From Allacma fusca (lineage: Eukaryota > Arthropoda > Collembola > Symphypleona > Sminthuridae), in NCBI GenBank assembly GCA_947179485.1, contig OX359250.1, positions 25,430,654 to 25,494,653 of the forward strand: a stretch of 64,000 nucleotides of DNA. The letters run 5' to 3'. The notes beneath the pieces are model-generated. The model was given only the letters and a program-made list of their open reading frames with translations, did no database searches and was not told where the DNA came from. The translations under genes and the position numbers were made by a program. Shown in pieces: positions 1 to 64,000 of the stretch. Numbering within the stretch: the stretch's first letter is position 1; the number at the start of each line of letters is the position of its first letter.

Positions 1-3000
1 TCATTCCAGAAATCCGATAGAATAATAATTTGATTCCAGAATAATTCCCCGAAGGAAGACCATGTTTCTTCAGAAATATTAAAATCTTTGGAGTTTTCAC
101 GAGCGCTGATTGTGAGTGCAAAACTTGATTTTTGGGGGTAGTCAATCTAAAAGCAATTATTTGTCTCCGGGAAATTCAGTTTTAGGGCTTAAAATTTAAA
201 AAAATGATTTACGTTTCTTACAAAAAACTAGGGCAATTCCAGGGACGCTACTCTATGTGAACCTGAGCTTGTCCCAATGGTTTTTTTTGTAGAACACCAT
301 CTGATTGGGGGGACGGAGTCACATTAAATGGCTGGACAAAGACTTGATTGATAAATAAAAACTTTATGGCTTGGTTTATTCCTTGACTGCTGTCTGTCAG
401 GGATGAGATTACTTTGACCGGACGAATGGGTAAAATGGGAAACTACATGCTTGGCTTCTGTAATCTCATAATCTTAGGCGAGTACGAAAAGCCTTCCACG
501 AAATAATTCCCTGTGAAACATATACATATTTAAAAAAAATGCTGCCTGGGCAAGGTGAAGGAATGAATTGAACGTGACGTTATGTATGTAATATCTTCCT
601 AGGTATTTCTTCTAAATGTAATAATTATTTTTCAAAAGTAAGTAAATTAAATATCTATTAGTTATAAACTTGATTGTATTGAAGTTACAGTAAAGTAGGA
701 AAACGGCGTAAATGTATGGGGTGCCTGGAAACATTTTCCTCCCCCCATAGCTCACAAAAGGACCAACGACAAAAATTATTACATTCCCCCAGTTTATAGG
801 AAATTTTCTTCCAGATTTTTCAAAATTTGTTCCATCCCAGTAGCTCAAAAATTCTGGATACAGCCCACAGGGAAGTGGAGCGAGGACAGAATTTTTCTGT
901 AAGAATGTCTAATCTATTTAACGCAGTAATCTCTTGTTGCGCTGTTTTTTTAGAGCCCTTTAAATTTGCTACAAACAATCTTCAAATGTTAATTTTTTTG
1001 TAAGAATTTTGAAGTTTGAGAAAAAATTAAAAAACTTTCCAAAAATATCTTGACTTCGCTCCCCTTCCCTGTGCACTATAACCAGAGTTATTCCTGATAT
1101 TGGGTTGGAACACATTTTGAAAAATCTGGAAGAAAATTTCCTACAAACTGGAGGAATTGAATATTTTATATTTTAAAAAATAACACATTTCCCGAAAATA
1201 CGAAGGCAGAACAGGTGCAGTGCTAGTTTGATACGAACTATGTAATTGATTTTATTAATCAAAATATATGTGCTCCACACGTTGTTAATAGTAATCAATT
1301 TTTAGATAATAGTAGGAAAACTGATTTCCGGATGAAATGTTGCTTCCTTTTAGGTTATAAAATTCTCAATCCTCTGCGTGCTAGTCAATTTTCGGTTGTG
1401 TACGATTACTTTAAATTCAGTTTTATTTGGAAGCAAAAAACTTTCTAGAAAATGTGTAGTCATGGTTCATGGTCTAAAAATAAGAGTCTAAGTCTGCAAG
1501 GTATTGAATAAATCGAGGGGAAATTGTAAAGTAAAAGTTTGTTTGAGAGCCAAGGGTTCAAGCTTCAATGTCAGTTGAAACGATACCTTTCAATACTGGC
1601 AGGTGAAACATTATATTCTTTTGTGTTTCTACGTAGGATTAAGAAAATAAGTAGAAACATAATCTTGATGCAATTTTGACGGACATACTTGTCAACAGGA
1701 AAAATTCCCATCCTCAGGTTTCACAATGTGACAGAGATCATAATGAAATTCCCTGAACGGTACTGCCGTTCAGGGGCTACTACTCCTAGGGATTGCCGTT
1801 ATCAAATCTCTTGGATATTTTACTAAAAGGGCCATATGAGAAGGTCAGTATCAATTAGTCCGTTGCCCGTGCTTGGGCAATCTCAAATCCCTTTAAGAAA
1901 AGATCAAACCATCATGAGAAATATAGTTACGAAAGGCCTAGGATATCCTCAATGTCAAAGTACATGAGAACGTATTACATGAATTCAAGGTTAACTGAAT
2001 TGTTGGCCTTTCAGTTTTCGGCTAAAAACTGATTCTCGGTAGGAAACGCTCCTTCAAAGTACAGTAGATAACATTAACTTTAAGAGCACCCCTAAGGGGA
2101 CACAGGGACAAGCTTTTATAAAATTGTAATTTAACACGGTACATATGGATTGTGCCAAACCCATTTTGTCCGTCCGGAGAGAACGCTAGCACAGTGGAGA
2201 CTGTAGTAGTAAGAGTGGACTGTATTTTAAAATTCTATGTAAGAATCCGAGTCAGAATCTTAATAGGAACAATTATTTGTAAATTATTTCCCATTGATTC
2301 CAAATCCCACATAATGGTTCCATGAAGTTGATAGGAGTGTAAAGACAAGCATCTGTAAAGGTAGATATCTGACACAACAGGAGCGGAAACAATAAATAAA
2401 ATTATTGAAATTTTGATTACACGATCCGATGGCAGTTCCAATCACGTTGAACAGCACGTTTCTCCCTAATCAGGGCAGGTAGGAAATCCCCAATGAAAGG
2501 AACATTTCAGAGCGTCAGGGCATTTCAAAGCATAGGGGAGAATCAGACGAGAAAGAAATAAATTGTTCATTTACTTTCTAGAAAAATCCTTCATAAAAAA
2601 TGCTCAATTTCCAGGGGAGCTTCTAGGTCAAAAATTATTGAAAGTATAACTCCTGTTATATTTATTCGTAATAATTATGTAAAATTGTAATGAAACCACG
2701 GAACCTTATATAGTGGCTCCGTGTGTTACAACTATTTGATGGGAAATTCAAATGAAATTGCATCTATTGTAATGCAATTCTAAGGGGAGGGGAAGGGTCC
2801 TCCGCTTTATATAATAATTGTAGCCGCACTAATTAAAACATTTTTGTACGTTTTCCTATACCTGTAGTAACAAGTCATAGCTGATGCGGTTGACGATTCT
2901 CAATTATTCTCAATTAAGTGATGAATTGGAGAGGATTTTCAAGTGCATACAAAAGCACATTCCCCTCTATATAACCTCCGTAATTAAATCCATAGGACCT

Positions 3001-3236
3001 CGGCACGCCTCTATCCCCGAGGTGATAATTAATGTGTGAAAACCAATTCCACGCTGAAGATGCAGACAACAGCTGTAGAACCCGTGTGAGCCACGCCGGT
3101 TCAATTTGCACCTGAAATATCGCTCCAAGCCCTTAACGATCTCGTTTTAATTTTAATTAGTCAGCCGAAACCGAACATGATCATCAGTAGATATCTACCT
3201 ATTGAATCCGTTCTTCACAGGCGGAAGTATTCAGGA
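1..3236. other. Non-coding flank, no gene recognised
   Basis: AT-rich sequence with only short open frames (under 80 codons), none with recognisable protein character or good splice context. The only structure seen is the large inverted repeat at 781-1160, listed separately. Confidence 0.6.
781..1160. repeat. Imperfect palindrome / foldback repeat, arms of about 105 bp
   Basis: The stretch from 781 to about 888 reappears as its reverse complement from about 1052 to 1160. Matching blocks include GGAAATTTTCTTCCAGATTT against AAATCTGGAAGAAAATTTCC, and CACAGGGAAGTGGAGCGA against TCGCTCCCCTTCCCTGTG (one mismatch). The spacer is about 160 bp and AT-rich. No clear target-site duplication was found, so whether this is a MITE or a foldback element is open. 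A transcript across it would fold into a long hairpin. Confidence 0.7.
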
Positions 3237-4766
3237 CAGTGCTCGGACTGGGTACGGGTAATACTCGGGTAAATGGGTACGGGTACAGGTATGGGTACTA
3301 CCCGGGTACAGAAGTTGCGTACTCGCAAGTACGCGGGTACTACCCGGGTACTCTTGATTTTAGGCAATAAAGTGGGTACAGGTACGGGTACGGGTATGGG
3401 TACTCACTCAGTGGCAATCGGGTAGTACCCAATGGGTACGGGTATCACTATGTAAAATGCCTGTACCCGTGGGTGCTGTACCCGAGTATTTTTGGGTACT
3501 TCAAGGATTCCTGATGGGATGGATTACTATGGCTAACAATAAGACCTACCAATCGTGGAGTTGCTTATTTCTTAGTATACAGATACTTGCGTTAGTGACA
3601 GAGCCAAGTGGCTTCGTCTCATTTATGATTACGTGGTAGTTGCAATCTAACGCTTCTAATAATTCATCCAAGGAATCTAATAAATAAATATAGCGTAGAG
3701 TCAGTGAAATCATCTGTTTATCGACTTAAATAGTGAAGCTCATCAACGAAGAATTTCAAGAGGGAAGTTCTTGGGATTCAATTCAATTAGCTTCATTGGG
3801 AGCGTAACATTATAATTATTTGAAGACGTATTACGGGATAAGGTCGGAATAAATATACATTTATTAGCAGATACATTTCTTAACGTTACAAGTACCCAGG
3901 GTTGCCCATTTGAAAACGCCAAGGCATTTTATGCAGGCAATTTGAGCATTTTCAATTCTGGGTATTTATGACACTGAGTATTTATTGAGGTGAATATTTA
4001 TAACATTTTAGAATGAAAAATATCATTCCTTGCACGCAGTATTTATATTTCACTCCCTTTGATTAATCTTGATAATTTTGATGTTAAAGAACTTGACAGA
4101 CATCTGAACTTGGCGTTCAAAACTTTCATGGGGTTGCATTTTAGTCCTATTTTGCCTGCATTTTTCGAAAATCTCCGTCTCGGGCTTCATAAATGTGAGA
4201 GACAGTTTACGAATGTTTGTTTTTGTCGATTAACCGAAAAAAAAAATTGTTTCTTGTTCTCCAAGTTGAAAAGCAAGTTATGGAGAGTTTAGTATTAAAG
4301 AATCCGTCCCAATTCCAATTAGCGAGAACACATTTCATTTCATTCAGCAAGTTATTATTTTGGGGTAGTAGGATTTGAATTTCGTCAGTGTTTATTAAAA
4401 AAATCACAAAATGCCTTCCGGACACTTTTAATGGAGGTCAAAAAATTGACAACTTAAAATTTTTCAGCTGGGCAGGCTAATGTCGTCGGGGATTTTAAAT
4501 CGGCCAAACTTCCAGTACCCGAGTAATACCCGGGTACACACAATAGATACTCGGGTACGGGTACAGGTTTTGGGTACATTACGGGTACGGGTAAATTGTG
4601 CGTACAGGTACTACATTGTATTTTCAGGTACGGGTACGGGTACTGAAATAATTTACCCGGGTACTCGGGTATGGGTACGGGTATAGGTACAGCATTTTGT
4701 AGTACCCGATATTCGGGTACGGGTATGGGTACGGGTACACGGTTTTTGTACCCAGTCCGAGCACTG
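3237..4766. mobile_element. Non-autonomous hAT-like DNA transposon with GGGTAC-rich subterminal arrays
   Basis: The 1530 bp unit begins with CAGTGCTCGGACTGGGTAC and ends with its exact reverse complement, a perfect 19 bp terminal inverted repeat of the CAGTG type found in hAT elements. It is flanked by ATTCAGGA (3229-3236) and ATTCCGGA (4767-4774), an 8 bp target duplication with one mismatch, which is the hAT length. Both subterminal zones (about 3241-3490 and 4496-4750) are packed with GGGTAC, GGGTA and CCCGGGTAC words in both orientations, as expected of repeated transposase-binding sites. The middle holds no transposase; the 77-codon frame at 4059-4292 is unrecognised and probably spurious. 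The element would need a transposase supplied from elsewhere. Confidence 0.8.
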
Positions 4767-5689
4767 ATTCCGGACCAAAAATACGTGCGGATTATACCCA
4801 CAACTGCATAGTACTACACAGTCGTCTATGAGGAGGAAATAAGGCAACCAGCATGAAGTACTATACACAGCTCTGTCGTTATAAGAGAGTCACTGGATGA
4901 TCTGGACCAGAGTTAAAACCCATTGAGTACGACTGCTCGGCCAAAAAGTTCTGGGATGTTCGCCCTCCCATAAAATATTGATGTGACTTGTTGAGTCCAA
5001 GTTGAGTGATGGAGCTATAGAGGCCTGGCTGAAGCTAAACAATAATTTTTTATTCTCATGCTGTATTACAAACAAGAGTCTCTAAATGAACAAATGCAAC
5101 AAATTGTGATTATGAGAAGGTACAAAAATATCTTCTTGATCATATAATACATAACATTCTGAAAGAATCTTACGGCCGTTGAAAATTTAAAAAAAAACAT
5201 TTTTTTTCGTAGAATTCAGAGCTGTACTGTGGCCAGACGTTACATGCAGGATTTGATGGGTTCTATTGCTATACAGTATCAACTCCGTGACAGAAATGTA
5301 TGAAAAACTAAACACGTAATGTACAGATGTGTACGGATTAATGTGAGCTTCGCGTCATGTGGATACAAAAGTTGCGGGGCCTTCTGGGCATTCCTGTTAA
5401 TTAGAACTATTGCTCCGATGTCTTGTACTGAGGAGACCTTGCAGTTACTGTGTGTGTTTGTAAACATTCATTATAAAATCATCTTAATTCTTAATAGAGT
5501 TCGGAAGCCATTGACGGACATCCTCCTGGGAAGAGCTGTACTTGAAGTATGACTGTTTGTGTGCATACAAAACTTCCTCGGGGATATGAGAAGTGCAGAA
5601 AATAACATTGGGAGCTCTCCTGTACTGTACAGTTCGATTTTTTTAAAAAAGGCTGGGACAATTATCAGTCTGAATGCTACTCCAAGAGC
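4767..5689. other. Intergenic, nothing recognised
   Basis: Non-coding sequence between the hAT-like element and the 3' end of the channel gene. The last part is presumably channel 3' UTR. Short open frames here have no protein-like features. Confidence 0.5.
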
Positions 5690-8600
5690 TTAGGAGAAGT
5701 ATACTGCAAAATAGACAACTAGGAAGAGGACCAGTACAACAGGGATGCTGAGTCGGAGGTATCTTTCAGCTGTCTCAATGAGGGACTCCTGGGGTTCTGA
5801 TTTCTGAAAGGAACAAAAACACAATAAAGTTAGACATCAAAATGAGCAAAAATCTCATCATCAACTGGGCTTCCCTTCCGGGCTATATCCCAAACCCTGG
5901 ATTCCAGACCCATACTTCAATTTACATGTGTGCCTTCAATTTCTTTAGCTCTGTGGGGGCGGGGTGTGTTTTTGTGTTTGTGTGTGTGTCTGTGTGTGTG
6001 TCTGTAACACAATGCCCCAGGAGGGATAACAGAACGGTAAGAACCACCCAAGCCGGGCGTCCTTTGCTAAATAAGAGATTCCCGTACCTCCGTTAACTCC
6101 GTGACGGACATCTCACGTTGGCCCTTATTCCGGGAATTGTCAGTCCACGTGGTTATGATTTTGAGGAGTCGTAGAGAGAAGCAGAGGAAGACTACTAGAC
6201 CCACCCAGAGCATCCATACGTCAAAGGCTGTGACTGTGGCAGCTTGGGGAGAGTGAAGGGAATTAATTTGTCCAATAAAAACAACTAAGAGGACCATCAA
6301 GGAATTCACTGCTAAGCTCACTAGATTTAATTGATTTAAGTTGGGCCCATTCCTCCGACTCTTCGTGTCTTGCATGTAGAGGGTCCCGTAGGAAAACAGG
6401 GATAATAAAATTGTGGGAAGGAACACACGGAAGACGTAACGAACGCCAGATCGAGTTAAGAAGATTGAAAGAATTAAATGAGCATATTCTCCTTCCTTCA
6501 CACGAACGTTACGAGAGCTCTGCACCACATTTGAGAGGGTGAACTCCGAGTCAAATACTGGAATATCCTCATTCACCAGGCCGTGCCAAATCATATCCAG
6601 ATGAACCCTTGTGTAACCGTCTGTTATATAAAAGCAAGAATTTATTATTACGTAAATTTAATTGACAAAAACTTCAAAAGTTTATAATGTCCCTTTCCCC
6701 CCCCCCTCCCGGAACTGTACAAAATTCATTCAAAACACTTGACGGGGATCAGCTTTAGATTCTGTCCAACTTTCATAATAAATAGCAATTAACTCCCTGG
6801 AGCCCATTCTTAAGTACAAGCTCAGCAAATGAATACAAATTTTTTCCAAATATTTCTTATAATGAATAAACTTTGAAAGGCTTGAAGAATAAATTTCCAC
6901 ACAAAAAAAAATTTAAACTTACAAGAGCTCAGAGTGAGGGAGCACTCCTGGGTATCAAAGGGGAATTTGACAAAGGTCATGGGACAGTTGAGCCTCACCG
7001 ATAATCTGAAAATAAATAAATTATCAAGTGTTATTCTATAATGTGAGGGAGGCTTGACGGAAAGTCTGTCTCAGAGAAGCCTCCCTATCTGCATTCTGGG
7101 GTAAAGAATCCGAAGGAAGGATTTAATTAATTATAAAATAACAAGAATTTGAAGATTTGCCTCTCATTATGATTTACAGAGCCCTCATTGCTCAGCCGCA
7201 AGGACGTGCTATGTTCCTGAGGCCTTTTGGATCCACCTGAATTCCGGATGTAAAAGTCCGGCACCCAAATCTCGGGATGTTTACTGGAAAGAATTATATC
7301 CCTCAGCGTCAGGTTTGAGAGTCTCGAGTCCATCCATTGCTTTCGGATGATTAAGTCCACATTGATTTCATTATTTCTCTCATCAATATCTCGGATGGAG
7401 AGGACTTGAATGGATACTTTGATGTAGTCCGCAACTGCTCCATCATTTGGGCGGATGGAGGGATCGTAATTATCGGGGAGTTTTATTGACGTCGCGCTTA
7501 TGATTCTATTATAAAATACAAAGCTATTTTTCAAAAATTCAGAATATTTCCAAACATTTTGGGTGCATCTTTTCATTCACACATGGGATTCCTAAGTATA
7601 ACACTATAATTAAAAATCCATCCGTTAGTGGAATTCTTCAGCCTTCCAAAAATCCAAGGTTCTGTTGATCTAAGAAACTTAAACTCTAACTCTTAAGTTC
7701 CACAAAAGAAACAGGGACTTTCCTATTTTGTCATCTATTTGCTTGCCAAAACTAATATTGGCTCTGACACTTGTATGGTATTTTACAGGAATAATTATTT
7801 TACACACCTATATTTCCAGAGACAGCAGTAGACATTTGAGGGTTTTTGCAACGAACATTTATAATTTCTCAGGAAATTAGGATTCTTGGCAATTTGTAAA
7901 ATTACTAACTTTTATCTTCTGGAAGAAATATTTCCAGCTACGTCACAACTTGTGTGTTTTATTCCCACGACAAAAATCTCATTATTCTAAGTACGCTTTC
8001 ACAAATCAAAAACTAGGATTGAGCTTTAATGTGACAAGTCTAGAGGAACATACTATTATTTTGTAGTTACGAATTGATAAATAATTCTTATATAAGAAAG
8101 ATCCCATTGTTGACAATGAATAAGGGAAATATTGCGTCCCCGTAGATGCACTCTTGCCCAGTGATCCGGAAACTAAAGGAATTTGGTATGGTAATGGTAG
8201 AGTGGGCAATCATACCCATTTTTTGCGACTTGAAATTCTCTCATTTCCTTCACTAAGCACTGCACAGTCTTAGTGTACAAGCTCACATGGGAATTTTGAA
8301 ATAGCAATTACCTGGCTCATTCAGACAGACCAAGCCTGCCGTCACATAACTATCTATCGTCACTTAATGCTAATTTGACAACAAGGGTACAAACCAATGG
8401 TTGAGGGTAATTACAGTTACCTCAGAAACCTTATTGAAAATGCATAGCTTGTGTAAATATATCGAGCCTTATTTTTGTGGTAAATAATAAAATTGTGAAA
8501 GTGACTGTATGTACGGACACCTTATCAAGCTCCCTGTTGATCCTGGTGAGCAAAGGTTTTTTTTTTAATATGAGTAGGAAAAACACCAGTAAATTCTACC

Positions 8601-9041
8601 TGAGATACTCATTCAAAAGTATATATTATCACAAGTATGTCACTGAATGCTACAACATGAGGAATGATAGATAAACGAAATACACAGAGCCTTTACGACT
8701 GAAAAGCAAGTGAGCTCGTGTGCTCGAGATACGAAACAGGTTCTTTACTCAATAACTAAAAACAGTGACTCATCCCTGTACAGTATGTATATATGTAGAT
8801 GATAAACAATGAAAATAAATATACTTGCAAGTAATAATTGTAGCGCGTTCTCGGGCTTCCAATTAGCCTGGGACATCTGCACATCTCAACTATGTATGGA
8901 AACGCTTGTTTTTAGGATGCTTGAGCACAGAACCGACTTAATTAGCATAGAATGAGAGGAGCTCTAAAAAGAATTGACGTTGAGTGAAATATTTTTTACT
9001 TACAGAAAGTTGAGGAGGAACGTTGATACTTGGCCCTTCAT
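5690..9041 (-). CDS. Cys-loop ligand-gated ion channel subunit (five exons, complete)
   Basis: A pentameric neurotransmitter-gated channel subunit of the plasma membrane. Exons 9041..9004, 7505..7161, 7005..6923, 6620..6088 and 5803..5690 join in phase to 370 residues plus stop. Visible features are: a signal peptide (residues 1 to about 18); a ligand-binding domain with IWVPDFY; the Cys-loop, C135 to C149 with exactly 13 residues between and FPFD inside; M1 about 216-238; M2 about 251-274; M3 about 282-304; a short intracellular loop; M4 about 350-369 just before TAA. The 83 bp Cys-loop exon is a size known for this family. The intron after exon 2 needs a GC donor (AG|GCAAAT); only that choice restores the GSV-x4-RLSV register. 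The PAR motif typical of anion channels before M2 is absent and the protein is short, so ligand and ion selectivity cannot be assigned. Confidence 0.88.
5962..6005. repeat. (TG)n microsatellite in last channel intron
   Basis: An interrupted TG/TGTGTC run lies between the M3-containing exon and the M4 exon of the channel gene. Confidence 0.8.
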
Positions 9042-12000
9042 CTTATAACCCTTTTCCTTCTACGGCACTCCTGAGGTGATTTGTACGAGGGAAGAATTCT
9101 ACCAACAATACAGATGAGGAGAGAAAAATCCAAAATAATTAATTCTATTCGGGTAAAGTAACATACTGTTGTTAGTTTTAACTAAAAAATCCTAAGTCAC
9201 TTCGAACGTCATGCAAGTTCGATTTTTGAAGCTCCAATGATGACAAGCCCCAGTGACGAAAAGCTCCAATGACGAATGTGAGACAGGACAAAGTAAGGAG
9301 CACAGTACAAAAAAATACAAGGTAATTATGGTTTCGACTAACACTCTACTCCCAACAAGTTGTAGGACAAGGTTCACAAGAAGCAATGCTCACAATTTGT
9401 AGTAACCACTAGCAAAATTTCAACAGGGACGGTATTGTTGACTGTTAAAGTCGTAAAAATCACAGGCGGCTATTAAAAGTATGAAAAAGGCTTTCACACA
9501 TATCCCTGTAATTCCATGCGTGACAGAATATTCGTGGAGTGAATTAAATCTGCCCAAAGTATCAAGTTGGACGGAGCAGACATGGGACATTCAAGTTGAG
9601 TTATAGGGAAATCTGAGGAGGCAATTTGACTCCTGAAAATGTAAGTGAGTTCGCTGAACACGGAAACTGACTACAGACTGAATGCTATTAAGAAAGGAAA
9701 GGATGTAAAATGACCAAGGGTTTATTTATAGGAGATGGACAAAAACTTTTGTTACGTAATGCTACTATATATAACGAGACTATACACTCTTATTGGTACA
9801 GGCACTTGTCCGTGTGTCTATGGTTGTGTCTCTATATCTGGCGATACTGTGCGGATTTTTTCATAGCTTGGGGCAATGTGTAGTGATTTCCTTGAAGCAA
9901 CCTCCAGGCTGTCACTTTGAAAGCTATTTAAATCTATGCAAACATTTTGGTTCACTTATAATAACTCGTTTATTGAACTACACACTACTTCAACACAAGA
10001 GCACAATGCTCTTCTGCCAGACAGAATTTATTGGGAGAGGCTGTTTTCATACAGTATTGGGACACAGGTTGTTCTACTGATGGTTTTTTCTTTTAATTGT
10101 TTGGCATCTCAAAAGATAGATACCTTGAACTAAAATTGACTGTAAACGTTGCAAAAGTGCAATTGCTCGATGAAGATATAGACTCTGAACTGGGAGTACA
10201 CCCTCAGGATAGTCACGACGTGGTGTAACTTTCAAAGAAATAGGTAACTCTTATTTTCATGCGTTTTATTTTCAAGAGGATTGGACTAGACTCTTTGTAG
10301 ACATATTCTATTTTGTTCGTAATTTTTGTAAGGATATGTGCCTGTCTTGGAATTTTTCGTACATCCATGCCTTTTCTCACTTTTGTTTCCTGGGAGAGCT
10401 GGATTTTTGCTCTGGTTTTTATTTTCAAAGACCTGGGAGGATACCCTTCTATTGTAAAAATATAGGGTTACAGTTTTGTTTACAGACAATACAAACTTAC
10501 CGAGGTATAATCCTTCCAATGAAACTACTATTCTTCAACGCTACTGACACTCACTGTCCAAGTGTAAGAAATGACTCAGGAAAAGTTTAAAAAGCTTCCC
10601 ATAGCACACACACACAGAATAGAGAGCATGGAGGAAGTCAGAGACTATGGGTTTAATACTAGAGTAACACTTGCAGTCCCACGTTTCAGGTGTCACACTT
10701 CATTAGAATTGTAATGTACCGAAGTTCCTTGGCGTAGTAGGTAAGAAGACTGAACTTTCGCTTCTGTAAAATATAACTCCATCAATCACTACTGCTGGGA
10801 GTGATCTGAGAGCATGGTCCTCAAGACACCTAATGGGAAGATCAGTTGTGATGGGACAGGAGGTTAGGTAATAAGGACGTCCAGTCCTATAGCGATATTG
10901 GGTGAGGATTTGACATTGTGGCTGGCACACAGAGAGATCAGACTTGAGGCAAAACATAAAATTACTACATATGATAAAAAGTAAGTTGAGGGGGGAAAAA
11001 AATGTGGCTTTACGGCATTGCAGCGTGCACGAGCTCAAGTCCGACGGTACTTGAGCTCCTATAGAGTATGGAACACTAACTTGATGTCAGCCCAACTTGT
11101 AAAGATGGTATTAAAAAGTGTGTACACGTGATGACTTGAGCTGACCCTACATACTTATATGTCTCTCGGGAAAAGATGGAGAAAAAGCTTGTAATTCCTG
11201 TTTTTGTTATGCATGACTTTTCCAATCTCTCGTCATCCACAGATTCTACTCCGGGGACTCAGCATCCCAGTGCACATTGTCCACATAAGACAACGTGCAC
11301 TTTTTGTCTTTCCCTACGCTCAGAATGCACCAGACAACAAACTTGCGTACAATTATTATTATATTACACTACTGGTATAGTATAATCTGTCCTACTGTAT
11401 CTATACCAGGGCGACTGAGGTCCAAATCCAATCACAATACTATATAGTCGTCCACATGCTTTATAAATGCTCTATTACACTAATTGCAGTTCACCTTTCC
11501 TTAATCATGCACTCACACATCATTTCGGAGATGCAAAAAAGTGAAGGTATGTGCAAGTAGCTTTCATCATAATAAAAATGCTACAAATTCTTGACGGAAC
11601 AAAAGGTTCAAATGTGGTACATTTTAAAAAATGCCAATCTTCGCTTCTGCTTTTATCCCAATTATTTTGTAGCACCTTACAGCTCTGCTGAAAATGCGTG
11701 CAAAGTTTCAGATCTGCTTCTTAGCCCACACTAGTGGGGGGGGGAGGTGTTCCATCAAAAAATGCAGTGGACATGCAATATACATATTATCCTTTCAGCG
11801 AATTATAACGCTTGGGATTAATATTTTCCGAGAGAGGTAATTGTTGTAGTAACCTTGTGATGATATAATTTATTATGAATTAAAATCTCACAAGATGATA
11901 GTATTCTTTAACTGATTGCAGCCCTCAGACCACATACTACTCTATAACCGCTTATTACCTTAAATACCTACTGTGCAGATGTACTTTCAAGACGATGTCA

Positions 12001-13091
12001 ATAATAATTACATTACTCACCTGTCTGAAAAAAAAAATTGAACCAACTTTAATAATTATTCTAGGAACATGCTCTCCAAGGGATAGTTGTATCGTAACTG
12101 GTACGAAAGAATAATGCTGTCCTTTTGTTTTACGCACAGAAAGTTTTGCCGGAATATATAAAAAAAACTACGGACTTGAAAAAAATACCTTTGCATTTGT
12201 ATAAATCCTGATAAGTATCTATTGCATAACTGTTTGACTTCAAAAAGAAGAGAAGGTAAAAAGAATCCTTGGCTTGTGACTCTTTATATGTACGTCTGCT
12301 GAAAAGCGACTTGACCACAGTGACCTGTGACAACAGATTCGAACATAAAGTACATATACATGTTTACACTAGTCAGTTCTGATGCTTTACAACCCGTGGC
12401 CATAAAATATCATTTGACTCTTCAGGTCAGCCACAATATGTCATAGGATTTCACGTATCCATTCCGTACTTTGTACGGACTCTCGATGCGCAGAATTACA
12501 TTGTAAATTAGCCACATACATATATATGAGATACTATATTGTATCTAATGTGTCTATTGTATATACAATAGGATCTACAATCCGCACTGCACTCATAATG
12601 CTCACGTCATAATTGACAAAAAGCAGAAAAAAAGAGTGTGAAGGGCATGCTGAGATGACTGAGGCGAAGGTTAAGAGAGTCTTATTGCGTTGGTTGGTAA
12701 GATGTAATTATTTATTTTAATCGCCGAAACACAATCCAGGTTAGGAAGAAAACAATGATTACATCGAGGTTCACTACTTCTGGGTAAATTGGGTGCTGTG
12801 ACGATAATGCCATCGTCGAGAGCAACAACACCGTGGAAACAAGAAACGGAATCTACTTGAAAGAGATGTTTTTCTCAGGGAAAAATTCCGTCGACAGAAA
12901 GACATGCAGCGAGCCCAACCTCTCAAGTTACACCTCCGATTGCTTTTTTGGGAGCGAAAAGACTGAACAGTGTCACTGGTGGTATTTGATGTTGACGGTG
13001 AGACTGGAAGTGATGGGATATTTGAATCTAGTCAATGACAATACATGGAAATTAACATAAGCCCGAATTCCTTTCCAAATGTCAAAATATA
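9042..13091. other. Intergenic, no intact gene recognised
   Basis: About 4 kb of AT-rich sequence between the channel gene, whose upstream side is the left part, and the 3' end of the Ser-rich gene. Open frames are under 112 codons and look random. One minus-strand frame near 12717-13016 has channel-like hydrophobic segments broken by stops and is discussed as a finding. Confidence 0.45.
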
Positions 13092-16000
13092 TTATATATA
13101 AAAAAAACGTGCAAATAATACTACACTCAAAACTCCATCCGTAAGTATAAGTAGATCAGACTTATAGCACAAGTATTTTTTGGTACATTTACATTGAACG
13201 GATGTGGGCTCTGTTTCATGCATGAGATCATAGTAGGCAGCAAATTCAGGGAGTTTATCAACAAAGGATGATGATCCGGGCTTTCTGTAGGCTGTGAGGA
13301 AATCTCCGGCTTCCCTCATAATATTAAGTGAGTCCCGGGGAATGTTCGTTGTGGATGGGAGCATATCAGGCAAGAGGCAATTTTTGAAGGCTTCGTTAAA
13401 TCTACTATTTGATTGATTTCCGGACGTACTTGAATGCTTCTCAACAATTAAATTCCTGTTCCACATTGGGTCTAAGTGTAATTCAAAGTTGAGTTCGATT
13501 TTGCTTACCTCACGCACCCTTTCATGGGGCTGGAGCATTGCTGGGACGAGTTCAAAGCTTGGAATACGAACTGCTCGGAAAGGATCTAATTCAAGTTTTG
13601 CTGTCGAACTTGTGTAGGCACAATCGCGGGGGCAGAGGGAAGGGAAGAGTTGGAGTTCATTGTTCGAGTTTGAATATTCAACTGTAGCTGGTACTTTGAG
13701 GGATTTTTCTTCTCCAGTACATTCTTGAGGATTTTGCCATCCCGAGCTTTCCATCAACTCATTTGGCATGACTCTGCTATTGGGATCCTTCATGTTCCGT
13801 CTTCCAGAATTTGAATTTTTGTAGGTAGGACGAGTACTGAAGGGAGAGGAGGATTGTAATGTCGTACTGGTTTTGCATCTCATATTCCGCCCTGCTGGTT
13901 TCTGACGGACTGAGCAGTCTCGGAATGATTTGCAACCTCTTTTCAAGTTTCGATGCATACAAGTCATCACTTTGAAATGGAAATTTGCATCAAATAATTT
14001 ATCATTAATAGTACACAAAAAATTTGAAAAAACAAAATCATGACATATGAATTGATCAACGATCCCAAAGTTTTTTGTATGGATGGGACACGTACATAAT
14101 AATCATCTGTACTAAAATGTACAAGTTCATGGATGTGTGCGGACTTAATAATGACACCGCATAGTATTCATACCATTTCGATCTTTGTGGCTCACATTTG
14201 GCAAGAAACAAGTGAGGCTTTCCGTTGAGTGTCCTGAAGACTCGTAGGGGATGCTGTGCCTGGGTTCCAGGGAAGATGCATACATTGTTTGGGAACGGCT
14301 ACTAGCATTTTCGATTACGTAAGTACTGGAGCTATCCATACTGGACTCACTGCCAGACACATTATTTTTCCTTACAGACACGGGCTCTATAAGTTGGAAG
14401 TGGAATTCCTTTTCAAAATCTTCCTCATTGTATTTTGTGGGGAAACAATCAACCCAAGGGCGAGGGTTTAATTCCGGAGCCAGGACTTCATCCACAAAAT
14501 CACCAGACATGCCTTTAATGGGATAAGGTTCTGGAACTTTCTGAATTCCTTCAAAGGTTACGGAAAGATTGTTCCCCTTTGAGGAAGGGATTGACGGAGA
14601 GCTTGCTGAATTGTTTTTATTGGCTGGATCTTTGTATTTTTGCTTGGCAAGTTTACTATTCGGGGATAAGAGTGTTGGGATCTTGCTTTGCATCTCGGTT
14701 CTGTAGACGGGTCTCTTCCTGCTTTTGTTACTAATATCCCCCTGAGTTCGTAACTCATGGGCTGGGCTGGGATTTAAGCACGGGGCTGAACACTGCATTG
14801 GTTTTCGGATGTTAAATGCAGGGAGAGTCGTCTGCTTAATTTGGGGTTTAAATCCCGAATTAGTACTGTTAGGCTGAGCCAATTGGAGGAGGGCAGTCTC
14901 CGATTCTTTATTAGAGAGGGAATTGTAGCGTACTGAGTCGTACACGTCTTTGGAGTCTAAAATGACTGTTGTCGAAGATGAGGTTCTACTAGCTCCAATA
15001 AACTCCTCATTTTTCTGACTCCTCTCATACAAACCCTCTTCTGCTAAGTAATCTTTACGGTGGATGGGGAAATCTTGGAATGAGTCTTCCATTGAGCTGA
15101 GAGCTCCGGGTAATGAGTGATTGATTGTGTCTTGAGCTCGCTCATTAAAACGGTCCAAAGTCCGTGTGATGGTTCGAAGATTACTTGAATTTATATCCGT
15201 AGCTTCCATATCCAGGTGACACGAGTCTTCCGAAGGGATATGATCTTCTTCCCAAGGACAACCCACCCCAACTAATATTTTCCCTTCCTGACTTCCACTC
15301 TTCCGGGCAGAGTGCTGGGAAGGTAAACTTTCCGTGGAGTAACTGGTTATTTCCATGATCCCGGAATTTTCGAAATGAGACTCCGTCCTTTTTTCTTCAT
15401 CCGAGCTTGGAGTTTGAATTCTTAAAGGATGTTTTGACTTATTAGGGAAGTCCGTCTTCACTATACTATGACCATTTTTTTTTCGAAAAAGTTAAATAGT
15501 TATTAATTCATTGTGACTGTATTTATAATTAAGGTGAGGTATATGTAATTATACAGGAAAGTTGGATTCCCTACATATAAATAATTATTGGAGGTAATCT
15601 CTGACCCCGAACATTACCTTTCGTCATCCTCAGAACAGCCTCTCGATCACTGTCACTCCGGTCACAGTCAAAGAAAGGTGTACTAAGATTGAATTTCTTA
15701 AGGCCAGGATGGACAGGGACACTGATGGCAGGGACAGTAGCATCGAAAAATGGAGAATTGTTGAGGGGATTAGTTTCCAAAAAACTATTAGTTTTTTCTT
15801 TTTTTCGGATATTCCCCTGGAACGGGTACAATTCCGACAAAGGCTGAGGTAAACGTTGGAGATTCCCTTGGACTCCTCGGAGTAAGTTAGTATCCGAAGA
15901 GGAGACCAGATGTGCCATCTTTGACAGGAAAGGAGAAATAGTCCTCAAAGATGTTTCAGAAAACTTGGATGACGGACGAACGATGGGTTCGAAGGAGGAA

Positions 16001-16707
16001 TGAAACGATGACCAGTTCACTTGTTGAAATAAAGGCTTTTGGTAAATCGGTGGCAATGTCTGAGTAGGAACGATTTCTGGGGGATATTTACTCAGTCCAA
16101 TTTTATGCTTTGACCTCTCCGAAAATACATGATGAATTTTCTCTGTGCTCAGATTTCCAGCCTCACTACTCCTGCTGTAACTTATTTCCACGGGTCGATC
16201 TTTCCCTGGAATTTGACCTTCCTGTCGATAGCCCGCAGTTCGGGACTTGGTTTTTATTTTCCCGGAAGATTTGGCACGATTCTCCTGAGGAGCTACCTCA
16301 CTGGGGAAGAGGTCATCTATGTTCGGGAAGCATTCTTTGAAGGAGGAGGAAGTGGCCAGGGGTGGCTCCCAAGACACACTGGACTGACAATTCCGTTGTG
16401 TTCGTCGCCTCCGAAAAGGCTTTGCCCGTCCACTACAATCGAAGAAGCTGGAAGATGAGCAAAGTTTTTTACAATCTGGGGAGGACTCATCCTCCAATAA
16501 ACAGAGGAGGGAGTCGGAGTTGTGATCCTGAAGCTCCCTATTGCGGGCTGAGGAAGAGACGACAGGGTTGAGGCATTCGGAATTAAACCAGCCTTCGTAA
16601 GATGACACGCTGCCTGCCGTCTGAGGAACCTTGTGCTTGGGTTTGGAGGGCACCGCAGTTTGGTGACGCTGACCAGCAGTGACTTGGACGGACAACTTGT
16701 CACTCAT
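13092..16707 (-). CDS. Unrecognised Ser-rich protein (three long exons)
   Basis: No known domain was recognised. Three long minus-strand exons, 16707..15618, 15460..14174 and 13969..13092, join in phase (AAAG|GTAATG to TATAG|TG, then AATG|GTATGA to CAAAG|TG). They give about 1084 residues if the frame runs to its stop at 13092. The protein is Ser/Thr/Pro-rich, polar and largely disordered-looking, with short ordered patches (FNLSTPFFDCDRSDSD late in the first long exon; DKLPEFAAYYDLMHE near the end) and no membrane segment. The ATG at 16707 has a good context (CCCAATGAG), but an upstream in-frame extension to an acceptor near 16760 could join the exon at 17752-17937, so the true N-terminus is uncertain. 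The last ~30 codons may read into an intron. The 5' 999 coding bases are duplicated at 47492-48490. Confidence 0.65.
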
Positions 16708-17751
16708 TGGGAATTTATTTGTTTTTATTTGTCTATGAATTAAACTGGAAACTTGTTCTGAGCCTTTACAAAATTGTTTTTTGCATGTACAAAAAAAGGC
16801 TATTCACTTTCTCACATCCACATATATGTATGTGTATGTGTCAAACTGTTGATTTCAATGCCTCAACAGTCAAAGGCAAATAATTTACTTAAATTGAAAC
16901 AAAAAAGTTCATCTTTGACTGCAACAACTACTCCAACGCCCGGCACGAAGCCACAACGACCTTGTAAGTTAAAAGCTCCATTCAACATTGCGAAGCTTTA
17001 TTTTTAATGAAATATCATTTTGTGCATAAATACTAAATAAATAAAAAATCGACGAAAAAAATGTAATAGCAAGCATTTTTTTAATGCTTTAAAGCTCAAG
17101 GTTGTCAAAATTTAAGGAAGCTTGTAGCATTATTTTTTTTAATATTAATACTAATTCATTTAAATCCTTCAAAACAATAACCCCCCTTGACAACATATGT
17201 AGCCGTCACAGTATATATGGGTGAGCAAAATGGGAATAATAGTAACTTTATTCCTGTAAATTAGTGCAATATAATAATATTATATAATAATAATTTATTA
17301 TTTATTATGTAATTATTATATATTTTTCATTGGAGCAATACTTGCATTTAGACAATAATAAAATACGCGTAATAATAGAGGACGCATATAAGGGTAATAA
17401 GGTATATAATTTATAATAGTACACTGTGCCTAAGTATACATATGTTCTTACGAGGCATGCTATATAATGAATTTAAAAGTTACCAAAAGACTCCACTCCG
17501 CAAGGTTTCTTAATGCAACGTACGGCAGAATCGGGTGTTGGAAAAAAAATGCACTTATTCCTGGAACGAACTCTAATATTCCCAGGGAGTTTTTAATAAT
17601 AGATTACAACTTGGTATTTTCTCAATTTATTTAGAAACGGTACTGAGGATAAGGGCAGAGGAAAAATATTCACGACTATTTACACGTATTAAAATTCCAT
17701 GCTTCTTGAACCAGTACTGTGGAGTTGGTTTGGAGTGCATGACTTACTTAC
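16708..17751. other. Presumed intron or upstream region of the Ser-rich gene
   Basis: Very AT-rich, with runs of TAATAATA around 17265-17330. If the exon at 17752-17937 is real, this is its downstream intron, with an acceptor of the form GGCTCAG near 16760. No other feature was seen. Confidence 0.35.
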
Positions 17752-17937
17752 TGTTGGTAGCAGAATTGTAAAAAGGAATTGTGAGGAAATCCATTGGGAA
17801 TAAAGAGAGAAGGAAATCTCCAGAGCTCTTTAAGATCCTGATTGACAAACTGAACTGAAGCCAGTCCGTGTACTTTTTGCATCTCATCCCTCGACGACTT
17901 TTAAATGGATCAGCTTTGGCAATATAGGAATGAGCCA
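17752..17937 (-). CDS. Candidate internal exon upstream of the Ser-rich gene
   Basis: A 186 bp minus-strand stretch, open in one frame (61 full codons), bounded by a strong acceptor (ATTTATTTCAG|TG) and a strong donor (CAACA|GTAAGTAAG). It starts with two and ends with one base of split codons. That end phase fits an acceptor near 16760 (CTCAG|AA) from which the frame is open into the start of the Ser-rich protein. The translation includes a hydrophobic patch (FLLSLFPMDFLTIPF). It is not recognised as a domain; a distant resemblance to an S3-like segment of cyclic-nucleotide-gated channels was considered and cannot be supported. The same exon exists at 49535-49720. Confidence 0.4.
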
Positions 17938-20900
17938 CTGAAATAAATTTCAATTAGTAGTAATAATACACTGGAAGACCATGCAGAGACTCCAACTATT
18001 CACTTTAAGCTTTGGGGCTTTGATATCTCATGCAATGACTCGCTCATGGATTTTTGTATCTATATGTATAAGTTCCTGGATGTATTCAAAAGGAGACCCT
18101 TCACATTCATTCCATTGGAAAAATTTCATAGAGGAGAACAACGGTCCTCGTGTCAGCACTCAATAGCTTTAGAAGCAGTAGGAATGTGAGCTTGGCATGG
18201 GAGTGATGCTTTCGCCATGCTTTGATTTCAATTAATTCACTTGAGAAAATTAAATTTAACAACTTGCCCGTCCATGGAATCTGTAGGAACCTAATTAGCA
18301 AATGCTAACTGAATAATTTTTAAATCCCATGAAATCAAGCAGTCCTAACACTTTCAAGCTACGGGGAAATTCAAAGTGCCTTTTCCTTCCTTCAGGTTCT
18401 CCTTCATAAATGAAATAAGTAATCTCCTCAATGACTGACCCCGTCACGTCCTGGGATATTTTTGTAATGAGTGGAAACATCAATTTACTATCCAATGTTT
18501 TGTTACAATCTTCAATACAATTTTTTTTAAATTTACAACGTCGTTCGAAATCCCATGCTAGATCTCATGAGGGCCAGATTATGTATAACTTTGAACCCTT
18601 CCAGGGTTTAAAAGGGGGTAAACTGCATTAGACTAGAAATCTCATTGTGTATACATATGTACATACATATGTACTCATGCTAAGAAATCCTTATGAATTG
18701 TCTCTCTAGGTCTACAAATGTAATTATTACATATAATTTTCTCACTGCATAGCAAGAGCTGTAGCAATCATTAAAGATGTGTATGATAAACGAAGATGCC
18801 AATGACTTGTATGAATCTTCCGAACGAGAAAAACCATATCGGGAAAATGTGGCCATCGATCAACCCTGTCAGAGAAAAATTACAGCTTTAGATGCAGCAT
18901 TTGATTGTAACTTTTCTTAAAATAGAGATGTCATAACCAAACACATCAATTTAATTAACAGGAAGTCCCGCCGAAGATGGCTATCGATTTATTGTTTCAA
19001 TAAAGTCTCATAATTTATCATTACATACAATTAAGTTGACTACTGTAGAAAATATTTTTACGTGTTGTTGGTACAGGTCATTACAAAATACATTCGAAAG
19101 ATTTTATTCATCTACATAATTACATCTAGATTTGGAAATAACAATGACCATTTGCCAGGACATGTGTCTAGGTATATATTATAATTAATTATTTTAATCA
19201 CACAGAACATACATTTCTCATGGTAACTTCAACTTTTCTCCATTATTACATAATGGTTGCATAATCATGATTAGAGTGTAGACAAGTGTGAATATTTCCA
19301 CGTGCCCCATTTCCAAACATAGAAAGGTCAAAGGCAACGCTTCCGCTCGCTAAGTAGACGGCAGTCGTTTAGTCCAATGAAGTTAACTATAATTATTATT
19401 ATTACAGCTTAAGGAAATGCACGAACGTGCAGAGGGTTTTTAAGGAGTTCCTAATACTTTCACAAATCTGGCCAAGCAGGGAAATGCCCTGATAAGAGCG
19501 GCAACGGAAATTAGAAAATCAATGAGGGAAATAAAAGAGTTGGGATACTTTGTAATAGGTAAGCATCCGGAACCAATCATTCCCACAGCCTGGGACAAAA
19601 ATTCCTTTTGAAGCAATTGCTGGTTCCTCTAAAAAATATATCTTACAGTCATACACAAGAAATATAAAGGATGGGAGGATTTGACCAAACCTCACAATTT
19701 CTTTTGGCATTATTTCGACAGTCAGACAAGACTTCAGACTTGAGAGTAATAAATTCAAGAAAATGGCTACATTCTAATCTTGTCCCACTAAAACCCTTAC
19801 ATACATATGTCATTCTTTGGAAAATTTCTTTTGGAAATTATAATACATAGCCTCATTTTCACATTTGACGATTTTGTTAATTTTTATTTCAGAAATGTGA
19901 AAATGCGTTTCTGACAAACGACTTGTGCTCAGGGGGATCAGTGCACGCCTGGATTGACATTAACTGCAGTAAAAGAATGTTCAATGAGAGATGTGATTTT
20001 GGAAGGGATTTACAAAAATTTCTCATCTAGAAATGCTATCTCGTGAGACTAAATTCCCTCAGTTGCAAATGTTCGAGGATTAGAAAATTATATCAAATGA
20101 GAAGATTTCACGGACCCAGTCACTCATTGTCAGTGTTAATCTTATAATATGAAGTACATGATTTAGTAGGGACACTCATAGGAACGTGTATCCAGTATCC
20201 ATAAAATCCCAAATGTGAATGTGGGGGATAAAATGAAGCTGTATTTGCTTGTTAGGTTTACTTTTAATTAAGATAAAATTATATTAAAAGTGTTTAACAA
20301 TAGCAGCAATCCTTGTAGACGGATTTGTAGTACACCATGCTATTTTAGTCCAGGAGTCAAGTCATAGATTAGGGTCTATAGTTTGTTATATTCTAGGTAA
20401 TTATATAATTTTATTCTACTATACCTCAAAGTTCCACATCAGTTCTTACAAGTGCTCAGCACGGCCCTATTTAGGTACTGTAACGCAGGTAACGATTAGA
20501 TAATAATTGTTAGTGTAGATACCACATAAAAACTTTCCTGGTGGTAATCTTGTACATTTTGCCCAGCCCAAAATTCAAGATGCTCCTGTGTACTTTCCAT
20601 ACAATTAAAATCAGCACCGTCGAAGAATATTTTCGTAATCAGAAGGCTTTATACAATACTAGGTTTAAATTAAATTGCATAATTATATTTTAGCTCAAAC
20701 ATCTAATACTTCTGGTAGATTGTAATAATAATATTGTATTGTAAAGCGAAGTTGTCACAACTAACATTATAACAGTTCCGGATCGAATTGTAATGACTAG
20801 GAATTATACAGGATATTTCCTTCACAAAATGACAACACTTGATATTTTTATAATTTCAGGTACAAGGGATTTCAGTGAGCGGAACGAGACATTTCAATCA

Positions 20901-22512
20901 TTTAAAATAGTCTCTTACATGAGGGTCCGCCAGCAGTTTCCCGACAGCTGCATACTCAGCAAAGGTACACAAACGAAGGTGAGTCGTTCTTTGGTTTCAT
21001 CATGCCAAGTCAGAAATAATTATTACAGCTGTGCCTACGACAGTAAAAAATCTGGGGGTTAAGAATTATTGGGAGATAGTGCTTTTTGTTGCTGGTAAGG
21101 TTTTACAGATTCGGAGTAAAATATCGAGTAATCTGGAGTCTAGTCCCATTACGGGCAGAGGTATTTCCTACCCGAGGTGAGGACTAGTTCTTAATAAGCT
21201 TTCTGTTCAGGCCGGCCTTCTGTCAAAATAGTGATTTGCATGAGCAATGCGTTCTAAATTCTAAAATCCAGCAGAGTCGGTTCATTTAGATGACGCTGAC
21301 AATGAAATCCTGGATGTGGGACATTAGTATTTGCACAATCGAAAGTAAACATTGGAGCACTAGCAGTAATGGCCCAAACGTAGACGCACATGCATGGATT
21401 ATCAAAGAGCGGAAATTCCACAAGTGCAGGTATAAGTATTTACTTGTACAGAGGTACTCACTCCAACCCAAATTTACTCCTGCGGCTTCCCCAACTCACT
21501 CACTCAAACAAGTACCAATGATACTTAATTTGTGAGGAAGGATACCCGTCACTACATCATCAGCTGTAGAGTAAATTTGAAATTGTTGGAGTCTTCTCCA
21601 AGCCGATTCGACTATACGGGAAAATTTTCCCAATACTATTAGGGAAACATCATCAGACTGTTTCAATTTTTAACACATCGGAGCAAGGAAACGTTAAGTG
21701 ATTTCACACTCCACCGTGATAGTAACCAGTTGAGGCGGTAATGGTCCAGTGCTGAGTCTCCATTCCTAACCCTTTGGCATCAATTCCCCAACCCGTATAT
21801 ACAAATATCATTTCAAAGACAGAGGGATCGGGAATTTGTCTTAGAAGAAATTACACATTAGAGCGTGAGCTAGATCGACGGCTGGACAGGCGAAGGGATT
21901 TGGTGAAGCCCACGGACCTGTATTTATTTTAAAAAAAATCACATACTATAAAAAAAATTGGAACCATAAATAAGTTAAAGACCTCCTGGTAATTCTCTAT
22001 ATACGTATCGATAATAAATCCTTGCATACCCCACTTCCATGGATGTCTTCGGAGGTGACCAGGGAGCGGCGCAGGCTTCGAATACCCATAAAAAAAAGTT
22101 GTAGCGCATTTTCTTCAGAGCCACCTGTCAACATAAAATTGATAAATAATTATGTCCAGATGCTCCATACGTCATCCACCACTTCATTATAATAAACTTG
22201 TCAACAATTTATTAATTCCACAAGGGACACTGTAGTTTCTTTGTGTCCCAGTCCCCCCCTTTGAAGTTTTAAAATATATCCCAGGACAATATTCTAACTT
22301 TGGATGTTTGTCAACAAACAACCCACAATTCCAAATTAGTGTTGAAAGTTGGAGTGTAAAAAAATAGGAGTAATTAGTAAGCTGTTGAAATCCCGACTTC
22401 TCAAATCCCAGCATCAAAGCGTTGATGTGCAGTAATGTGTGGAACTTAGGGGCTAATTGTAGCCAAAGGAATTATTTTGCTCGGGAAATTACGTCACGCC
22501 ACTGCTACATAT
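17938..22512. other. Intergenic part of repeat copy 1
   Basis: Mostly non-coding. Minus-strand frames at 18295-18495 and 19519-19758 look somewhat protein-like but have no convincing pair of splice sites. Near 18650 an ACATATGTACATACATATGT palindromic run occurs. No other feature could be supported. Confidence 0.4.
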
Positions 22513-23224
22513 TGTTACGTCCCAATTCGCACACCTGAGGAACGTGACAAAAGACGGAGGCTACGTGACAAAAGATCGCGTGATGTCACGTTAGCAGAAA
22601 ATAAAAGACCACGTCCACAGAACTCAAAAGGAAGATTTAACCTTTTGGAGCATTCAGCAATTCCACTCAGCAGTTTCTGAGAGAAGAACGAATAAAGAGT
22701 GGAATGCAAAATCCATTAACACCAATTCAATCTATTGTTATTACAAACAATAATTATGATGATTGTGTTAAAATGTAATTATGTACATACTATGTAAATA
22801 GTCCTAGACAAAATCTTTAGATTAAGTCAAGCAAGAAGAGACAGTAAGTTCTTGGGAGGCACTCGTATGGTTCGGATCAAAGCTCGCGTTACAGATCCGT
22901 ATCCATTACAGCCCCTGCCCAAGGCTTGAAGATTCACAGCCATGCGGAGAATTATATTGGGAAAAGATCCTTGGATCCCAATATAATTCATAGAGACTTC
23001 CCATGGAGGAATTTCAACACGGAAGATTTATTTTAAGATCCTTTTATCAATTCAAGTTTATTTTATCTTTGATTTCAATTAGAATAAATTAATACAAGAT
23101 TATTATTCAGTATAAACTTATTTTTAGCCAACGATTATTTTATTATCATCAAAAATACTACACATCATTACTCGACTCGTTCCGAACTTGGGCACGAGAT
23201 TTAACATCCAATAATCTCGTTACA
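22513..23224 (+). repeat. 5' LTR
   Basis: It starts TGTTACG and matches the 3' LTR exactly through 23212. The right end is placed at TTACA (23224), where a CA end is found, but this is uncertain because the 3' copy diverges after 23212. Signals inside: a 13 bp direct repeat ACGTGACAAAAGA at 22542 and 22563; TGATGTCACG, a bZIP-like word; ATAAAAG at 22601, a weak TATA candidate; AATAAA at 22691 and 23083, polyadenylation candidates; and a strong splice donor ACA|GTAAGT at 22843/22844. No convincing primer-binding site starting with TGG directly follows. Confidence 0.9.
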
Positions 23225-25691
23225 TGCTGTTTCTGCCAGGCCTCCAATTTTCGGGGAAAATTTGGAGGGTCCCGAACCCTGGGATGAGTCCGAGTCAAGA
23301 AAATCACAGAGATTTTTGAGACTTAATTTAAGACCGATGGTACTATACTATAGTACGGACTACACACAGTATGTACATAAGACCAGCCCACGCTTGAGTT
23401 TCAATAGACGAGACTTACAAGCTGGAGAATTTCGAGAAATTTCAACAAAATCCTGTGGACTTAAGAACTTTTTCACGGAAAAACTGGGTATACTCATAGA
23501 ACTATAGAGTTAACCAGTCAACGGAATTTTCGAGACCATCCATGGATATTCTCACGAGTACGATAGATGTTACTTACATAGATCCAGTAAGCAGGATTCA
23601 GACTTAGATCATTTTGTGGTTCCTGAATTACAACTTTACGGAATTATTCCACCCGGAATGAGATTTCTGATCAAGATTTCATCCCGAGTGCAGCTAAATG
23701 ATGTCCATTTCCAACCGGAAATTCTGGAAGGAAGGCGTCAACAAAAGCTAAGTATCGAATTACTATATTTTTGCGATTAAAAATTTTTTAGGTGCATAAA
23801 AATACAGGGTATACCGAAAATTTTACGAGAAATATTTTAGTTTTGGAAGTCATGACCCAGACTTAGATTTTTTTTTCATAGGTTCAAATTTTAGTAGTGA
23901 GTACGTGTATTCTTCTCAAACAATGTCGACATCTATTCCTATCTTTTTAGAAATCGGAAGGGCCGAGGCAGTGAGCACCGATATAAAGTGTTTGTGTGTA
24001 CTGTATATTTTACTTTCCTTAGGCCATTTCTTTGGATAAAGGAATAGTTTAGTGTTTCTCTTTATGTAAGGAAGAATTAACAGACGGAATTGATAGTTTT
24101 TCCTGTGGCTTAGAAATAAAGTACGTTTTCTGAGTGAATTTTCGTGATGCGTTTAACGCGCGGAAATTTCTTTACAACTCTTTATAAATTATTCTTCACT
24201 CAACAAGCGAAGGACTGCTGTTAGAGCATTTGGAACTTTTCCAAAATTTTAGTTAGAGTTTAGTAGCTGAAATCTAAACTCAATAAGGACTCTATCATTT
24301 TTCTTTTACACTAAACTCTACTCGTATCGAGGTACTGATACGGGGTGATTCGCAAATCCATGTCGAAGTACTGACATATTAGGATTAAAATTTTACTGAA
24401 TGAACCGAAGTACTGTGTTCAGGAGGCATTTGTTTATTCTTCGATTTTGAAAATTTATAATCCGAAGTACTGGATTCAATAAGGTTTTAGAATTTATTCC
24501 AAAGGTTTTCGTAGTTTTAGGGTTGGAAGGGCCGCATATGAGCGCCAACATTGTCGTGTTAATTTTAGCGTCTGGTAAGGTATCTCCAGTAGGAACGATT
24601 TTTCCTATAGGTAAAAATTAGAAGGAACAATGTTGTGATATAAAGGAATTTATTATAGCATATCTTTTAACAATTTTTATTGGAATATCGGATTTTTCTG
24701 AAACGCCGACAGCAAGCAACAATACGCCTAGATCCTGTTAGAGGTAATTGTAGAGGCTACAAGTGAGCGCAGAATTTTAGGTTTTTGTTTTTGCCCGACC
24801 CTAGGCGAGTTGGTAACATAGTTCAATACCCGAAGGTTTGGAGGGCTAGGAAACTAGCTAGGATAACAGGGGCCGCGGATCCAAGTCACGGAGACGCCTC
24901 TTTAAAACCATAATTAACCATGCTAGGTACGAGTGGTATTTATGGGACTTTCATTTTTCTATATGTTCTTCTAACATAACCGGTAATTGGTTATATAAGT
25001 TAGCCACCACGAAGGAACTCGCAGTAGTAGAAGTGAGTAGGCATAAGCAACCACGGAGCTGGTTTAGGGAAAACTTAGGACACCACTAATTAGTGACTTT
25101 AATTTTTGGGAGATCGCGTATGCTTATAGTCTTTGGTAAGAACAGGCTTATTTCAAGGAATAGCTTAGGGTTTTAGAACACAATTTTGTCTAAAGGACCT
25201 GACAAATTTGGAGCGGATACAGTCCTGATTGAAATAGAGAGATTTCATTTTAGGAGTATTAGGGACAATTTAGGCTACACCCAATCAAGTGACTGGAGAA
25301 GGTGTAGATAGAGTTTAAGGATAAAAAGGACGTAGGATTTAAAATAGAGTTTCAGCAAATGATAGGTTAAACAAAAGTTAATTTTAAGAGCAGGTATATC
25401 CTTCGCTGGGTTATGCGTAGGGATACCACAACACGGTTTGAGTTCATGTAAAAGTTAGTAAAGACAGAATTTTTCAGAAACCCTCTCAATTCTGAGAAAA
25501 ACAAATTTTACAAAGGTACTACATTTTGCGCACCTCTCTCACCAACATCTTAGGGAAAGGCAAGCGCATACATTCCCACATAACATCACCAGGGAATAAA
25601 AGCTAAATTTTCCAAAAAAAACAACATCTTAGGAAAATACAAGCTCATACTTTCAGCTTAGACCACCGGAAGCATTGAAAGTTTATTTCAG
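23225..25691 (+). other. Retroelement 5' leader, probably spliced out of some transcripts
   Basis: A leader of about 2.5 kb with no long open frame. It contains four CGA(A/G)GTACTG words (24328, 24364, 24406, 24463), each with a GTAC palindromic core, and a 33 bp near-repeat (CAACATCTTAGG...) at 25543 and 25622. It ends in a strong splice acceptor, GTTTATTTCAG, at 25690-25691, five bases before the gag ATG. With the donor at 22844 in the LTR this defines a ~2.8 kb leader intron. Spliced RNA would bring the gag start close to the cap, while unspliced RNA would keep any packaging signal. Confidence 0.5.
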
Positions 25692-25696
25692 AGGTC

Positions 25697-28600
25697 ATGC
25701 CCAACAAAGGTAAGAATGACCCACAGGAGCGACATCCCAATACGCTCCAGGCTAGGACCAACACAAGATCAGCAGGTCCAGTCGCCGAAAATGAGGAGAC
25801 CTTGGATGAATTAAATGCAAGAATACGGAGAGAACGAAGAGAAGAAAGAAGAAGGGACCGTGAGAATAGATCCAATACTCACGATTCCGAACTTTCAACT
25901 CTACCATCTGAAAACTCCAGCAGTTTTTCCCAGTCCGTTATAGTTGGTGAAAATACCGACACTAGACCGCGTGGACATAATGGGAATGAAGAGTCAATCC
26001 ATCCAGAGGCAACGTCCTCAACCCATGATGACCTAACAGACCGCGACCAGGTTATCATGGAAGAAATTCATTCGGCAGAAAACGCAAAAGAAGAGGGAGA
26101 TTCCGAAGAAGAAGTCCTAGGAGAATTCATGAAAAATGCTGCAGGAGAAGTAATTTTTGTTACTAGTCAAGCAGGTTCAATTATCAAGGACAAAGATAGC
26201 CCAGCTACTAGTTCAGACATGGAAAGGATTCCGGATAACGCAGACAAAACGATGGACAGCGATGATGAGCTGGAAGAAGATACAAGGGAACTTACACCGG
26301 ATGTCATTCCACCAGATACATTGGCAAATCCAGTCAATACTACGGAGAATGATTTACAGCAAGTAACTGAAAACATCCCATCTCCAGAGAGATTAGCTGA
26401 TCCAACCCAAGAGACTACTCAACCTCTATCACCAGAGAAGACAAAATCGCCTAACGCACCAACAACCCCACAAGAAGACATAGGGGATGAACACACCAGG
26501 GAAATAGTTGCAGAAGATAACCAAGCAAGTGGTAGTAGTCCTTATACGGAACAGCGTAGACCAAGCCTATGGGATGAAGTAGCACAAGCAGAATATTTTG
26601 CAAACACCGGAAACCAAGTTCCAGTACCACCAACCGACCATAGCCAGCAAGCATCAGCTGTTGACCAGCATTCCAGCACCGACATTCCACCGGTAACAAC
26701 CACGCAGACTAGACAGAGAAGCCCAGACAGACTTGAAAACTTAGAAGCATTGACAGGATCGCAATTCATATTGACGGACCTCGGAACACACAATTTAGAA
26801 GCCTTTTCAGGTATAACTGACGGTGTTAATAATTCCGAAGAGACCGTAACGGAATTATACACAAATACCAGGATTTCGGAAACATCCCAACAACAACGAA
26901 CCGAGCGTAGAGAGAGCGAAAACGCAATACGAGGACTAGCTCAAGAAGGACAATTCGAATTTGAAGCTGACATATCAGTCGTACATGACATTTTGGCTAG
27001 AATTTCGGATGCAAGAAGGAATTCACGGTCAAATTTTTTAGAAATCGACCGACTAGACGCCCAGTGGCTCAGCGTACGACACATTACTGCCAATTCAAGA
27101 CACATAGGAAGAGTGCAGTGGTCACACCTTTTCTTTAGGATTGCCCTTGGAATCTACGAAAGAGAAACCAATCGTAGACCAGGCGAACAAATAATAACCA
27201 CCTTATGGGAAAGAGCTGAGGAACAAGCAAGAGACCTTGAACAAAACGTGGAAGTCTCAACGGATGTAATCCAACATTTATTGGAGAGAAGATTTTTATC
27301 AATTCGCAGTAGGTCAGGAGTTACGGATGAACAGATATTTTTCAACGATAGAAGACCGTACATTACAGTAGTCAACCCCAGAAATCCAGACAGGGATCGG
27401 AGATCACGACTTCGAAGACGAAGAAGGAATAGTCCCGAAGACGTACGACAACCCGAACAATCAGAACGCCAAGGTACAGAAGGTACTGCAACCACAACTG
27501 TACAAACATCAACAACTGAAGTAAATCCAAGACCAAGATTTTTGAGACCAATCTATAGTAACTCACCTACAACAGGTCGCCAAATAATAACAGACCACGT
27601 GCGGCGATATTTAGAAAGTCAACAACAACTTAGAGATTTAACGAGCAGAGGCTCACGTTTGGAACAAGATTTATCACAATTACCAAGGTTACGACCCACC
27701 ATCACCCGAAGGGAAATTACATCCACGAACAGCACTCCGACTATTTCAGAAGCTAGTAGTACAAGACCCTCACCTACTACTAACACCCCAAGTAAAGCAC
27801 CGGCAGTTACGCCACGCAAGATTATTTCGCAAAAAAGTCAACAGAATTCTCAGCCAAGTCCAGACACACAACAACCGTCAACGTCAACTCAAGTGACATC
27901 TCGAATTCAACGGACATTGGAAACAACTCCAGAACACCGACCCGTAGTCAGACCTACCAATTTACAGACCAGATTAGCAACCCATCCGGAAGTAGAAACC
28001 CCGGATGAGACACAACCATCGACGGTTACAATAGGGACTTCACCAATCAGAACAGCTCGACAAGAAGCGGTAGCAACGAGACTCTATAGAGAACGAGAAG
28101 TCGTTCAAGACAACACTCATACTATTAGACCACAGCAAGTCTACCAATCACCAGGAGGTCGAGTATACATACATCCACCTCTACATAATCTGCAAGCTGA
28201 AGAAAGAACCGTCACCTTCCCGGAACTACAACAACTCGTGGAAGCCGGAAGAAATACCCGACGACGGGCAGGTTCAGAGACAACAATTAGAACCCTCCGA
28301 AACGCAGATACCGGAACATATTTCCAAGCTCCTACCAATTCAGAACAGATCACGGTCTATCAATCACCAAACGGATCAGTATTCAACAGTCCACCAACAG
28401 GAAGAAGAGGTATCTATAGGGTACTAGCAAATGCAAGAGAATTATTACGAAGATTAGCCCGAGGGGATAGAACGCGGATACCCGGAGGGACGTTAATCAC
28501 CGAACCGGATGAAGAGCAACAACCACCCGATAACGAAACCGAAGTACAGGTTGCACCCGTAAGTCAGCCAATACCTATCCCAGCACCAACTAATATACCT

Positions 28601-31600
28601 CCAAATACCCAAAGTACCACAAGGGTAGTTACGAATTTAACTGGAGCCACCGCAAGACAACCCGTGCAGGTATTTCCACCAACCAACCCAGATCACGAAT
28701 TCCCAGGCAATTCACCAAGACGACCTGGAAGATCATTTAGAGACAATTGGGCGAACACCAGATATACGGTAAGAATAGCACCAGACGGATCAGTTCACAC
28801 ACCATCATCTCCAAGCGTCCGACCCAACTTTGAAGAACGATCAGTTACCACCAGGGAACTTATTAATCTCTCAAGAAATCAACAGAGACTAATAGACGAA
28901 CAGAGACAAGCAGCTATAGATGCAATCTGGACAAACAACGTGAGAAGATTAATCTGGTTAGATATTGAAGAAGGATTAGTTCACAGAGAACCACCCACAC
29001 ACGTACAACGCCAATTCACTGCAAGCCCAGTAACAAGGTTCGAATACGAAAATATCGTCACAAGTGCTAATCAGAGCGCAGCTTTTTACCGATTATTAGG
29101 AAGCAGACTAGGAGATCCAGATTTCGTAACGATCTTCTATAACAACGGTAGAAGAATCAGATACCGGAATATTAATTACAGACACGGTATACGGGACGCT
29201 CAACCAACAGCAAGACAGCTAGTGAGCATATTGGAGCAAGAAGATCATTACGAAGCATTGTTACAACTTCTTCAAGAAGAACAACATAACGAATATAGCT
29301 TTGACGATGCAGAGCGAATAAGCGACGATAGCTTAGCAGAGGAAAGTCCAGCATCACCGGATTCTCCGTTATCACCCGGACCGCAATTAAATCCACAATT
29401 TAGTGACGATAGCCTAAACCGGGAATTTAACCATTTTTACGTAGTCATAGACAACGAAGGATTCTTCTCGCAGGAATTTACAGCAGACAGATATATTTTC
29501 CCACTAAGCCATAACGACGTTATTCAAGCAACAGCCAACGTTATTCAGAGACTTGGACTAAGCCAAGGTTACATCCACCTGAGAGACGATAGGAGAGTCG
29601 GATACCGAATACCCAGATTTCAAATACAGGATTTACCGGAAGAAGTCCGAGAACAAGTCCAGAAACATCTTGACAGATTAGCAGAAATACGAGAAAGAGA
29701 TAACGGTAATACCGGACCCAACAATCCATCCTCTAGAAGGGACCCACCAACTGGAGGAGCAGGAGCAAGTGCAAGTTCAAGAGGTCAACAAAGCAGAGGA
29801 GGTTCTAATTCTTCCCGAGGAAGGCAACCTACCAACAGAGGAGGCAGCCGAGGAGGAAGAGCGGGAAGAGCAGGAAGTAGACAACGTGCTAGTCAAGATC
29901 CAGAAGATCCATCATCATCATCTTCATCATCATCCACTTCATCCACATCATCTTCATCACCAAGTAATAGCTCCAACGCACGTGAAGAACCACGTCGAAA
30001 TAATCACAGACGTAACAGAAACCAACAGCAAAACAACCAACAAGATAACCAAGTGGGAAATCCTCAAAGACCTCAGGGCAGACAAAGAGTACGAGTACAA
30101 TTAGTAGCACAAATCGAATACGAACCATTAGACGACATGGCAGCTCTATTTATGACAAAGGTGGAATTTAAGCCATCACAAGATGACCCAGTACTGGCAA
30201 TAGAACAGGCAGAACTCCAAGCAATCAGATTTGGAGCAGCTCAGACACCAGAGGCAAAGTTGAGATACATAACTTTGATCTTTGACTCACCAGTACGGGA
30301 CTGGATTACAAATTGGATAGCCGAAAGACGGGCAGAAGAAGAAGCTCCCTATGATAACATAGAATGGGAGGACTTCAGAGCAGATTTTATCCGACGGTAC
30401 CAAATTACACCGCAGGTACTACGGACCATAATGGAAAAACGAGTGATGAAATCGGATGAAGATCCATCCACCTATATTGATGCAAAGCTCAGCCTGATCA
30501 ATAGAGTAGACATTAACATGCCAGAGGAAGAAAAATTGAGACTCATTCGCATAGGATTCTCAAAAGAATATCAAGTACAGTGCAGAGGATGGGAATTATA
30601 TACGGTCCCAGCACTACAAGAATGGGCAAAGAAGTATAATGACGATAGAAGAGCTGATGGAGGAGAATCAATGGAAGCAAGATTAGAGAAGATGCAGAAT
30701 ATGATGGAAGAAATGATGAAGAAATCTACGGCAGTAACTACCTTCGAGAAATTAGCAGTGATGAACACTACTTCAGAATTCAAGCAACCGGAACCAAGAT
30801 CTCAAGACTATAGAGGACAGAGTCCAGGAAGAAGAAATTTTGACAATAACAGACCACCAAGTCCGGGGAACCAAAATAGAAACTACAACGGAGGCAACAG
30901 GGATTTCAGAAATCAAAGTAGGAACCCGACGCCTGAAAGAAACCAAGGTTACAACAATAACGGGTATAGAGGAAGATCGCCAACACCAGACCGAGGATAC
31001 AATAATCAAGGCCAAGACAGAGGACGCCAACAATATCGGAACGATTATAGACCCAATAATAATCAACAGTACGATAACAGAGGCAGAAGTCCAGGCCGAG
31101 GTTATAATCAAGGATTTAACAACTATCAGAATCAAGGCCAATATAATAACGGATTCAATCCAGGACCTAACCAAGGATACAATAACAATCCAGGTTGGAA
31201 CCAACAAGGCTATAATCAACAAAATTATAATCAAGGGTACAATCAACAAGGATTCAACCCTGGATACAATAACAACCAGGGATACTACAATAACAACCCT
31301 GGATATAATAACAACCCTGGATACAATAACAACCAGGGATACTACAACAATAACCAAGGATACAACAACAATCAAGGATACAACCAAGGCTACAATAATA
31401 ATGGCCGAAGTAGGAGTAACTCCAGAGACGGAAACCAGAGGAACAGATCTGGAGGAAGAGGCTACAACAATGACTACCGTCAAAATAATCAACAACAGCA
31501 AATCCAGCCAAATAATGAAGGTCAATTGGCCATCGAACCTCCACAAAGAGATCAATCTTGCTTTAACTGTGGAGAGCCGGGACATCAGGCACGAAATTGC

Positions 31601-31666
31601 CAAAAGAAACGCCGGTCAAGTCCACATCCTTCGGGAAACCCACAGAGGGGGATGCACCCCCAATAA
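25697..31666 (+). CDS. gag: Gag-like structural polyprotein, unusually long
   Basis: Capsid/nucleocapsid precursor that should assemble the cytoplasmic particle and bind the element RNA. 1989 residues, against a few hundred in typical Ty3/Gypsy Gags. The first ~1480 residues are polar and low-complexity, with three related ~40-residue modules beginning VYQSP-G (about 815, 887) and VRIAPDG (about 1025). An S-rich run lies near 1410. A folded helical region at about 1481-1660 looks like the retrotransposon Gag capsid domain. A region rich in N, G, Y and Q (about 1720-1905) of GYNNN repeats is prion-like. A CCHC zinc knuckle (C1955, C1958, H1963, C1968) lies at the C-terminus. The ATG at 25697 follows a strong splice acceptor. 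The 3' end overlaps pol with a -1 frameshift signal. Confidence 0.9.
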   Translation: MPNKGKNDPQERHPNTLQARTNTRSAGPVAENEETLDELNARIRRERREERRRDRENRSNTHDSELSTLPSENSSSFSQSVIVGENTDTRPRGHNGNEESIHPEATSSTHDDLTDRDQVIMEEIHSAENAKEEGDSEEEVLGEFMKNAAGEVIFVTSQAGSIIKDKDSPATSSDMERIPDNADKTMDSDDELEEDTRELTPDVIPPDTLANPVNTTENDLQQVTENIPSPERLADPTQETTQPLSPEKTKSPNAPTTPQEDIGDEHTREIVAEDNQASGSSPYTEQRRPSLWDEVAQAEYFANTGNQVPVPPTDHSQQASAVDQHSSTDIPPVTTTQTRQRSPDRLENLEALTGSQFILTDLGTHNLEAFSGITDGVNNSEETVTELYTNTRISETSQQQRTERRESENAIRGLAQEGQFEFEADISVVHDILARISDARRNSRSNFLEIDRLDAQWLSVRHITANSRHIGRVQWSHLFFRIALGIYERETNRRPGEQIITTLWERAEEQARDLEQNVEVSTDVIQHLLERRFLSIRSRSGVTDEQIFFNDRRPYITVVNPRNPDRDRRSRLRRRRRNSPEDVRQPEQSERQGTEGTATTTVQTSTTEVNPRPRFLRPIYSNSPTTGRQIITDHVRRYLESQQQLRDLTSRGSRLEQDLSQLPRLRPTITRREITSTNSTPTISEASSTRPSPTTNTPSKAPAVTPRKIISQKSQQNSQPSPDTQQPSTSTQVTSRIQRTLETTPEHRPVVRPTNLQTRLATHPEVETPDETQPSTVTIGTSPIRTARQEAVATRLYREREVVQDNTHTIRPQQVYQSPGGRVYIHPPLHNLQAEERTVTFPELQQLVEAGRNTRRRAGSETTIRTLRNADTGTYFQAPTNSEQITVYQSPNGSVFNSPPTGRRGIYRVLANARELLRRLARGDRTRIPGGTLITEPDEEQQPPDNETEVQVAPVSQPIPIPAPTNIPPNTQSTTRVVTNLTGATARQPVQVFPPTNPDHEFPGNSPRRPGRSFRDNWANTRYTVRIAPDGSVHTPSSPSVRPNFEERSVTTRELINLSRNQQRLIDEQRQAAIDAIWTNNVRRLIWLDIEEGLVHREPPTHVQRQFTASPVTRFEYENIVTSANQSAAFYRLLGSRLGDPDFVTIFYNNGRRIRYRNINYRHGIRDAQPTARQLVSILEQEDHYEALLQLLQEEQHNEYSFDDAERISDDSLAEESPASPDSPLSPGPQLNPQFSDDSLNREFNHFYVVIDNEGFFSQEFTADRYIFPLSHNDVIQATANVIQRLGLSQGYIHLRDDRRVGYRIPRFQIQDLPEEVREQVQKHLDRLAEIRERDNGNTGPNNPSSRRDPPTGGAGASASSRGQQSRGGSNSSRGRQPTNRGGSRGGRAGRAGSRQRASQDPEDPSSSSSSSSTSSTSSSSPSNSSNAREEPRRNNHRRNRNQQQNNQQDNQVGNPQRPQGRQRVRVQLVAQIEYEPLDDMAALFMTKVEFKPSQDDPVLAIEQAELQAIRFGAAQTPEAKLRYITLIFDSPVRDWITNWIAERRAEEEAPYDNIEWEDFRADFIRRYQITPQVLRTIMEKRVMKSDEDPSTYIDAKLSLINRVDINMPEEEKLRLIRIGFSKEYQVQCRGWELYTVPALQEWAKKYNDDRRADGGESMEARLEKMQNMMEEMMKKSTAVTTFEKLAVMNTTSEFKQPEPRSQDYRGQSPGRRNFDNNRPPSPGNQNRNYNGGNRDFRNQSRNPTPERNQGYNNNGYRGRSPTPDRGYNNQGQDRGRQQYRNDYRPNNNQQYDNRGRSPGRGYNQGFNNYQNQGQYNNGFNPGPNQGYNNNPGWNQQGYNQQNYNQGYNQQGFNPGYNNNQGYYNNNPGYNNNPGYNNNQGYYNNNQGYNNNQGYNQGYNNNGRSRSNSRDGNQRNRSGGRGYNNDYRQNNQQQQIQPNNEGQLAIEPPQRDQSCFNCGEPGHQARNCQKKRRSSPHPSGNPQRGMHPQ

Positions 31667-34600
31667 CACTCGATGTCCAACAACAAGTACAGATGTTCAT
31701 AGACAAACAACTACAAATGGAAGAATTATACGAGGAATTAGAAATAGTAGACTGTAATCCATGCAGAATAGTTAACGGAAGTAAAGCAACAATCCAAGTT
31801 CAGATTTGCAGTATGGTAATGCCAGTACTTTTGGATACTGGAGCAACAAGATCCTGCATACAACGAAACCTTTTACCAAAATGTGCAGAGATCGCAGAAG
31901 CACCTAGCAGACTTCGTGTCGCAATAGCATCGGGAGAATTAATCAAGCCAATGTGCATAGCAAAATTTCCAATGACAATTGAAGGAGTAGAACTACAATT
32001 CAAAGGCTTAGTTTTGGAAACCCTTGAACCCAAGATGATTATAGGGGAAGATTTGATGACCAAATACAAAGTTTTGATTGACTATGAGAAGGGAGAGATC
32101 CGAAGCCCTTATTTCCAAACCATCCCAATGACCAGGGACACGCATTTATATATGGGACAAAAGAAAGCAGATACCGAATTTGTCAAATCAATTTTTTCCT
32201 TCAATCAAAAGAAGCCTAAAGCAAGTCAAATATGTAGGACAAAGGAAACAGTCACCATTCCAGCAATGACTCACATGAAAATACCTATCCACATTCCAAG
32301 AAAAATCAAGAAGGACTTCCTACTCAATCCCTTGGAGCAACTTTATACCAGCAACAGGCTATTGGTAGCAGCAGGGATTGTTCCACAAGAAGACCCATAT
32401 GCATATGTATTCAACCCGTCAGCAGGAGCCCAGACTATGTATGGAAGGACGGCAGTTGGATATGCAGAGGAAGACTTCAAAATTCTAAAAATAAAAAGAG
32501 AAAATCTCCGAGACACAAGTTTGAGATTAACACAGGAACAATTGGATTGTTTTGATATCAACCCGGAATTACCAGAACAGGCAAAAGCTCAATACCGAGC
32601 ATTACTTGCAAGATACCCGGAATGTTTTGCTTTCAGCAAAGCCGACTTGAAAGAACCAGCATGGGTAGAACCCGTCAGAATCCACACTGGAAACAACCCA
32701 CCAGTACAATGTAAACCATTTCCTTGCTCGCCAGTAGAACGCGAAAAGGTGAGAGAGGAAATCCAAAAGATGTTAGATGCCAATATCATCAAGGAAGTAA
32801 ATGGACCTTATAGCAGTCCGCTATTTCTCATCAAAAAGAAGGACGGAACTTTTCGATCAGTCGTAGACTACAGAGCACTGAACAAAACAATTACGGATCA
32901 AGTTTACCCCATAGCCAGAATTGATGACATACTGATGCAGTTCAACAAATCAGCCATCTTCGACACCTTGGACATGGAATCAGGATTCTTTCAGTTATTA
33001 ATTCACGAAGATGATCAAGTGAAAACTTCATTTATTACCCAAGATGGACTTTACTGCTTTTTAAGACTTCCAATGGGAGCAAAGATAGCACCTTCAGCGT
33101 TTCAACGTGCAGCAGATCAAATGATAGGTTCCTTAAAATTCCGAGGAGCCATGGTTTACCTAGATGATGTTGTGTCATATGGAATCAACATGGAAGACAA
33201 ATTGGCATCATTAGAAGAATTGCTTCTCAGAGCTAGCAACAAAAACTTCAAGTTTAAGCCTTCAAAATGTAAATTTGGTTACTATGAAATTATTGTCTTA
33301 GGATTTAAAGTTTCACGAGAAGGTACTTGCCCAGACCCAGGCAAGATAGAAACAATTAAGAAGGTCAAGATTCCAAAGTCAGAGACTGAAGCCAGAAGAT
33401 TTTACGGAATTTGTAGTTTTTATAGACGATACATAAAGGATTTTGCAAAAATAGCCAACCCAATATCACAATCTTGGATAGGAAGTAAAGGCAAGTCTGA
33501 GGGGAAGAAAAGAATTCACGCATTCCATTGGACAGACGAAGCAACAGAAGCTTTTGAGATCCTTAAAGAAAAGCTTACAACTGCACCCGTATTAAAGCAC
33601 TTCAATCCAATACTAAATTGTATCTTACATACAGATGCATCATTAGAAGGATTAGGATGCTGTGTACTCCAAGATGAAGATGGGGAGCATCCAATTGCTT
33701 ACGCAAGCAGAACCTTATTACCTTCAGAAAAACGATACTCTGCTACAGAACTCGAATTAGCAGCAGTAGTTTTTGCAGTTAGAAAATTCCGACAATACCT
33801 GTATCTACGGAAATTTCACATCAGAAGCGATCATTTAGCACTCAAATACTTGGACATACAGAAATCACCAAATCACAGAATCAGCAGATTTATCCTTAAA
33901 TTACAGGAATTTGACTATGTCATTACCTACAGAACTGGAAAAACTCATCTTGATGCAGATTTTCTTTCAAGAGCGCCTCTACCACACACAGAGGAAGACA
34001 AGGAAGATGAAGAAGACCTCGTAATAGAATACGAACCAGATCCAGTAAGTAATCGGAAAATTCTTTTGAAAAGAGGACCAGCGTTAGCAGCAAGTATGCA
34101 AATCTCTGAGCAGACTAGGGAAGTGCTGGGGTTGGATTCACAACTACAGTACTCTCCTAATCAAGCAGAGGATGCAAGTCCTAGTGAAGATTGGGATAAG
34201 CCAGTAAAACGAGTGGAACTTCTGATACATCAACCAGCACCAGGTGAAGAAACTAAATGGACCGACCATGAAATGTACATACGAGACCTAGTGAAACAAA
34301 ATACACTTGGGACAGATATGTGCACTAAATGGTCACTATCCGTGGATACTATGGTTACAGTTTGCACCTTTGCTACAGAAATAGAAAACGAACAAGACAA
34401 CACCTCAAAATGGGTTTACTCAAATGAATACATTTATGAGCAGAATATTAACATTATGAGAGAAATTGATTACCATAACTCACACATAGGAGAATCTCCA
34501 GAACAATTATTCAAAGGTTCAAATGATGATTCAGAATGCCCCAGCCATGACACGGGAAAAGACGCAGAGAAGACACATTCTCTGGGTTCAAATCACGAGT

Positions 34601-37600
34601 CCATGGCAAAAGATCAGTCATTCACAAAGGAAATTAATCTGGAATACTTCAAAGATCCTTCGGAAGTATCTTCAGATAAGGAGGATAAAAATCCAGCGGA
34701 TACGTGGGCCGTTCTGGAAAATGAAGAAACATTTTCAACAGCCCAGCCCACCGTAACCGCCAAATCCAATGAAGAACCAAGCTATATGGACCAATTCCAG
34801 GATGCAGATGAGGAGCCGGAAGATAGCCCAGAACCAACAGATGCGGGAGCGCTCGCGGACGCTGAAATTACAGAGTCCAAGCCAACGCTCGCCGTACCCG
34901 GCAGTGGGAAAATAGCAGAGACAACAGTTGACAAACTAATTCACGAGGAGTTATGTACATCCACGGCGAAGAAAGACCGAATCTTCACAGTGGAGCACAT
35001 TACTCCCAGCAAATTAAGGAAAGAAAATGATGACAACCCAGTTGAAGAGCAGCCCGAATCTTCAAACAATCTTCAGGATAGAGATGAAAAATCCAACGAG
35101 GAGAATTTCCACAAGATGTTATGCACTGGCCGAGAACCACGAGGAATACAAACAACCTCCGTAGGACCACGGCCAGGTCACAGCAACTCAGAGAATACAG
35201 AGGATTTGGAAGACTCGAACGAGAAGAAAATCAAGAAGATTTACGAAGATATACAGATCTGGTTGAATAAGATTCAAAGAAATGCCGTGCCATTGGTTAC
35301 GGAGGAAGAAATAAATACCCCCGGTACCCAATTGTACGTGAATCCTCAAGAATCAGAGCAAGAATGGAAATTACTAGATGAAAATATTGAACAATTACAA
35401 CAAAGTTTAGACTCAGGAGAGTTGAAATTTACAAATGGAGAAAAATGGAGAATTGAAACAATAAACCCTCCAAAGGACAATCCAAGAATACTTCCTACAA
35501 ATATACCGCAACCCCAGTTTTATGAGGAGCGGCACCCAGGATTAGAACCTGAAAGTGAACCGAAGTTTTATATAGGAGCCTTCGCACTGCAGGGGTGCCA
35601 AGGAGAAGGGGAAAAATTTCAGGACCTAGCCATAACATTGGAGGAAGAACCACAAGTACTACCATTAAAAGAGCATAATTTGGAAGAAATGCAAAACAAG
35701 GACCCAGACTGTATTCACATAAAAGACATGATGACCCATTTGAACTCACTCAAGTGGAGAGACAAACAAAAATACGAGAAGTATTTTTATGATGACCATG
35801 GCATTTTATATGTCCAACATAAAGATGGACCAAAACTCATAGTGCCTAGAGTTTTGAGAAACTTTTTATTAACTAAGGCCCACGACGGATTATTATGTGG
35901 AGGCCATCTCGGATTTCAGAAAACGCTTCATAGACTATGTCGAAAGTACCACTGGAAAAAGATCCAAGTTTCAGTGGCTAAATATGTAATGTCATGCGAA
36001 AGCTGCCAAGCAGCAAAGATCCCAAGGCAAAAGCCCGCCGGACTATTACATCCTATACGAGTAGAAAATGTAGGCGATGCACTTTGTATAGACCTTATAG
36101 GCCCTATACATACAAGTGTAAATGGACACAAGTACATCATTATAGCCCAAGACTACGTTTCTAAATACGTAATTGCTCAGCCTATTCCAGATAAAACTGC
36201 TGAGAGGATAGCAAATTTTTTACTTCATCATGTAGTTTTAAAATTTGGACTTTTCAAAAATCTGATGAGCGACGCTGGATCAGAATTTCGAGCGGAAGTG
36301 ACAAAGCAACTTTTAAGAAAACTGAAGATTAATCATACGACAGCAACTGCAATGAGGCATAATAGCGTGGGACAAATTGAGAGAATGGTTCAGACCATAA
36401 GTACAATGCTCAGCCACTATGCACAAGAAGAACAAAGTATTTGGTGCATGTGCCTGCCTTATCTCATTCACGCCTATAACACATCAAGACATGATGTGAC
36501 GGGAGAGACCCCATTCTTTATGATGTTTAGGAGGGAACATATTGATGACATGGATATGATTATGTCTTGTGAAACGGTCAACTACGACTTAATAACAGCC
36601 GACGAAGCAAAAGCCCGGCTCCAACAAGCAATAAAAAAGATTACACAAAGACAACAGTATAGTAAAGATTGGTACGATCGGAAGAGAAGACAAGTACAAT
36701 TTAAGATTGGAGATTCAGTACGAGTCTTCACACCAACCAGAGTGATCGGAAAATCAGAGCGATTCCTACACCCATACAGAGGTCCATTTAAAGTTATTGA
36801 AGTTTTATCAAAGGATAACTACATTATTCAGGATTACAAAAATCCAAAGAAAACACAAAAGGTACACGTAGAGCGACTCAAGCCCTGCACACGCCGTGAG
36901 GACTTGGAAGAAGAGTTCAGATACGATCTGGATTCAGATTTAGTGGAGATTTTAACAAAAAGAAATTGGAACTTGGTGGAAAAAGAGCAAAGTGATTTTG
37001 TGCTAAAATCAATTTTAAAGACTACTACTCAACCTGAGAGTTCAGCTCAGCCTAAGCGGAAGAGACTCACTTTCAAAGAACCATTAGAAAGTGAGGAACA
37101 CGAGCAGCATACAGTACAAAAAGATCCTATTTGTACTAATGCCGGAGCACAGCCTTTACCCCGCGGACCAATTCCCAGCAATTCACCACCTTCGCAAACA
37201 AATCCAACACCTGAAGCAGGCACTTTTACTCCAACAGGAAATCAATCAACTTCTCGAGAGCGAGCTAACGGACATCAAGGGGGCACTAGCAAGTATCAAA
37301 GATATGCTCGTACTTGCAGTGACCAAAGACAATTAGATGCAGAGAAACAACCCCCCATATTACAACCCTCTAGTACAAGAGTCACAACAGGCGAGAGCTC
37401 TAAACATAGAGTTGAGGAGAGCACTAGAGAACGCAGAAAGGCAACAGGTAGAACTCCAGAGACAGCTTCAAGATCTTCGCCAGCAGGCCCAAAAGTTACG
37501 ATCGGACCTGCAAACACTGAGAAACAATCGCTGAAAAATACTTATGACACCGCCACACGCCAACCCGCCACAACTACCCAATCATTCGGAGGCCGAATTG

Positions 37601-38325
37601 AGAGCACAGATAGCCAGAGTGACAACGGAGAACGTGAGACTTTTTGCACAAGCCGAAGTGGTGAGGAGAGCCTTGCCAAGAATTCGGACAGAGATAGAGA
37701 ATTTGAGACACGAATTACTGGCCCTCCAGGAGGAGATAGCGGAGGAGAACAGAGCTTTTCAACGCCGGAAGGAGCAGAACAAACGTTGAATGTCAGACAA
37801 ATCAAGTCACACATCACCCCCAACATCTCCAGAAGTCACAACGCCAGAGATAAAAGAGGCGGAGGCGACCCAAGCTCAACTCAAAAAACAGTTGGAGGAG
37901 ACAGCAGAGAAACTGAGACAAGCCCAACACAATCAGAGAGTGTTGAAATTGAGAATACTAGAACTACAGAGCAAGAAGCAAGAAAAGAAGTAGAAAGCTC
38001 TACAGAAGAGGAACCTAATGTCAAAAATAGCTCAACAAAAGTTGGCCAGGGAACGCATCAATCAAATCAAGGAGGAAATAACAACTTTCCAACGAATATT
38101 GGACATCCAAATTCAACAATTACTGATAACGTCGGAAATAGCTCAGGAGAGGACAAAGATACTCCTTCAGGAAGCTCTACAATACAAACCAATTCTCCAC
38201 ATCGCACAGTACTCTCAGATACCGTCAACGAGAGTAATTGTGAAAAAGAGAAAGTAACTCAGAATAGATACCCCACCCGCCGGAGGAAGTCACCTCAAAG
38301 ATTTGGTTTTGAAACCGAGGTATGA
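31597..38325 (+). CDS. pol: Pol polyprotein: protease, reverse transcriptase, RNase H, integrase
   Basis: Enzymes for maturation, cDNA synthesis and integration, in Ty3/Gypsy order; 2242 residues. Visible motifs: aspartic protease LLDTGATRS with D80; RT with LDMESGFFQ (D459) and YLDD (521-524); RNase H LHTDAS (D680) and SDHLAL; integrase HHCC zinc module from H1429 to CESC; catalytic triad D1499, D1559, E1595, i.e. D-59-D-35-E; GPY/F module with GPF from 1729. About 560 acidic, disordered residues (about 805-1370) separate RNase H from integrase, which is unusual. The last ~400 residues are S/T/G-rich, end in RYPTRRRKSPQRF, and are overprinted in the +1 frame by coiled-coil frames. Probably translated by -1 frameshifting from gag; the ATG at 31597 is unlikely to be the main start. 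Confidence 0.95.
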   Translation: MPKETPVKSTSFGKPTEGDAPPITLDVQQQVQMFIDKQLQMEELYEELEIVDCNPCRIVNGSKATIQVQICSMVMPVLLDTGATRSCIQRNLLPKCAEIAEAPSRLRVAIASGELIKPMCIAKFPMTIEGVELQFKGLVLETLEPKMIIGEDLMTKYKVLIDYEKGEIRSPYFQTIPMTRDTHLYMGQKKADTEFVKSIFSFNQKKPKASQICRTKETVTIPAMTHMKIPIHIPRKIKKDFLLNPLEQLYTSNRLLVAAGIVPQEDPYAYVFNPSAGAQTMYGRTAVGYAEEDFKILKIKRENLRDTSLRLTQEQLDCFDINPELPEQAKAQYRALLARYPECFAFSKADLKEPAWVEPVRIHTGNNPPVQCKPFPCSPVEREKVREEIQKMLDANIIKEVNGPYSSPLFLIKKKDGTFRSVVDYRALNKTITDQVYPIARIDDILMQFNKSAIFDTLDMESGFFQLLIHEDDQVKTSFITQDGLYCFLRLPMGAKIAPSAFQRAADQMIGSLKFRGAMVYLDDVVSYGINMEDKLASLEELLLRASNKNFKFKPSKCKFGYYEIIVLGFKVSREGTCPDPGKIETIKKVKIPKSETEARRFYGICSFYRRYIKDFAKIANPISQSWIGSKGKSEGKKRIHAFHWTDEATEAFEILKEKLTTAPVLKHFNPILNCILHTDASLEGLGCCVLQDEDGEHPIAYASRTLLPSEKRYSATELELAAVVFAVRKFRQYLYLRKFHIRSDHLALKYLDIQKSPNHRISRFILKLQEFDYVITYRTGKTHLDADFLSRAPLPHTEEDKEDEEDLVIEYEPDPVSNRKILLKRGPALAASMQISEQTREVLGLDSQLQYSPNQAEDASPSEDWDKPVKRVELLIHQPAPGEETKWTDHEMYIRDLVKQNTLGTDMCTKWSLSVDTMVTVCTFATEIENEQDNTSKWVYSNEYIYEQNINIMREIDYHNSHIGESPEQLFKGSNDDSECPSHDTGKDAEKTHSLGSNHESMAKDQSFTKEINLEYFKDPSEVSSDKEDKNPADTWAVLENEETFSTAQPTVTAKSNEEPSYMDQFQDADEEPEDSPEPTDAGALADAEITESKPTLAVPGSGKIAETTVDKLIHEELCTSTAKKDRIFTVEHITPSKLRKENDDNPVEEQPESSNNLQDRDEKSNEENFHKMLCTGREPRGIQTTSVGPRPGHSNSENTEDLEDSNEKKIKKIYEDIQIWLNKIQRNAVPLVTEEEINTPGTQLYVNPQESEQEWKLLDENIEQLQQSLDSGELKFTNGEKWRIETINPPKDNPRILPTNIPQPQFYEERHPGLEPESEPKFYIGAFALQGCQGEGEKFQDLAITLEEEPQVLPLKEHNLEEMQNKDPDCIHIKDMMTHLNSLKWRDKQKYEKYFYDDHGILYVQHKDGPKLIVPRVLRNFLLTKAHDGLLCGGHLGFQKTLHRLCRKYHWKKIQVSVAKYVMSCESCQAAKIPRQKPAGLLHPIRVENVGDALCIDLIGPIHTSVNGHKYIIIAQDYVSKYVIAQPIPDKTAERIANFLLHHVVLKFGLFKNLMSDAGSEFRAEVTKQLLRKLKINHTTATAMRHNSVGQIERMVQTISTMLSHYAQEEQSIWCMCLPYLIHAYNTSRHDVTGETPFFMMFRREHIDDMDMIMSCETVNYDLITADEAKARLQQAIKKITQRQQYSKDWYDRKRRQVQFKIGDSVRVFTPTRVIGKSERFLHPYRGPFKVIEVLSKDNYIIQDYKNPKKTQKVHVERLKPCTRREDLEEEFRYDLDSDLVEILTKRNWNLVEKEQSDFVLKSILKTTTQPESSAQPKRKRLTFKEPLESEEHEQHTVQKDPICTNAGAQPLPRGPIPSNSPPSQTNPTPEAGTFTPTGNQSTSRERANGHQGGTSKYQRYARTCSDQRQLDAEKQPPILQPSSTRVTTGESSKHRVEESTRERRKATGRTPETASRSSPAGPKVTIGPANTEKQSLKNTYDTATRQPATTTQSFGGRIESTDSQSDNGERETFCTSRSGEESLAKNSDRDREFETRITGPPGGDSGGEQSFSTPEGAEQTLNVRQIKSHITPNISRSHNARDKRGGGDPSSTQKTVGGDSRETETSPTQSESVEIENTRTTEQEARKEVESSTEEEPNVKNSSTKVGQGTHQSNQGGNNNFPTNIGHPNSTITDNVGNSSGEDKDTPSGSSTIQTNSPHRTVLSDTVNESNCEKEKVTQNRYPTRRRKSPQRFGFETEV
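31633..31661 (+). promoter_or_regulatory. Programmed -1 ribosomal frameshift signal between gag and pol
   Basis: GGGAAAC at 31633-31639 fits the X XXY YYZ slippery heptamer in the gag frame (G GGA AAC), the same heptamer known from several retroviral gag-pro/pol sites. Seven bases downstream, GGGGG (31647-31651) and CCCCC (31657-31661) can pair around a 5-base loop. The -1 frame is the pol frame, and gag ends at 31664. Efficient slippage would extend Gag at residue 1981 with Pol from residue 15. No pseudoknot partner was found by eye. Confidence 0.85.
37091..37336 (+). CDS. Overlapping coiled-coil mini-ORF a (+1 frame within pol)
   Basis: 81 residues in the +1 frame relative to pol. The C-terminal half has heptad-like leucines (LRKQIQHLKQALLLQQEINQ). 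It ends in TAG directly followed by the ATG of the next frame. First of five such frames, all in the same register. No known family; expression is unproven. Confidence 0.4.
   Translation: MRNTSSIQYKKILFVLMPEHSLYPADQFPAIHHLRKQIQHLKQALLLQQEINQLLESELTDIKGALASIKDMLVLAVTKDN
37337..37534 (+). CDS. Overlapping coiled-coil mini-ORF b (+1 frame within pol)
   Basis: 65 residues. The ATG abuts the stop of the preceding frame. Residues from about 20 onwards form a strong Q/R/L heptad pattern (LRRALENAERQQVELQRQLQ). Ends in TGA; the next ATG follows after nine bases in the same register. Confidence 0.45.
   Translation: MQRNNPPYYNPLVQESQQARALNIELRRALENAERQQVELQRQLQDLRQQAQKLRSDLQTLRNNR
37544..37789 (+). 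CDS. Overlapping coiled-coil mini-ORF c (+1 frame within pol)
   Basis: 81 residues. A proline-rich start is followed by a charged heptad region (IENLRHELLALQEEIAEENR). Ends TGA, immediately followed by the ATG of the next frame. Confidence 0.45.
   Translation: MTPPHANPPQLPNHSEAELRAQIARVTTENVRLFAQAEVVRRALPRIRTEIENLRHELLALQEEIAEENRAFQRRKEQNKR
37790..37993 (+). CDS. Overlapping coiled-coil mini-ORF d (+1 frame within pol)
   Basis: 67 residues. A short S/T/P-rich start precedes a coiled coil (LKKQLEETAEKLRQAQHNQR). Ends TAG; the next in-frame ATG is 24 bases downstream. Confidence 0.45.
   Translation: MSDKSSHTSPPTSPEVTTPEIKEAEATQAQLKKQLEETAEKLRQAQHNQRVLKLRILELQSKKQEKK
38018..38257 (+). CDS. 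Overlapping coiled-coil mini-ORF e (+1 frame within pol)
   Basis: 79 residues with a helical, heptad-like first half (LARERINQIKEEITTFQRIL) and a basic end. Last of the series; it ends 68 bases before the pol stop. Confidence 0.4.
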   Translation: MSKIAQQKLARERINQIKEEITTFQRILDIQIQQLLITSEIAQERTKILLQEALQYKPILHIAQYSQIPSTRVIVKKRK

Positions 38326-38573
38326 ACTTCTATTATCTGCACCATATTTTGAAGTGTTCAGATCCATATCAACTTCAGCCGCGGAAATATTCAGTGGGAG
38401 AAGTAATCAGACTTTCAACAACTCGTTATTACGACGGTTCCAGAAGGAAAAGAGTTAAGCATATTGGACCATTTTTTATTGACCAAGTTTTTGCCGACAA
38501 GATCTTCAAAGTCACCCGTCTAGATGGATCCAAACGATCAGCAATCATCTACATATCAAACAGCAAGGAATGA
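38322..38573 (+). CDS. Small GPY/F-like module protein
   Basis: 83 residues. The ATG overlaps the pol stop as ATGA, a layout that can allow termination-reinitiation. The translation from about residue 24 (VGEVIRL...GPFFIDQVF...IFKV) resembles the C-terminal GPY/F module of the element's own integrase (SVRVFTP...GPFKVIEVL...YIIQD), with GPF at 49-51. It therefore looks like a second, detached copy of an integrase C-terminal SH3-like domain. Its 3' end overlaps the start of ORF3 in another frame. Whether it is translated alone or spliced to something is unknown. Confidence 0.5.
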   Translation: MNFYYLHHILKCSDPYQLQPRKYSVGEVIRLSTTRYYDGSRRKRVKHIGPFFIDQVFADKIFKVTRLDGSKRSAIIYISNSKE

Positions 38574-41500
38574 GTCACATAATTCCTCAGAGGAGGATGA
38601 CGACTCAAGACGACCCTTATACTGGAAACAGTATGTAAGTACTACAGAGATTCCACAACCAACATCAAAACTTATTCCCAACATGGACACCCATCGTTTG
38701 GAGGCAGTAACCAGCCTAGATGGAAGAATTGGAAATAGAATTATCATCAGAACGGAACAAAAGAATGAAGTCATCTGTCATTCATTTTTCATCGGAGCAC
38801 TACAGAAAACTGGTGCCATTTCTAACTACGACTACAGAGTGTTGAAAAGAGACCCTTACTATTGCGGCTCCGTAAATTTTGCGGAAGAGGAGAAAGAAAT
38901 TCGGGAAGGAAAGAGAGTCCCGGATGATATGGTATTTCTATTCAAAGACCAACCTTTTGAGCCCACAAAGATAAATGAAGTGGCAATACCAGCCAGTAAT
39001 AGAAACCGTCAACCTGAAGACCCATGGAAAATTGTTCCCTTCAAAGGAGAAAGGGAAGTGTCAACAATTATGCCACCCTGTACCGATTTTTTGAGGACTC
39101 CATGGGCCACGTCACCAGAATTGGATGACGAAAGACAACCGTACACAGTAAACTCAGCCAAAAGAATTTTTACAGCCGACCCAGCATGTAAACTCACGAA
39201 GAAACGATTACATGGAGTAAGTGACTGGGGACCGGAAGACAAACCAGCCAAATTACCAGCCACTGTCACATCTGACAAACCTGACAAAGAACAAGATTTC
39301 AAGTTTGTACAGCCTGTGGCAGTAGGAAGAGGAGCACGGAGAGAGACGAGGAAAGATAATCGTCATGAAGATCGAGAACCTGGCAGTTCTAGATACAGTT
39401 CCAGAGACCGCCAAAATTCCAAAGAGGAACGATCTAGAAAAACGGAAGAAGTTTCATCCCATACACCCAAAAGGATGAGATCGAGAGAAAGTACGCCACC
39501 CAGAATAGAAACTGTCACAAGTAGCAGTAGACATAGAGACACTTACTATTATCAAAGACGAAGGTCACCTGCAAGACATTATGAACGCAGTGGCCACAGG
39601 TCAAATGAGGAGGATAGACGACGCAGCCGAAATTCACCTGTCAGGAGTAGAAGTACGGAAAGACAATCCATACTTACTCCACCCATTGACACAGCCAAGG
39701 CCAGCTATAACGCGGTAACTTTTCACACCAAAAAAATCCTAAAGAGGCCCACCACACCTCCACGAAGCGAGAGGCCGTGCAGCCCTAAGGACTCCAACCG
39801 TGGGGACGAAAAACCCCTACCACAAAGAGAGGCCAAGGCTGAACAACAGAGGCGAGGCGAACAACCTTTCACATCCACATCAACTACCCCAACAAAGAAT
39901 AGCACAATAGGACCCAACACAGCACGTGTAGAGCCAACTATACAATCCACACCTCAAACGCCAATACAGCCAGCCATGGAAGTTAATGTTGTACAGATAG
40001 AAGATGCCAAAGGAAAAAAGGCTACTTCTCTGGATATCATATTAACAACTCCGGGAAATCGGAAAGAATCACAACCACCTCAGGCGATAGTACATCAGCC
40101 AGTTTCACCAGAAGTCATGATCATCGAAAATGAGTCACCTCAACAATCAAATACACAAAGCCCAGGGTCCACTACAGATACATCAACAGTCAGCTCAGAA
40201 GCAGAAGTTGAGATCGTGAAGCAGATTAGCTACATCAAATGTACTCATGCCAAATGCAAAAGGACCCGACATATCCCCATGAATTTGACAGATCCTCAAC
40301 CGAAGAATGGTGAATGCGAGCACCACATGAAAAAGCGCATAAAGACCGAAAAATTAGTTAGAAAGAAAGCCGAGGGACCTAAGACCGAGGCAGAAATGGA
40401 AACCATTCTACCAACACTAGACCCATTACAACGAGCAATCCATATTTTGGATTTGGATTCAAAGCGACAATCTCACTACGACGAAATTGTTCGCAACCTA
40501 CAACGAGACAGTTTATCTATTTTATTTGCAACCCACAATGGAAAGGACCCAGCCATTTTTAAGGAAATGCGAGACTATGCACAAGAACAATTGCATAAGA
40601 TACGTATTGATTGGAGAGCATGGAGAATTAAACATAATTTTCCAGCCGTATGTACTCTACTGGGAATTAACCCCGACACAAGGAAATTCCCCGATATGCC
40701 AATGGAAGCAAACCAACCCCCGGAAATGACAACACCAGAGCCATCGCAAGGACCATATCAATGCACGGGAGCGACTGGAACCGAAGTCCAGCCACCCACA
40801 GGGGAGAAGGAGCTACTCACCCTTAATAGCAACGTCAACATAACTCAAGTATTTAAAACCCAAACCGAACTGGAGAGAGCTATCACTCCACTTTTAACTG
40901 ACGAGATAGCAACAGAATTGGAAAAATACTTGGAACCAACTCAACTACACCAACAAATAGAATCTTCATCTTTATCGGATTTTGCTACACCACCTCATGA
41001 CATTTCCTTAAGTATGGATACGGAAGAGTTACCAATAACTCCCAGCCCACCACGGGATGATCACTCTCCACCCAGAGGAGGAGGAGGACGCGGAGGACCG
41101 ATTCCAGCCATAGGATATAACTTTTTCACATTTATGTTACTCATGGGAGTAGTAACAATGGGATTAGGAATGACACCAACTACACGTTTGCCAGGACCCG
41201 TCACCACCAACAATTATTTACACGGACGGGAAGGATTTAATCGTCTAATGAAATCGTTCAATGAGACCGCGAAACATGACGATTTCACATGTAATAGTAT
41301 GGAACGACACCGCAGACTTCACACAAGGGATAGTGAGCCGCCACCTCACAATTTTGGAGAAAATGTGAGACCTTTCTTTTCCAATTGGATTCAAAGATTC
41401 AAAGAATCCGATACAGCAAAAGGATGCGCCACCATGGCAGCTATAGCATTAACTTGGACTATCATGACAATGAGTTATGTTTTACAATATTGGAAGCCCA

Positions 41501-44500
41501 CATGCGGACAGAGAGCAGTCATTCCAGATGATTGGATTATGGTTAAATACGAACTTGAAGACGGAAGACCAATGTGGATTACACTTCCTATTGACACAGC
41601 CAGTGTGATGGAACTGGAAAATAACCTTAATATCCAAGTTCCAATCACAACCACAACAACAACTACATCATCACCCTACGTGCGGAAAACCATTTCGGTC
41701 AGAACAAGAAGACAGGCTGAATGGTTAACAAGCTCATCTATTTCTCAACTATGGAATAAAGCTATTTATGTACAAGGAGAAAATCACCAAGAGCATCAAC
41801 TACAAGAAGTTGACACACCCAGTGGAATTTTGATGTTTTCACGAGTCATGCGTGACGGATGGAAACTTTCACCTCATAAACTATTCCAGTTATTTGACAT
41901 ACTACAACAATACACTCTACCTGGTATTTTTACTAAGAATAAGGTGGAGACCTTAGAAAAAGCAGTCGATAAAGGTATCAATGAACACCTAGGATCAAGC
42001 TTAAAGATTATACTAGGATATCAACCACACAATAACAGGACCAAAAGAAGTATTATCCCAAGGGAGGATTTGTCAAAGATCCAAAGACAAATCCAAGATG
42101 ACCCTCATAGCCTAACCACGGGAGAAGATTTCACACATCCTGATAGGGAAATTTTGGACGGAGAATTAGTTTTCTTCAACACCGCTATTACCATCCATGA
42201 GGCAAATATGACAGTTGCAATTTTACTACCCATGATTTATAAGGGAGTAAATCACATCGAAGCAGATACATTCAATAAATGGGAAACTGATGCACAAGTG
42301 ACAGCATTCAATCAACGCAGACTTTTTCGTCGAACCACCATCGTTGAGGGCAACGAGCTTCCCAGAGGGGAGGAGGAGACACATCTACGACGAAAAAGAG
42401 AAGCTTTCCTTGGACCAGACAACTCATGGACACCCATTGAGTACAACCACAAATTTATCAGAAAACAACTGGAATTATTAAGAGCAATGGAGAAAGAGAG
42501 CGGCGAATCATCAGCAGCACCCAGAAACACAGGCATACTACAAGGCCTTACAAGATTCATCTTTAGAACCTTGTTGTACATAGGTACAGCATTCGCAATA
42601 GACGAGACAAAGAATCCACAAGGAATTCTGAAAGAAACTCCACCAAACACTGATGTCGAAGCCACACCGGAGGAAAGAGAGCTGAACACACCTACGCCAT
42701 CAGCACCTCCAGAAGAGGAACGACCATCATCATCAGCATTGACACAAGTAAATCAACCTAAACCAAAGAAGGAGAAAGCTAAGGCAAGAAAGAAAGCTAG
42801 ACGACCATCCTTCATAAACTTAGACTGTCCAAGCTTAGATGTTATGAAAAAGGGAGAAGAGATGTTTGGATTCCTTGCCAGAGTAAACAGAGAGGCAGGA
42901 TGGGATCCACCATTAACACCCGAAATGCTATGTGGAAATCCAACAGAATGCACCTCAGGAACACTTCCAAACGAGGAGAAAGAACAATCAGAAAGCGAAA
43001 TAGAGGAGGAACAACTAAGGGAAGACATAGAGAAAGCTATGAAAGCATCTGAGGAAGAGAGAGAAGTACGAGAACAAGAAAGATTAGTTGAACTACAAAG
43101 GGACACCATTCGAAGATTCCAAAGGGGATACGATTTCGATACTAGACCCAATTCTCGAAACGCTACCCCACCTGAAGAAAGGGACCTTACTATAACACGG
43201 ATCGACATTTCGCATCCACAATACATCCGAAGTGGAAGCGAGCTTATTGTACTACATCGACCCGACTCAGTTACACAAGCTACAATCTTTCAAAACGTCG
43301 AATCACCATTCGCAATAGGAAGAGCCGAACGAAGTGCACAAAACGAAAGGGGACTTTCACCAGAGCAAAGACGACAATGCTTTCGTGATCGAAGTCCAGC
43401 CGAAGGAGCGCAGAGACACCTAAGAAATATGATGAGAGACCATTCACCCGATTGGAGGAACGAAAGCAGACCATATTGGACCGAAAGACCACAATGCAGA
43501 GTATGTAAAGGACACGGAGTATTGCCAATGATGGACAAATGCAAAAATTGCCAAGATATACCAAGCAGAGACCCAAGACAGTTTCCATGCATACGTAAAC
43601 CAGATAATGATGGGATGAGAGCAAATAGTCTTTTCCAATGGACACATCGGATGCACATGGAAACCATAGAGGCCAGAATTGCAAGGAAAAAGGTGAAGGA
43701 AAACAAACATCCCAAATTCAAACTTGAACAACTACAAGAAATGTTAAAACAAGCACAGAACCTACCACAAAGAGAGACTTTCTCTTATGAAGAAAACATG
43801 TTCGAGGCTGACACAGAGACTCGACAGGAAACTATCAGAGAAAGGCGAATGTTAATACAGGAGGCGATGGATCACCCTACTGAATTTCAAGCAGTAGCAC
43901 CAGCAGAACGAGACCTTGCCATCATCTACCGTCAAGCACGGAGACGAATATCTTTTACAGACTCAAGAATGGAGACATTAGCAACAGACTTAACTATTCA
44001 CCCAGGCGAAATGATAGCACAATTATGGGACACTCTATACCGTTCCCTAAAAGCAAACGAAGGAACGACAATTCCAGAGCAATTACTATGCCGAGAACAT
44101 CACGGTACTTTTCAAGGATTAACCGGAACAGAAGTAAGGCGATTACTCATTCACATATGGAATGACATAGGATTGGAACCCAGTTGGGGAGAACAAGCTC
44201 TGTGGATGGAGTCATTTATCCACCGTGGAGCGCCTATAACAGGACGACCCGAGACAGGCTTACAGATGTTAGCAGATTTACCAGCAGATCAACTTTCTTT
44301 TGGAGAATTTCAACCCATGGCACAGCGCCTCATCATTCTATACAAGCAAAGAGCGGCTATAGAAAAATGGAAGGAATGGACAGGAGAATCCATAAGATCA
44401 GAAGGGGAATCTTCACCCATTGCGGAAATTTTAGACGAGATAGAACAATGGGAAGAGTGGATTTTCGACCTATACAGTGCTACCATCAAAATCTACCCAG

Positions 44501-45126
44501 CTACACTTCACGTAGAGAATCCAGAAGGGATTTTGTTTTCAATCCGAAAACCACAGCATAAACTGTTTATAGAACATTTGAACGAGCTGAACATCATCTA
44601 TTGTTGGAGACAAGAACGCTTCAGCCGACTGACCCGAGCAGTCGAAGCATTACATCAAAGCCGAACAACTCCAGCAAGAGTACGAGACATGCAAGTAGAC
44701 TACATACCAGGCACAACGCAACTATCATTAGTCAGGCAGACAATCCGATTGAACTTAGCAGAAACATGGAGTTCAATAGTAATAGAGGTACCAGCTAACC
44801 CTGACGACATACTCAGCACCTTATTTAACCTCAAGAGATTACCACAGTCCGAAATAATAATACGAGACCCTGAAAATCAATTATTAGAAGGACGAAGAGA
44901 AACCGATCCTATCACCCCAACACAATTTTATGTTTCACAACTAGCCTTATCGAATGATGAAGAATTCAACAGATTCGTGGAGGAAATGAATCTGAAAAGA
45001 AAGTACAACATAAAATCGGGATTGGGAACATCGGAACCTAGACTCATCATCATCAGTTTTAGGAAGTTACCCCAGAAGAAGGGCGATACATCTTCCCTGA
45101 CAAAAGATCCACCTGTCAGGCAATAA
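38524..45126 (+). CDS. ORF3: 2200-residue protein of unknown function, env-like middle part
   Basis: It lies where env genes sit in retroviruses, but no family was recognised. In order: an ordered N-terminal region (about 25-170); an Arg/Ser-rich region (about 280-385) like RS domains; a possible C-x4-C-x19-C-x-H site (573-600); hydrophobic segments at about 866-883, 969-989 and 1345-1359; three dibasic motifs of furin type, RTRR (1060-1063), RTKR (1172-1175) and RRKR (1289-1292); N-glycosylation sequons near them (NRT, NMT); a long charged coil region; a zinc ribbon C1658-x2-C1661-x11-C1673-x2-C1676; and an ordered C-terminal region. The middle suggests a membrane glycoprotein precursor, while the ends suggest nuclear or RNA-binding roles, so it may be cleaved into several proteins. 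How it is translated is not evident. Confidence 0.75.
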   Translation: MDPNDQQSSTYQTARNESHNSSEEDDDSRRPLYWKQYVSTTEIPQPTSKLIPNMDTHRLEAVTSLDGRIGNRIIIRTEQKNEVICHSFFIGALQKTGAISNYDYRVLKRDPYYCGSVNFAEEEKEIREGKRVPDDMVFLFKDQPFEPTKINEVAIPASNRNRQPEDPWKIVPFKGEREVSTIMPPCTDFLRTPWATSPELDDERQPYTVNSAKRIFTADPACKLTKKRLHGVSDWGPEDKPAKLPATVTSDKPDKEQDFKFVQPVAVGRGARRETRKDNRHEDREPGSSRYSSRDRQNSKEERSRKTEEVSSHTPKRMRSRESTPPRIETVTSSSRHRDTYYYQRRRSPARHYERSGHRSNEEDRRRSRNSPVRSRSTERQSILTPPIDTAKASYNAVTFHTKKILKRPTTPPRSERPCSPKDSNRGDEKPLPQREAKAEQQRRGEQPFTSTSTTPTKNSTIGPNTARVEPTIQSTPQTPIQPAMEVNVVQIEDAKGKKATSLDIILTTPGNRKESQPPQAIVHQPVSPEVMIIENESPQQSNTQSPGSTTDTSTVSSEAEVEIVKQISYIKCTHAKCKRTRHIPMNLTDPQPKNGECEHHMKKRIKTEKLVRKKAEGPKTEAEMETILPTLDPLQRAIHILDLDSKRQSHYDEIVRNLQRDSLSILFATHNGKDPAIFKEMRDYAQEQLHKIRIDWRAWRIKHNFPAVCTLLGINPDTRKFPDMPMEANQPPEMTTPEPSQGPYQCTGATGTEVQPPTGEKELLTLNSNVNITQVFKTQTELERAITPLLTDEIATELEKYLEPTQLHQQIESSSLSDFATPPHDISLSMDTEELPITPSPPRDDHSPPRGGGGRGGPIPAIGYNFFTFMLLMGVVTMGLGMTPTTRLPGPVTTNNYLHGREGFNRLMKSFNETAKHDDFTCNSMERHRRLHTRDSEPPPHNFGENVRPFFSNWIQRFKESDTAKGCATMAAIALTWTIMTMSYVLQYWKPTCGQRAVIPDDWIMVKYELEDGRPMWITLPIDTASVMELENNLNIQVPITTTTTTTSSPYVRKTISVRTRRQAEWLTSSSISQLWNKAIYVQGENHQEHQLQEVDTPSGILMFSRVMRDGWKLSPHKLFQLFDILQQYTLPGIFTKNKVETLEKAVDKGINEHLGSSLKIILGYQPHNNRTKRSIIPREDLSKIQRQIQDDPHSLTTGEDFTHPDREILDGELVFFNTAITIHEANMTVAILLPMIYKGVNHIEADTFNKWETDAQVTAFNQRRLFRRTTIVEGNELPRGEEETHLRRKREAFLGPDNSWTPIEYNHKFIRKQLELLRAMEKESGESSAAPRNTGILQGLTRFIFRTLLYIGTAFAIDETKNPQGILKETPPNTDVEATPEERELNTPTPSAPPEEERPSSSALTQVNQPKPKKEKAKARKKARRPSFINLDCPSLDVMKKGEEMFGFLARVNREAGWDPPLTPEMLCGNPTECTSGTLPNEEKEQSESEIEEEQLREDIEKAMKASEEEREVREQERLVELQRDTIRRFQRGYDFDTRPNSRNATPPEERDLTITRIDISHPQYIRSGSELIVLHRPDSVTQATIFQNVESPFAIGRAERSAQNERGLSPEQRRQCFRDRSPAEGAQRHLRNMMRDHSPDWRNESRPYWTERPQCRVCKGHGVLPMMDKCKNCQDIPSRDPRQFPCIRKPDNDGMRANSLFQWTHRMHMETIEARIARKKVKENKHPKFKLEQLQEMLKQAQNLPQRETFSYEENMFEADTETRQETIRERRMLIQEAMDHPTEFQAVAPAERDLAIIYRQARRRISFTDSRMETLATDLTIHPGEMIAQLWDTLYRSLKANEGTTIPEQLLCREHHGTFQGLTGTEVRRLLIHIWNDIGLEPSWGEQALWMESFIHRGAPITGRPETGLQMLADLPADQLSFGEFQPMAQRLIILYKQRAAIEKWKEWTGESIRSEGESSPIAEILDEIEQWEEWIFDLYSATIKIYPATLHVENPEGILFSIRKPQHKLFIEHLNELNIIYCWRQERFSRLTRAVEALHQSRTTPARVRDMQVDYIPGTTQLSLVRQTIRLNLAETWSSIVIEVPANPDDILSTLFNLKRLPQSEIIIRDPENQLLEGRRETDPITPTQFYVSQLALSNDEEFNRFVEEMNLKRKYNIKSGLGTSEPRLIIISFRKLPQKKGDTSSLTKDPPVRQ

Positions 45127-45751
45127 AATTCATTACATCAACAGAAATTACGGTCAGACTATTTAATACAATCTTAATAGTCAAAATAGGAGAGAGAGAA
45201 AGAGCAGATAACGAACCTTTACGGGGAGCTCTATGAAGGAATGCAAATTCCAGAGAGCAAGAATTTCGCGTCAGCATTTTATAACAATAGAATGCAGATC
45301 ACGAAACCAAAACAACTGACATTTACTCCTAATCAGCCATTGGGGATTCCGGAGGATTAGAGAGGAATGGCAGTATAACAGAATATAGGATAAGCATAAA
45401 ATCAAATAAAAAGAAATACATAATAAGAAAACAATACAAAAAGAACAAAGCTAACATAATTTTGTTTATAGTTTACTTTTAGATTATCACCACCGGAAGA
45501 GTATGGAGATTAAATTCGGACCAACATCCCTTTATTAAGTAAATCTTGCAAAAGACTCGTAATTGTTTACATTCTCTATTGTTCTAAACAATCAAGACCA
45601 TCCAGTATAAAAGGAAAGCTCCAGGATCAGGCTGGACACAGTCAACTCACAACCAGTCCCTGGACTCCAAACACTGGAAAATCAAAATCTATTGTTGCAA
45701 CGATTACAAATTGTCAGAAACTCATAATCAAAGAAAACATAGATTTGAGTA
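45127..45751 (+). other. Non-coding spacer between ORF3 and ORF4
   Basis: 625 bp without a long frame. It holds the internal TATA box listed below and a possible splice acceptor (ACAAATTGTCAG, about 45715) upstream of ORF4, so ORF4 could be made from an internal promoter or from a spliced RNA. Confidence 0.5.
45606..45641 (+). promoter_or_regulatory. Candidate internal core promoter for ORF4
   Basis: TATAAAAG at 45606-45613 is a consensus TATA box. CACAGTC about 30 bases downstream (around 45637-45643) is a reasonable initiator. The ORF4 ATG follows about 110 bases later. Retroelements normally transcribe from the LTR, so a consensus TATA placed just before the last gene suggests a separate short mRNA. 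Confidence 0.5.
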
Positions 45752-46501
45752 ATGACACTTAGACTTTTCATTCTGTACATCACCATAACTCTCGCGGTTG
45801 TGGAAACTGAAGGACGTCCAGTTCCGAATCCTGAACCCATTGGACCAGTAGTTCAAGCGGGACTCACTACCATCGGAGCATGGATCGCAAAATACGTAGT
45901 ACCACCCATGTTAGTAGGCTCTACAGCTATAACCGCCACCCATTTGTCACAAAAAGATCCTGTTGTGCATTTATTACATCCAGGCAACAATGGACAAATG
46001 GCTGTTGTACCTTACGACCCACAAGATGCAAACGTGATAGCTGCTCAACAACAAAACCAATTGCAGCTCCAAAATCAAATGCAGCTACAACAACAACAGT
46101 TACTACCAAGACCACAAATAAACCAACAAACAAATCCTTCTATAGACGAAGTTGACTTTAACAGATATCCACCTTGGTTACAAAAATACGCACAAGACGT
46201 AGGAGACACCTGGATTCCACCACCACCAACCGAAAACAGCAATATCACTATCATCATCCTTAGCAGCTTTGGAATATTCATCCTAATAGCTATCATCAGC
46301 CTTAGTGCCTATTATTGTCGAATAATAGCTCGTAGACCAATACCGGAATCAAGACATGAATACCAAGAATTGAAGAGGATTACAGCACCGGATACCGCAA
46401 CAGTAGTTCAGAACAGTTTCGAACGTTTAGTAGGATGTAAATTAGTACGAGCATCACCCACGCCAGGGCCATCAACCGCAAGGTTACCCGCCCGACCATA
46501 G
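45752..46501 (+). CDS. ORF4: small type I membrane protein, possibly env-like
   Basis: 249 residues. A signal peptide (about 1-21), then an ectodomain with a Gly/Ala/Val-rich hydrophobic stretch (about 31-60), a Gln-rich run (about 97-118) and an N-glycosylation sequon (NIT, 164). One transmembrane helix (about 165-188) ends in Cys, followed by a basic cytoplasmic tail with a YQEL motif that could act as an endocytosis signal. There are no furin site and no heptad-rich stalk, so it is not a standard fusion protein. It might be an accessory surface protein. Position after ORF3 and before the polypurine tract fits an env-type gene; the function is unassigned. Confidence 0.7.
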   Translation: MTLRLFILYITITLAVVETEGRPVPNPEPIGPVVQAGLTTIGAWIAKYVVPPMLVGSTAITATHLSQKDPVVHLLHPGNNGQMAVVPYDPQDANVIAAQQQNQLQLQNQMQLQQQQLLPRPQINQQTNPSIDEVDFNRYPPWLQKYAQDVGDTWIPPPPTENSNITIIILSSFGIFILIAIISLSAYYCRIIARRPIPESRHEYQELKRITAPDTATVVQNSFERLVGCKLVRASPTPGPSTARLPARP

Positions 46502-46777
46502 GAGTCCGAATTTAATGCCCAGAAAACCAAAAGGAGAGAACTTACGCTTAAAACCAAATTGTATAAAGTAGTATGTAAGAAAACACAACTTGTGATACAC
46601 ATAGCTCACAAGCTAACACAAACACCTACATGTAGTTCACAGATAAGTTTATAGATAATAGGAACCACAATCATAAAAAGAATGTAAATACTTGAGACAA
46701 TCTAATCATGTACATAAGGTTTAGCTGATCTAACATCCTTATGCAGTCGAGAAGACGGCTGAGGACAGCCTACCGAC
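46502..46777 (+). other. Retroelement 3' untranslated region
   Basis: About 276 bp between ORF4 and the polypurine tract. No open frame or recognisable motif. Confidence 0.6.
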
Positions 46778-46787
46778 AGAAGAGGAA
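46778..46787 (+). other. Polypurine tract (plus-strand primer)
   Basis: AGAAGAGGAA directly abuts the TGTTACG start of the 3' LTR, the position and composition expected of the RNase H-resistant primer for plus-strand DNA synthesis. It also fixes the 3' LTR start. Confidence 0.9.
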
Positions 46788-47491
46788 TGTTACGTCCCAA
46801 TTCGCACACCTGAGGAACGTGACAAAAGACGGAGGCTACGTGACAAAAGATCGCGTGATGTCACGTTAGCAGAAAATAAAAGACCACGTCCACAGAACTC
46901 AAAAGGAAGATTTAACCTTTTGGAGCATTCAGCAATTCCACTCAGCAGTTTCTGAGAGAAGAACGAATAAAGAGTGGAATGCAAAATCCATTAACACCAA
47001 TTCAATCTATTGTTATTACAAACAATAATTATGATGATTGTGTTAAAATGTAATTATGTACATACTATGTAAATAGTCCTAGACAAAATCTTTAGATTAA
47101 GTCAAGCAAGAAGAGACAGTAAGTTCTTGGGAGGCACTCGTATGGTTCGGATCAAAGCTCGCGTTACAGATCCGTATCCATTACAGCCCCTGCCCAAGGC
47201 TTGAAGATTCACAGCCATGCGGAGAATTATATTGGGAAAAGATCCTTGGATCCCAATATAATTCATAGAGACTTCCCATGGAGGAATTTCAACACGGAAG
47301 ATTTATTTTAAGATCCTTTTATCAATTCAAGTTTATTTTATCTTTGATTTCAATTAGAATAAATTAATACAAGATTATTATTCAGTATAAACTTATTTTT
47401 AGCCAACGATTATTTTATTATCATCAAAAATACTACACATCATTACTCGACTCGTTCCGAACTTGGGCACGAGATTTAACATCCAATTAAC
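46788..47491 (+). repeat. 3' LTR, right end altered or truncated
   Basis: Identical to the 5' LTR from its first base through 47487 (700 bp). The 5' copy then continues AATCTCGTTACA, whereas here only TAAC precedes the start of repeat copy 2 at 47492. TAACA would be an exact inverted match to the TGTTA start, so this may be a genuine end, or an end trimmed and refilled during joining. It should supply the polyadenylation signal for element transcripts. Confidence 0.9.
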
Positions 47492-48490
47492 ATGGACAGG
47501 GACACTGATGGCAGGGACAGTAGCATCGAAAAATGGAGAATTGTTGAGGGGATTAGTTTCCAAAAAACTATTAGTTTTTTCTTTTTTTCGGATATTCCCC
47601 TGGAACGGGTACAATTCCGACAAAGGCTGAGGTAAACGTTGGAGATTCCCTTGGACTCCTCGGAGTAAGTTAGTATCCGAAGAGGAGACCAGATGTGCCA
47701 TCTTTGACAGGAAAGGAGAAATAGTCCTCAAAGATGTTTCAGAAAACTTGGATGACGGACGAACGATGGGTTCGAAGGAGGAATGAAACGATGACCAGTT
47801 CACTTGTTGAAATAAAGGCTTTTGGTAAATCGGTGGCAATGTCTGAGTAGGAACGATTTCTGGGGGATATTTACTCAGTCCAATTTTATGCTTTGACCTC
47901 TCCGAAAATACATGATGAATTTTCTCTGTGCTCAGATTTCCAGCCTCACTACTCCTGCTGTAACTTATTTCCACGGGTCGATCTTTCCCTGGAATTTGAC
48001 CTTCCTGTCGATAGCCCGCAGTTCGGGACTTGGTTTTTATTTTCCCGGAAGATTTGGCACGATTCTCCTGAGGAGCTACCTCACTGGGGAAGAGGTCATC
48101 TATGTTCGGGAAGCATTCTTTGAAGGAGGAGGAAGTGGCCAGGGGTGGCTCCCAAGACACACTGGACTGACAATTCCGTTGTGTTCGTCGCCTCCGAAAA
48201 GGCTTTGCCCGTCCACTACAATCGAAGAAGCTGGAAGATGAGCAAAGTTTTTTACAATCTGGGGAGGACTCATCCTCCAATAAACAGAGGAGGGAGTCGG
48301 AGTTGTGATCCTGAAGCTCCCTATTGCGGGCTGAGGAAGAGACGACAGGGTTGAGGCATTCGGAATTAAACCAGCCTTCGTAAGATGACACGCTGCCTGC
48401 CGTCTGAGGAACCTTGTGCTTGGGTTTGGAGGGCACCGCAGTTTGGTGACGCTGACCAGCAGTGACTTGGACGGACAACTTGTCACTCAT
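47399..48490 (-). pseudogene. Truncated 5' copy of the Ser-rich gene fused to the LTR
   Basis: This frame starts at the duplicate of the ATG at 16707 and is the same as the first long exon for 333 codons. At 47492 it runs in frame into antisense LTR sequence and stops at 47399. All of the following exons are missing from this copy, so it is a fragment, though its upstream sequences are also duplicated and it could still be transcribed. If the tandem duplication is an assembly artefact, this fragment does not exist in the genome. Confidence 0.85.
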
Positions 48491-51400
48491 TGGGAATTTA
48501 TTTGTTTTTATTTGTCTATGAATTAAACTGGAAACTTGTTCTGAGCCTTTACAAAATTGTTTTTTGCATGTACAAAAAAAGGCTATTCACTTTCTCACAT
48601 CCACATATATGTATGTGTATGTGTCAAACTGTTGATTTCAATGCCTCAACAGTCAAAGGCAAATAATTTACTTAAATTGAAACAAAAAAGTTCATCTTTG
48701 ACTGCAACAACTACTCCAACGCCCGGCACGAAGCCACAACGACCTTGTAAGTTAAAAGCTCCATTCAACATTGCGAAGCTTTATTTTTAATGAAATATCA
48801 TTTTGTGCATAAATACTAAATAAATAAAAAATCGACGAAAAAAATGTAATAGCAAGCATTTTTTTAATGCTTTAAAGCTCAAGGTTGTCAAAATTTAAGG
48901 AAGCTTGTAGCATTATTTTTTTTAATATTAATACTAATTCATTTAAATCCTTCAAAACAATAACCCCCCTTGACAACATATGTAGCCGTCACAGTATATA
49001 TGGGTGAGCAAAATGGGAATAATAGTAACTTTATTCCTGTAAATTAGTGCAATATAATAATATTATATAATAATAATTTATTATTTATTATGTAATTATT
49101 ATATATTTTTCATTGGAGCAATACTTGCATTTAGACAATAATAAAATACGCGTAATAATAGAGGACGCATATAAGGGTAATAAGGTATATAATTTATAAT
49201 AGTACACTGTGCCTAAGTATACATATGTTCTTACGAGGCATGCTATATAATGAATTTAAAAGTTACCAAAAGACTCCACTCCGCAAGGTTTCTTAATGCA
49301 ACGTACGGCAGAATCGGGTGTTGGAAAAAAAATGCACTTATTCCTGGAACGAACTCTAATATTCCCAGGGAGTTTTTAATAATAGATTACAACTTGGTAT
49401 TTTCTCAATTTATTTAGAAACGGTACTGAGGATAAGGGCAGAGGAAAAATATTCACGACTATTTACACGTATTAAAATTCCATGCTTCTTGAACCAGTAC
49501 TGTGGAGTTGGTTTGGAGTGCATGACTTACTTACTGTTGGTAGCAGAATTGTAAAAAGGAATTGTGAGGAAATCCATTGGGAATAAAGAGAGAAGGAAAT
49601 CTCCAGAGCTCTTTAAGATCCTGATTGACAAACTGAACTGAAGCCAGTCCGTGTACTTTTTGCATCTCATCCCTCGACGACTTTTAAATGGATCAGCTTT
49701 GGCAATATAGGAATGAGCCACTGAAATAAATTTCAATTAGTAGTAATAATACACTGGAAGACCATGCAGAGACTCCAACTATTCACTTTAAGCTTTGGGG
49801 CTTTGATATCTCATGCAATGACTCGCTCATGGATTTTTGTATCTATATGTATAAGTTCCTGGATGTATTCAAAAGGAGACCCTTCACATTCATTCCATTG
49901 GAAAAATTTCATAGAGGAGAACAACGGTCCTCGTGTCAGCACTCAATAGCTTTAGAAGCAGTAGGAATGTGAGCTTGGCATGGGAGTGATGCTTTCGCCA
50001 TGCTTTGATTTCAATTAATTCACTTGAGAAAATTAAATTTAACAACTTGCCCGTCCATGGAATCTGTAGGAACCTAATTAGCAAATGCTAACTGAATAAT
50101 TTTTAAATCCCATGAAATCAAGCAGTCCTAACACTTTCAAGCTACGGGGAAATTCAAAGTGCCTTTTCCTTCCTTCAGGTTCTCCTTCATAAATGAAATA
50201 AGTAATCTCCTCAATGACTGACCCCGTCACGTCCTGGGATATTTTTGTAATGAGTGGAAACATCAATTTACTATCCAATGTTTTGTTACAATCTTCAATA
50301 CAATTTTTTTTAAATTTACAACGTCGTTCGAAATCCCATGCTAGATCTCATGAGGGCCAGATTATGTATAACTTTGAACCCTTCCAGGGTTTAAAAGGGG
50401 GTAAACTGCATTAGACTAGAAATCTCATTGTGTATACATATGTACATACATATGTACTCATGCTAAGAAATCCTTATGAATTGTCTCTCTAGGTCTACAA
50501 ATGTAATTATTACATATAATTTTCTCACTGCATAGCAAGAGCTGTAGCAATCATTAAAGATGTGTATGATAAACGAAGATGCCAATGACTTGTATGAATC
50601 TTCCGAACGAGAAAAACCATATCGGGAAAATGTGGCCATCGATCAACCCTGTCAGAGAAAAATTACAGCTTTAGATGCAGCATTTGATTGTAACTTTTCT
50701 TAAAATAGAGATGTCATAACCAAACACATCAATTTAATTAACAGGAAGTCCCGCCGAAGATGGCTATCGATTTATTGTTTCAATAAAGTCTCATAATTTA
50801 TCATTACATACAATTAAGTTGACTACTGTAGAAAATATTTTTACGTGTTGTTGGTACAGGTCATTACAAAATACATTCGAAAGATTTTATTCATCTACAT
50901 AATTACATCTAGATTTGGAAATAACAATGACCATTTGCCAGGACATGTGTCTAGGTATATATTATAATTAATTATTTTAATCACACAGAACATACATTTC
51001 TCATGGTAACTTCAACTTTTCTCCATTATTACATAATGGTTGCATAATCATGATTAGAGTGTAGACAAGTGTGAATATTTCCACGTGCCCCATTTCCAAA
51101 CATAGAAAGGTCAAAGGCAACGCTTCCGCTCGCTAAGTAGACGGCAGTCGTTTAGTCCAATGAAGTTAACTATAATTATTATTATTACAGCTTAAGGAAA
51201 TGCACGAACGTGCAGAGGGTTTTTAAGGAGTTCCTAATACTTTCACAAATCTGGCCAAGCAGGGAAATGCCCTGATAAGAGCGGCAACGGAAATTAGAAA
51301 ATCAATGAGGGAAATAAAAGAGTTGGGATACTTTGTAATAGGTAAGCATCCGGAACCAATCATTCCCACAGCCTGGGACAAAAATTCCTTTTGAAGCAAT

Positions 51401-54295
51401 TGCTGGTTCCTCTAAAAAATATATCTTACAGTCATACACAAGAAATATAAAGGATGGGAGGATTTGACCAAACCTCACAATTTCTTTTGGCATTATTTCG
51501 ACAGTCAGACAAGACTTCAGACTTGAGAGTAATAAATTCAAGAAAATGGCTACATTCTAATCTTGTCCCACTAAAACCCTTACATACATATGTCATTCTT
51601 TGGAAAATTTCTTTTGGAAATTATAATACATAGCCTCATTTTCACATTTGACGATTTTGTTAATTTTTATTTCAGAAATGTGAAAATGCGTTTCTGACAA
51701 ACGACTTGTGCTCAGGGGGATCAGTGCACGCCTGGATTGACATTAACTGCAGTAAAAGAATGTTCAATGAGAGATGTGATTTTGGAAGGGATTTACAAAA
51801 ATTTCTCATCTAGAAATGCTATCTCGTGAGACTAAATTCCCTCAGTTGCAAATGTTCGAGGATTAGAAAATTATATCAAATGAGAAGATTTCACGGACCC
51901 AGTCACTCATTGTCAGTGTTAATCTTATAATATGAAGTACATGATTTAGTAGGGACACTCATAGGAACGTGTATCCAGTATCCATAAAATCCCAAATGTG
52001 AATGTGGGGGATAAAATGAAGCTGTATTTGCTTGTTAGGTTTACTTTTAATTAAGATAAAATTATATTAAAAGTGTTTAACAATAGCAGCAATCCTTGTA
52101 GACGGATTTGTAGTACACCATGCTATTTTAGTCCAGGAGTCAAGTCATAGATTAGGGTCTATAGTTTGTTATATTCTAGGTAATTATATAATTTTATTCT
52201 ACTATACCTCAAAGTTCCACATCAGTTCTTACAAGTGCTCAGCACGGCCCTATTTAGGTACTGTAACGCAGGTAACGATTAGATAATAATTGTTAGTGTA
52301 GATACCACATAAAAACTTTCCTGGTGGTAATCTTGTACATTTTGCCCAGCCCAAAATTCAAGATGCTCCTGTGTACTTTCCATACAATTAAAATCAGCAC
52401 CGTCGAAGAATATTTTCGTAATCAGAAGGCTTTATACAATACTAGGTTTAAATTAAATTGCATAATTATATTTTAGCTCAAACATCTAATACTTCTGGTA
52501 GATTGTAATAATAATATTGTATTGTAAAGCGAAGTTGTCACAACTAACATTATAACAGTTCCGGATCGAATTGTAATGACTAGGAATTATACAGGATATT
52601 TCCTTCACAAAATGACAACACTTGATATTTTTATAATTTCAGGTACAAGGGATTTCAGTGAGCGGAACGAGACATTTCAATCATTTAAAATAGTCTCTTA
52701 CATGAGGGTCCGCCAGCAGTTTCCCGACAGCTGCATACTCAGCAAAGGTACACAAACGAAGGTGAGTCGTTCTTTGGTTTCATCATGCCAAGTCAGAAAT
52801 AATTATTACAGCTGTGCCTACGACAGTAAAAAATCTGGGGGTTAAGAATTATTGGGAGATAGTGCTTTTTGTTGCTGGTAAGGTTTTACAGATTCGGAGT
52901 AAAATATCGAGTAATCTGGAGTCTAGTCCCATTACGGGCAGAGGTATTTCCTACCCGAGGTGAGGACTAGTTCTTAATAAGCTTTCTGTTCAGGCCGGCC
53001 TTCTGTCAAAATAGTGATTTGCATGAGCAATGCGTTCTAAATTCTAAAATCCAGCAGAGTCGGTTCATTTAGATGACGCTGACAATGAAATCCTGGATGT
53101 GGGACATTAGTATTTGCACAATCGAAAGTAAACATTGGAGCACTAGCAGTAATGGCCCAAACGTAGACGCACATGCATGGATTATCAAAGAGCGGAAATT
53201 CCACAAGTGCAGGTATAAGTATTTACTTGTACAGAGGTACTCACTCCAACCCAAATTTACTCCTGCGGCTTCCCCAACTCACTCACTCAAACAAGTACCA
53301 ATGATACTTAATTTGTGAGGAAGGATACCCGTCACTACATCATCAGCTGTAGAGTAAATTTGAAATTGTTGGAGTCTTCTCCAAGCCGATTCGACTATAC
53401 GGGAAAATTTTCCCAATACTATTAGGGAAACATCATCAGACTGTTTCAATTTTTAACACATCGGAGCAAGGAAACGTTAAGTGATTTCACACTCCACCGT
53501 GATAGTAACCAGTTGAGGCGGTAATGGTCCAGTGCTGAGTCTCCATTCCTAACCCTTTGGCATCAATTCCCCAACCCGTATATACAAATATCATTTCAAA
53601 GACAGAGGGATCGGGAATTTGTCTTAGAAGAAATTACACATTAGAGCGTGAGCTAGATCGACGGCTGGACAGGCGAAGGGATTTGGTGAAGCCCACGGAC
53701 CTGTATTTATTTTAAAAAAAATCACATACTATAAAAAAAATTGGAACCATAAATAAGTTAAAGACCTCCTGGTAATTCTCTATATACGTATCGATAATAA
53801 ATCCTTGCATACCCCACTTCCATGGATGTCTTCGGAGGTGACCAGGGAGCGGCGCAGGCTTCGAATACCCATAAAAAAAAGTTGTAGCGCATTTTCTTCA
53901 GAGCCACCTGTCAACATAAAATTGATAAATAATTATGTCCAGATGCTCCATACGTCATCCACCACTTCATTATAATAAACTTGTCAACAATTTATTAATT
54001 CCACAAGGGACACTGTAGTTTCTTTGTGTCCCAGTCCCCCCCTTTGAAGTTTTAAAATATATCCCAGGACAATATTCTAACTTTGGATGTTTGTCAACAA
54101 ACAACCCACAATTCCAAATTAGTGTTGAAAGTTGGAGTGTAAAAAAATAGGAGTAATTAGTAAGCTGTTGAAATCCCGACTTCTCAAATCCCAGCATCAA
54201 AGCGTTGATGTGCAGTAATGTGTGGAACTTAGGGGCTAATTGTAGCCAAAGGAATTATTTTGCTCGGGAAATTACGTCACGCCACTGCTACATAT
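47492..54295. repeat. Large direct repeat, copy 2 (6804 bp)
   Basis: Counterpart of 15709-22512. It begins abruptly after the 3' LTR inside duplicated coding sequence and continues without a break into unique sequence at 54296, about 130 bp beyond the GPCR stop. This copy thus shows the uninterrupted target site, CTACATAT followed by TATTGCTGC. Confidence 0.95.
49535..49720 (-). CDS. Second copy of the candidate exon
   Basis: Same sequence, splice sites and phase as 17752-17937. In this copy the downstream gene is truncated, so the exon has only the 333-codon fragment to join to. Confidence 0.35.
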
Positions 54296-54421
54296 TATTG
54301 CTGCTGGGGAAATTCCAGGGTTGTGACAACATTCCAAGTTCACAGTACTAACTGTGGGTTGAGTCTCAGTGGGGGTACGTCCAGCACCATAGGATATTTC
54401 GACGCAGTTCACAGCTGGGAA

Positions 54422-57337
54422 TCAGGGGGAAACATGAGTAATGTTCTGCATTGTTCTTACCTGAATATCCGTCATTCTCAAAGCATAAATAATGGGGTCC
54501 ACGACGGCTTTCAGGATAACCAAAATGTTGATGACAATATTCACCGGGATTTTCACATTGTAAGGTATCTGAAAGAGAGAGAGAGAGAGAGAGAGGGGGG
54601 ACCATTGAGAGATATTAGAAAGATAGAGTATCGTCAATCACCATATCACTATTCCCCCAGAAATTATATAGTACTGTCTCAGGCAGAGTCTTACGTTTGT
54701 AATGTCAAAGACACAGTCCTCACAGACAAGGATATACCACAGGATGGCTGGCATCCACCCAACAATGTAAGTCCCGAGGATGAGACAAGTTGTGATAACA
54801 GCTTTCACATTCCGTCTCAGTTGCACACAACTCTGTGGAGAGAAGAAAGTTAGTCCTTTCTTTAGACTTACCCATTACACCCCACCCCTGAACCCACCAT
54901 TGTCAGAGGCCGGTGGAAAAGGAAGGAGAGTCCCAGGAGTTGGGGAAGATTTAATGAATAAATTTCTATATAAACTCCTTGACAATTCATGCAATCTTAT
55001 TACCTGGTATCTCTGGTTGTAGCGATGATGATTTTGAACGATGACAAAAATATGACTGTAAATTCCAAACATGAGAACTAAAGGGGTGAAGAAGAAGACT
55101 GCCACGATTAGTCGGAAAGTTTGCTTGAAGAGGAACTCCAGCTCCAAGCACCGGTTACTCTGAAACCCTTGGTTGGGATAACTTGAGAAGTACAGGAGGA
55201 GAGTGGTAATAGGGCAAATCCAAGACAATACAATTACACGAATTGCAGTTCCACGAGTCATTGTTGCAGCGTACTGGAGAGGTCGAACGATCCCTATCCA
55301 GTAATTGATTGACAGGGCCACGAGATGTGCCACGGTCACCAGCACTCCGCCCAAGCTGACAAATTCAATTTAAAATATTTATGTAATAGAGCCCTACATC
55401 CCTGTCACATGTCACATCAGATTCTGATATCCACACATTTTCTGAATTTACCTTCACCTGACACATAGGGTCTATCTATACAGGTGTCAATCCTAATTGC
55501 TCCAAAATGTGACTTTGTTATGACGTGCTCTTTGAAGGATGAAAAAATAAAAATGTGGTAATTGCTTCAAGTGCAAGTCACACGGAATTATTTGGTTAGT
55601 CTTTTAGTTAGTTTAGCAGAAGAGACTGCTGTTGTTAAAATTTGTTTTTCCTGATTAGTGCTAATTATTTTAGGAAAGGGTAATTACTTGTGTACGGACA
55701 TTCTTAGAATTTTCTAAAGGAGAAATTTCATTTAAAATTTTTCCTTTGAAAATTCTTCCTCATAATACAGATAATAAATATGATGTAAAAATTATCCAGT
55801 ACAATCTCGCTCTAAGAGACTCCCTCATAAAATCAAATATTTGGAAAGCATTATTGTCATTTATGATATTGCTACTGTATGTATACATTGTGCTTGACAG
55901 AGCTGGTCATTGTCAGAAATGTCAGCCTTGGTTTCTCTTAGGGATGCTCTTGTAGATAGTTTGCACTGTAATTATTATATGGAGATCCCTTTGATTTTAA
56001 TTTATCACCAGATGTCACTGGTTTGGGTGTGATAAAAAATAATTTGACAATTTATTTTTATGACAAAATGGTTTCATCCTTTCACGTTGCTTACACCAAC
56101 AAATGGTTTTGGCAAGGTCGTTAATTTCCTACCGACCTTCCCACGTGGAATTATTTTTCTCCGTGGATAAGTTTCCAGGGGAAGGCAATATCAGTGGGTG
56201 TAGAGTTCCAGGGGGAAAATATCCTAATTGTAACTTTTAGCTATACACGGTTACACTTGATTCACCAAAACCACTCTTTCCGTGCTAGTCTCATCGCTCC
56301 GCTCGGAGGGATCCCCTTTAATTGAATTGAGTCGTAGTTGAATAATAACATGTCAAAGGTACGGGATTGACAAGAGGGGCTCAACCCTCACTTCCAAACA
56401 TTTCTTACAATTTCATATATAATGACAATATTGGAAAAACGAGGGGATAATTGCATTCATCGAGGTTGTCATATACTCCCACATTGGCTATTTGATGAGG
56501 ATCTCATCTCCCTGAACGCTCTTCAGTATTCAGCGTGAATCTCTCCGACTAATGACAAGGCCCTTCCCATACTTAATTAAAGCATTGAACAGTAATTATT
56601 AGGATGAGGTTTAAAAAGTCAAAGGTTTTTGGTGTAAAGTTTAATTATGTTGAATTTATTGAGGAAATTTAGGTGAATTACCGGAAAGCTTCCAGGGCCA
56701 AACTGATGCAGTTGCTGGAGTGGATCTTATAGACATATGGCAGGAGTGAATTAATGATTAAACCCGCTCCCATGACCGTGGCGGCGAAGGCATCAGCGAG
56801 TGCCAAGGAGAAGGAAAAATACAAAGTGGGTGACATGGGCTTCCGACACCATCGAGCAGATAATACAATTACGAGATTTATGAGAGCGGATGCAAAGCAA
56901 AATAGGAGCATGATTGGAACTACAATGGAGTACATGTAGCTCTGGAATTCCGAGCTGGGTCCCTCCAACTCCTGGATGTCGTTGCTCCGATTCAGAAGAC
57001 TGGAAATATTCTCTCCATATGGGATTGGGGAAGGGACTGTTTCCGTCCGGGAACTTCCCCCTGAGAAGTCGTCAACATGGTCGAGGCTTTTAGTCAAGGA
57101 AGTATCCACCCAAGTATTCTCCATTACAGATCTTATTGTAGTGGCTGGAGTTGGTCCGGACTCGGAGGTCTCCAAAACAAAATGACTCTGTATCTCATCC
57201 CAGCCAGTCGTGCCAGTCGTGGGTTGTCTGTGGATGGAGATGTTGCTCCTACTGAGATGCTTTTGGTGCTCATGTCGAAGATGATGAGGAGTCGTCGGCA
57301 TTGTGAATAATTGCTTATTCGGGTCGAAAATCTTCAT
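54422..57337 (-). CDS. Rhodopsin-like (class A) GPCR, four exons, orphan
   Basis: A plasma-membrane receptor. Exons 57337..56682, 55355..55004, 54832..54695 and 54568 onwards join in phase (CCG|GTAATT; CAG|GTAATA; AAC|GTAAGA), giving about 430 residues if the last exon reads to TGA at 54422. A long N-terminal ectodomain (~130 residues) has sequons N32, N110 and N116. TM1 has the conserved Asn (N154); TM2 has LALAD (D182); C210 at the top of TM3 can pair with a Cys in extracellular loop 2; TM6 has GWMP; TM7 has DPIIY. The DRY position at the end of TM3 reads N236-Y237-W238 before IGIVRPLQY, so the key Arg is missing. A strong donor (CAG|GTAAGA) after MTDIQ leaves the C-tail uncertain. The ligand is unknown; amine- or adenosine-like orphans are the nearest general type. 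Confidence 0.88.
54574..54595. repeat. (GA)n microsatellite forming the polypyrimidine tract of the TM7 exon
   Basis: On the minus strand this is a (CT)n run ending a few bases before the TTTCAG acceptor at 54569-54570. Length changes here could affect splicing of the last GPCR exon. Confidence 0.8.
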
Positions 57338-58104
57338 TTCTCTCCTCCCCCTCCCCGATCTCTCAAACTACTCTGAAATGGAATTCAAATATTTTACTTT
57401 AAAGACCTTGGCTCAATATTTTGCTAGTTGGATATTCCCAGGGAAAATATGTCTAGAGTCTGTCCTCGCTTTTTAATAATATTCTGCAAAGAAAAATAAT
57501 ACAGGGCGTATGCATACGTTTACATGTATCCATATACATACATACGTAGCATAGCATATATATGTATGTCGTTCAAATAAACTTCCAACTCCCTGCAGTG
57601 ACTGATTCCCTGGGAGCTGGGACAGATAGCTATGAAAAATGAAGTTGTTCGTGAGAATTTTATCAAATCCCTAAACGATCTGGTTGTGCCAGATGGATGG
57701 TGTTGTATTGATATTTATCCCCATCTGTTGGATGACATTGTTTCACAAGAGAGTTTCTCCATGGAAATTTGCCATACAAATTACACAAGTAACATTCTTT
57801 TACATAGTTCTTGAGTACTTGTTTACTCTTGCTGACACTGGCCTTGTTGAAAGTTCAAGGAGGATTTTATGTAATCCTGGAAGGCTCTTTAAAACGTCAT
57901 AGAGATTGTTGACCTCAAAACTTGGAGAGTGTAATGTATATTTTGATGCATGTACAAGGAATAGAAATTCCCTTGGAATTCACTCAACTGAATGTCTCTG
58001 GATAATTTTATTGTAATGATACGATCAAGGGGAAAATATTATTCTTGTTGAATCTACAATTGTAGGATCCAACGGGCTGTGCAATATTCATGCATTCAAT
58101 TTTC

Positions 58105-58105
<1 letters not shown>

Positions 58106-58137
<32 letters not shown>
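58106..58137. repeat. (GA)n microsatellite
   Basis: About 16 uninterrupted GA units. Confidence 0.95.
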
Positions 58138-58139
<2 letters not shown>

Positions 58140-58886
58140 GAAAGCAGAGGGAGTTTAAGATGAAGGATGCTATCAAAAGAATCTTAAGGATAAAATAATT
58201 CTGGGAAGGCTCTAAATGAGCAATAACCTCATGCAGCGTACATTCTAGCTTGAATCGACCTCCTCATAGGGACACTATTTCTGTAGTCACAAAATTATTT
58301 GAATACAGCTCATTTTAGTATAATGCTAATTTTTCCCTCTCCTCACAAAAAGCATCCTCTTGTAAGAATCAAATTTTGCTCTGTATAAAGGGCTCCACGC
58401 TCTACAAAGTGGGTTGGTTTTGGAATCAGTCCAAGAAAGACTTCCCTTGTGAAAGGAACTCCCAGAGACTCCCAGTGAGGATAACAAATAAGCAACATAT
58501 CCATAAGAGTCCTTGTCCTAATTTAAGACTCTTAAATCATCAGAGGCACACACCTGAGACAGTTGGGTATTTATTCGTGAAATGGGACACGTCTTGAAAC
58601 AGGTGAATCGGAGAGGTGCTTTGTAGTTTATGGTGGGGGAAGAACTCATTCATTACGGTAATTACGGAGGAAATAAATGAGCAGTGAAGTCATGGAACCC
58701 AATATATTCCTCTGGAAGGAATTTTTTTCCCCCAGAGCTCTAATCAGCTGCAAATGTTAATGCATACTTACTGCATCTCAAGTTGAATGCACACAAACAT
58801 TTTGGGATATTTGGAGTTGAGATGTAAACTTGAAGTATAAAGTGAGCATCCCGACCTTGATGAGGGTTGAACGACCTCTTTCTTTC

Positions 58887-58914
58887 TTCTCTCTCTCTCT
58901 CTCTCTCTCTCTCT
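58887..58914. repeat. (CT)n microsatellite
   Basis: About 14 CT units. Opposite in orientation to the (GA)n run some 770 bp upstream, so the two could pair as an inverted repeat. Confidence 0.95.
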
Positions 58915-61228
58915 GTCAAAATAATATATTTCCCGGCTTTAGGTTTTTTGACAAACGGAAAGTCCTTTGACATTGAGAAGCTACTTTTGTTCTTAAGCTA
59001 AATTCCTACGACGAGAAGCTTACAACAAGCGACATAGTCTTCCGGGTATTAATAGTCCACTCGTAGAATTTCTTTGATCCCGTAATGCCAAAAGTTTTTG
59101 AGTCAGTTTCACGGGAATTCTCACCCAATGAAAAAAAATCCTGGGAGAAATGAATTAGTTCCCTAAATAATTGTTCACTGATCTTGTAATTTCCCTTCTG
59201 GGAGACTCGGACGGAAAAGTTACTTGAAGATTTCTTACAGAGAATTATATAATTAATCACATCTGCTTCCTTTCATTAAGTCATTAGTACTTCAGAGATT
59301 GTATGATCTTTTCCAGTCGGATTTTGGAGACTGGAAGTATCCAAAATGGTGGGAAGTTTTGGGAGAGCTAGTACTCCCGGCCTTGGTAAGGTACCATTGG
59401 GTCAACTACCCCCTTACCGATGAGATCATCTAACATTGATTGATTGTTTACTGCCAAGTTCTCACACACATTGTTCATCCCCTTAAATAGTTTTTAATTG
59501 GATTTCATTTGGAAAGAGCCTTCCTTGCTCAGCATCAGGAATCAGTTCAAGCTCAAATCAAATGAGAATTTCCCCGAGTTGTTTGTGTAAAGAGAAGACG
59601 ACCATGTATTCAAATGCAAATGCAAATGCCAGGACGGTCCCAGTGCACTTCCTGCAAGGATCGAAACAATGTCTATAAATAAGCAGACGTGAGTAAACAC
59701 TACATACTTCTTTTGCTCCTGTCCCAAGGTTGGAGTCCCAAGTCCCAACTCCTTTTATAATTACCTTTCAAGAGTACCGATCCCATGATAATATATTACT
59801 ATTTACCAGGGGAGATAAACACGCTTGAATAATTTTAATGTCTATATGGGCGGAAGCCTTCATTACAGTGACAACTGAGACCATGGAAATCTTTAGAAAT
59901 GACGAGAAATTGAGCCAACTTTGAAACCAACTGCTAATTTAATGCTAACACATGACGGCATTGTTTTAAGGGAAATCAATGAAATTCAAACTACCAGAGG
60001 TGTGTATAATCAATGACTCTATGCAAATATTAAATCAACCTAAATTCTTCACTTCTAAATTGTATTACAATAAGGGCAAGGGACTGGCATAAAAAATTAT
60101 GTGGACAATAGAGCAAGGATTAACTTTCAATCATTATATTGCTAGATGCACAGATGGTATTTTACTCAAATACTGTCCTGTAAAATTGTGTAGGAAAATA
60201 AGGCTTTGATTTGACAAAAGAATCAAAGCTATGACCCACTTTTCTCTTCAGGATTGACTTTCTCCGGGTCCAATATCATGCTGCCACTGTTAGAAGAGAT
60301 ATGGGTCAAATTTTATCATGGGGCTAATATGGGGTGCTAATATTCAGGATATTTGTGAGTATTGGATGTATAATTACTTATTCGAAATATGTTCAGAAAG
60401 TTTCTTCTCCAATTTGACGAGTCAGATCAAAGGGAAGCTGACCTACGAATCTGCTCTGACGTCGAGGTTGGTGAAAGGCTGAGCGTTAATTAATGGAACA
60501 ATGGGACAAAAGCAGGTGCTTGGTTGGAAAAGCTGTGAGCTTTTACCGGGAAATCCAATTAATAATGTCTTTACTGCCCAAAGCCAACTCCTATTACCTG
60601 CTGACTTTTGACTCCTTAGAGGAAAAGTAATTCAACTGGCAAATGATCCTTGTTGAGATACAATCTTACGCAATCCATCTGCTCTGAACAATAGTTTGGG
60701 GTCTGATTTGACTCCAGTATATATTAGAATTAATTAAAGGCGTGATGATTTCAAATGTGAGGGATCTAAATTAATGTTTGCTTTGGACATGATTTTCGAG
60801 TGGATTACCATCTCTCCAGTGGAAGTGTCATTGAGGTTTGAAAAGCTTCCATGGCATAGGGACTACAAAATCCCCAATTTCATGGGAAATACTCACATTC
60901 AGCTTGAAACAAAGGATCAGGGGTCGTTCTATATTCGAGAGCGTTCATGAACTTGGATTGTCGGGTGATCCCCTGATTTACTCATTCATAACCACGCGAG
61001 AGTACTGGGCTAATTTAGAGAAAACTTTCACAGGTGGTAATTTCCGTGACACTGATCTTCATGTTAGGGTTTCATTAAAATTCCCATGGCATTATTTATA
61101 CGCTTTGTAAATATTAATTTGTGAATTATTATTTACTTACAATTTCTAGAACTATATACATTTTTTATAGCATGGTTAATTCCTTTCGTTCACCCCTACA
61201 AACACAGGAATTTAGAAATACTCAAAAA

Positions 61229-62030
61229 ATGCTTGAATATTTAATTTTAATAATGTTAAAAAAATAATGCTTGTAAACTCAATTTTAGTAATGGTCAAAA
61301 CATAATGCTTCTAAATTGAATTTTAGTAATGCTTAAAATAGTAATGCTTGTACTTTGAATTTTAGTAATGCGCAAGAAATGCTTGTGAACTTTATTTTAG
61401 TAATACACAAGAAATGCAAGTAAACTGAATTTTAGTAATACTCAAAAAATAATAGTTGTTGTAAAATGAATTTTAGTAATACTCAAAAAATAATAGTTGT
61501 AAACTGAATTTTAGTAATGCTTAAAAAAGTAATGCTTGTACATTGAATTTTAGTAATACTTAAAAAAATAATGCTTGTGAACTGAATTTTAGTAATGCTC
61601 AAAAAATAATGCTTGTAAACTGAATTTTAGTAATGCTCAAAAAATAATGCTTGCAAACTGAATTTTAGTAATGCTCAAAAAATAATGCTTGTGAACTGAA
61701 TTTTAGTAACGCGCAAGAAATGATAGTAAATTGAATTTTAGTAACGCACAAAAAATGAGAGTAAATTGAATTTTAGTTACGCACAAAAAATGAGAGTAAA
61801 TTGAATTTTAGTAATGCTTAAAATAGTAATGGTTGTACTTTGAATTTTAGTAATGCGCAAGAAATGCATGTAAACTGAATTTAGTAATGCGCAAGAAATG
61901 TATATATGTAAACTAACTCTAGTAACACGCAAGAAGTAATGCTTGTAAATTGAATTTTAGTAATGCTCAAAAAATGGTTCTACATTGAATTTTAGCGATG
62001 CTCAAAAATCTTCACCGAATTTTAGTACAG
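61229..62030. repeat. Minisatellite, about 21 units of ~38 bp
   Basis: Degenerate tandem array whose units contain TTTTAGTAATGCTC, an A-run, and ATGCTTGTAAACTGAA. Unit length varies from about 30 to 38 bp. Central units (about 61550-61700) are the most alike, while edge units have drifted, the usual pattern of unequal exchange. A sub-variant with ACGCACAAAAAATGAGAG occurs around 61720-61800. No coding frame crosses it. Confidence 0.9.
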
Positions 62031-64000
62031 CTCTGCAAATGCACACTGAATGATTTCACTAATGCTTAAATGCACGCTTCAATCAACTATCCTCAGGGAA
62101 TATCAGCCTTGTTCTAAAAGAAATGTTCAACGTTGTAAATCCACATGGGTGGATATTTATGACTGATTTTCCAGAGCTCTGCTTTAATGACAACTGTGTG
62201 TACTCAAGTCTCACACGAACATTCACGACTTGACGTCATGCCTGACTCATTGTCTTGAAATGATGTAAAGCACCAGGAAATTGAACGAAAGAAGACATTA
62301 TTCATCTCCCTTTCTTCCATACCATCGCCGTTTTGATTAAGCTAGGTCGCTGCCGAGTTCAAGTTCAAACACGCCAAGTTTTCCTATTGATTCTTACATG
62401 ACTCCGCAAGTACTTAAATGTATACATACATACTCCGAAGCCTGTGATTATTACTTCAGTGTTCTATACACAACTAAAACAATTTAATATAGGAACAGGA
62501 AGACATTTCTCCAGTATAGTTCCTTTTATATATAAAGACTCAGTAAAGGTGTCTCATCACTCAACACCCATTTACCCATCACAGTTATACAACCACGACT
62601 GTAACCTTCCCTAAAAGTTGGAAATGTACTCAAGGAAGTCTTGGCTTGAATACATATACAAAAACAAAACATTTCTACATTCGGAAAATGTTCCTGAACA
62701 CTTTGTTCTATCAAATATTCCAATTCCTTACTTCCCTCCCAGCCGTACAGATAATTGTGGAGCTGAAATGTTGGGTAATTAAAATTACAAAGAATTGACT
62801 ACGGAAATTTACTAGCCCTATTCCACTATAGTGTTGGACTTGGAATGCAGATGACGATCTCCTCAAAAGGTTACAGAGTAAACGCATCACTATTGAGTGA
62901 TCAATGGTCCTCCGACACATTTGATGCTCCAACCAGCTGTTGGGTTCTACAGGGGTGAACGTTGAATGTAAGTACATCCATATCTTTAGCAAGTACACGG
63001 ATTTTAATTAAATTTCAAGCTTGTTCTTTTCATCGATGGGCGTTTCGCAGAACAAGACCAATGTTCAAAGTAATAGGAATACAATTGTCAGACAATAGCT
63101 TTCCGCTCGAGCTGACGGTGTTCATTCAGGAGCTTCGCCTATAATTCCCACTTTCCACTGAACTCCGAACCATTTTGGATCAGCTTGCCCCATTGTTTAG
63201 ACAATTACTTACATTTGAGCGTCATATGGGAAGTGTCCTCTGGGAATTGTACTGGAAACCAAATGTGACGCAATTTAAGAATCACTAATACTTAATTAAT
63301 ATGTATTTAGTCCAGAGCTCCGACCTCCGCTCCAGTCAAACATGCTGGAAAAAGTCTGGTTAAAGTGTACTTTATTTTTGGTTACATTCAATATACGCAA
63401 CTGTACAGTATAGATAGATATAGGTATACTCATTCCAGGGTCGCACTCCCGAAACACCAATAAATGGACTGAAAGAGCCCTGTGACCACAGTACACTAGA
63501 CATGCAGCAGTAACATTTACCTTCCCAGGTCCCAACTACCTCAACGTTACTCTGAGAGCATGATAATTAATGTGGGGTCGAGTGCAAAATCACGTTACGA
63601 ACGTACGGACAAGTGACATTAACAGCGGAAAAATGTCCCCGGGTAATGACTTTTCTTAGCACTGGAGTCAGTTATCTATCGTAAGGACAAATAAATACAG
63701 GACGGCTCCAAGGCTTCAACCACACCATCCGCTCAAATGTACTTTTCTGTGTGTCCCATGATTTAGTACGGACTTCGGTACGTATGTACATGTATGTAGA
63801 TATATGAGAAAAGGAATTAAGTAACCCACTCACTCACATTGTCAGACTCCATATAGGGAAGGTCAGTTTTACTATATTTCCTGAGGAGTGGAGTCAGGGT
63901 TGGAGCTAATCCCAGGAAGTGAGACGGGATCCCTATTGACTGATAGTTAATCCTGAGGAGAGCTTAGGAATCCACTCTTGATCTATGTACTCTCGAAATT
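62031..64000. other. Non-coding flank, nothing recognised
   Basis: AT-rich sequence with open frames under 96 codons and no convincing exon or repeat. Confidence 0.5.

What the first reader, a model, noticed from the sequence alone, without database searches (positions are those of the whole stretch)
22513..47491. Near-pristine 25 kb retroelement with four large frames
Seen: LTRs identical over 700 bp, intact gag, pol, ORF3 and ORF4, all catalytic motifs present. Known: Ty3/Gypsy elements are usually 5-10 kb. Inference: a giant, recently active lineage that carries about 9 kb of sequence beyond gag-pol.
Basis: partly seen in the sequence, partly recalled or inferred. Interest (0 to 1): 0.9.

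Follow-up and report, generated by a model that had tools for sequence, protein, structure and literature searches.

The report
Giant 25-kb springtail retrotransposon lineage
This is one recently inserted copy of a giant (25 kb) Ty3/Gypsy-type jumping gene of the springtail Allacma fusca; its family exists in many intact copies and carries large extra genes of unknown kind that natural selection keeps intact.

Summary
The element is real and built as described: 700 identical LTR bases, open gag (1989 aa), pol (2242 codons), ORF3 (2200 aa), ORF4 (249 aa), catalytic motifs present. Host: the springtail Allacma fusca. It is not an assembly fusion: 40 scored LTR matches hold 19 pairs, 16 spaced 24.0-24.4 kb; ORF3 is open in 20 of 21 scored copies; at least 12 loci have all four frames open. 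Twelve of 12 canonical pairs checked have 4-bp (mostly ATAT) target duplications and 0-3 LTR mismatches. Two further families (B, C; ORF3 27-38% identical) keep ORF-X, ORF3, ORF4 in order; 175 ORF4 rows in all, 167 stop-free. But ORF3 was interrupted in 6 of 6 sampled B and 4 of 8 sampled C stretches. A -1 frameshift signal recurs in A and B. ORF3 and ORF4 matched no known family; ORF3 has conserved furin-like sites. Correction: this copy's 3' end is aberrant (12 LTR bases missing, no target duplication, 6.8 kb of host DNA duplicated): one-ended integration or an assembly join. New variant of a known kind.

The parts
22513..23224 (+). 5' LTR, 712 bp, TGTTACG...CTCGTTACA
   Evidence: 700-nt identity to the 3' LTR; true 3' end of the LTR read from other copies
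23225..23243 (+). primer-binding-site candidate (TGCTGTTTCTGCCAGG...; begins TGG in family C and in two A copies, TGA in B)
   Evidence: directly after the LTR. Resemblance to the 3' end of a tRNA-Val is recalled, not tested
23225..25696 (+). 2.5-kb leader; no ORF of 150 aa or more listed
25697..31666 (+). gag, 1989 aa, long acidic, hydrophobic-poor N-terminal part, one CCHC knuckle at aa 1954-1970
   Evidence: homologs in 24 scored loci and in one family-B copy at 35%
31633..31661 (+). -1 frameshift signal: GGGAAAC in the right frame, 7-nt spacer, GGGGG-N5-CCCCC stem
   Evidence: same signal in one family-B copy
31640..38325 (+). pol after the shift: PR (aa 65-165), RT (356-640), RNase H (641-800), insert of about 590 aa, IN (1390-1765), tail poor in hydrophobic residues; aa numbers from codon 31597
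38322..38573 (+). ORF-X, 83 aa; its ATG overlaps the pol stop (ATGA) and its 3' end overlaps the ORF3 start in another frame; weak resemblance to the integrase C-terminal module
   Evidence: open in 10 of 10 fetched copies, pN/pS 0.11 against 0.70 and 4.6 in the other two frames; counterparts in B and C
38524..45126 (+). ORF3, 2200 aa: N-terminal domain, RS-rich stretch, Cys/His cluster (by eye), hydrophobic segment aa 863-881 (two more, near 970-990 and 1340-1360, by eye only), furin-like sites at aa 1172 and 1289, sequon at 1228, conserved region 1672-2192
45752..46501 (+). ORF4, 249 aa: hydrophobic N-terminus, conserved KDPVVH region, membrane segment (aa 165-183), conserved tail DTAT.VQNS.E.LVGC
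46778..46787 (+). polypurine tract AGAAGAGGAA directly before the 3' LTR
   Evidence: same before the 3' LTR of other copies
46788..47487 (+). 3' LTR, lacking its last 12 nt
47488..47491 (+). TAAC filler between the trimmed LTR and duplicated host DNA
15709..22512 (.). host segment, first copy; ends at the ATAT target
47492..54295 (.). host segment, second copy, 100% identical; its right end is the uninterrupted (empty) target site

Best explanation
A copy of a giant, probably autonomous, recently mobile Ty3/Gypsy-type LTR element of Allacma fusca. Shown: anatomy, copy number, young LTR pairs, ATAT-type 4-bp target duplications, purifying selection on ORF3, ORF4 and ORF-X within the family, and the same order of extra genes in three families. 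Inferred: transcription from the LTR; Gag, and Gag-Pol by -1 frameshifting at GGGAAAC; reverse transcription from a tRNA-type primer site; integration at ATAT. ORF-X, ORF3 and ORF4 lie 3' of pol and are probably made from spliced or re-initiated RNAs. ORF3 and ORF4 are most likely membrane-associated accessory proteins (ORF3 a precursor cut by a furin-type protease, its RS-rich N-terminal part perhaps acting on RNA). The window's copy most likely entered by one normal end (5' LTR at ATAT) and one abnormal end, which was joined to sister DNA 6.8 kb away and so duplicated the host segment.
For: Host: exon-joined receptor protein 100% identical to A. fusca P0078; genome of 392.74 Mb, as in PMC10427803 (passages). 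Copies: 19 LTR pairs among 40 scored matches, 16 spaced 24,021-24,355 nt; 12 of 12 canonical pairs with 4-bp duplications (10 ATAT, 1 GTAT, 1 ATAC) and 0-3 LTR mismatches. Frames without stop: ORF3 20 of 21 rows; pol 18 of 22 rows, 14 of the 22 also full-length; gag 20 of 24 main rows; ORF4 35 of 36 rows at 78% or more. Selection. Families B and C. Frameshift signal. Motifs. Junction: with precedent in PMC5041404 (passages).
Against: No RNA or protein evidence was available. The roles of ORF3 and ORF4 rest on motifs only; no profile, sequence or fold match. Frames were counted only among top-scored candidates. In family B the sampled ORF3 stretches are interrupted in 6 of 6, and pol is interrupted once in the one copy read; in C ORF3 is interrupted in 4 of 8 (most samples were chosen as outliers). 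The 3' junction could be an assembly or amplification join.
Confidence: 0.86

Rival explanations
1. ORF3 plus ORF4 form an envelope or egress module, so that the family is an endogenous retrovirus-like agent able to leave cells.
For: Two furin-like sites (RT[KR]RSI, and R..R before AF.GP) and one sequon conserved in A, B and C; hydrophobic segment in ORF3, membrane segment and hydrophobic N-terminus in ORF4; position 3' of pol, where env lies as a separate ORF in other gypsy-like elements (PMC6431247, section 7); constraint.
Against: No match to an Env or fusion protein by Pfam, PDB sequence or fold (the model was of low confidence); a very long RS-rich, intracellular-looking part precedes the first hydrophobic segment; only one segment of ORF3 passed the hydropathy threshold; one conserved sequon noted.
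Confidence: 0.3
2. ORF3 is mainly an intracellular accessory factor (RNA export or particle assembly), working like CERV of the nematode element Cer1.
For: RS-rich stretch and Cys/His cluster conserved A-B; CERV shows that an LTR element can encode such a factor (PMC10309623, passages).
Against: Conserved furin-like sites, sequon and hydrophobic segment are not expected of it; homology to CERV was not tested.
Confidence: 0.35
3. The host copy - element - host copy structure is an assembly or amplification artefact joining the inserted and the empty allele; the real insertion has an ordinary ATAT duplication.
For: The two host copies are 100% identical over 6.8 kb; ultra-low-input library and an assembly not fully phased; an earlier reference male had extremely low heterozygosity (PMC9630974, passages), so alleles may look identical; a second locus (C1:8112609-8135594) also joins a shortened copy to a repeated flank.
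Against: The join shows trimming by 12 nt and a TAAC filler whose hexamer context TAACAT also occurs 11 nt upstream, as repair joints do; the same anatomy is described for one-ended HIV/ASLV integration (PMC5041404, passages).
Confidence: 0.4
4. ORF3 is a passenger: host DNA captured once, or a chimeric assembly, with no role in the element.
For: No homolog found outside this genome in the searches made.
Against: Open in 20 of 21 scored copies; dN/dS 0.11-0.14 in three pairs and 0.05-0.20 in eight 275-codon windows of one pair; homologs in the same place in B and C.
Confidence: 0.02

Closest known systems
Burro giant Gypsy elements of planarians (PMC6431247, section 7 read)
   Same: Giant gypsy-like elements of an invertebrate, internal region over 20 kb, extra coding sequence, many copies.
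   Different: Burro exceeds 30 kb and has a 4,873-aa ORF1 with env-like sequence in frame between gag and pol plus MATH, BIR, BCL2-like motifs; here the LTR is 0.7 kb, gag and pol are separate frames with a -1 shift signal, the extra genes lie 3' of pol, and Pfam found no such domain.
Ogre elements of dicot plants (PMC6431247, section 7 read)
   Same: Up to 25 kb, Ty3/Gypsy.
   Different: Ogre's size owes much to LTRs of 1.9-6.5 kb, with an 11-13 kb internal region; here gag start to ORF4 end is 20.8 kb and the LTR 0.71 kb.
gypsy / errantiviruses of insects (recalled)
   Same: gag, pol by frameshift, third gene 3' of pol, AT-rich 4-bp targets (recalled).
   Different: Their Env is a single protein of roughly 500 aa of a known fusion-protein kind (recalled); ORF3 is 2200 aa without a match.
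Cer1 of C. elegans with accessory protein CERV (PMC10309623, passages)
   Same: LTR element with a large non-enzymatic accessory gene.
   Different: CERV is 517 aa and made from a spliced RNA that shares exons with gag; homology was not tested.

Membership tests
Ty3/Gypsy (Metaviridae) LTR elements | PR-RT-RNase H-IN order with intact motifs | tested here: met
   DTGA, YLDD, HHCC, D-35-E
Ty3/Gypsy (Metaviridae) LTR elements | LTRs TG...CA, polypurine tract, 4-6 bp target duplication | tested here: met
   12 of 12 canonical pairs with 4-bp duplications; this copy itself lacks one
Ty3/Gypsy (Metaviridae) LTR elements | RT falls in the Ty3/Gypsy clade of a tree | not tested
   no tree built; nearest solved RT is Ty3, E 2.8e-105
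Burro | env-like sequence in one polyprotein between gag and pol | tested here: not met
   gag zinc knuckle and PR directly adjoin across overlapping frames; no membrane segment over threshold in gag or pol
Burro | MATH/BIR/BCL2/ubiquitin-like/dUTPase domains | tested here: not met
   Pfam lists none in gag, pol, ORF4 (E to 0.1) or ORF3 (E to 10); remote forms not excluded
Ogre | long LTRs (1.9-6.5 kb) | tested here: not met
   LTRs 711-715 bp
Env-bearing errantivirus | Env/F-type fusion glycoprotein gene 3' of pol | tested here: inconclusive
   no Pfam or PDB-sequence match for ORF3; fold searches used a low-confidence model
One-ended (aberrant) integration product | one normal end, other viral end abnormal, large duplication of host DNA at the aberrant end | tested here: met
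   anatomy only; description from PMC5041404 passages
One-ended (aberrant) integration product | junction present in independent reads | not testable with these tools
   no reads available

The most novel reading that the evidence does not exclude
ORF-X, ORF3 and ORF4 form a previously undescribed envelope/egress system that packages and exports an RNA genome of about 24 kb, which would make these families among the largest reverse-transcribing virus-like agents of any arthropod, still moving within and perhaps between genomes.
Probability: 0.2. Interest if true: 0.88.

Novelty: new variant of a known kind. Interest (0 to 1): 0.62.

Why it matters
[quoted passage not shown] Here a lineage with a 20.8-kb coding stretch and short LTRs has at least 12 loci with all four frames open and two related families, so the size is carried by genes under selection and not by filler. 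ORF3, ORF4 and ORF-X are three conserved gene families without a known relative in the searches made. The window copy may also be a natural example of one-ended integration with a large host duplication.

Tried and rejected
ORF3 as assembly fusion or passenger: rejected. Large protein search with ORF3: 0 of 5,887 candidates at E 0.001; by the tool's length rule only proteins of about 1,210-3,850 aa could be found, so short relatives are not excluded; gag, ORF4 and ORF-X were not searched there. Scans of viral contigs with pol and ORF3: no relative. Pfam for ORF3 and ORF-X: none; weak hits of C-family ORF4 to transmembrane families, all below the cut-offs, are judged composition effects. Fold of ORF3: single-sequence model of aa 1665-2200 useless (mean pLDDT 35.6); 14-sequence model of aa 1001-2200 mean 34.3, only about aa 2061-2180 mostly above 60; no fold match stands out, which shows nothing about the rest. 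Self-priming by LTR complement: nothing over 8 nt. 3' LTR of B and C: not found within 2.2 and 2.4 kb after ORF4 of one copy each; a second B copy shares 1.5 kb of that sequence, so B is longer there. The genome search for the B LTR did not complete, nor the tRNA pattern. Literature: searches (no paper), 40, 41, 107, 130; no listed title names a giant springtail element, but I opened only the papers cited here, and subscription journals and preprints are missing. One search was for aberrant integration. No RT tree was built. My notebook holds earlier counts that I corrected on re-reading the calls (LTR end 23223, now 23224; '16 of 22' pol rows, now 18; '13 pairs', now 12 after leaving out the C1 locus).
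Full report
What was checked. The LTRs are identical over 700 of 700 bases (22513-23212 and 46788-47487), and four long frames lie between them without a stop: gag 25697-31666, pol 31597-38325, ORF3 38524-45126, ORF4 45752-46501. Pfam finds a CCHC knuckle in gag, and protease, RT, RNase H, H2C2, integrase core (below its cut-off) and p58_C in pol. DTGA, YLDD and HHCC are present, and the integrase shows D-35-E spacing (counted by me on the printed sequence). The nearest solved RT is that of Ty3 (E 2.8e-105). The best hit in the large protein search is a pseudoscorpion gene model, 42% over 479 aa of the RT-RNase H part.

Host. A receptor gene at 54875-57337 (-) was read exon by exon; the joined 418-aa protein is 100% identical to an Allacma fusca protein (P0078). 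The window lies in contig C9 of G000, a 392,743,791-base genome in 91 contigs, close to the published 392.8-Mb assembly of one male (PMC10427803, abstract, passages).

Copies. The LTR query gave 40 scored matches of 102 candidates: 38 form 19 pairs, of which 16 are spaced 24,021-24,355 nt, one 23,342, one 33,691 and one 17,952; two are unpaired. The best 30 loci were fetched. They hold 14 pairs; leaving out the window's own pair and the C1:8112621/8130573 locus, 12 of 12 have LTRs of 711-715 bp ending CTCGTTACA and flanked by matching 4-bp duplications: 10 ATAT, 1 GTAT, 1 ATAC. LTR mismatches over the first 711 nt are 0 in 7 pairs and 1-3 in 5. So the family moved recently; I give no date, since I know no mutation rate for springtails.

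Frames in other copies (lower bounds, since only top candidates are scored; the window's copy is in each list). ORF3: 20 of 21 rows without a stop, 96-100% identical (21 of 666 candidates scored). pol: 18 of 22 rows without a stop, 14 of the 22 both full-length and stop-free. gag: 20 of 24 main rows without a stop (two of 23 separate N-terminal rows carry stops). ORF4: 36 rows at 78% or more over nearly the full length, 35 without a stop. Laying these lists side by side, at least 12 loci, the window's included, have all four frames open. Deletion derivatives also exist.

Selection. Between the window's ORF3 and two other copies dN/dS (Nei-Gojobori) is 0.111 and 0.114, between those two 0.139; eight 275-codon windows of one pair lie between 0.047 and 0.204. 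ORF4 in 10 of 10 fetched copies has pN/pS 0.10-0.23 against the window. The copies share ancestry, so these are not independent events.

A fifth gene. ORF-X (38322-38573, 83 aa) starts with an ATG that overlaps the pol stop (ATGA) and ends inside the ORF3 start in another frame. It is open in 10 of 10 fetched copies; pN/pS is 0.11 (26 synonymous and 9 non-synonymous differences summed over the copies in the part outside ORF3) against 0.70 and 4.6 in the two other frames. Families B and C have a counterpart in the same place (B-C 55%, E 1.5e-34; A-B and A-C weak, E about 1e-4). A profile comparison links it weakly to the integrase C-terminal module (probability 57%); Pfam finds nothing.

Families B and C. 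ORF4 of the window also matched 105 rows at 38-45%. One locus (C10, L034) holds a pol tail, an ORF3 homolog (27-34% over three stretches covering most of ORF3, with one stop) and an ORF4 homolog at 40%; upstream lie gag (35%) and pol (57.5%, one stop near its end). With B's ORF4 as query, 110 rows reach 78% or more over at least 216 of 240 residues, 107 of them stop-free. A third family, C, has an ORF3 frame open for 2340 codons (27-38% to the window's, about 50% to B) and a gag piece upstream; the body of its pol was not fetched, only a frame that ends like B's pol tail (by eye). With C's ORF4 as query, 29 rows reach 74% or more over at least 169 of 235 residues, 25 stop-free. Together 175 ORF4 rows, 167 stop-free; near-identical rows may be duplicated segments. 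To see the order in more copies I fetched the 3.8 kb before ORF4 at 14 further loci, mostly outliers: 11 have a frame over 500 codons and all 11 match ORF3; the other three were not tested. Against a simple picture, ORF3 is interrupted in 6 of 6 B stretches seen (L034, L062-L065, L075) and in 4 of 8 C stretches (open in L060, L066, L068, L071), though ORF4 beside them is mostly open. Between the A and B copies the RT is 87% identical but the pol insert only 30%, gag 35% and ORF3 about 30%: either the other genes evolve very fast or pol has been exchanged between families.

Expression signal. GGGAAAC lies in the correct frame in the gag-pol overlap, 7 nt before a GGGGG-N5-CCCCC stem. Of 1,957 windows of 100 nt in gag, 103 hold such a heptamer in that frame, so the heptamer alone could be chance at about 5%; but the whole signal recurs in the family-B copy, where gag is only 35% identical.

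ORF3 and ORF4. Conserved between A and B, with C for the later part: an N-terminal domain, an RS-rich stretch, a Cys/His cluster, GGG.RGGPIP before the hydrophobic segment, RT[KR]RSI, a sequon (AN.T), a basic site before AF.GP, and a C-terminal region with CREH.G. ORF4: hydrophobic N-terminus, KDPVVH, a membrane segment and the tail DTAT.VQNS.E.LVGC. This suggests a membrane precursor and a small membrane protein; no library names them.

The junction. The host segment 15709-22512 recurs exactly at 47492-54295. The left end of the element sits at ATAT like other copies; the right end lacks the last 12 LTR bases and is joined through TAAC to the start of the second host copy, whose far end is the uninterrupted target. 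TAACAT also occurs 11 nt earlier in the element, as in joints repaired with a copied filler. Where one viral end is joined by integrase and the other by host repair, host DNA is most commonly duplicated, often for hundreds or thousands of bases (PMC5041404, passages). An assembly join cannot be excluded: the library was ultra-low input, and the C1 locus shows a related arrangement with a solo LTR in the second flank, which tandem duplication plus LTR recombination, or a join, could explain.

Known or new. Giant Gypsy-type elements are in print: Burro, over 30 kb, and Ogre, up to 25 kb (PMC6431247, section 7). This lineage differs in host, layout and extra genes. I rate it a new variant of a known kind.

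Noticed in passing
G000:C1:8112609-8135594 (L031-L033, L020, L024): A second family-A locus with a repeated flank: element cut off in ORF4 and with a pol deletion, then a 99.85% copy of 3.3 kb that contains flank and a solo LTR with ATAT duplication.
   Followed up: partly
L034, L035, L099: Family B continues for at least 1.5 kb beyond ORF4 (88% between two copies) without an LTR found, so B elements are longer at the 3' end than A and may hold more there.
   Followed up: partly
L060, L062-L075: ORF3 is interrupted in all 6 sampled B stretches and 4 of 8 C stretches while ORF4 is mostly open: B may be older, or ORF3 may be supplied in trans.
   Followed up: no
L076:3567-5004 vs L078:2297-3734: The leader upstream of gag is 75% identical between families B and C over 1.4 kb, suggesting a conserved RNA function.
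   Followed up: no
window 31597-38322 vs L061: RT 87% but gag 35% and pol insert 30% identical between A and B: possible exchange of pol between families.
   Followed up: no
L038, L039: Derivatives with ORF4 but no ORF3 match in the 6 kb before it (L039 keeps part of gag and pol).
   Followed up: partly
window 31255-31383: Tandem repeats (57-bp unit) in the Gln/Asn/Tyr/Gly-rich end of gag before the zinc knuckle.
   Followed up: no
window 61224-62008: Tandem array of a 38-bp unit, about 21 copies, outside the element.
   Followed up: no
window 6067-7576 (-): Exons that read like a cys-loop ligand-gated channel (by eye, no search).
   Followed up: no
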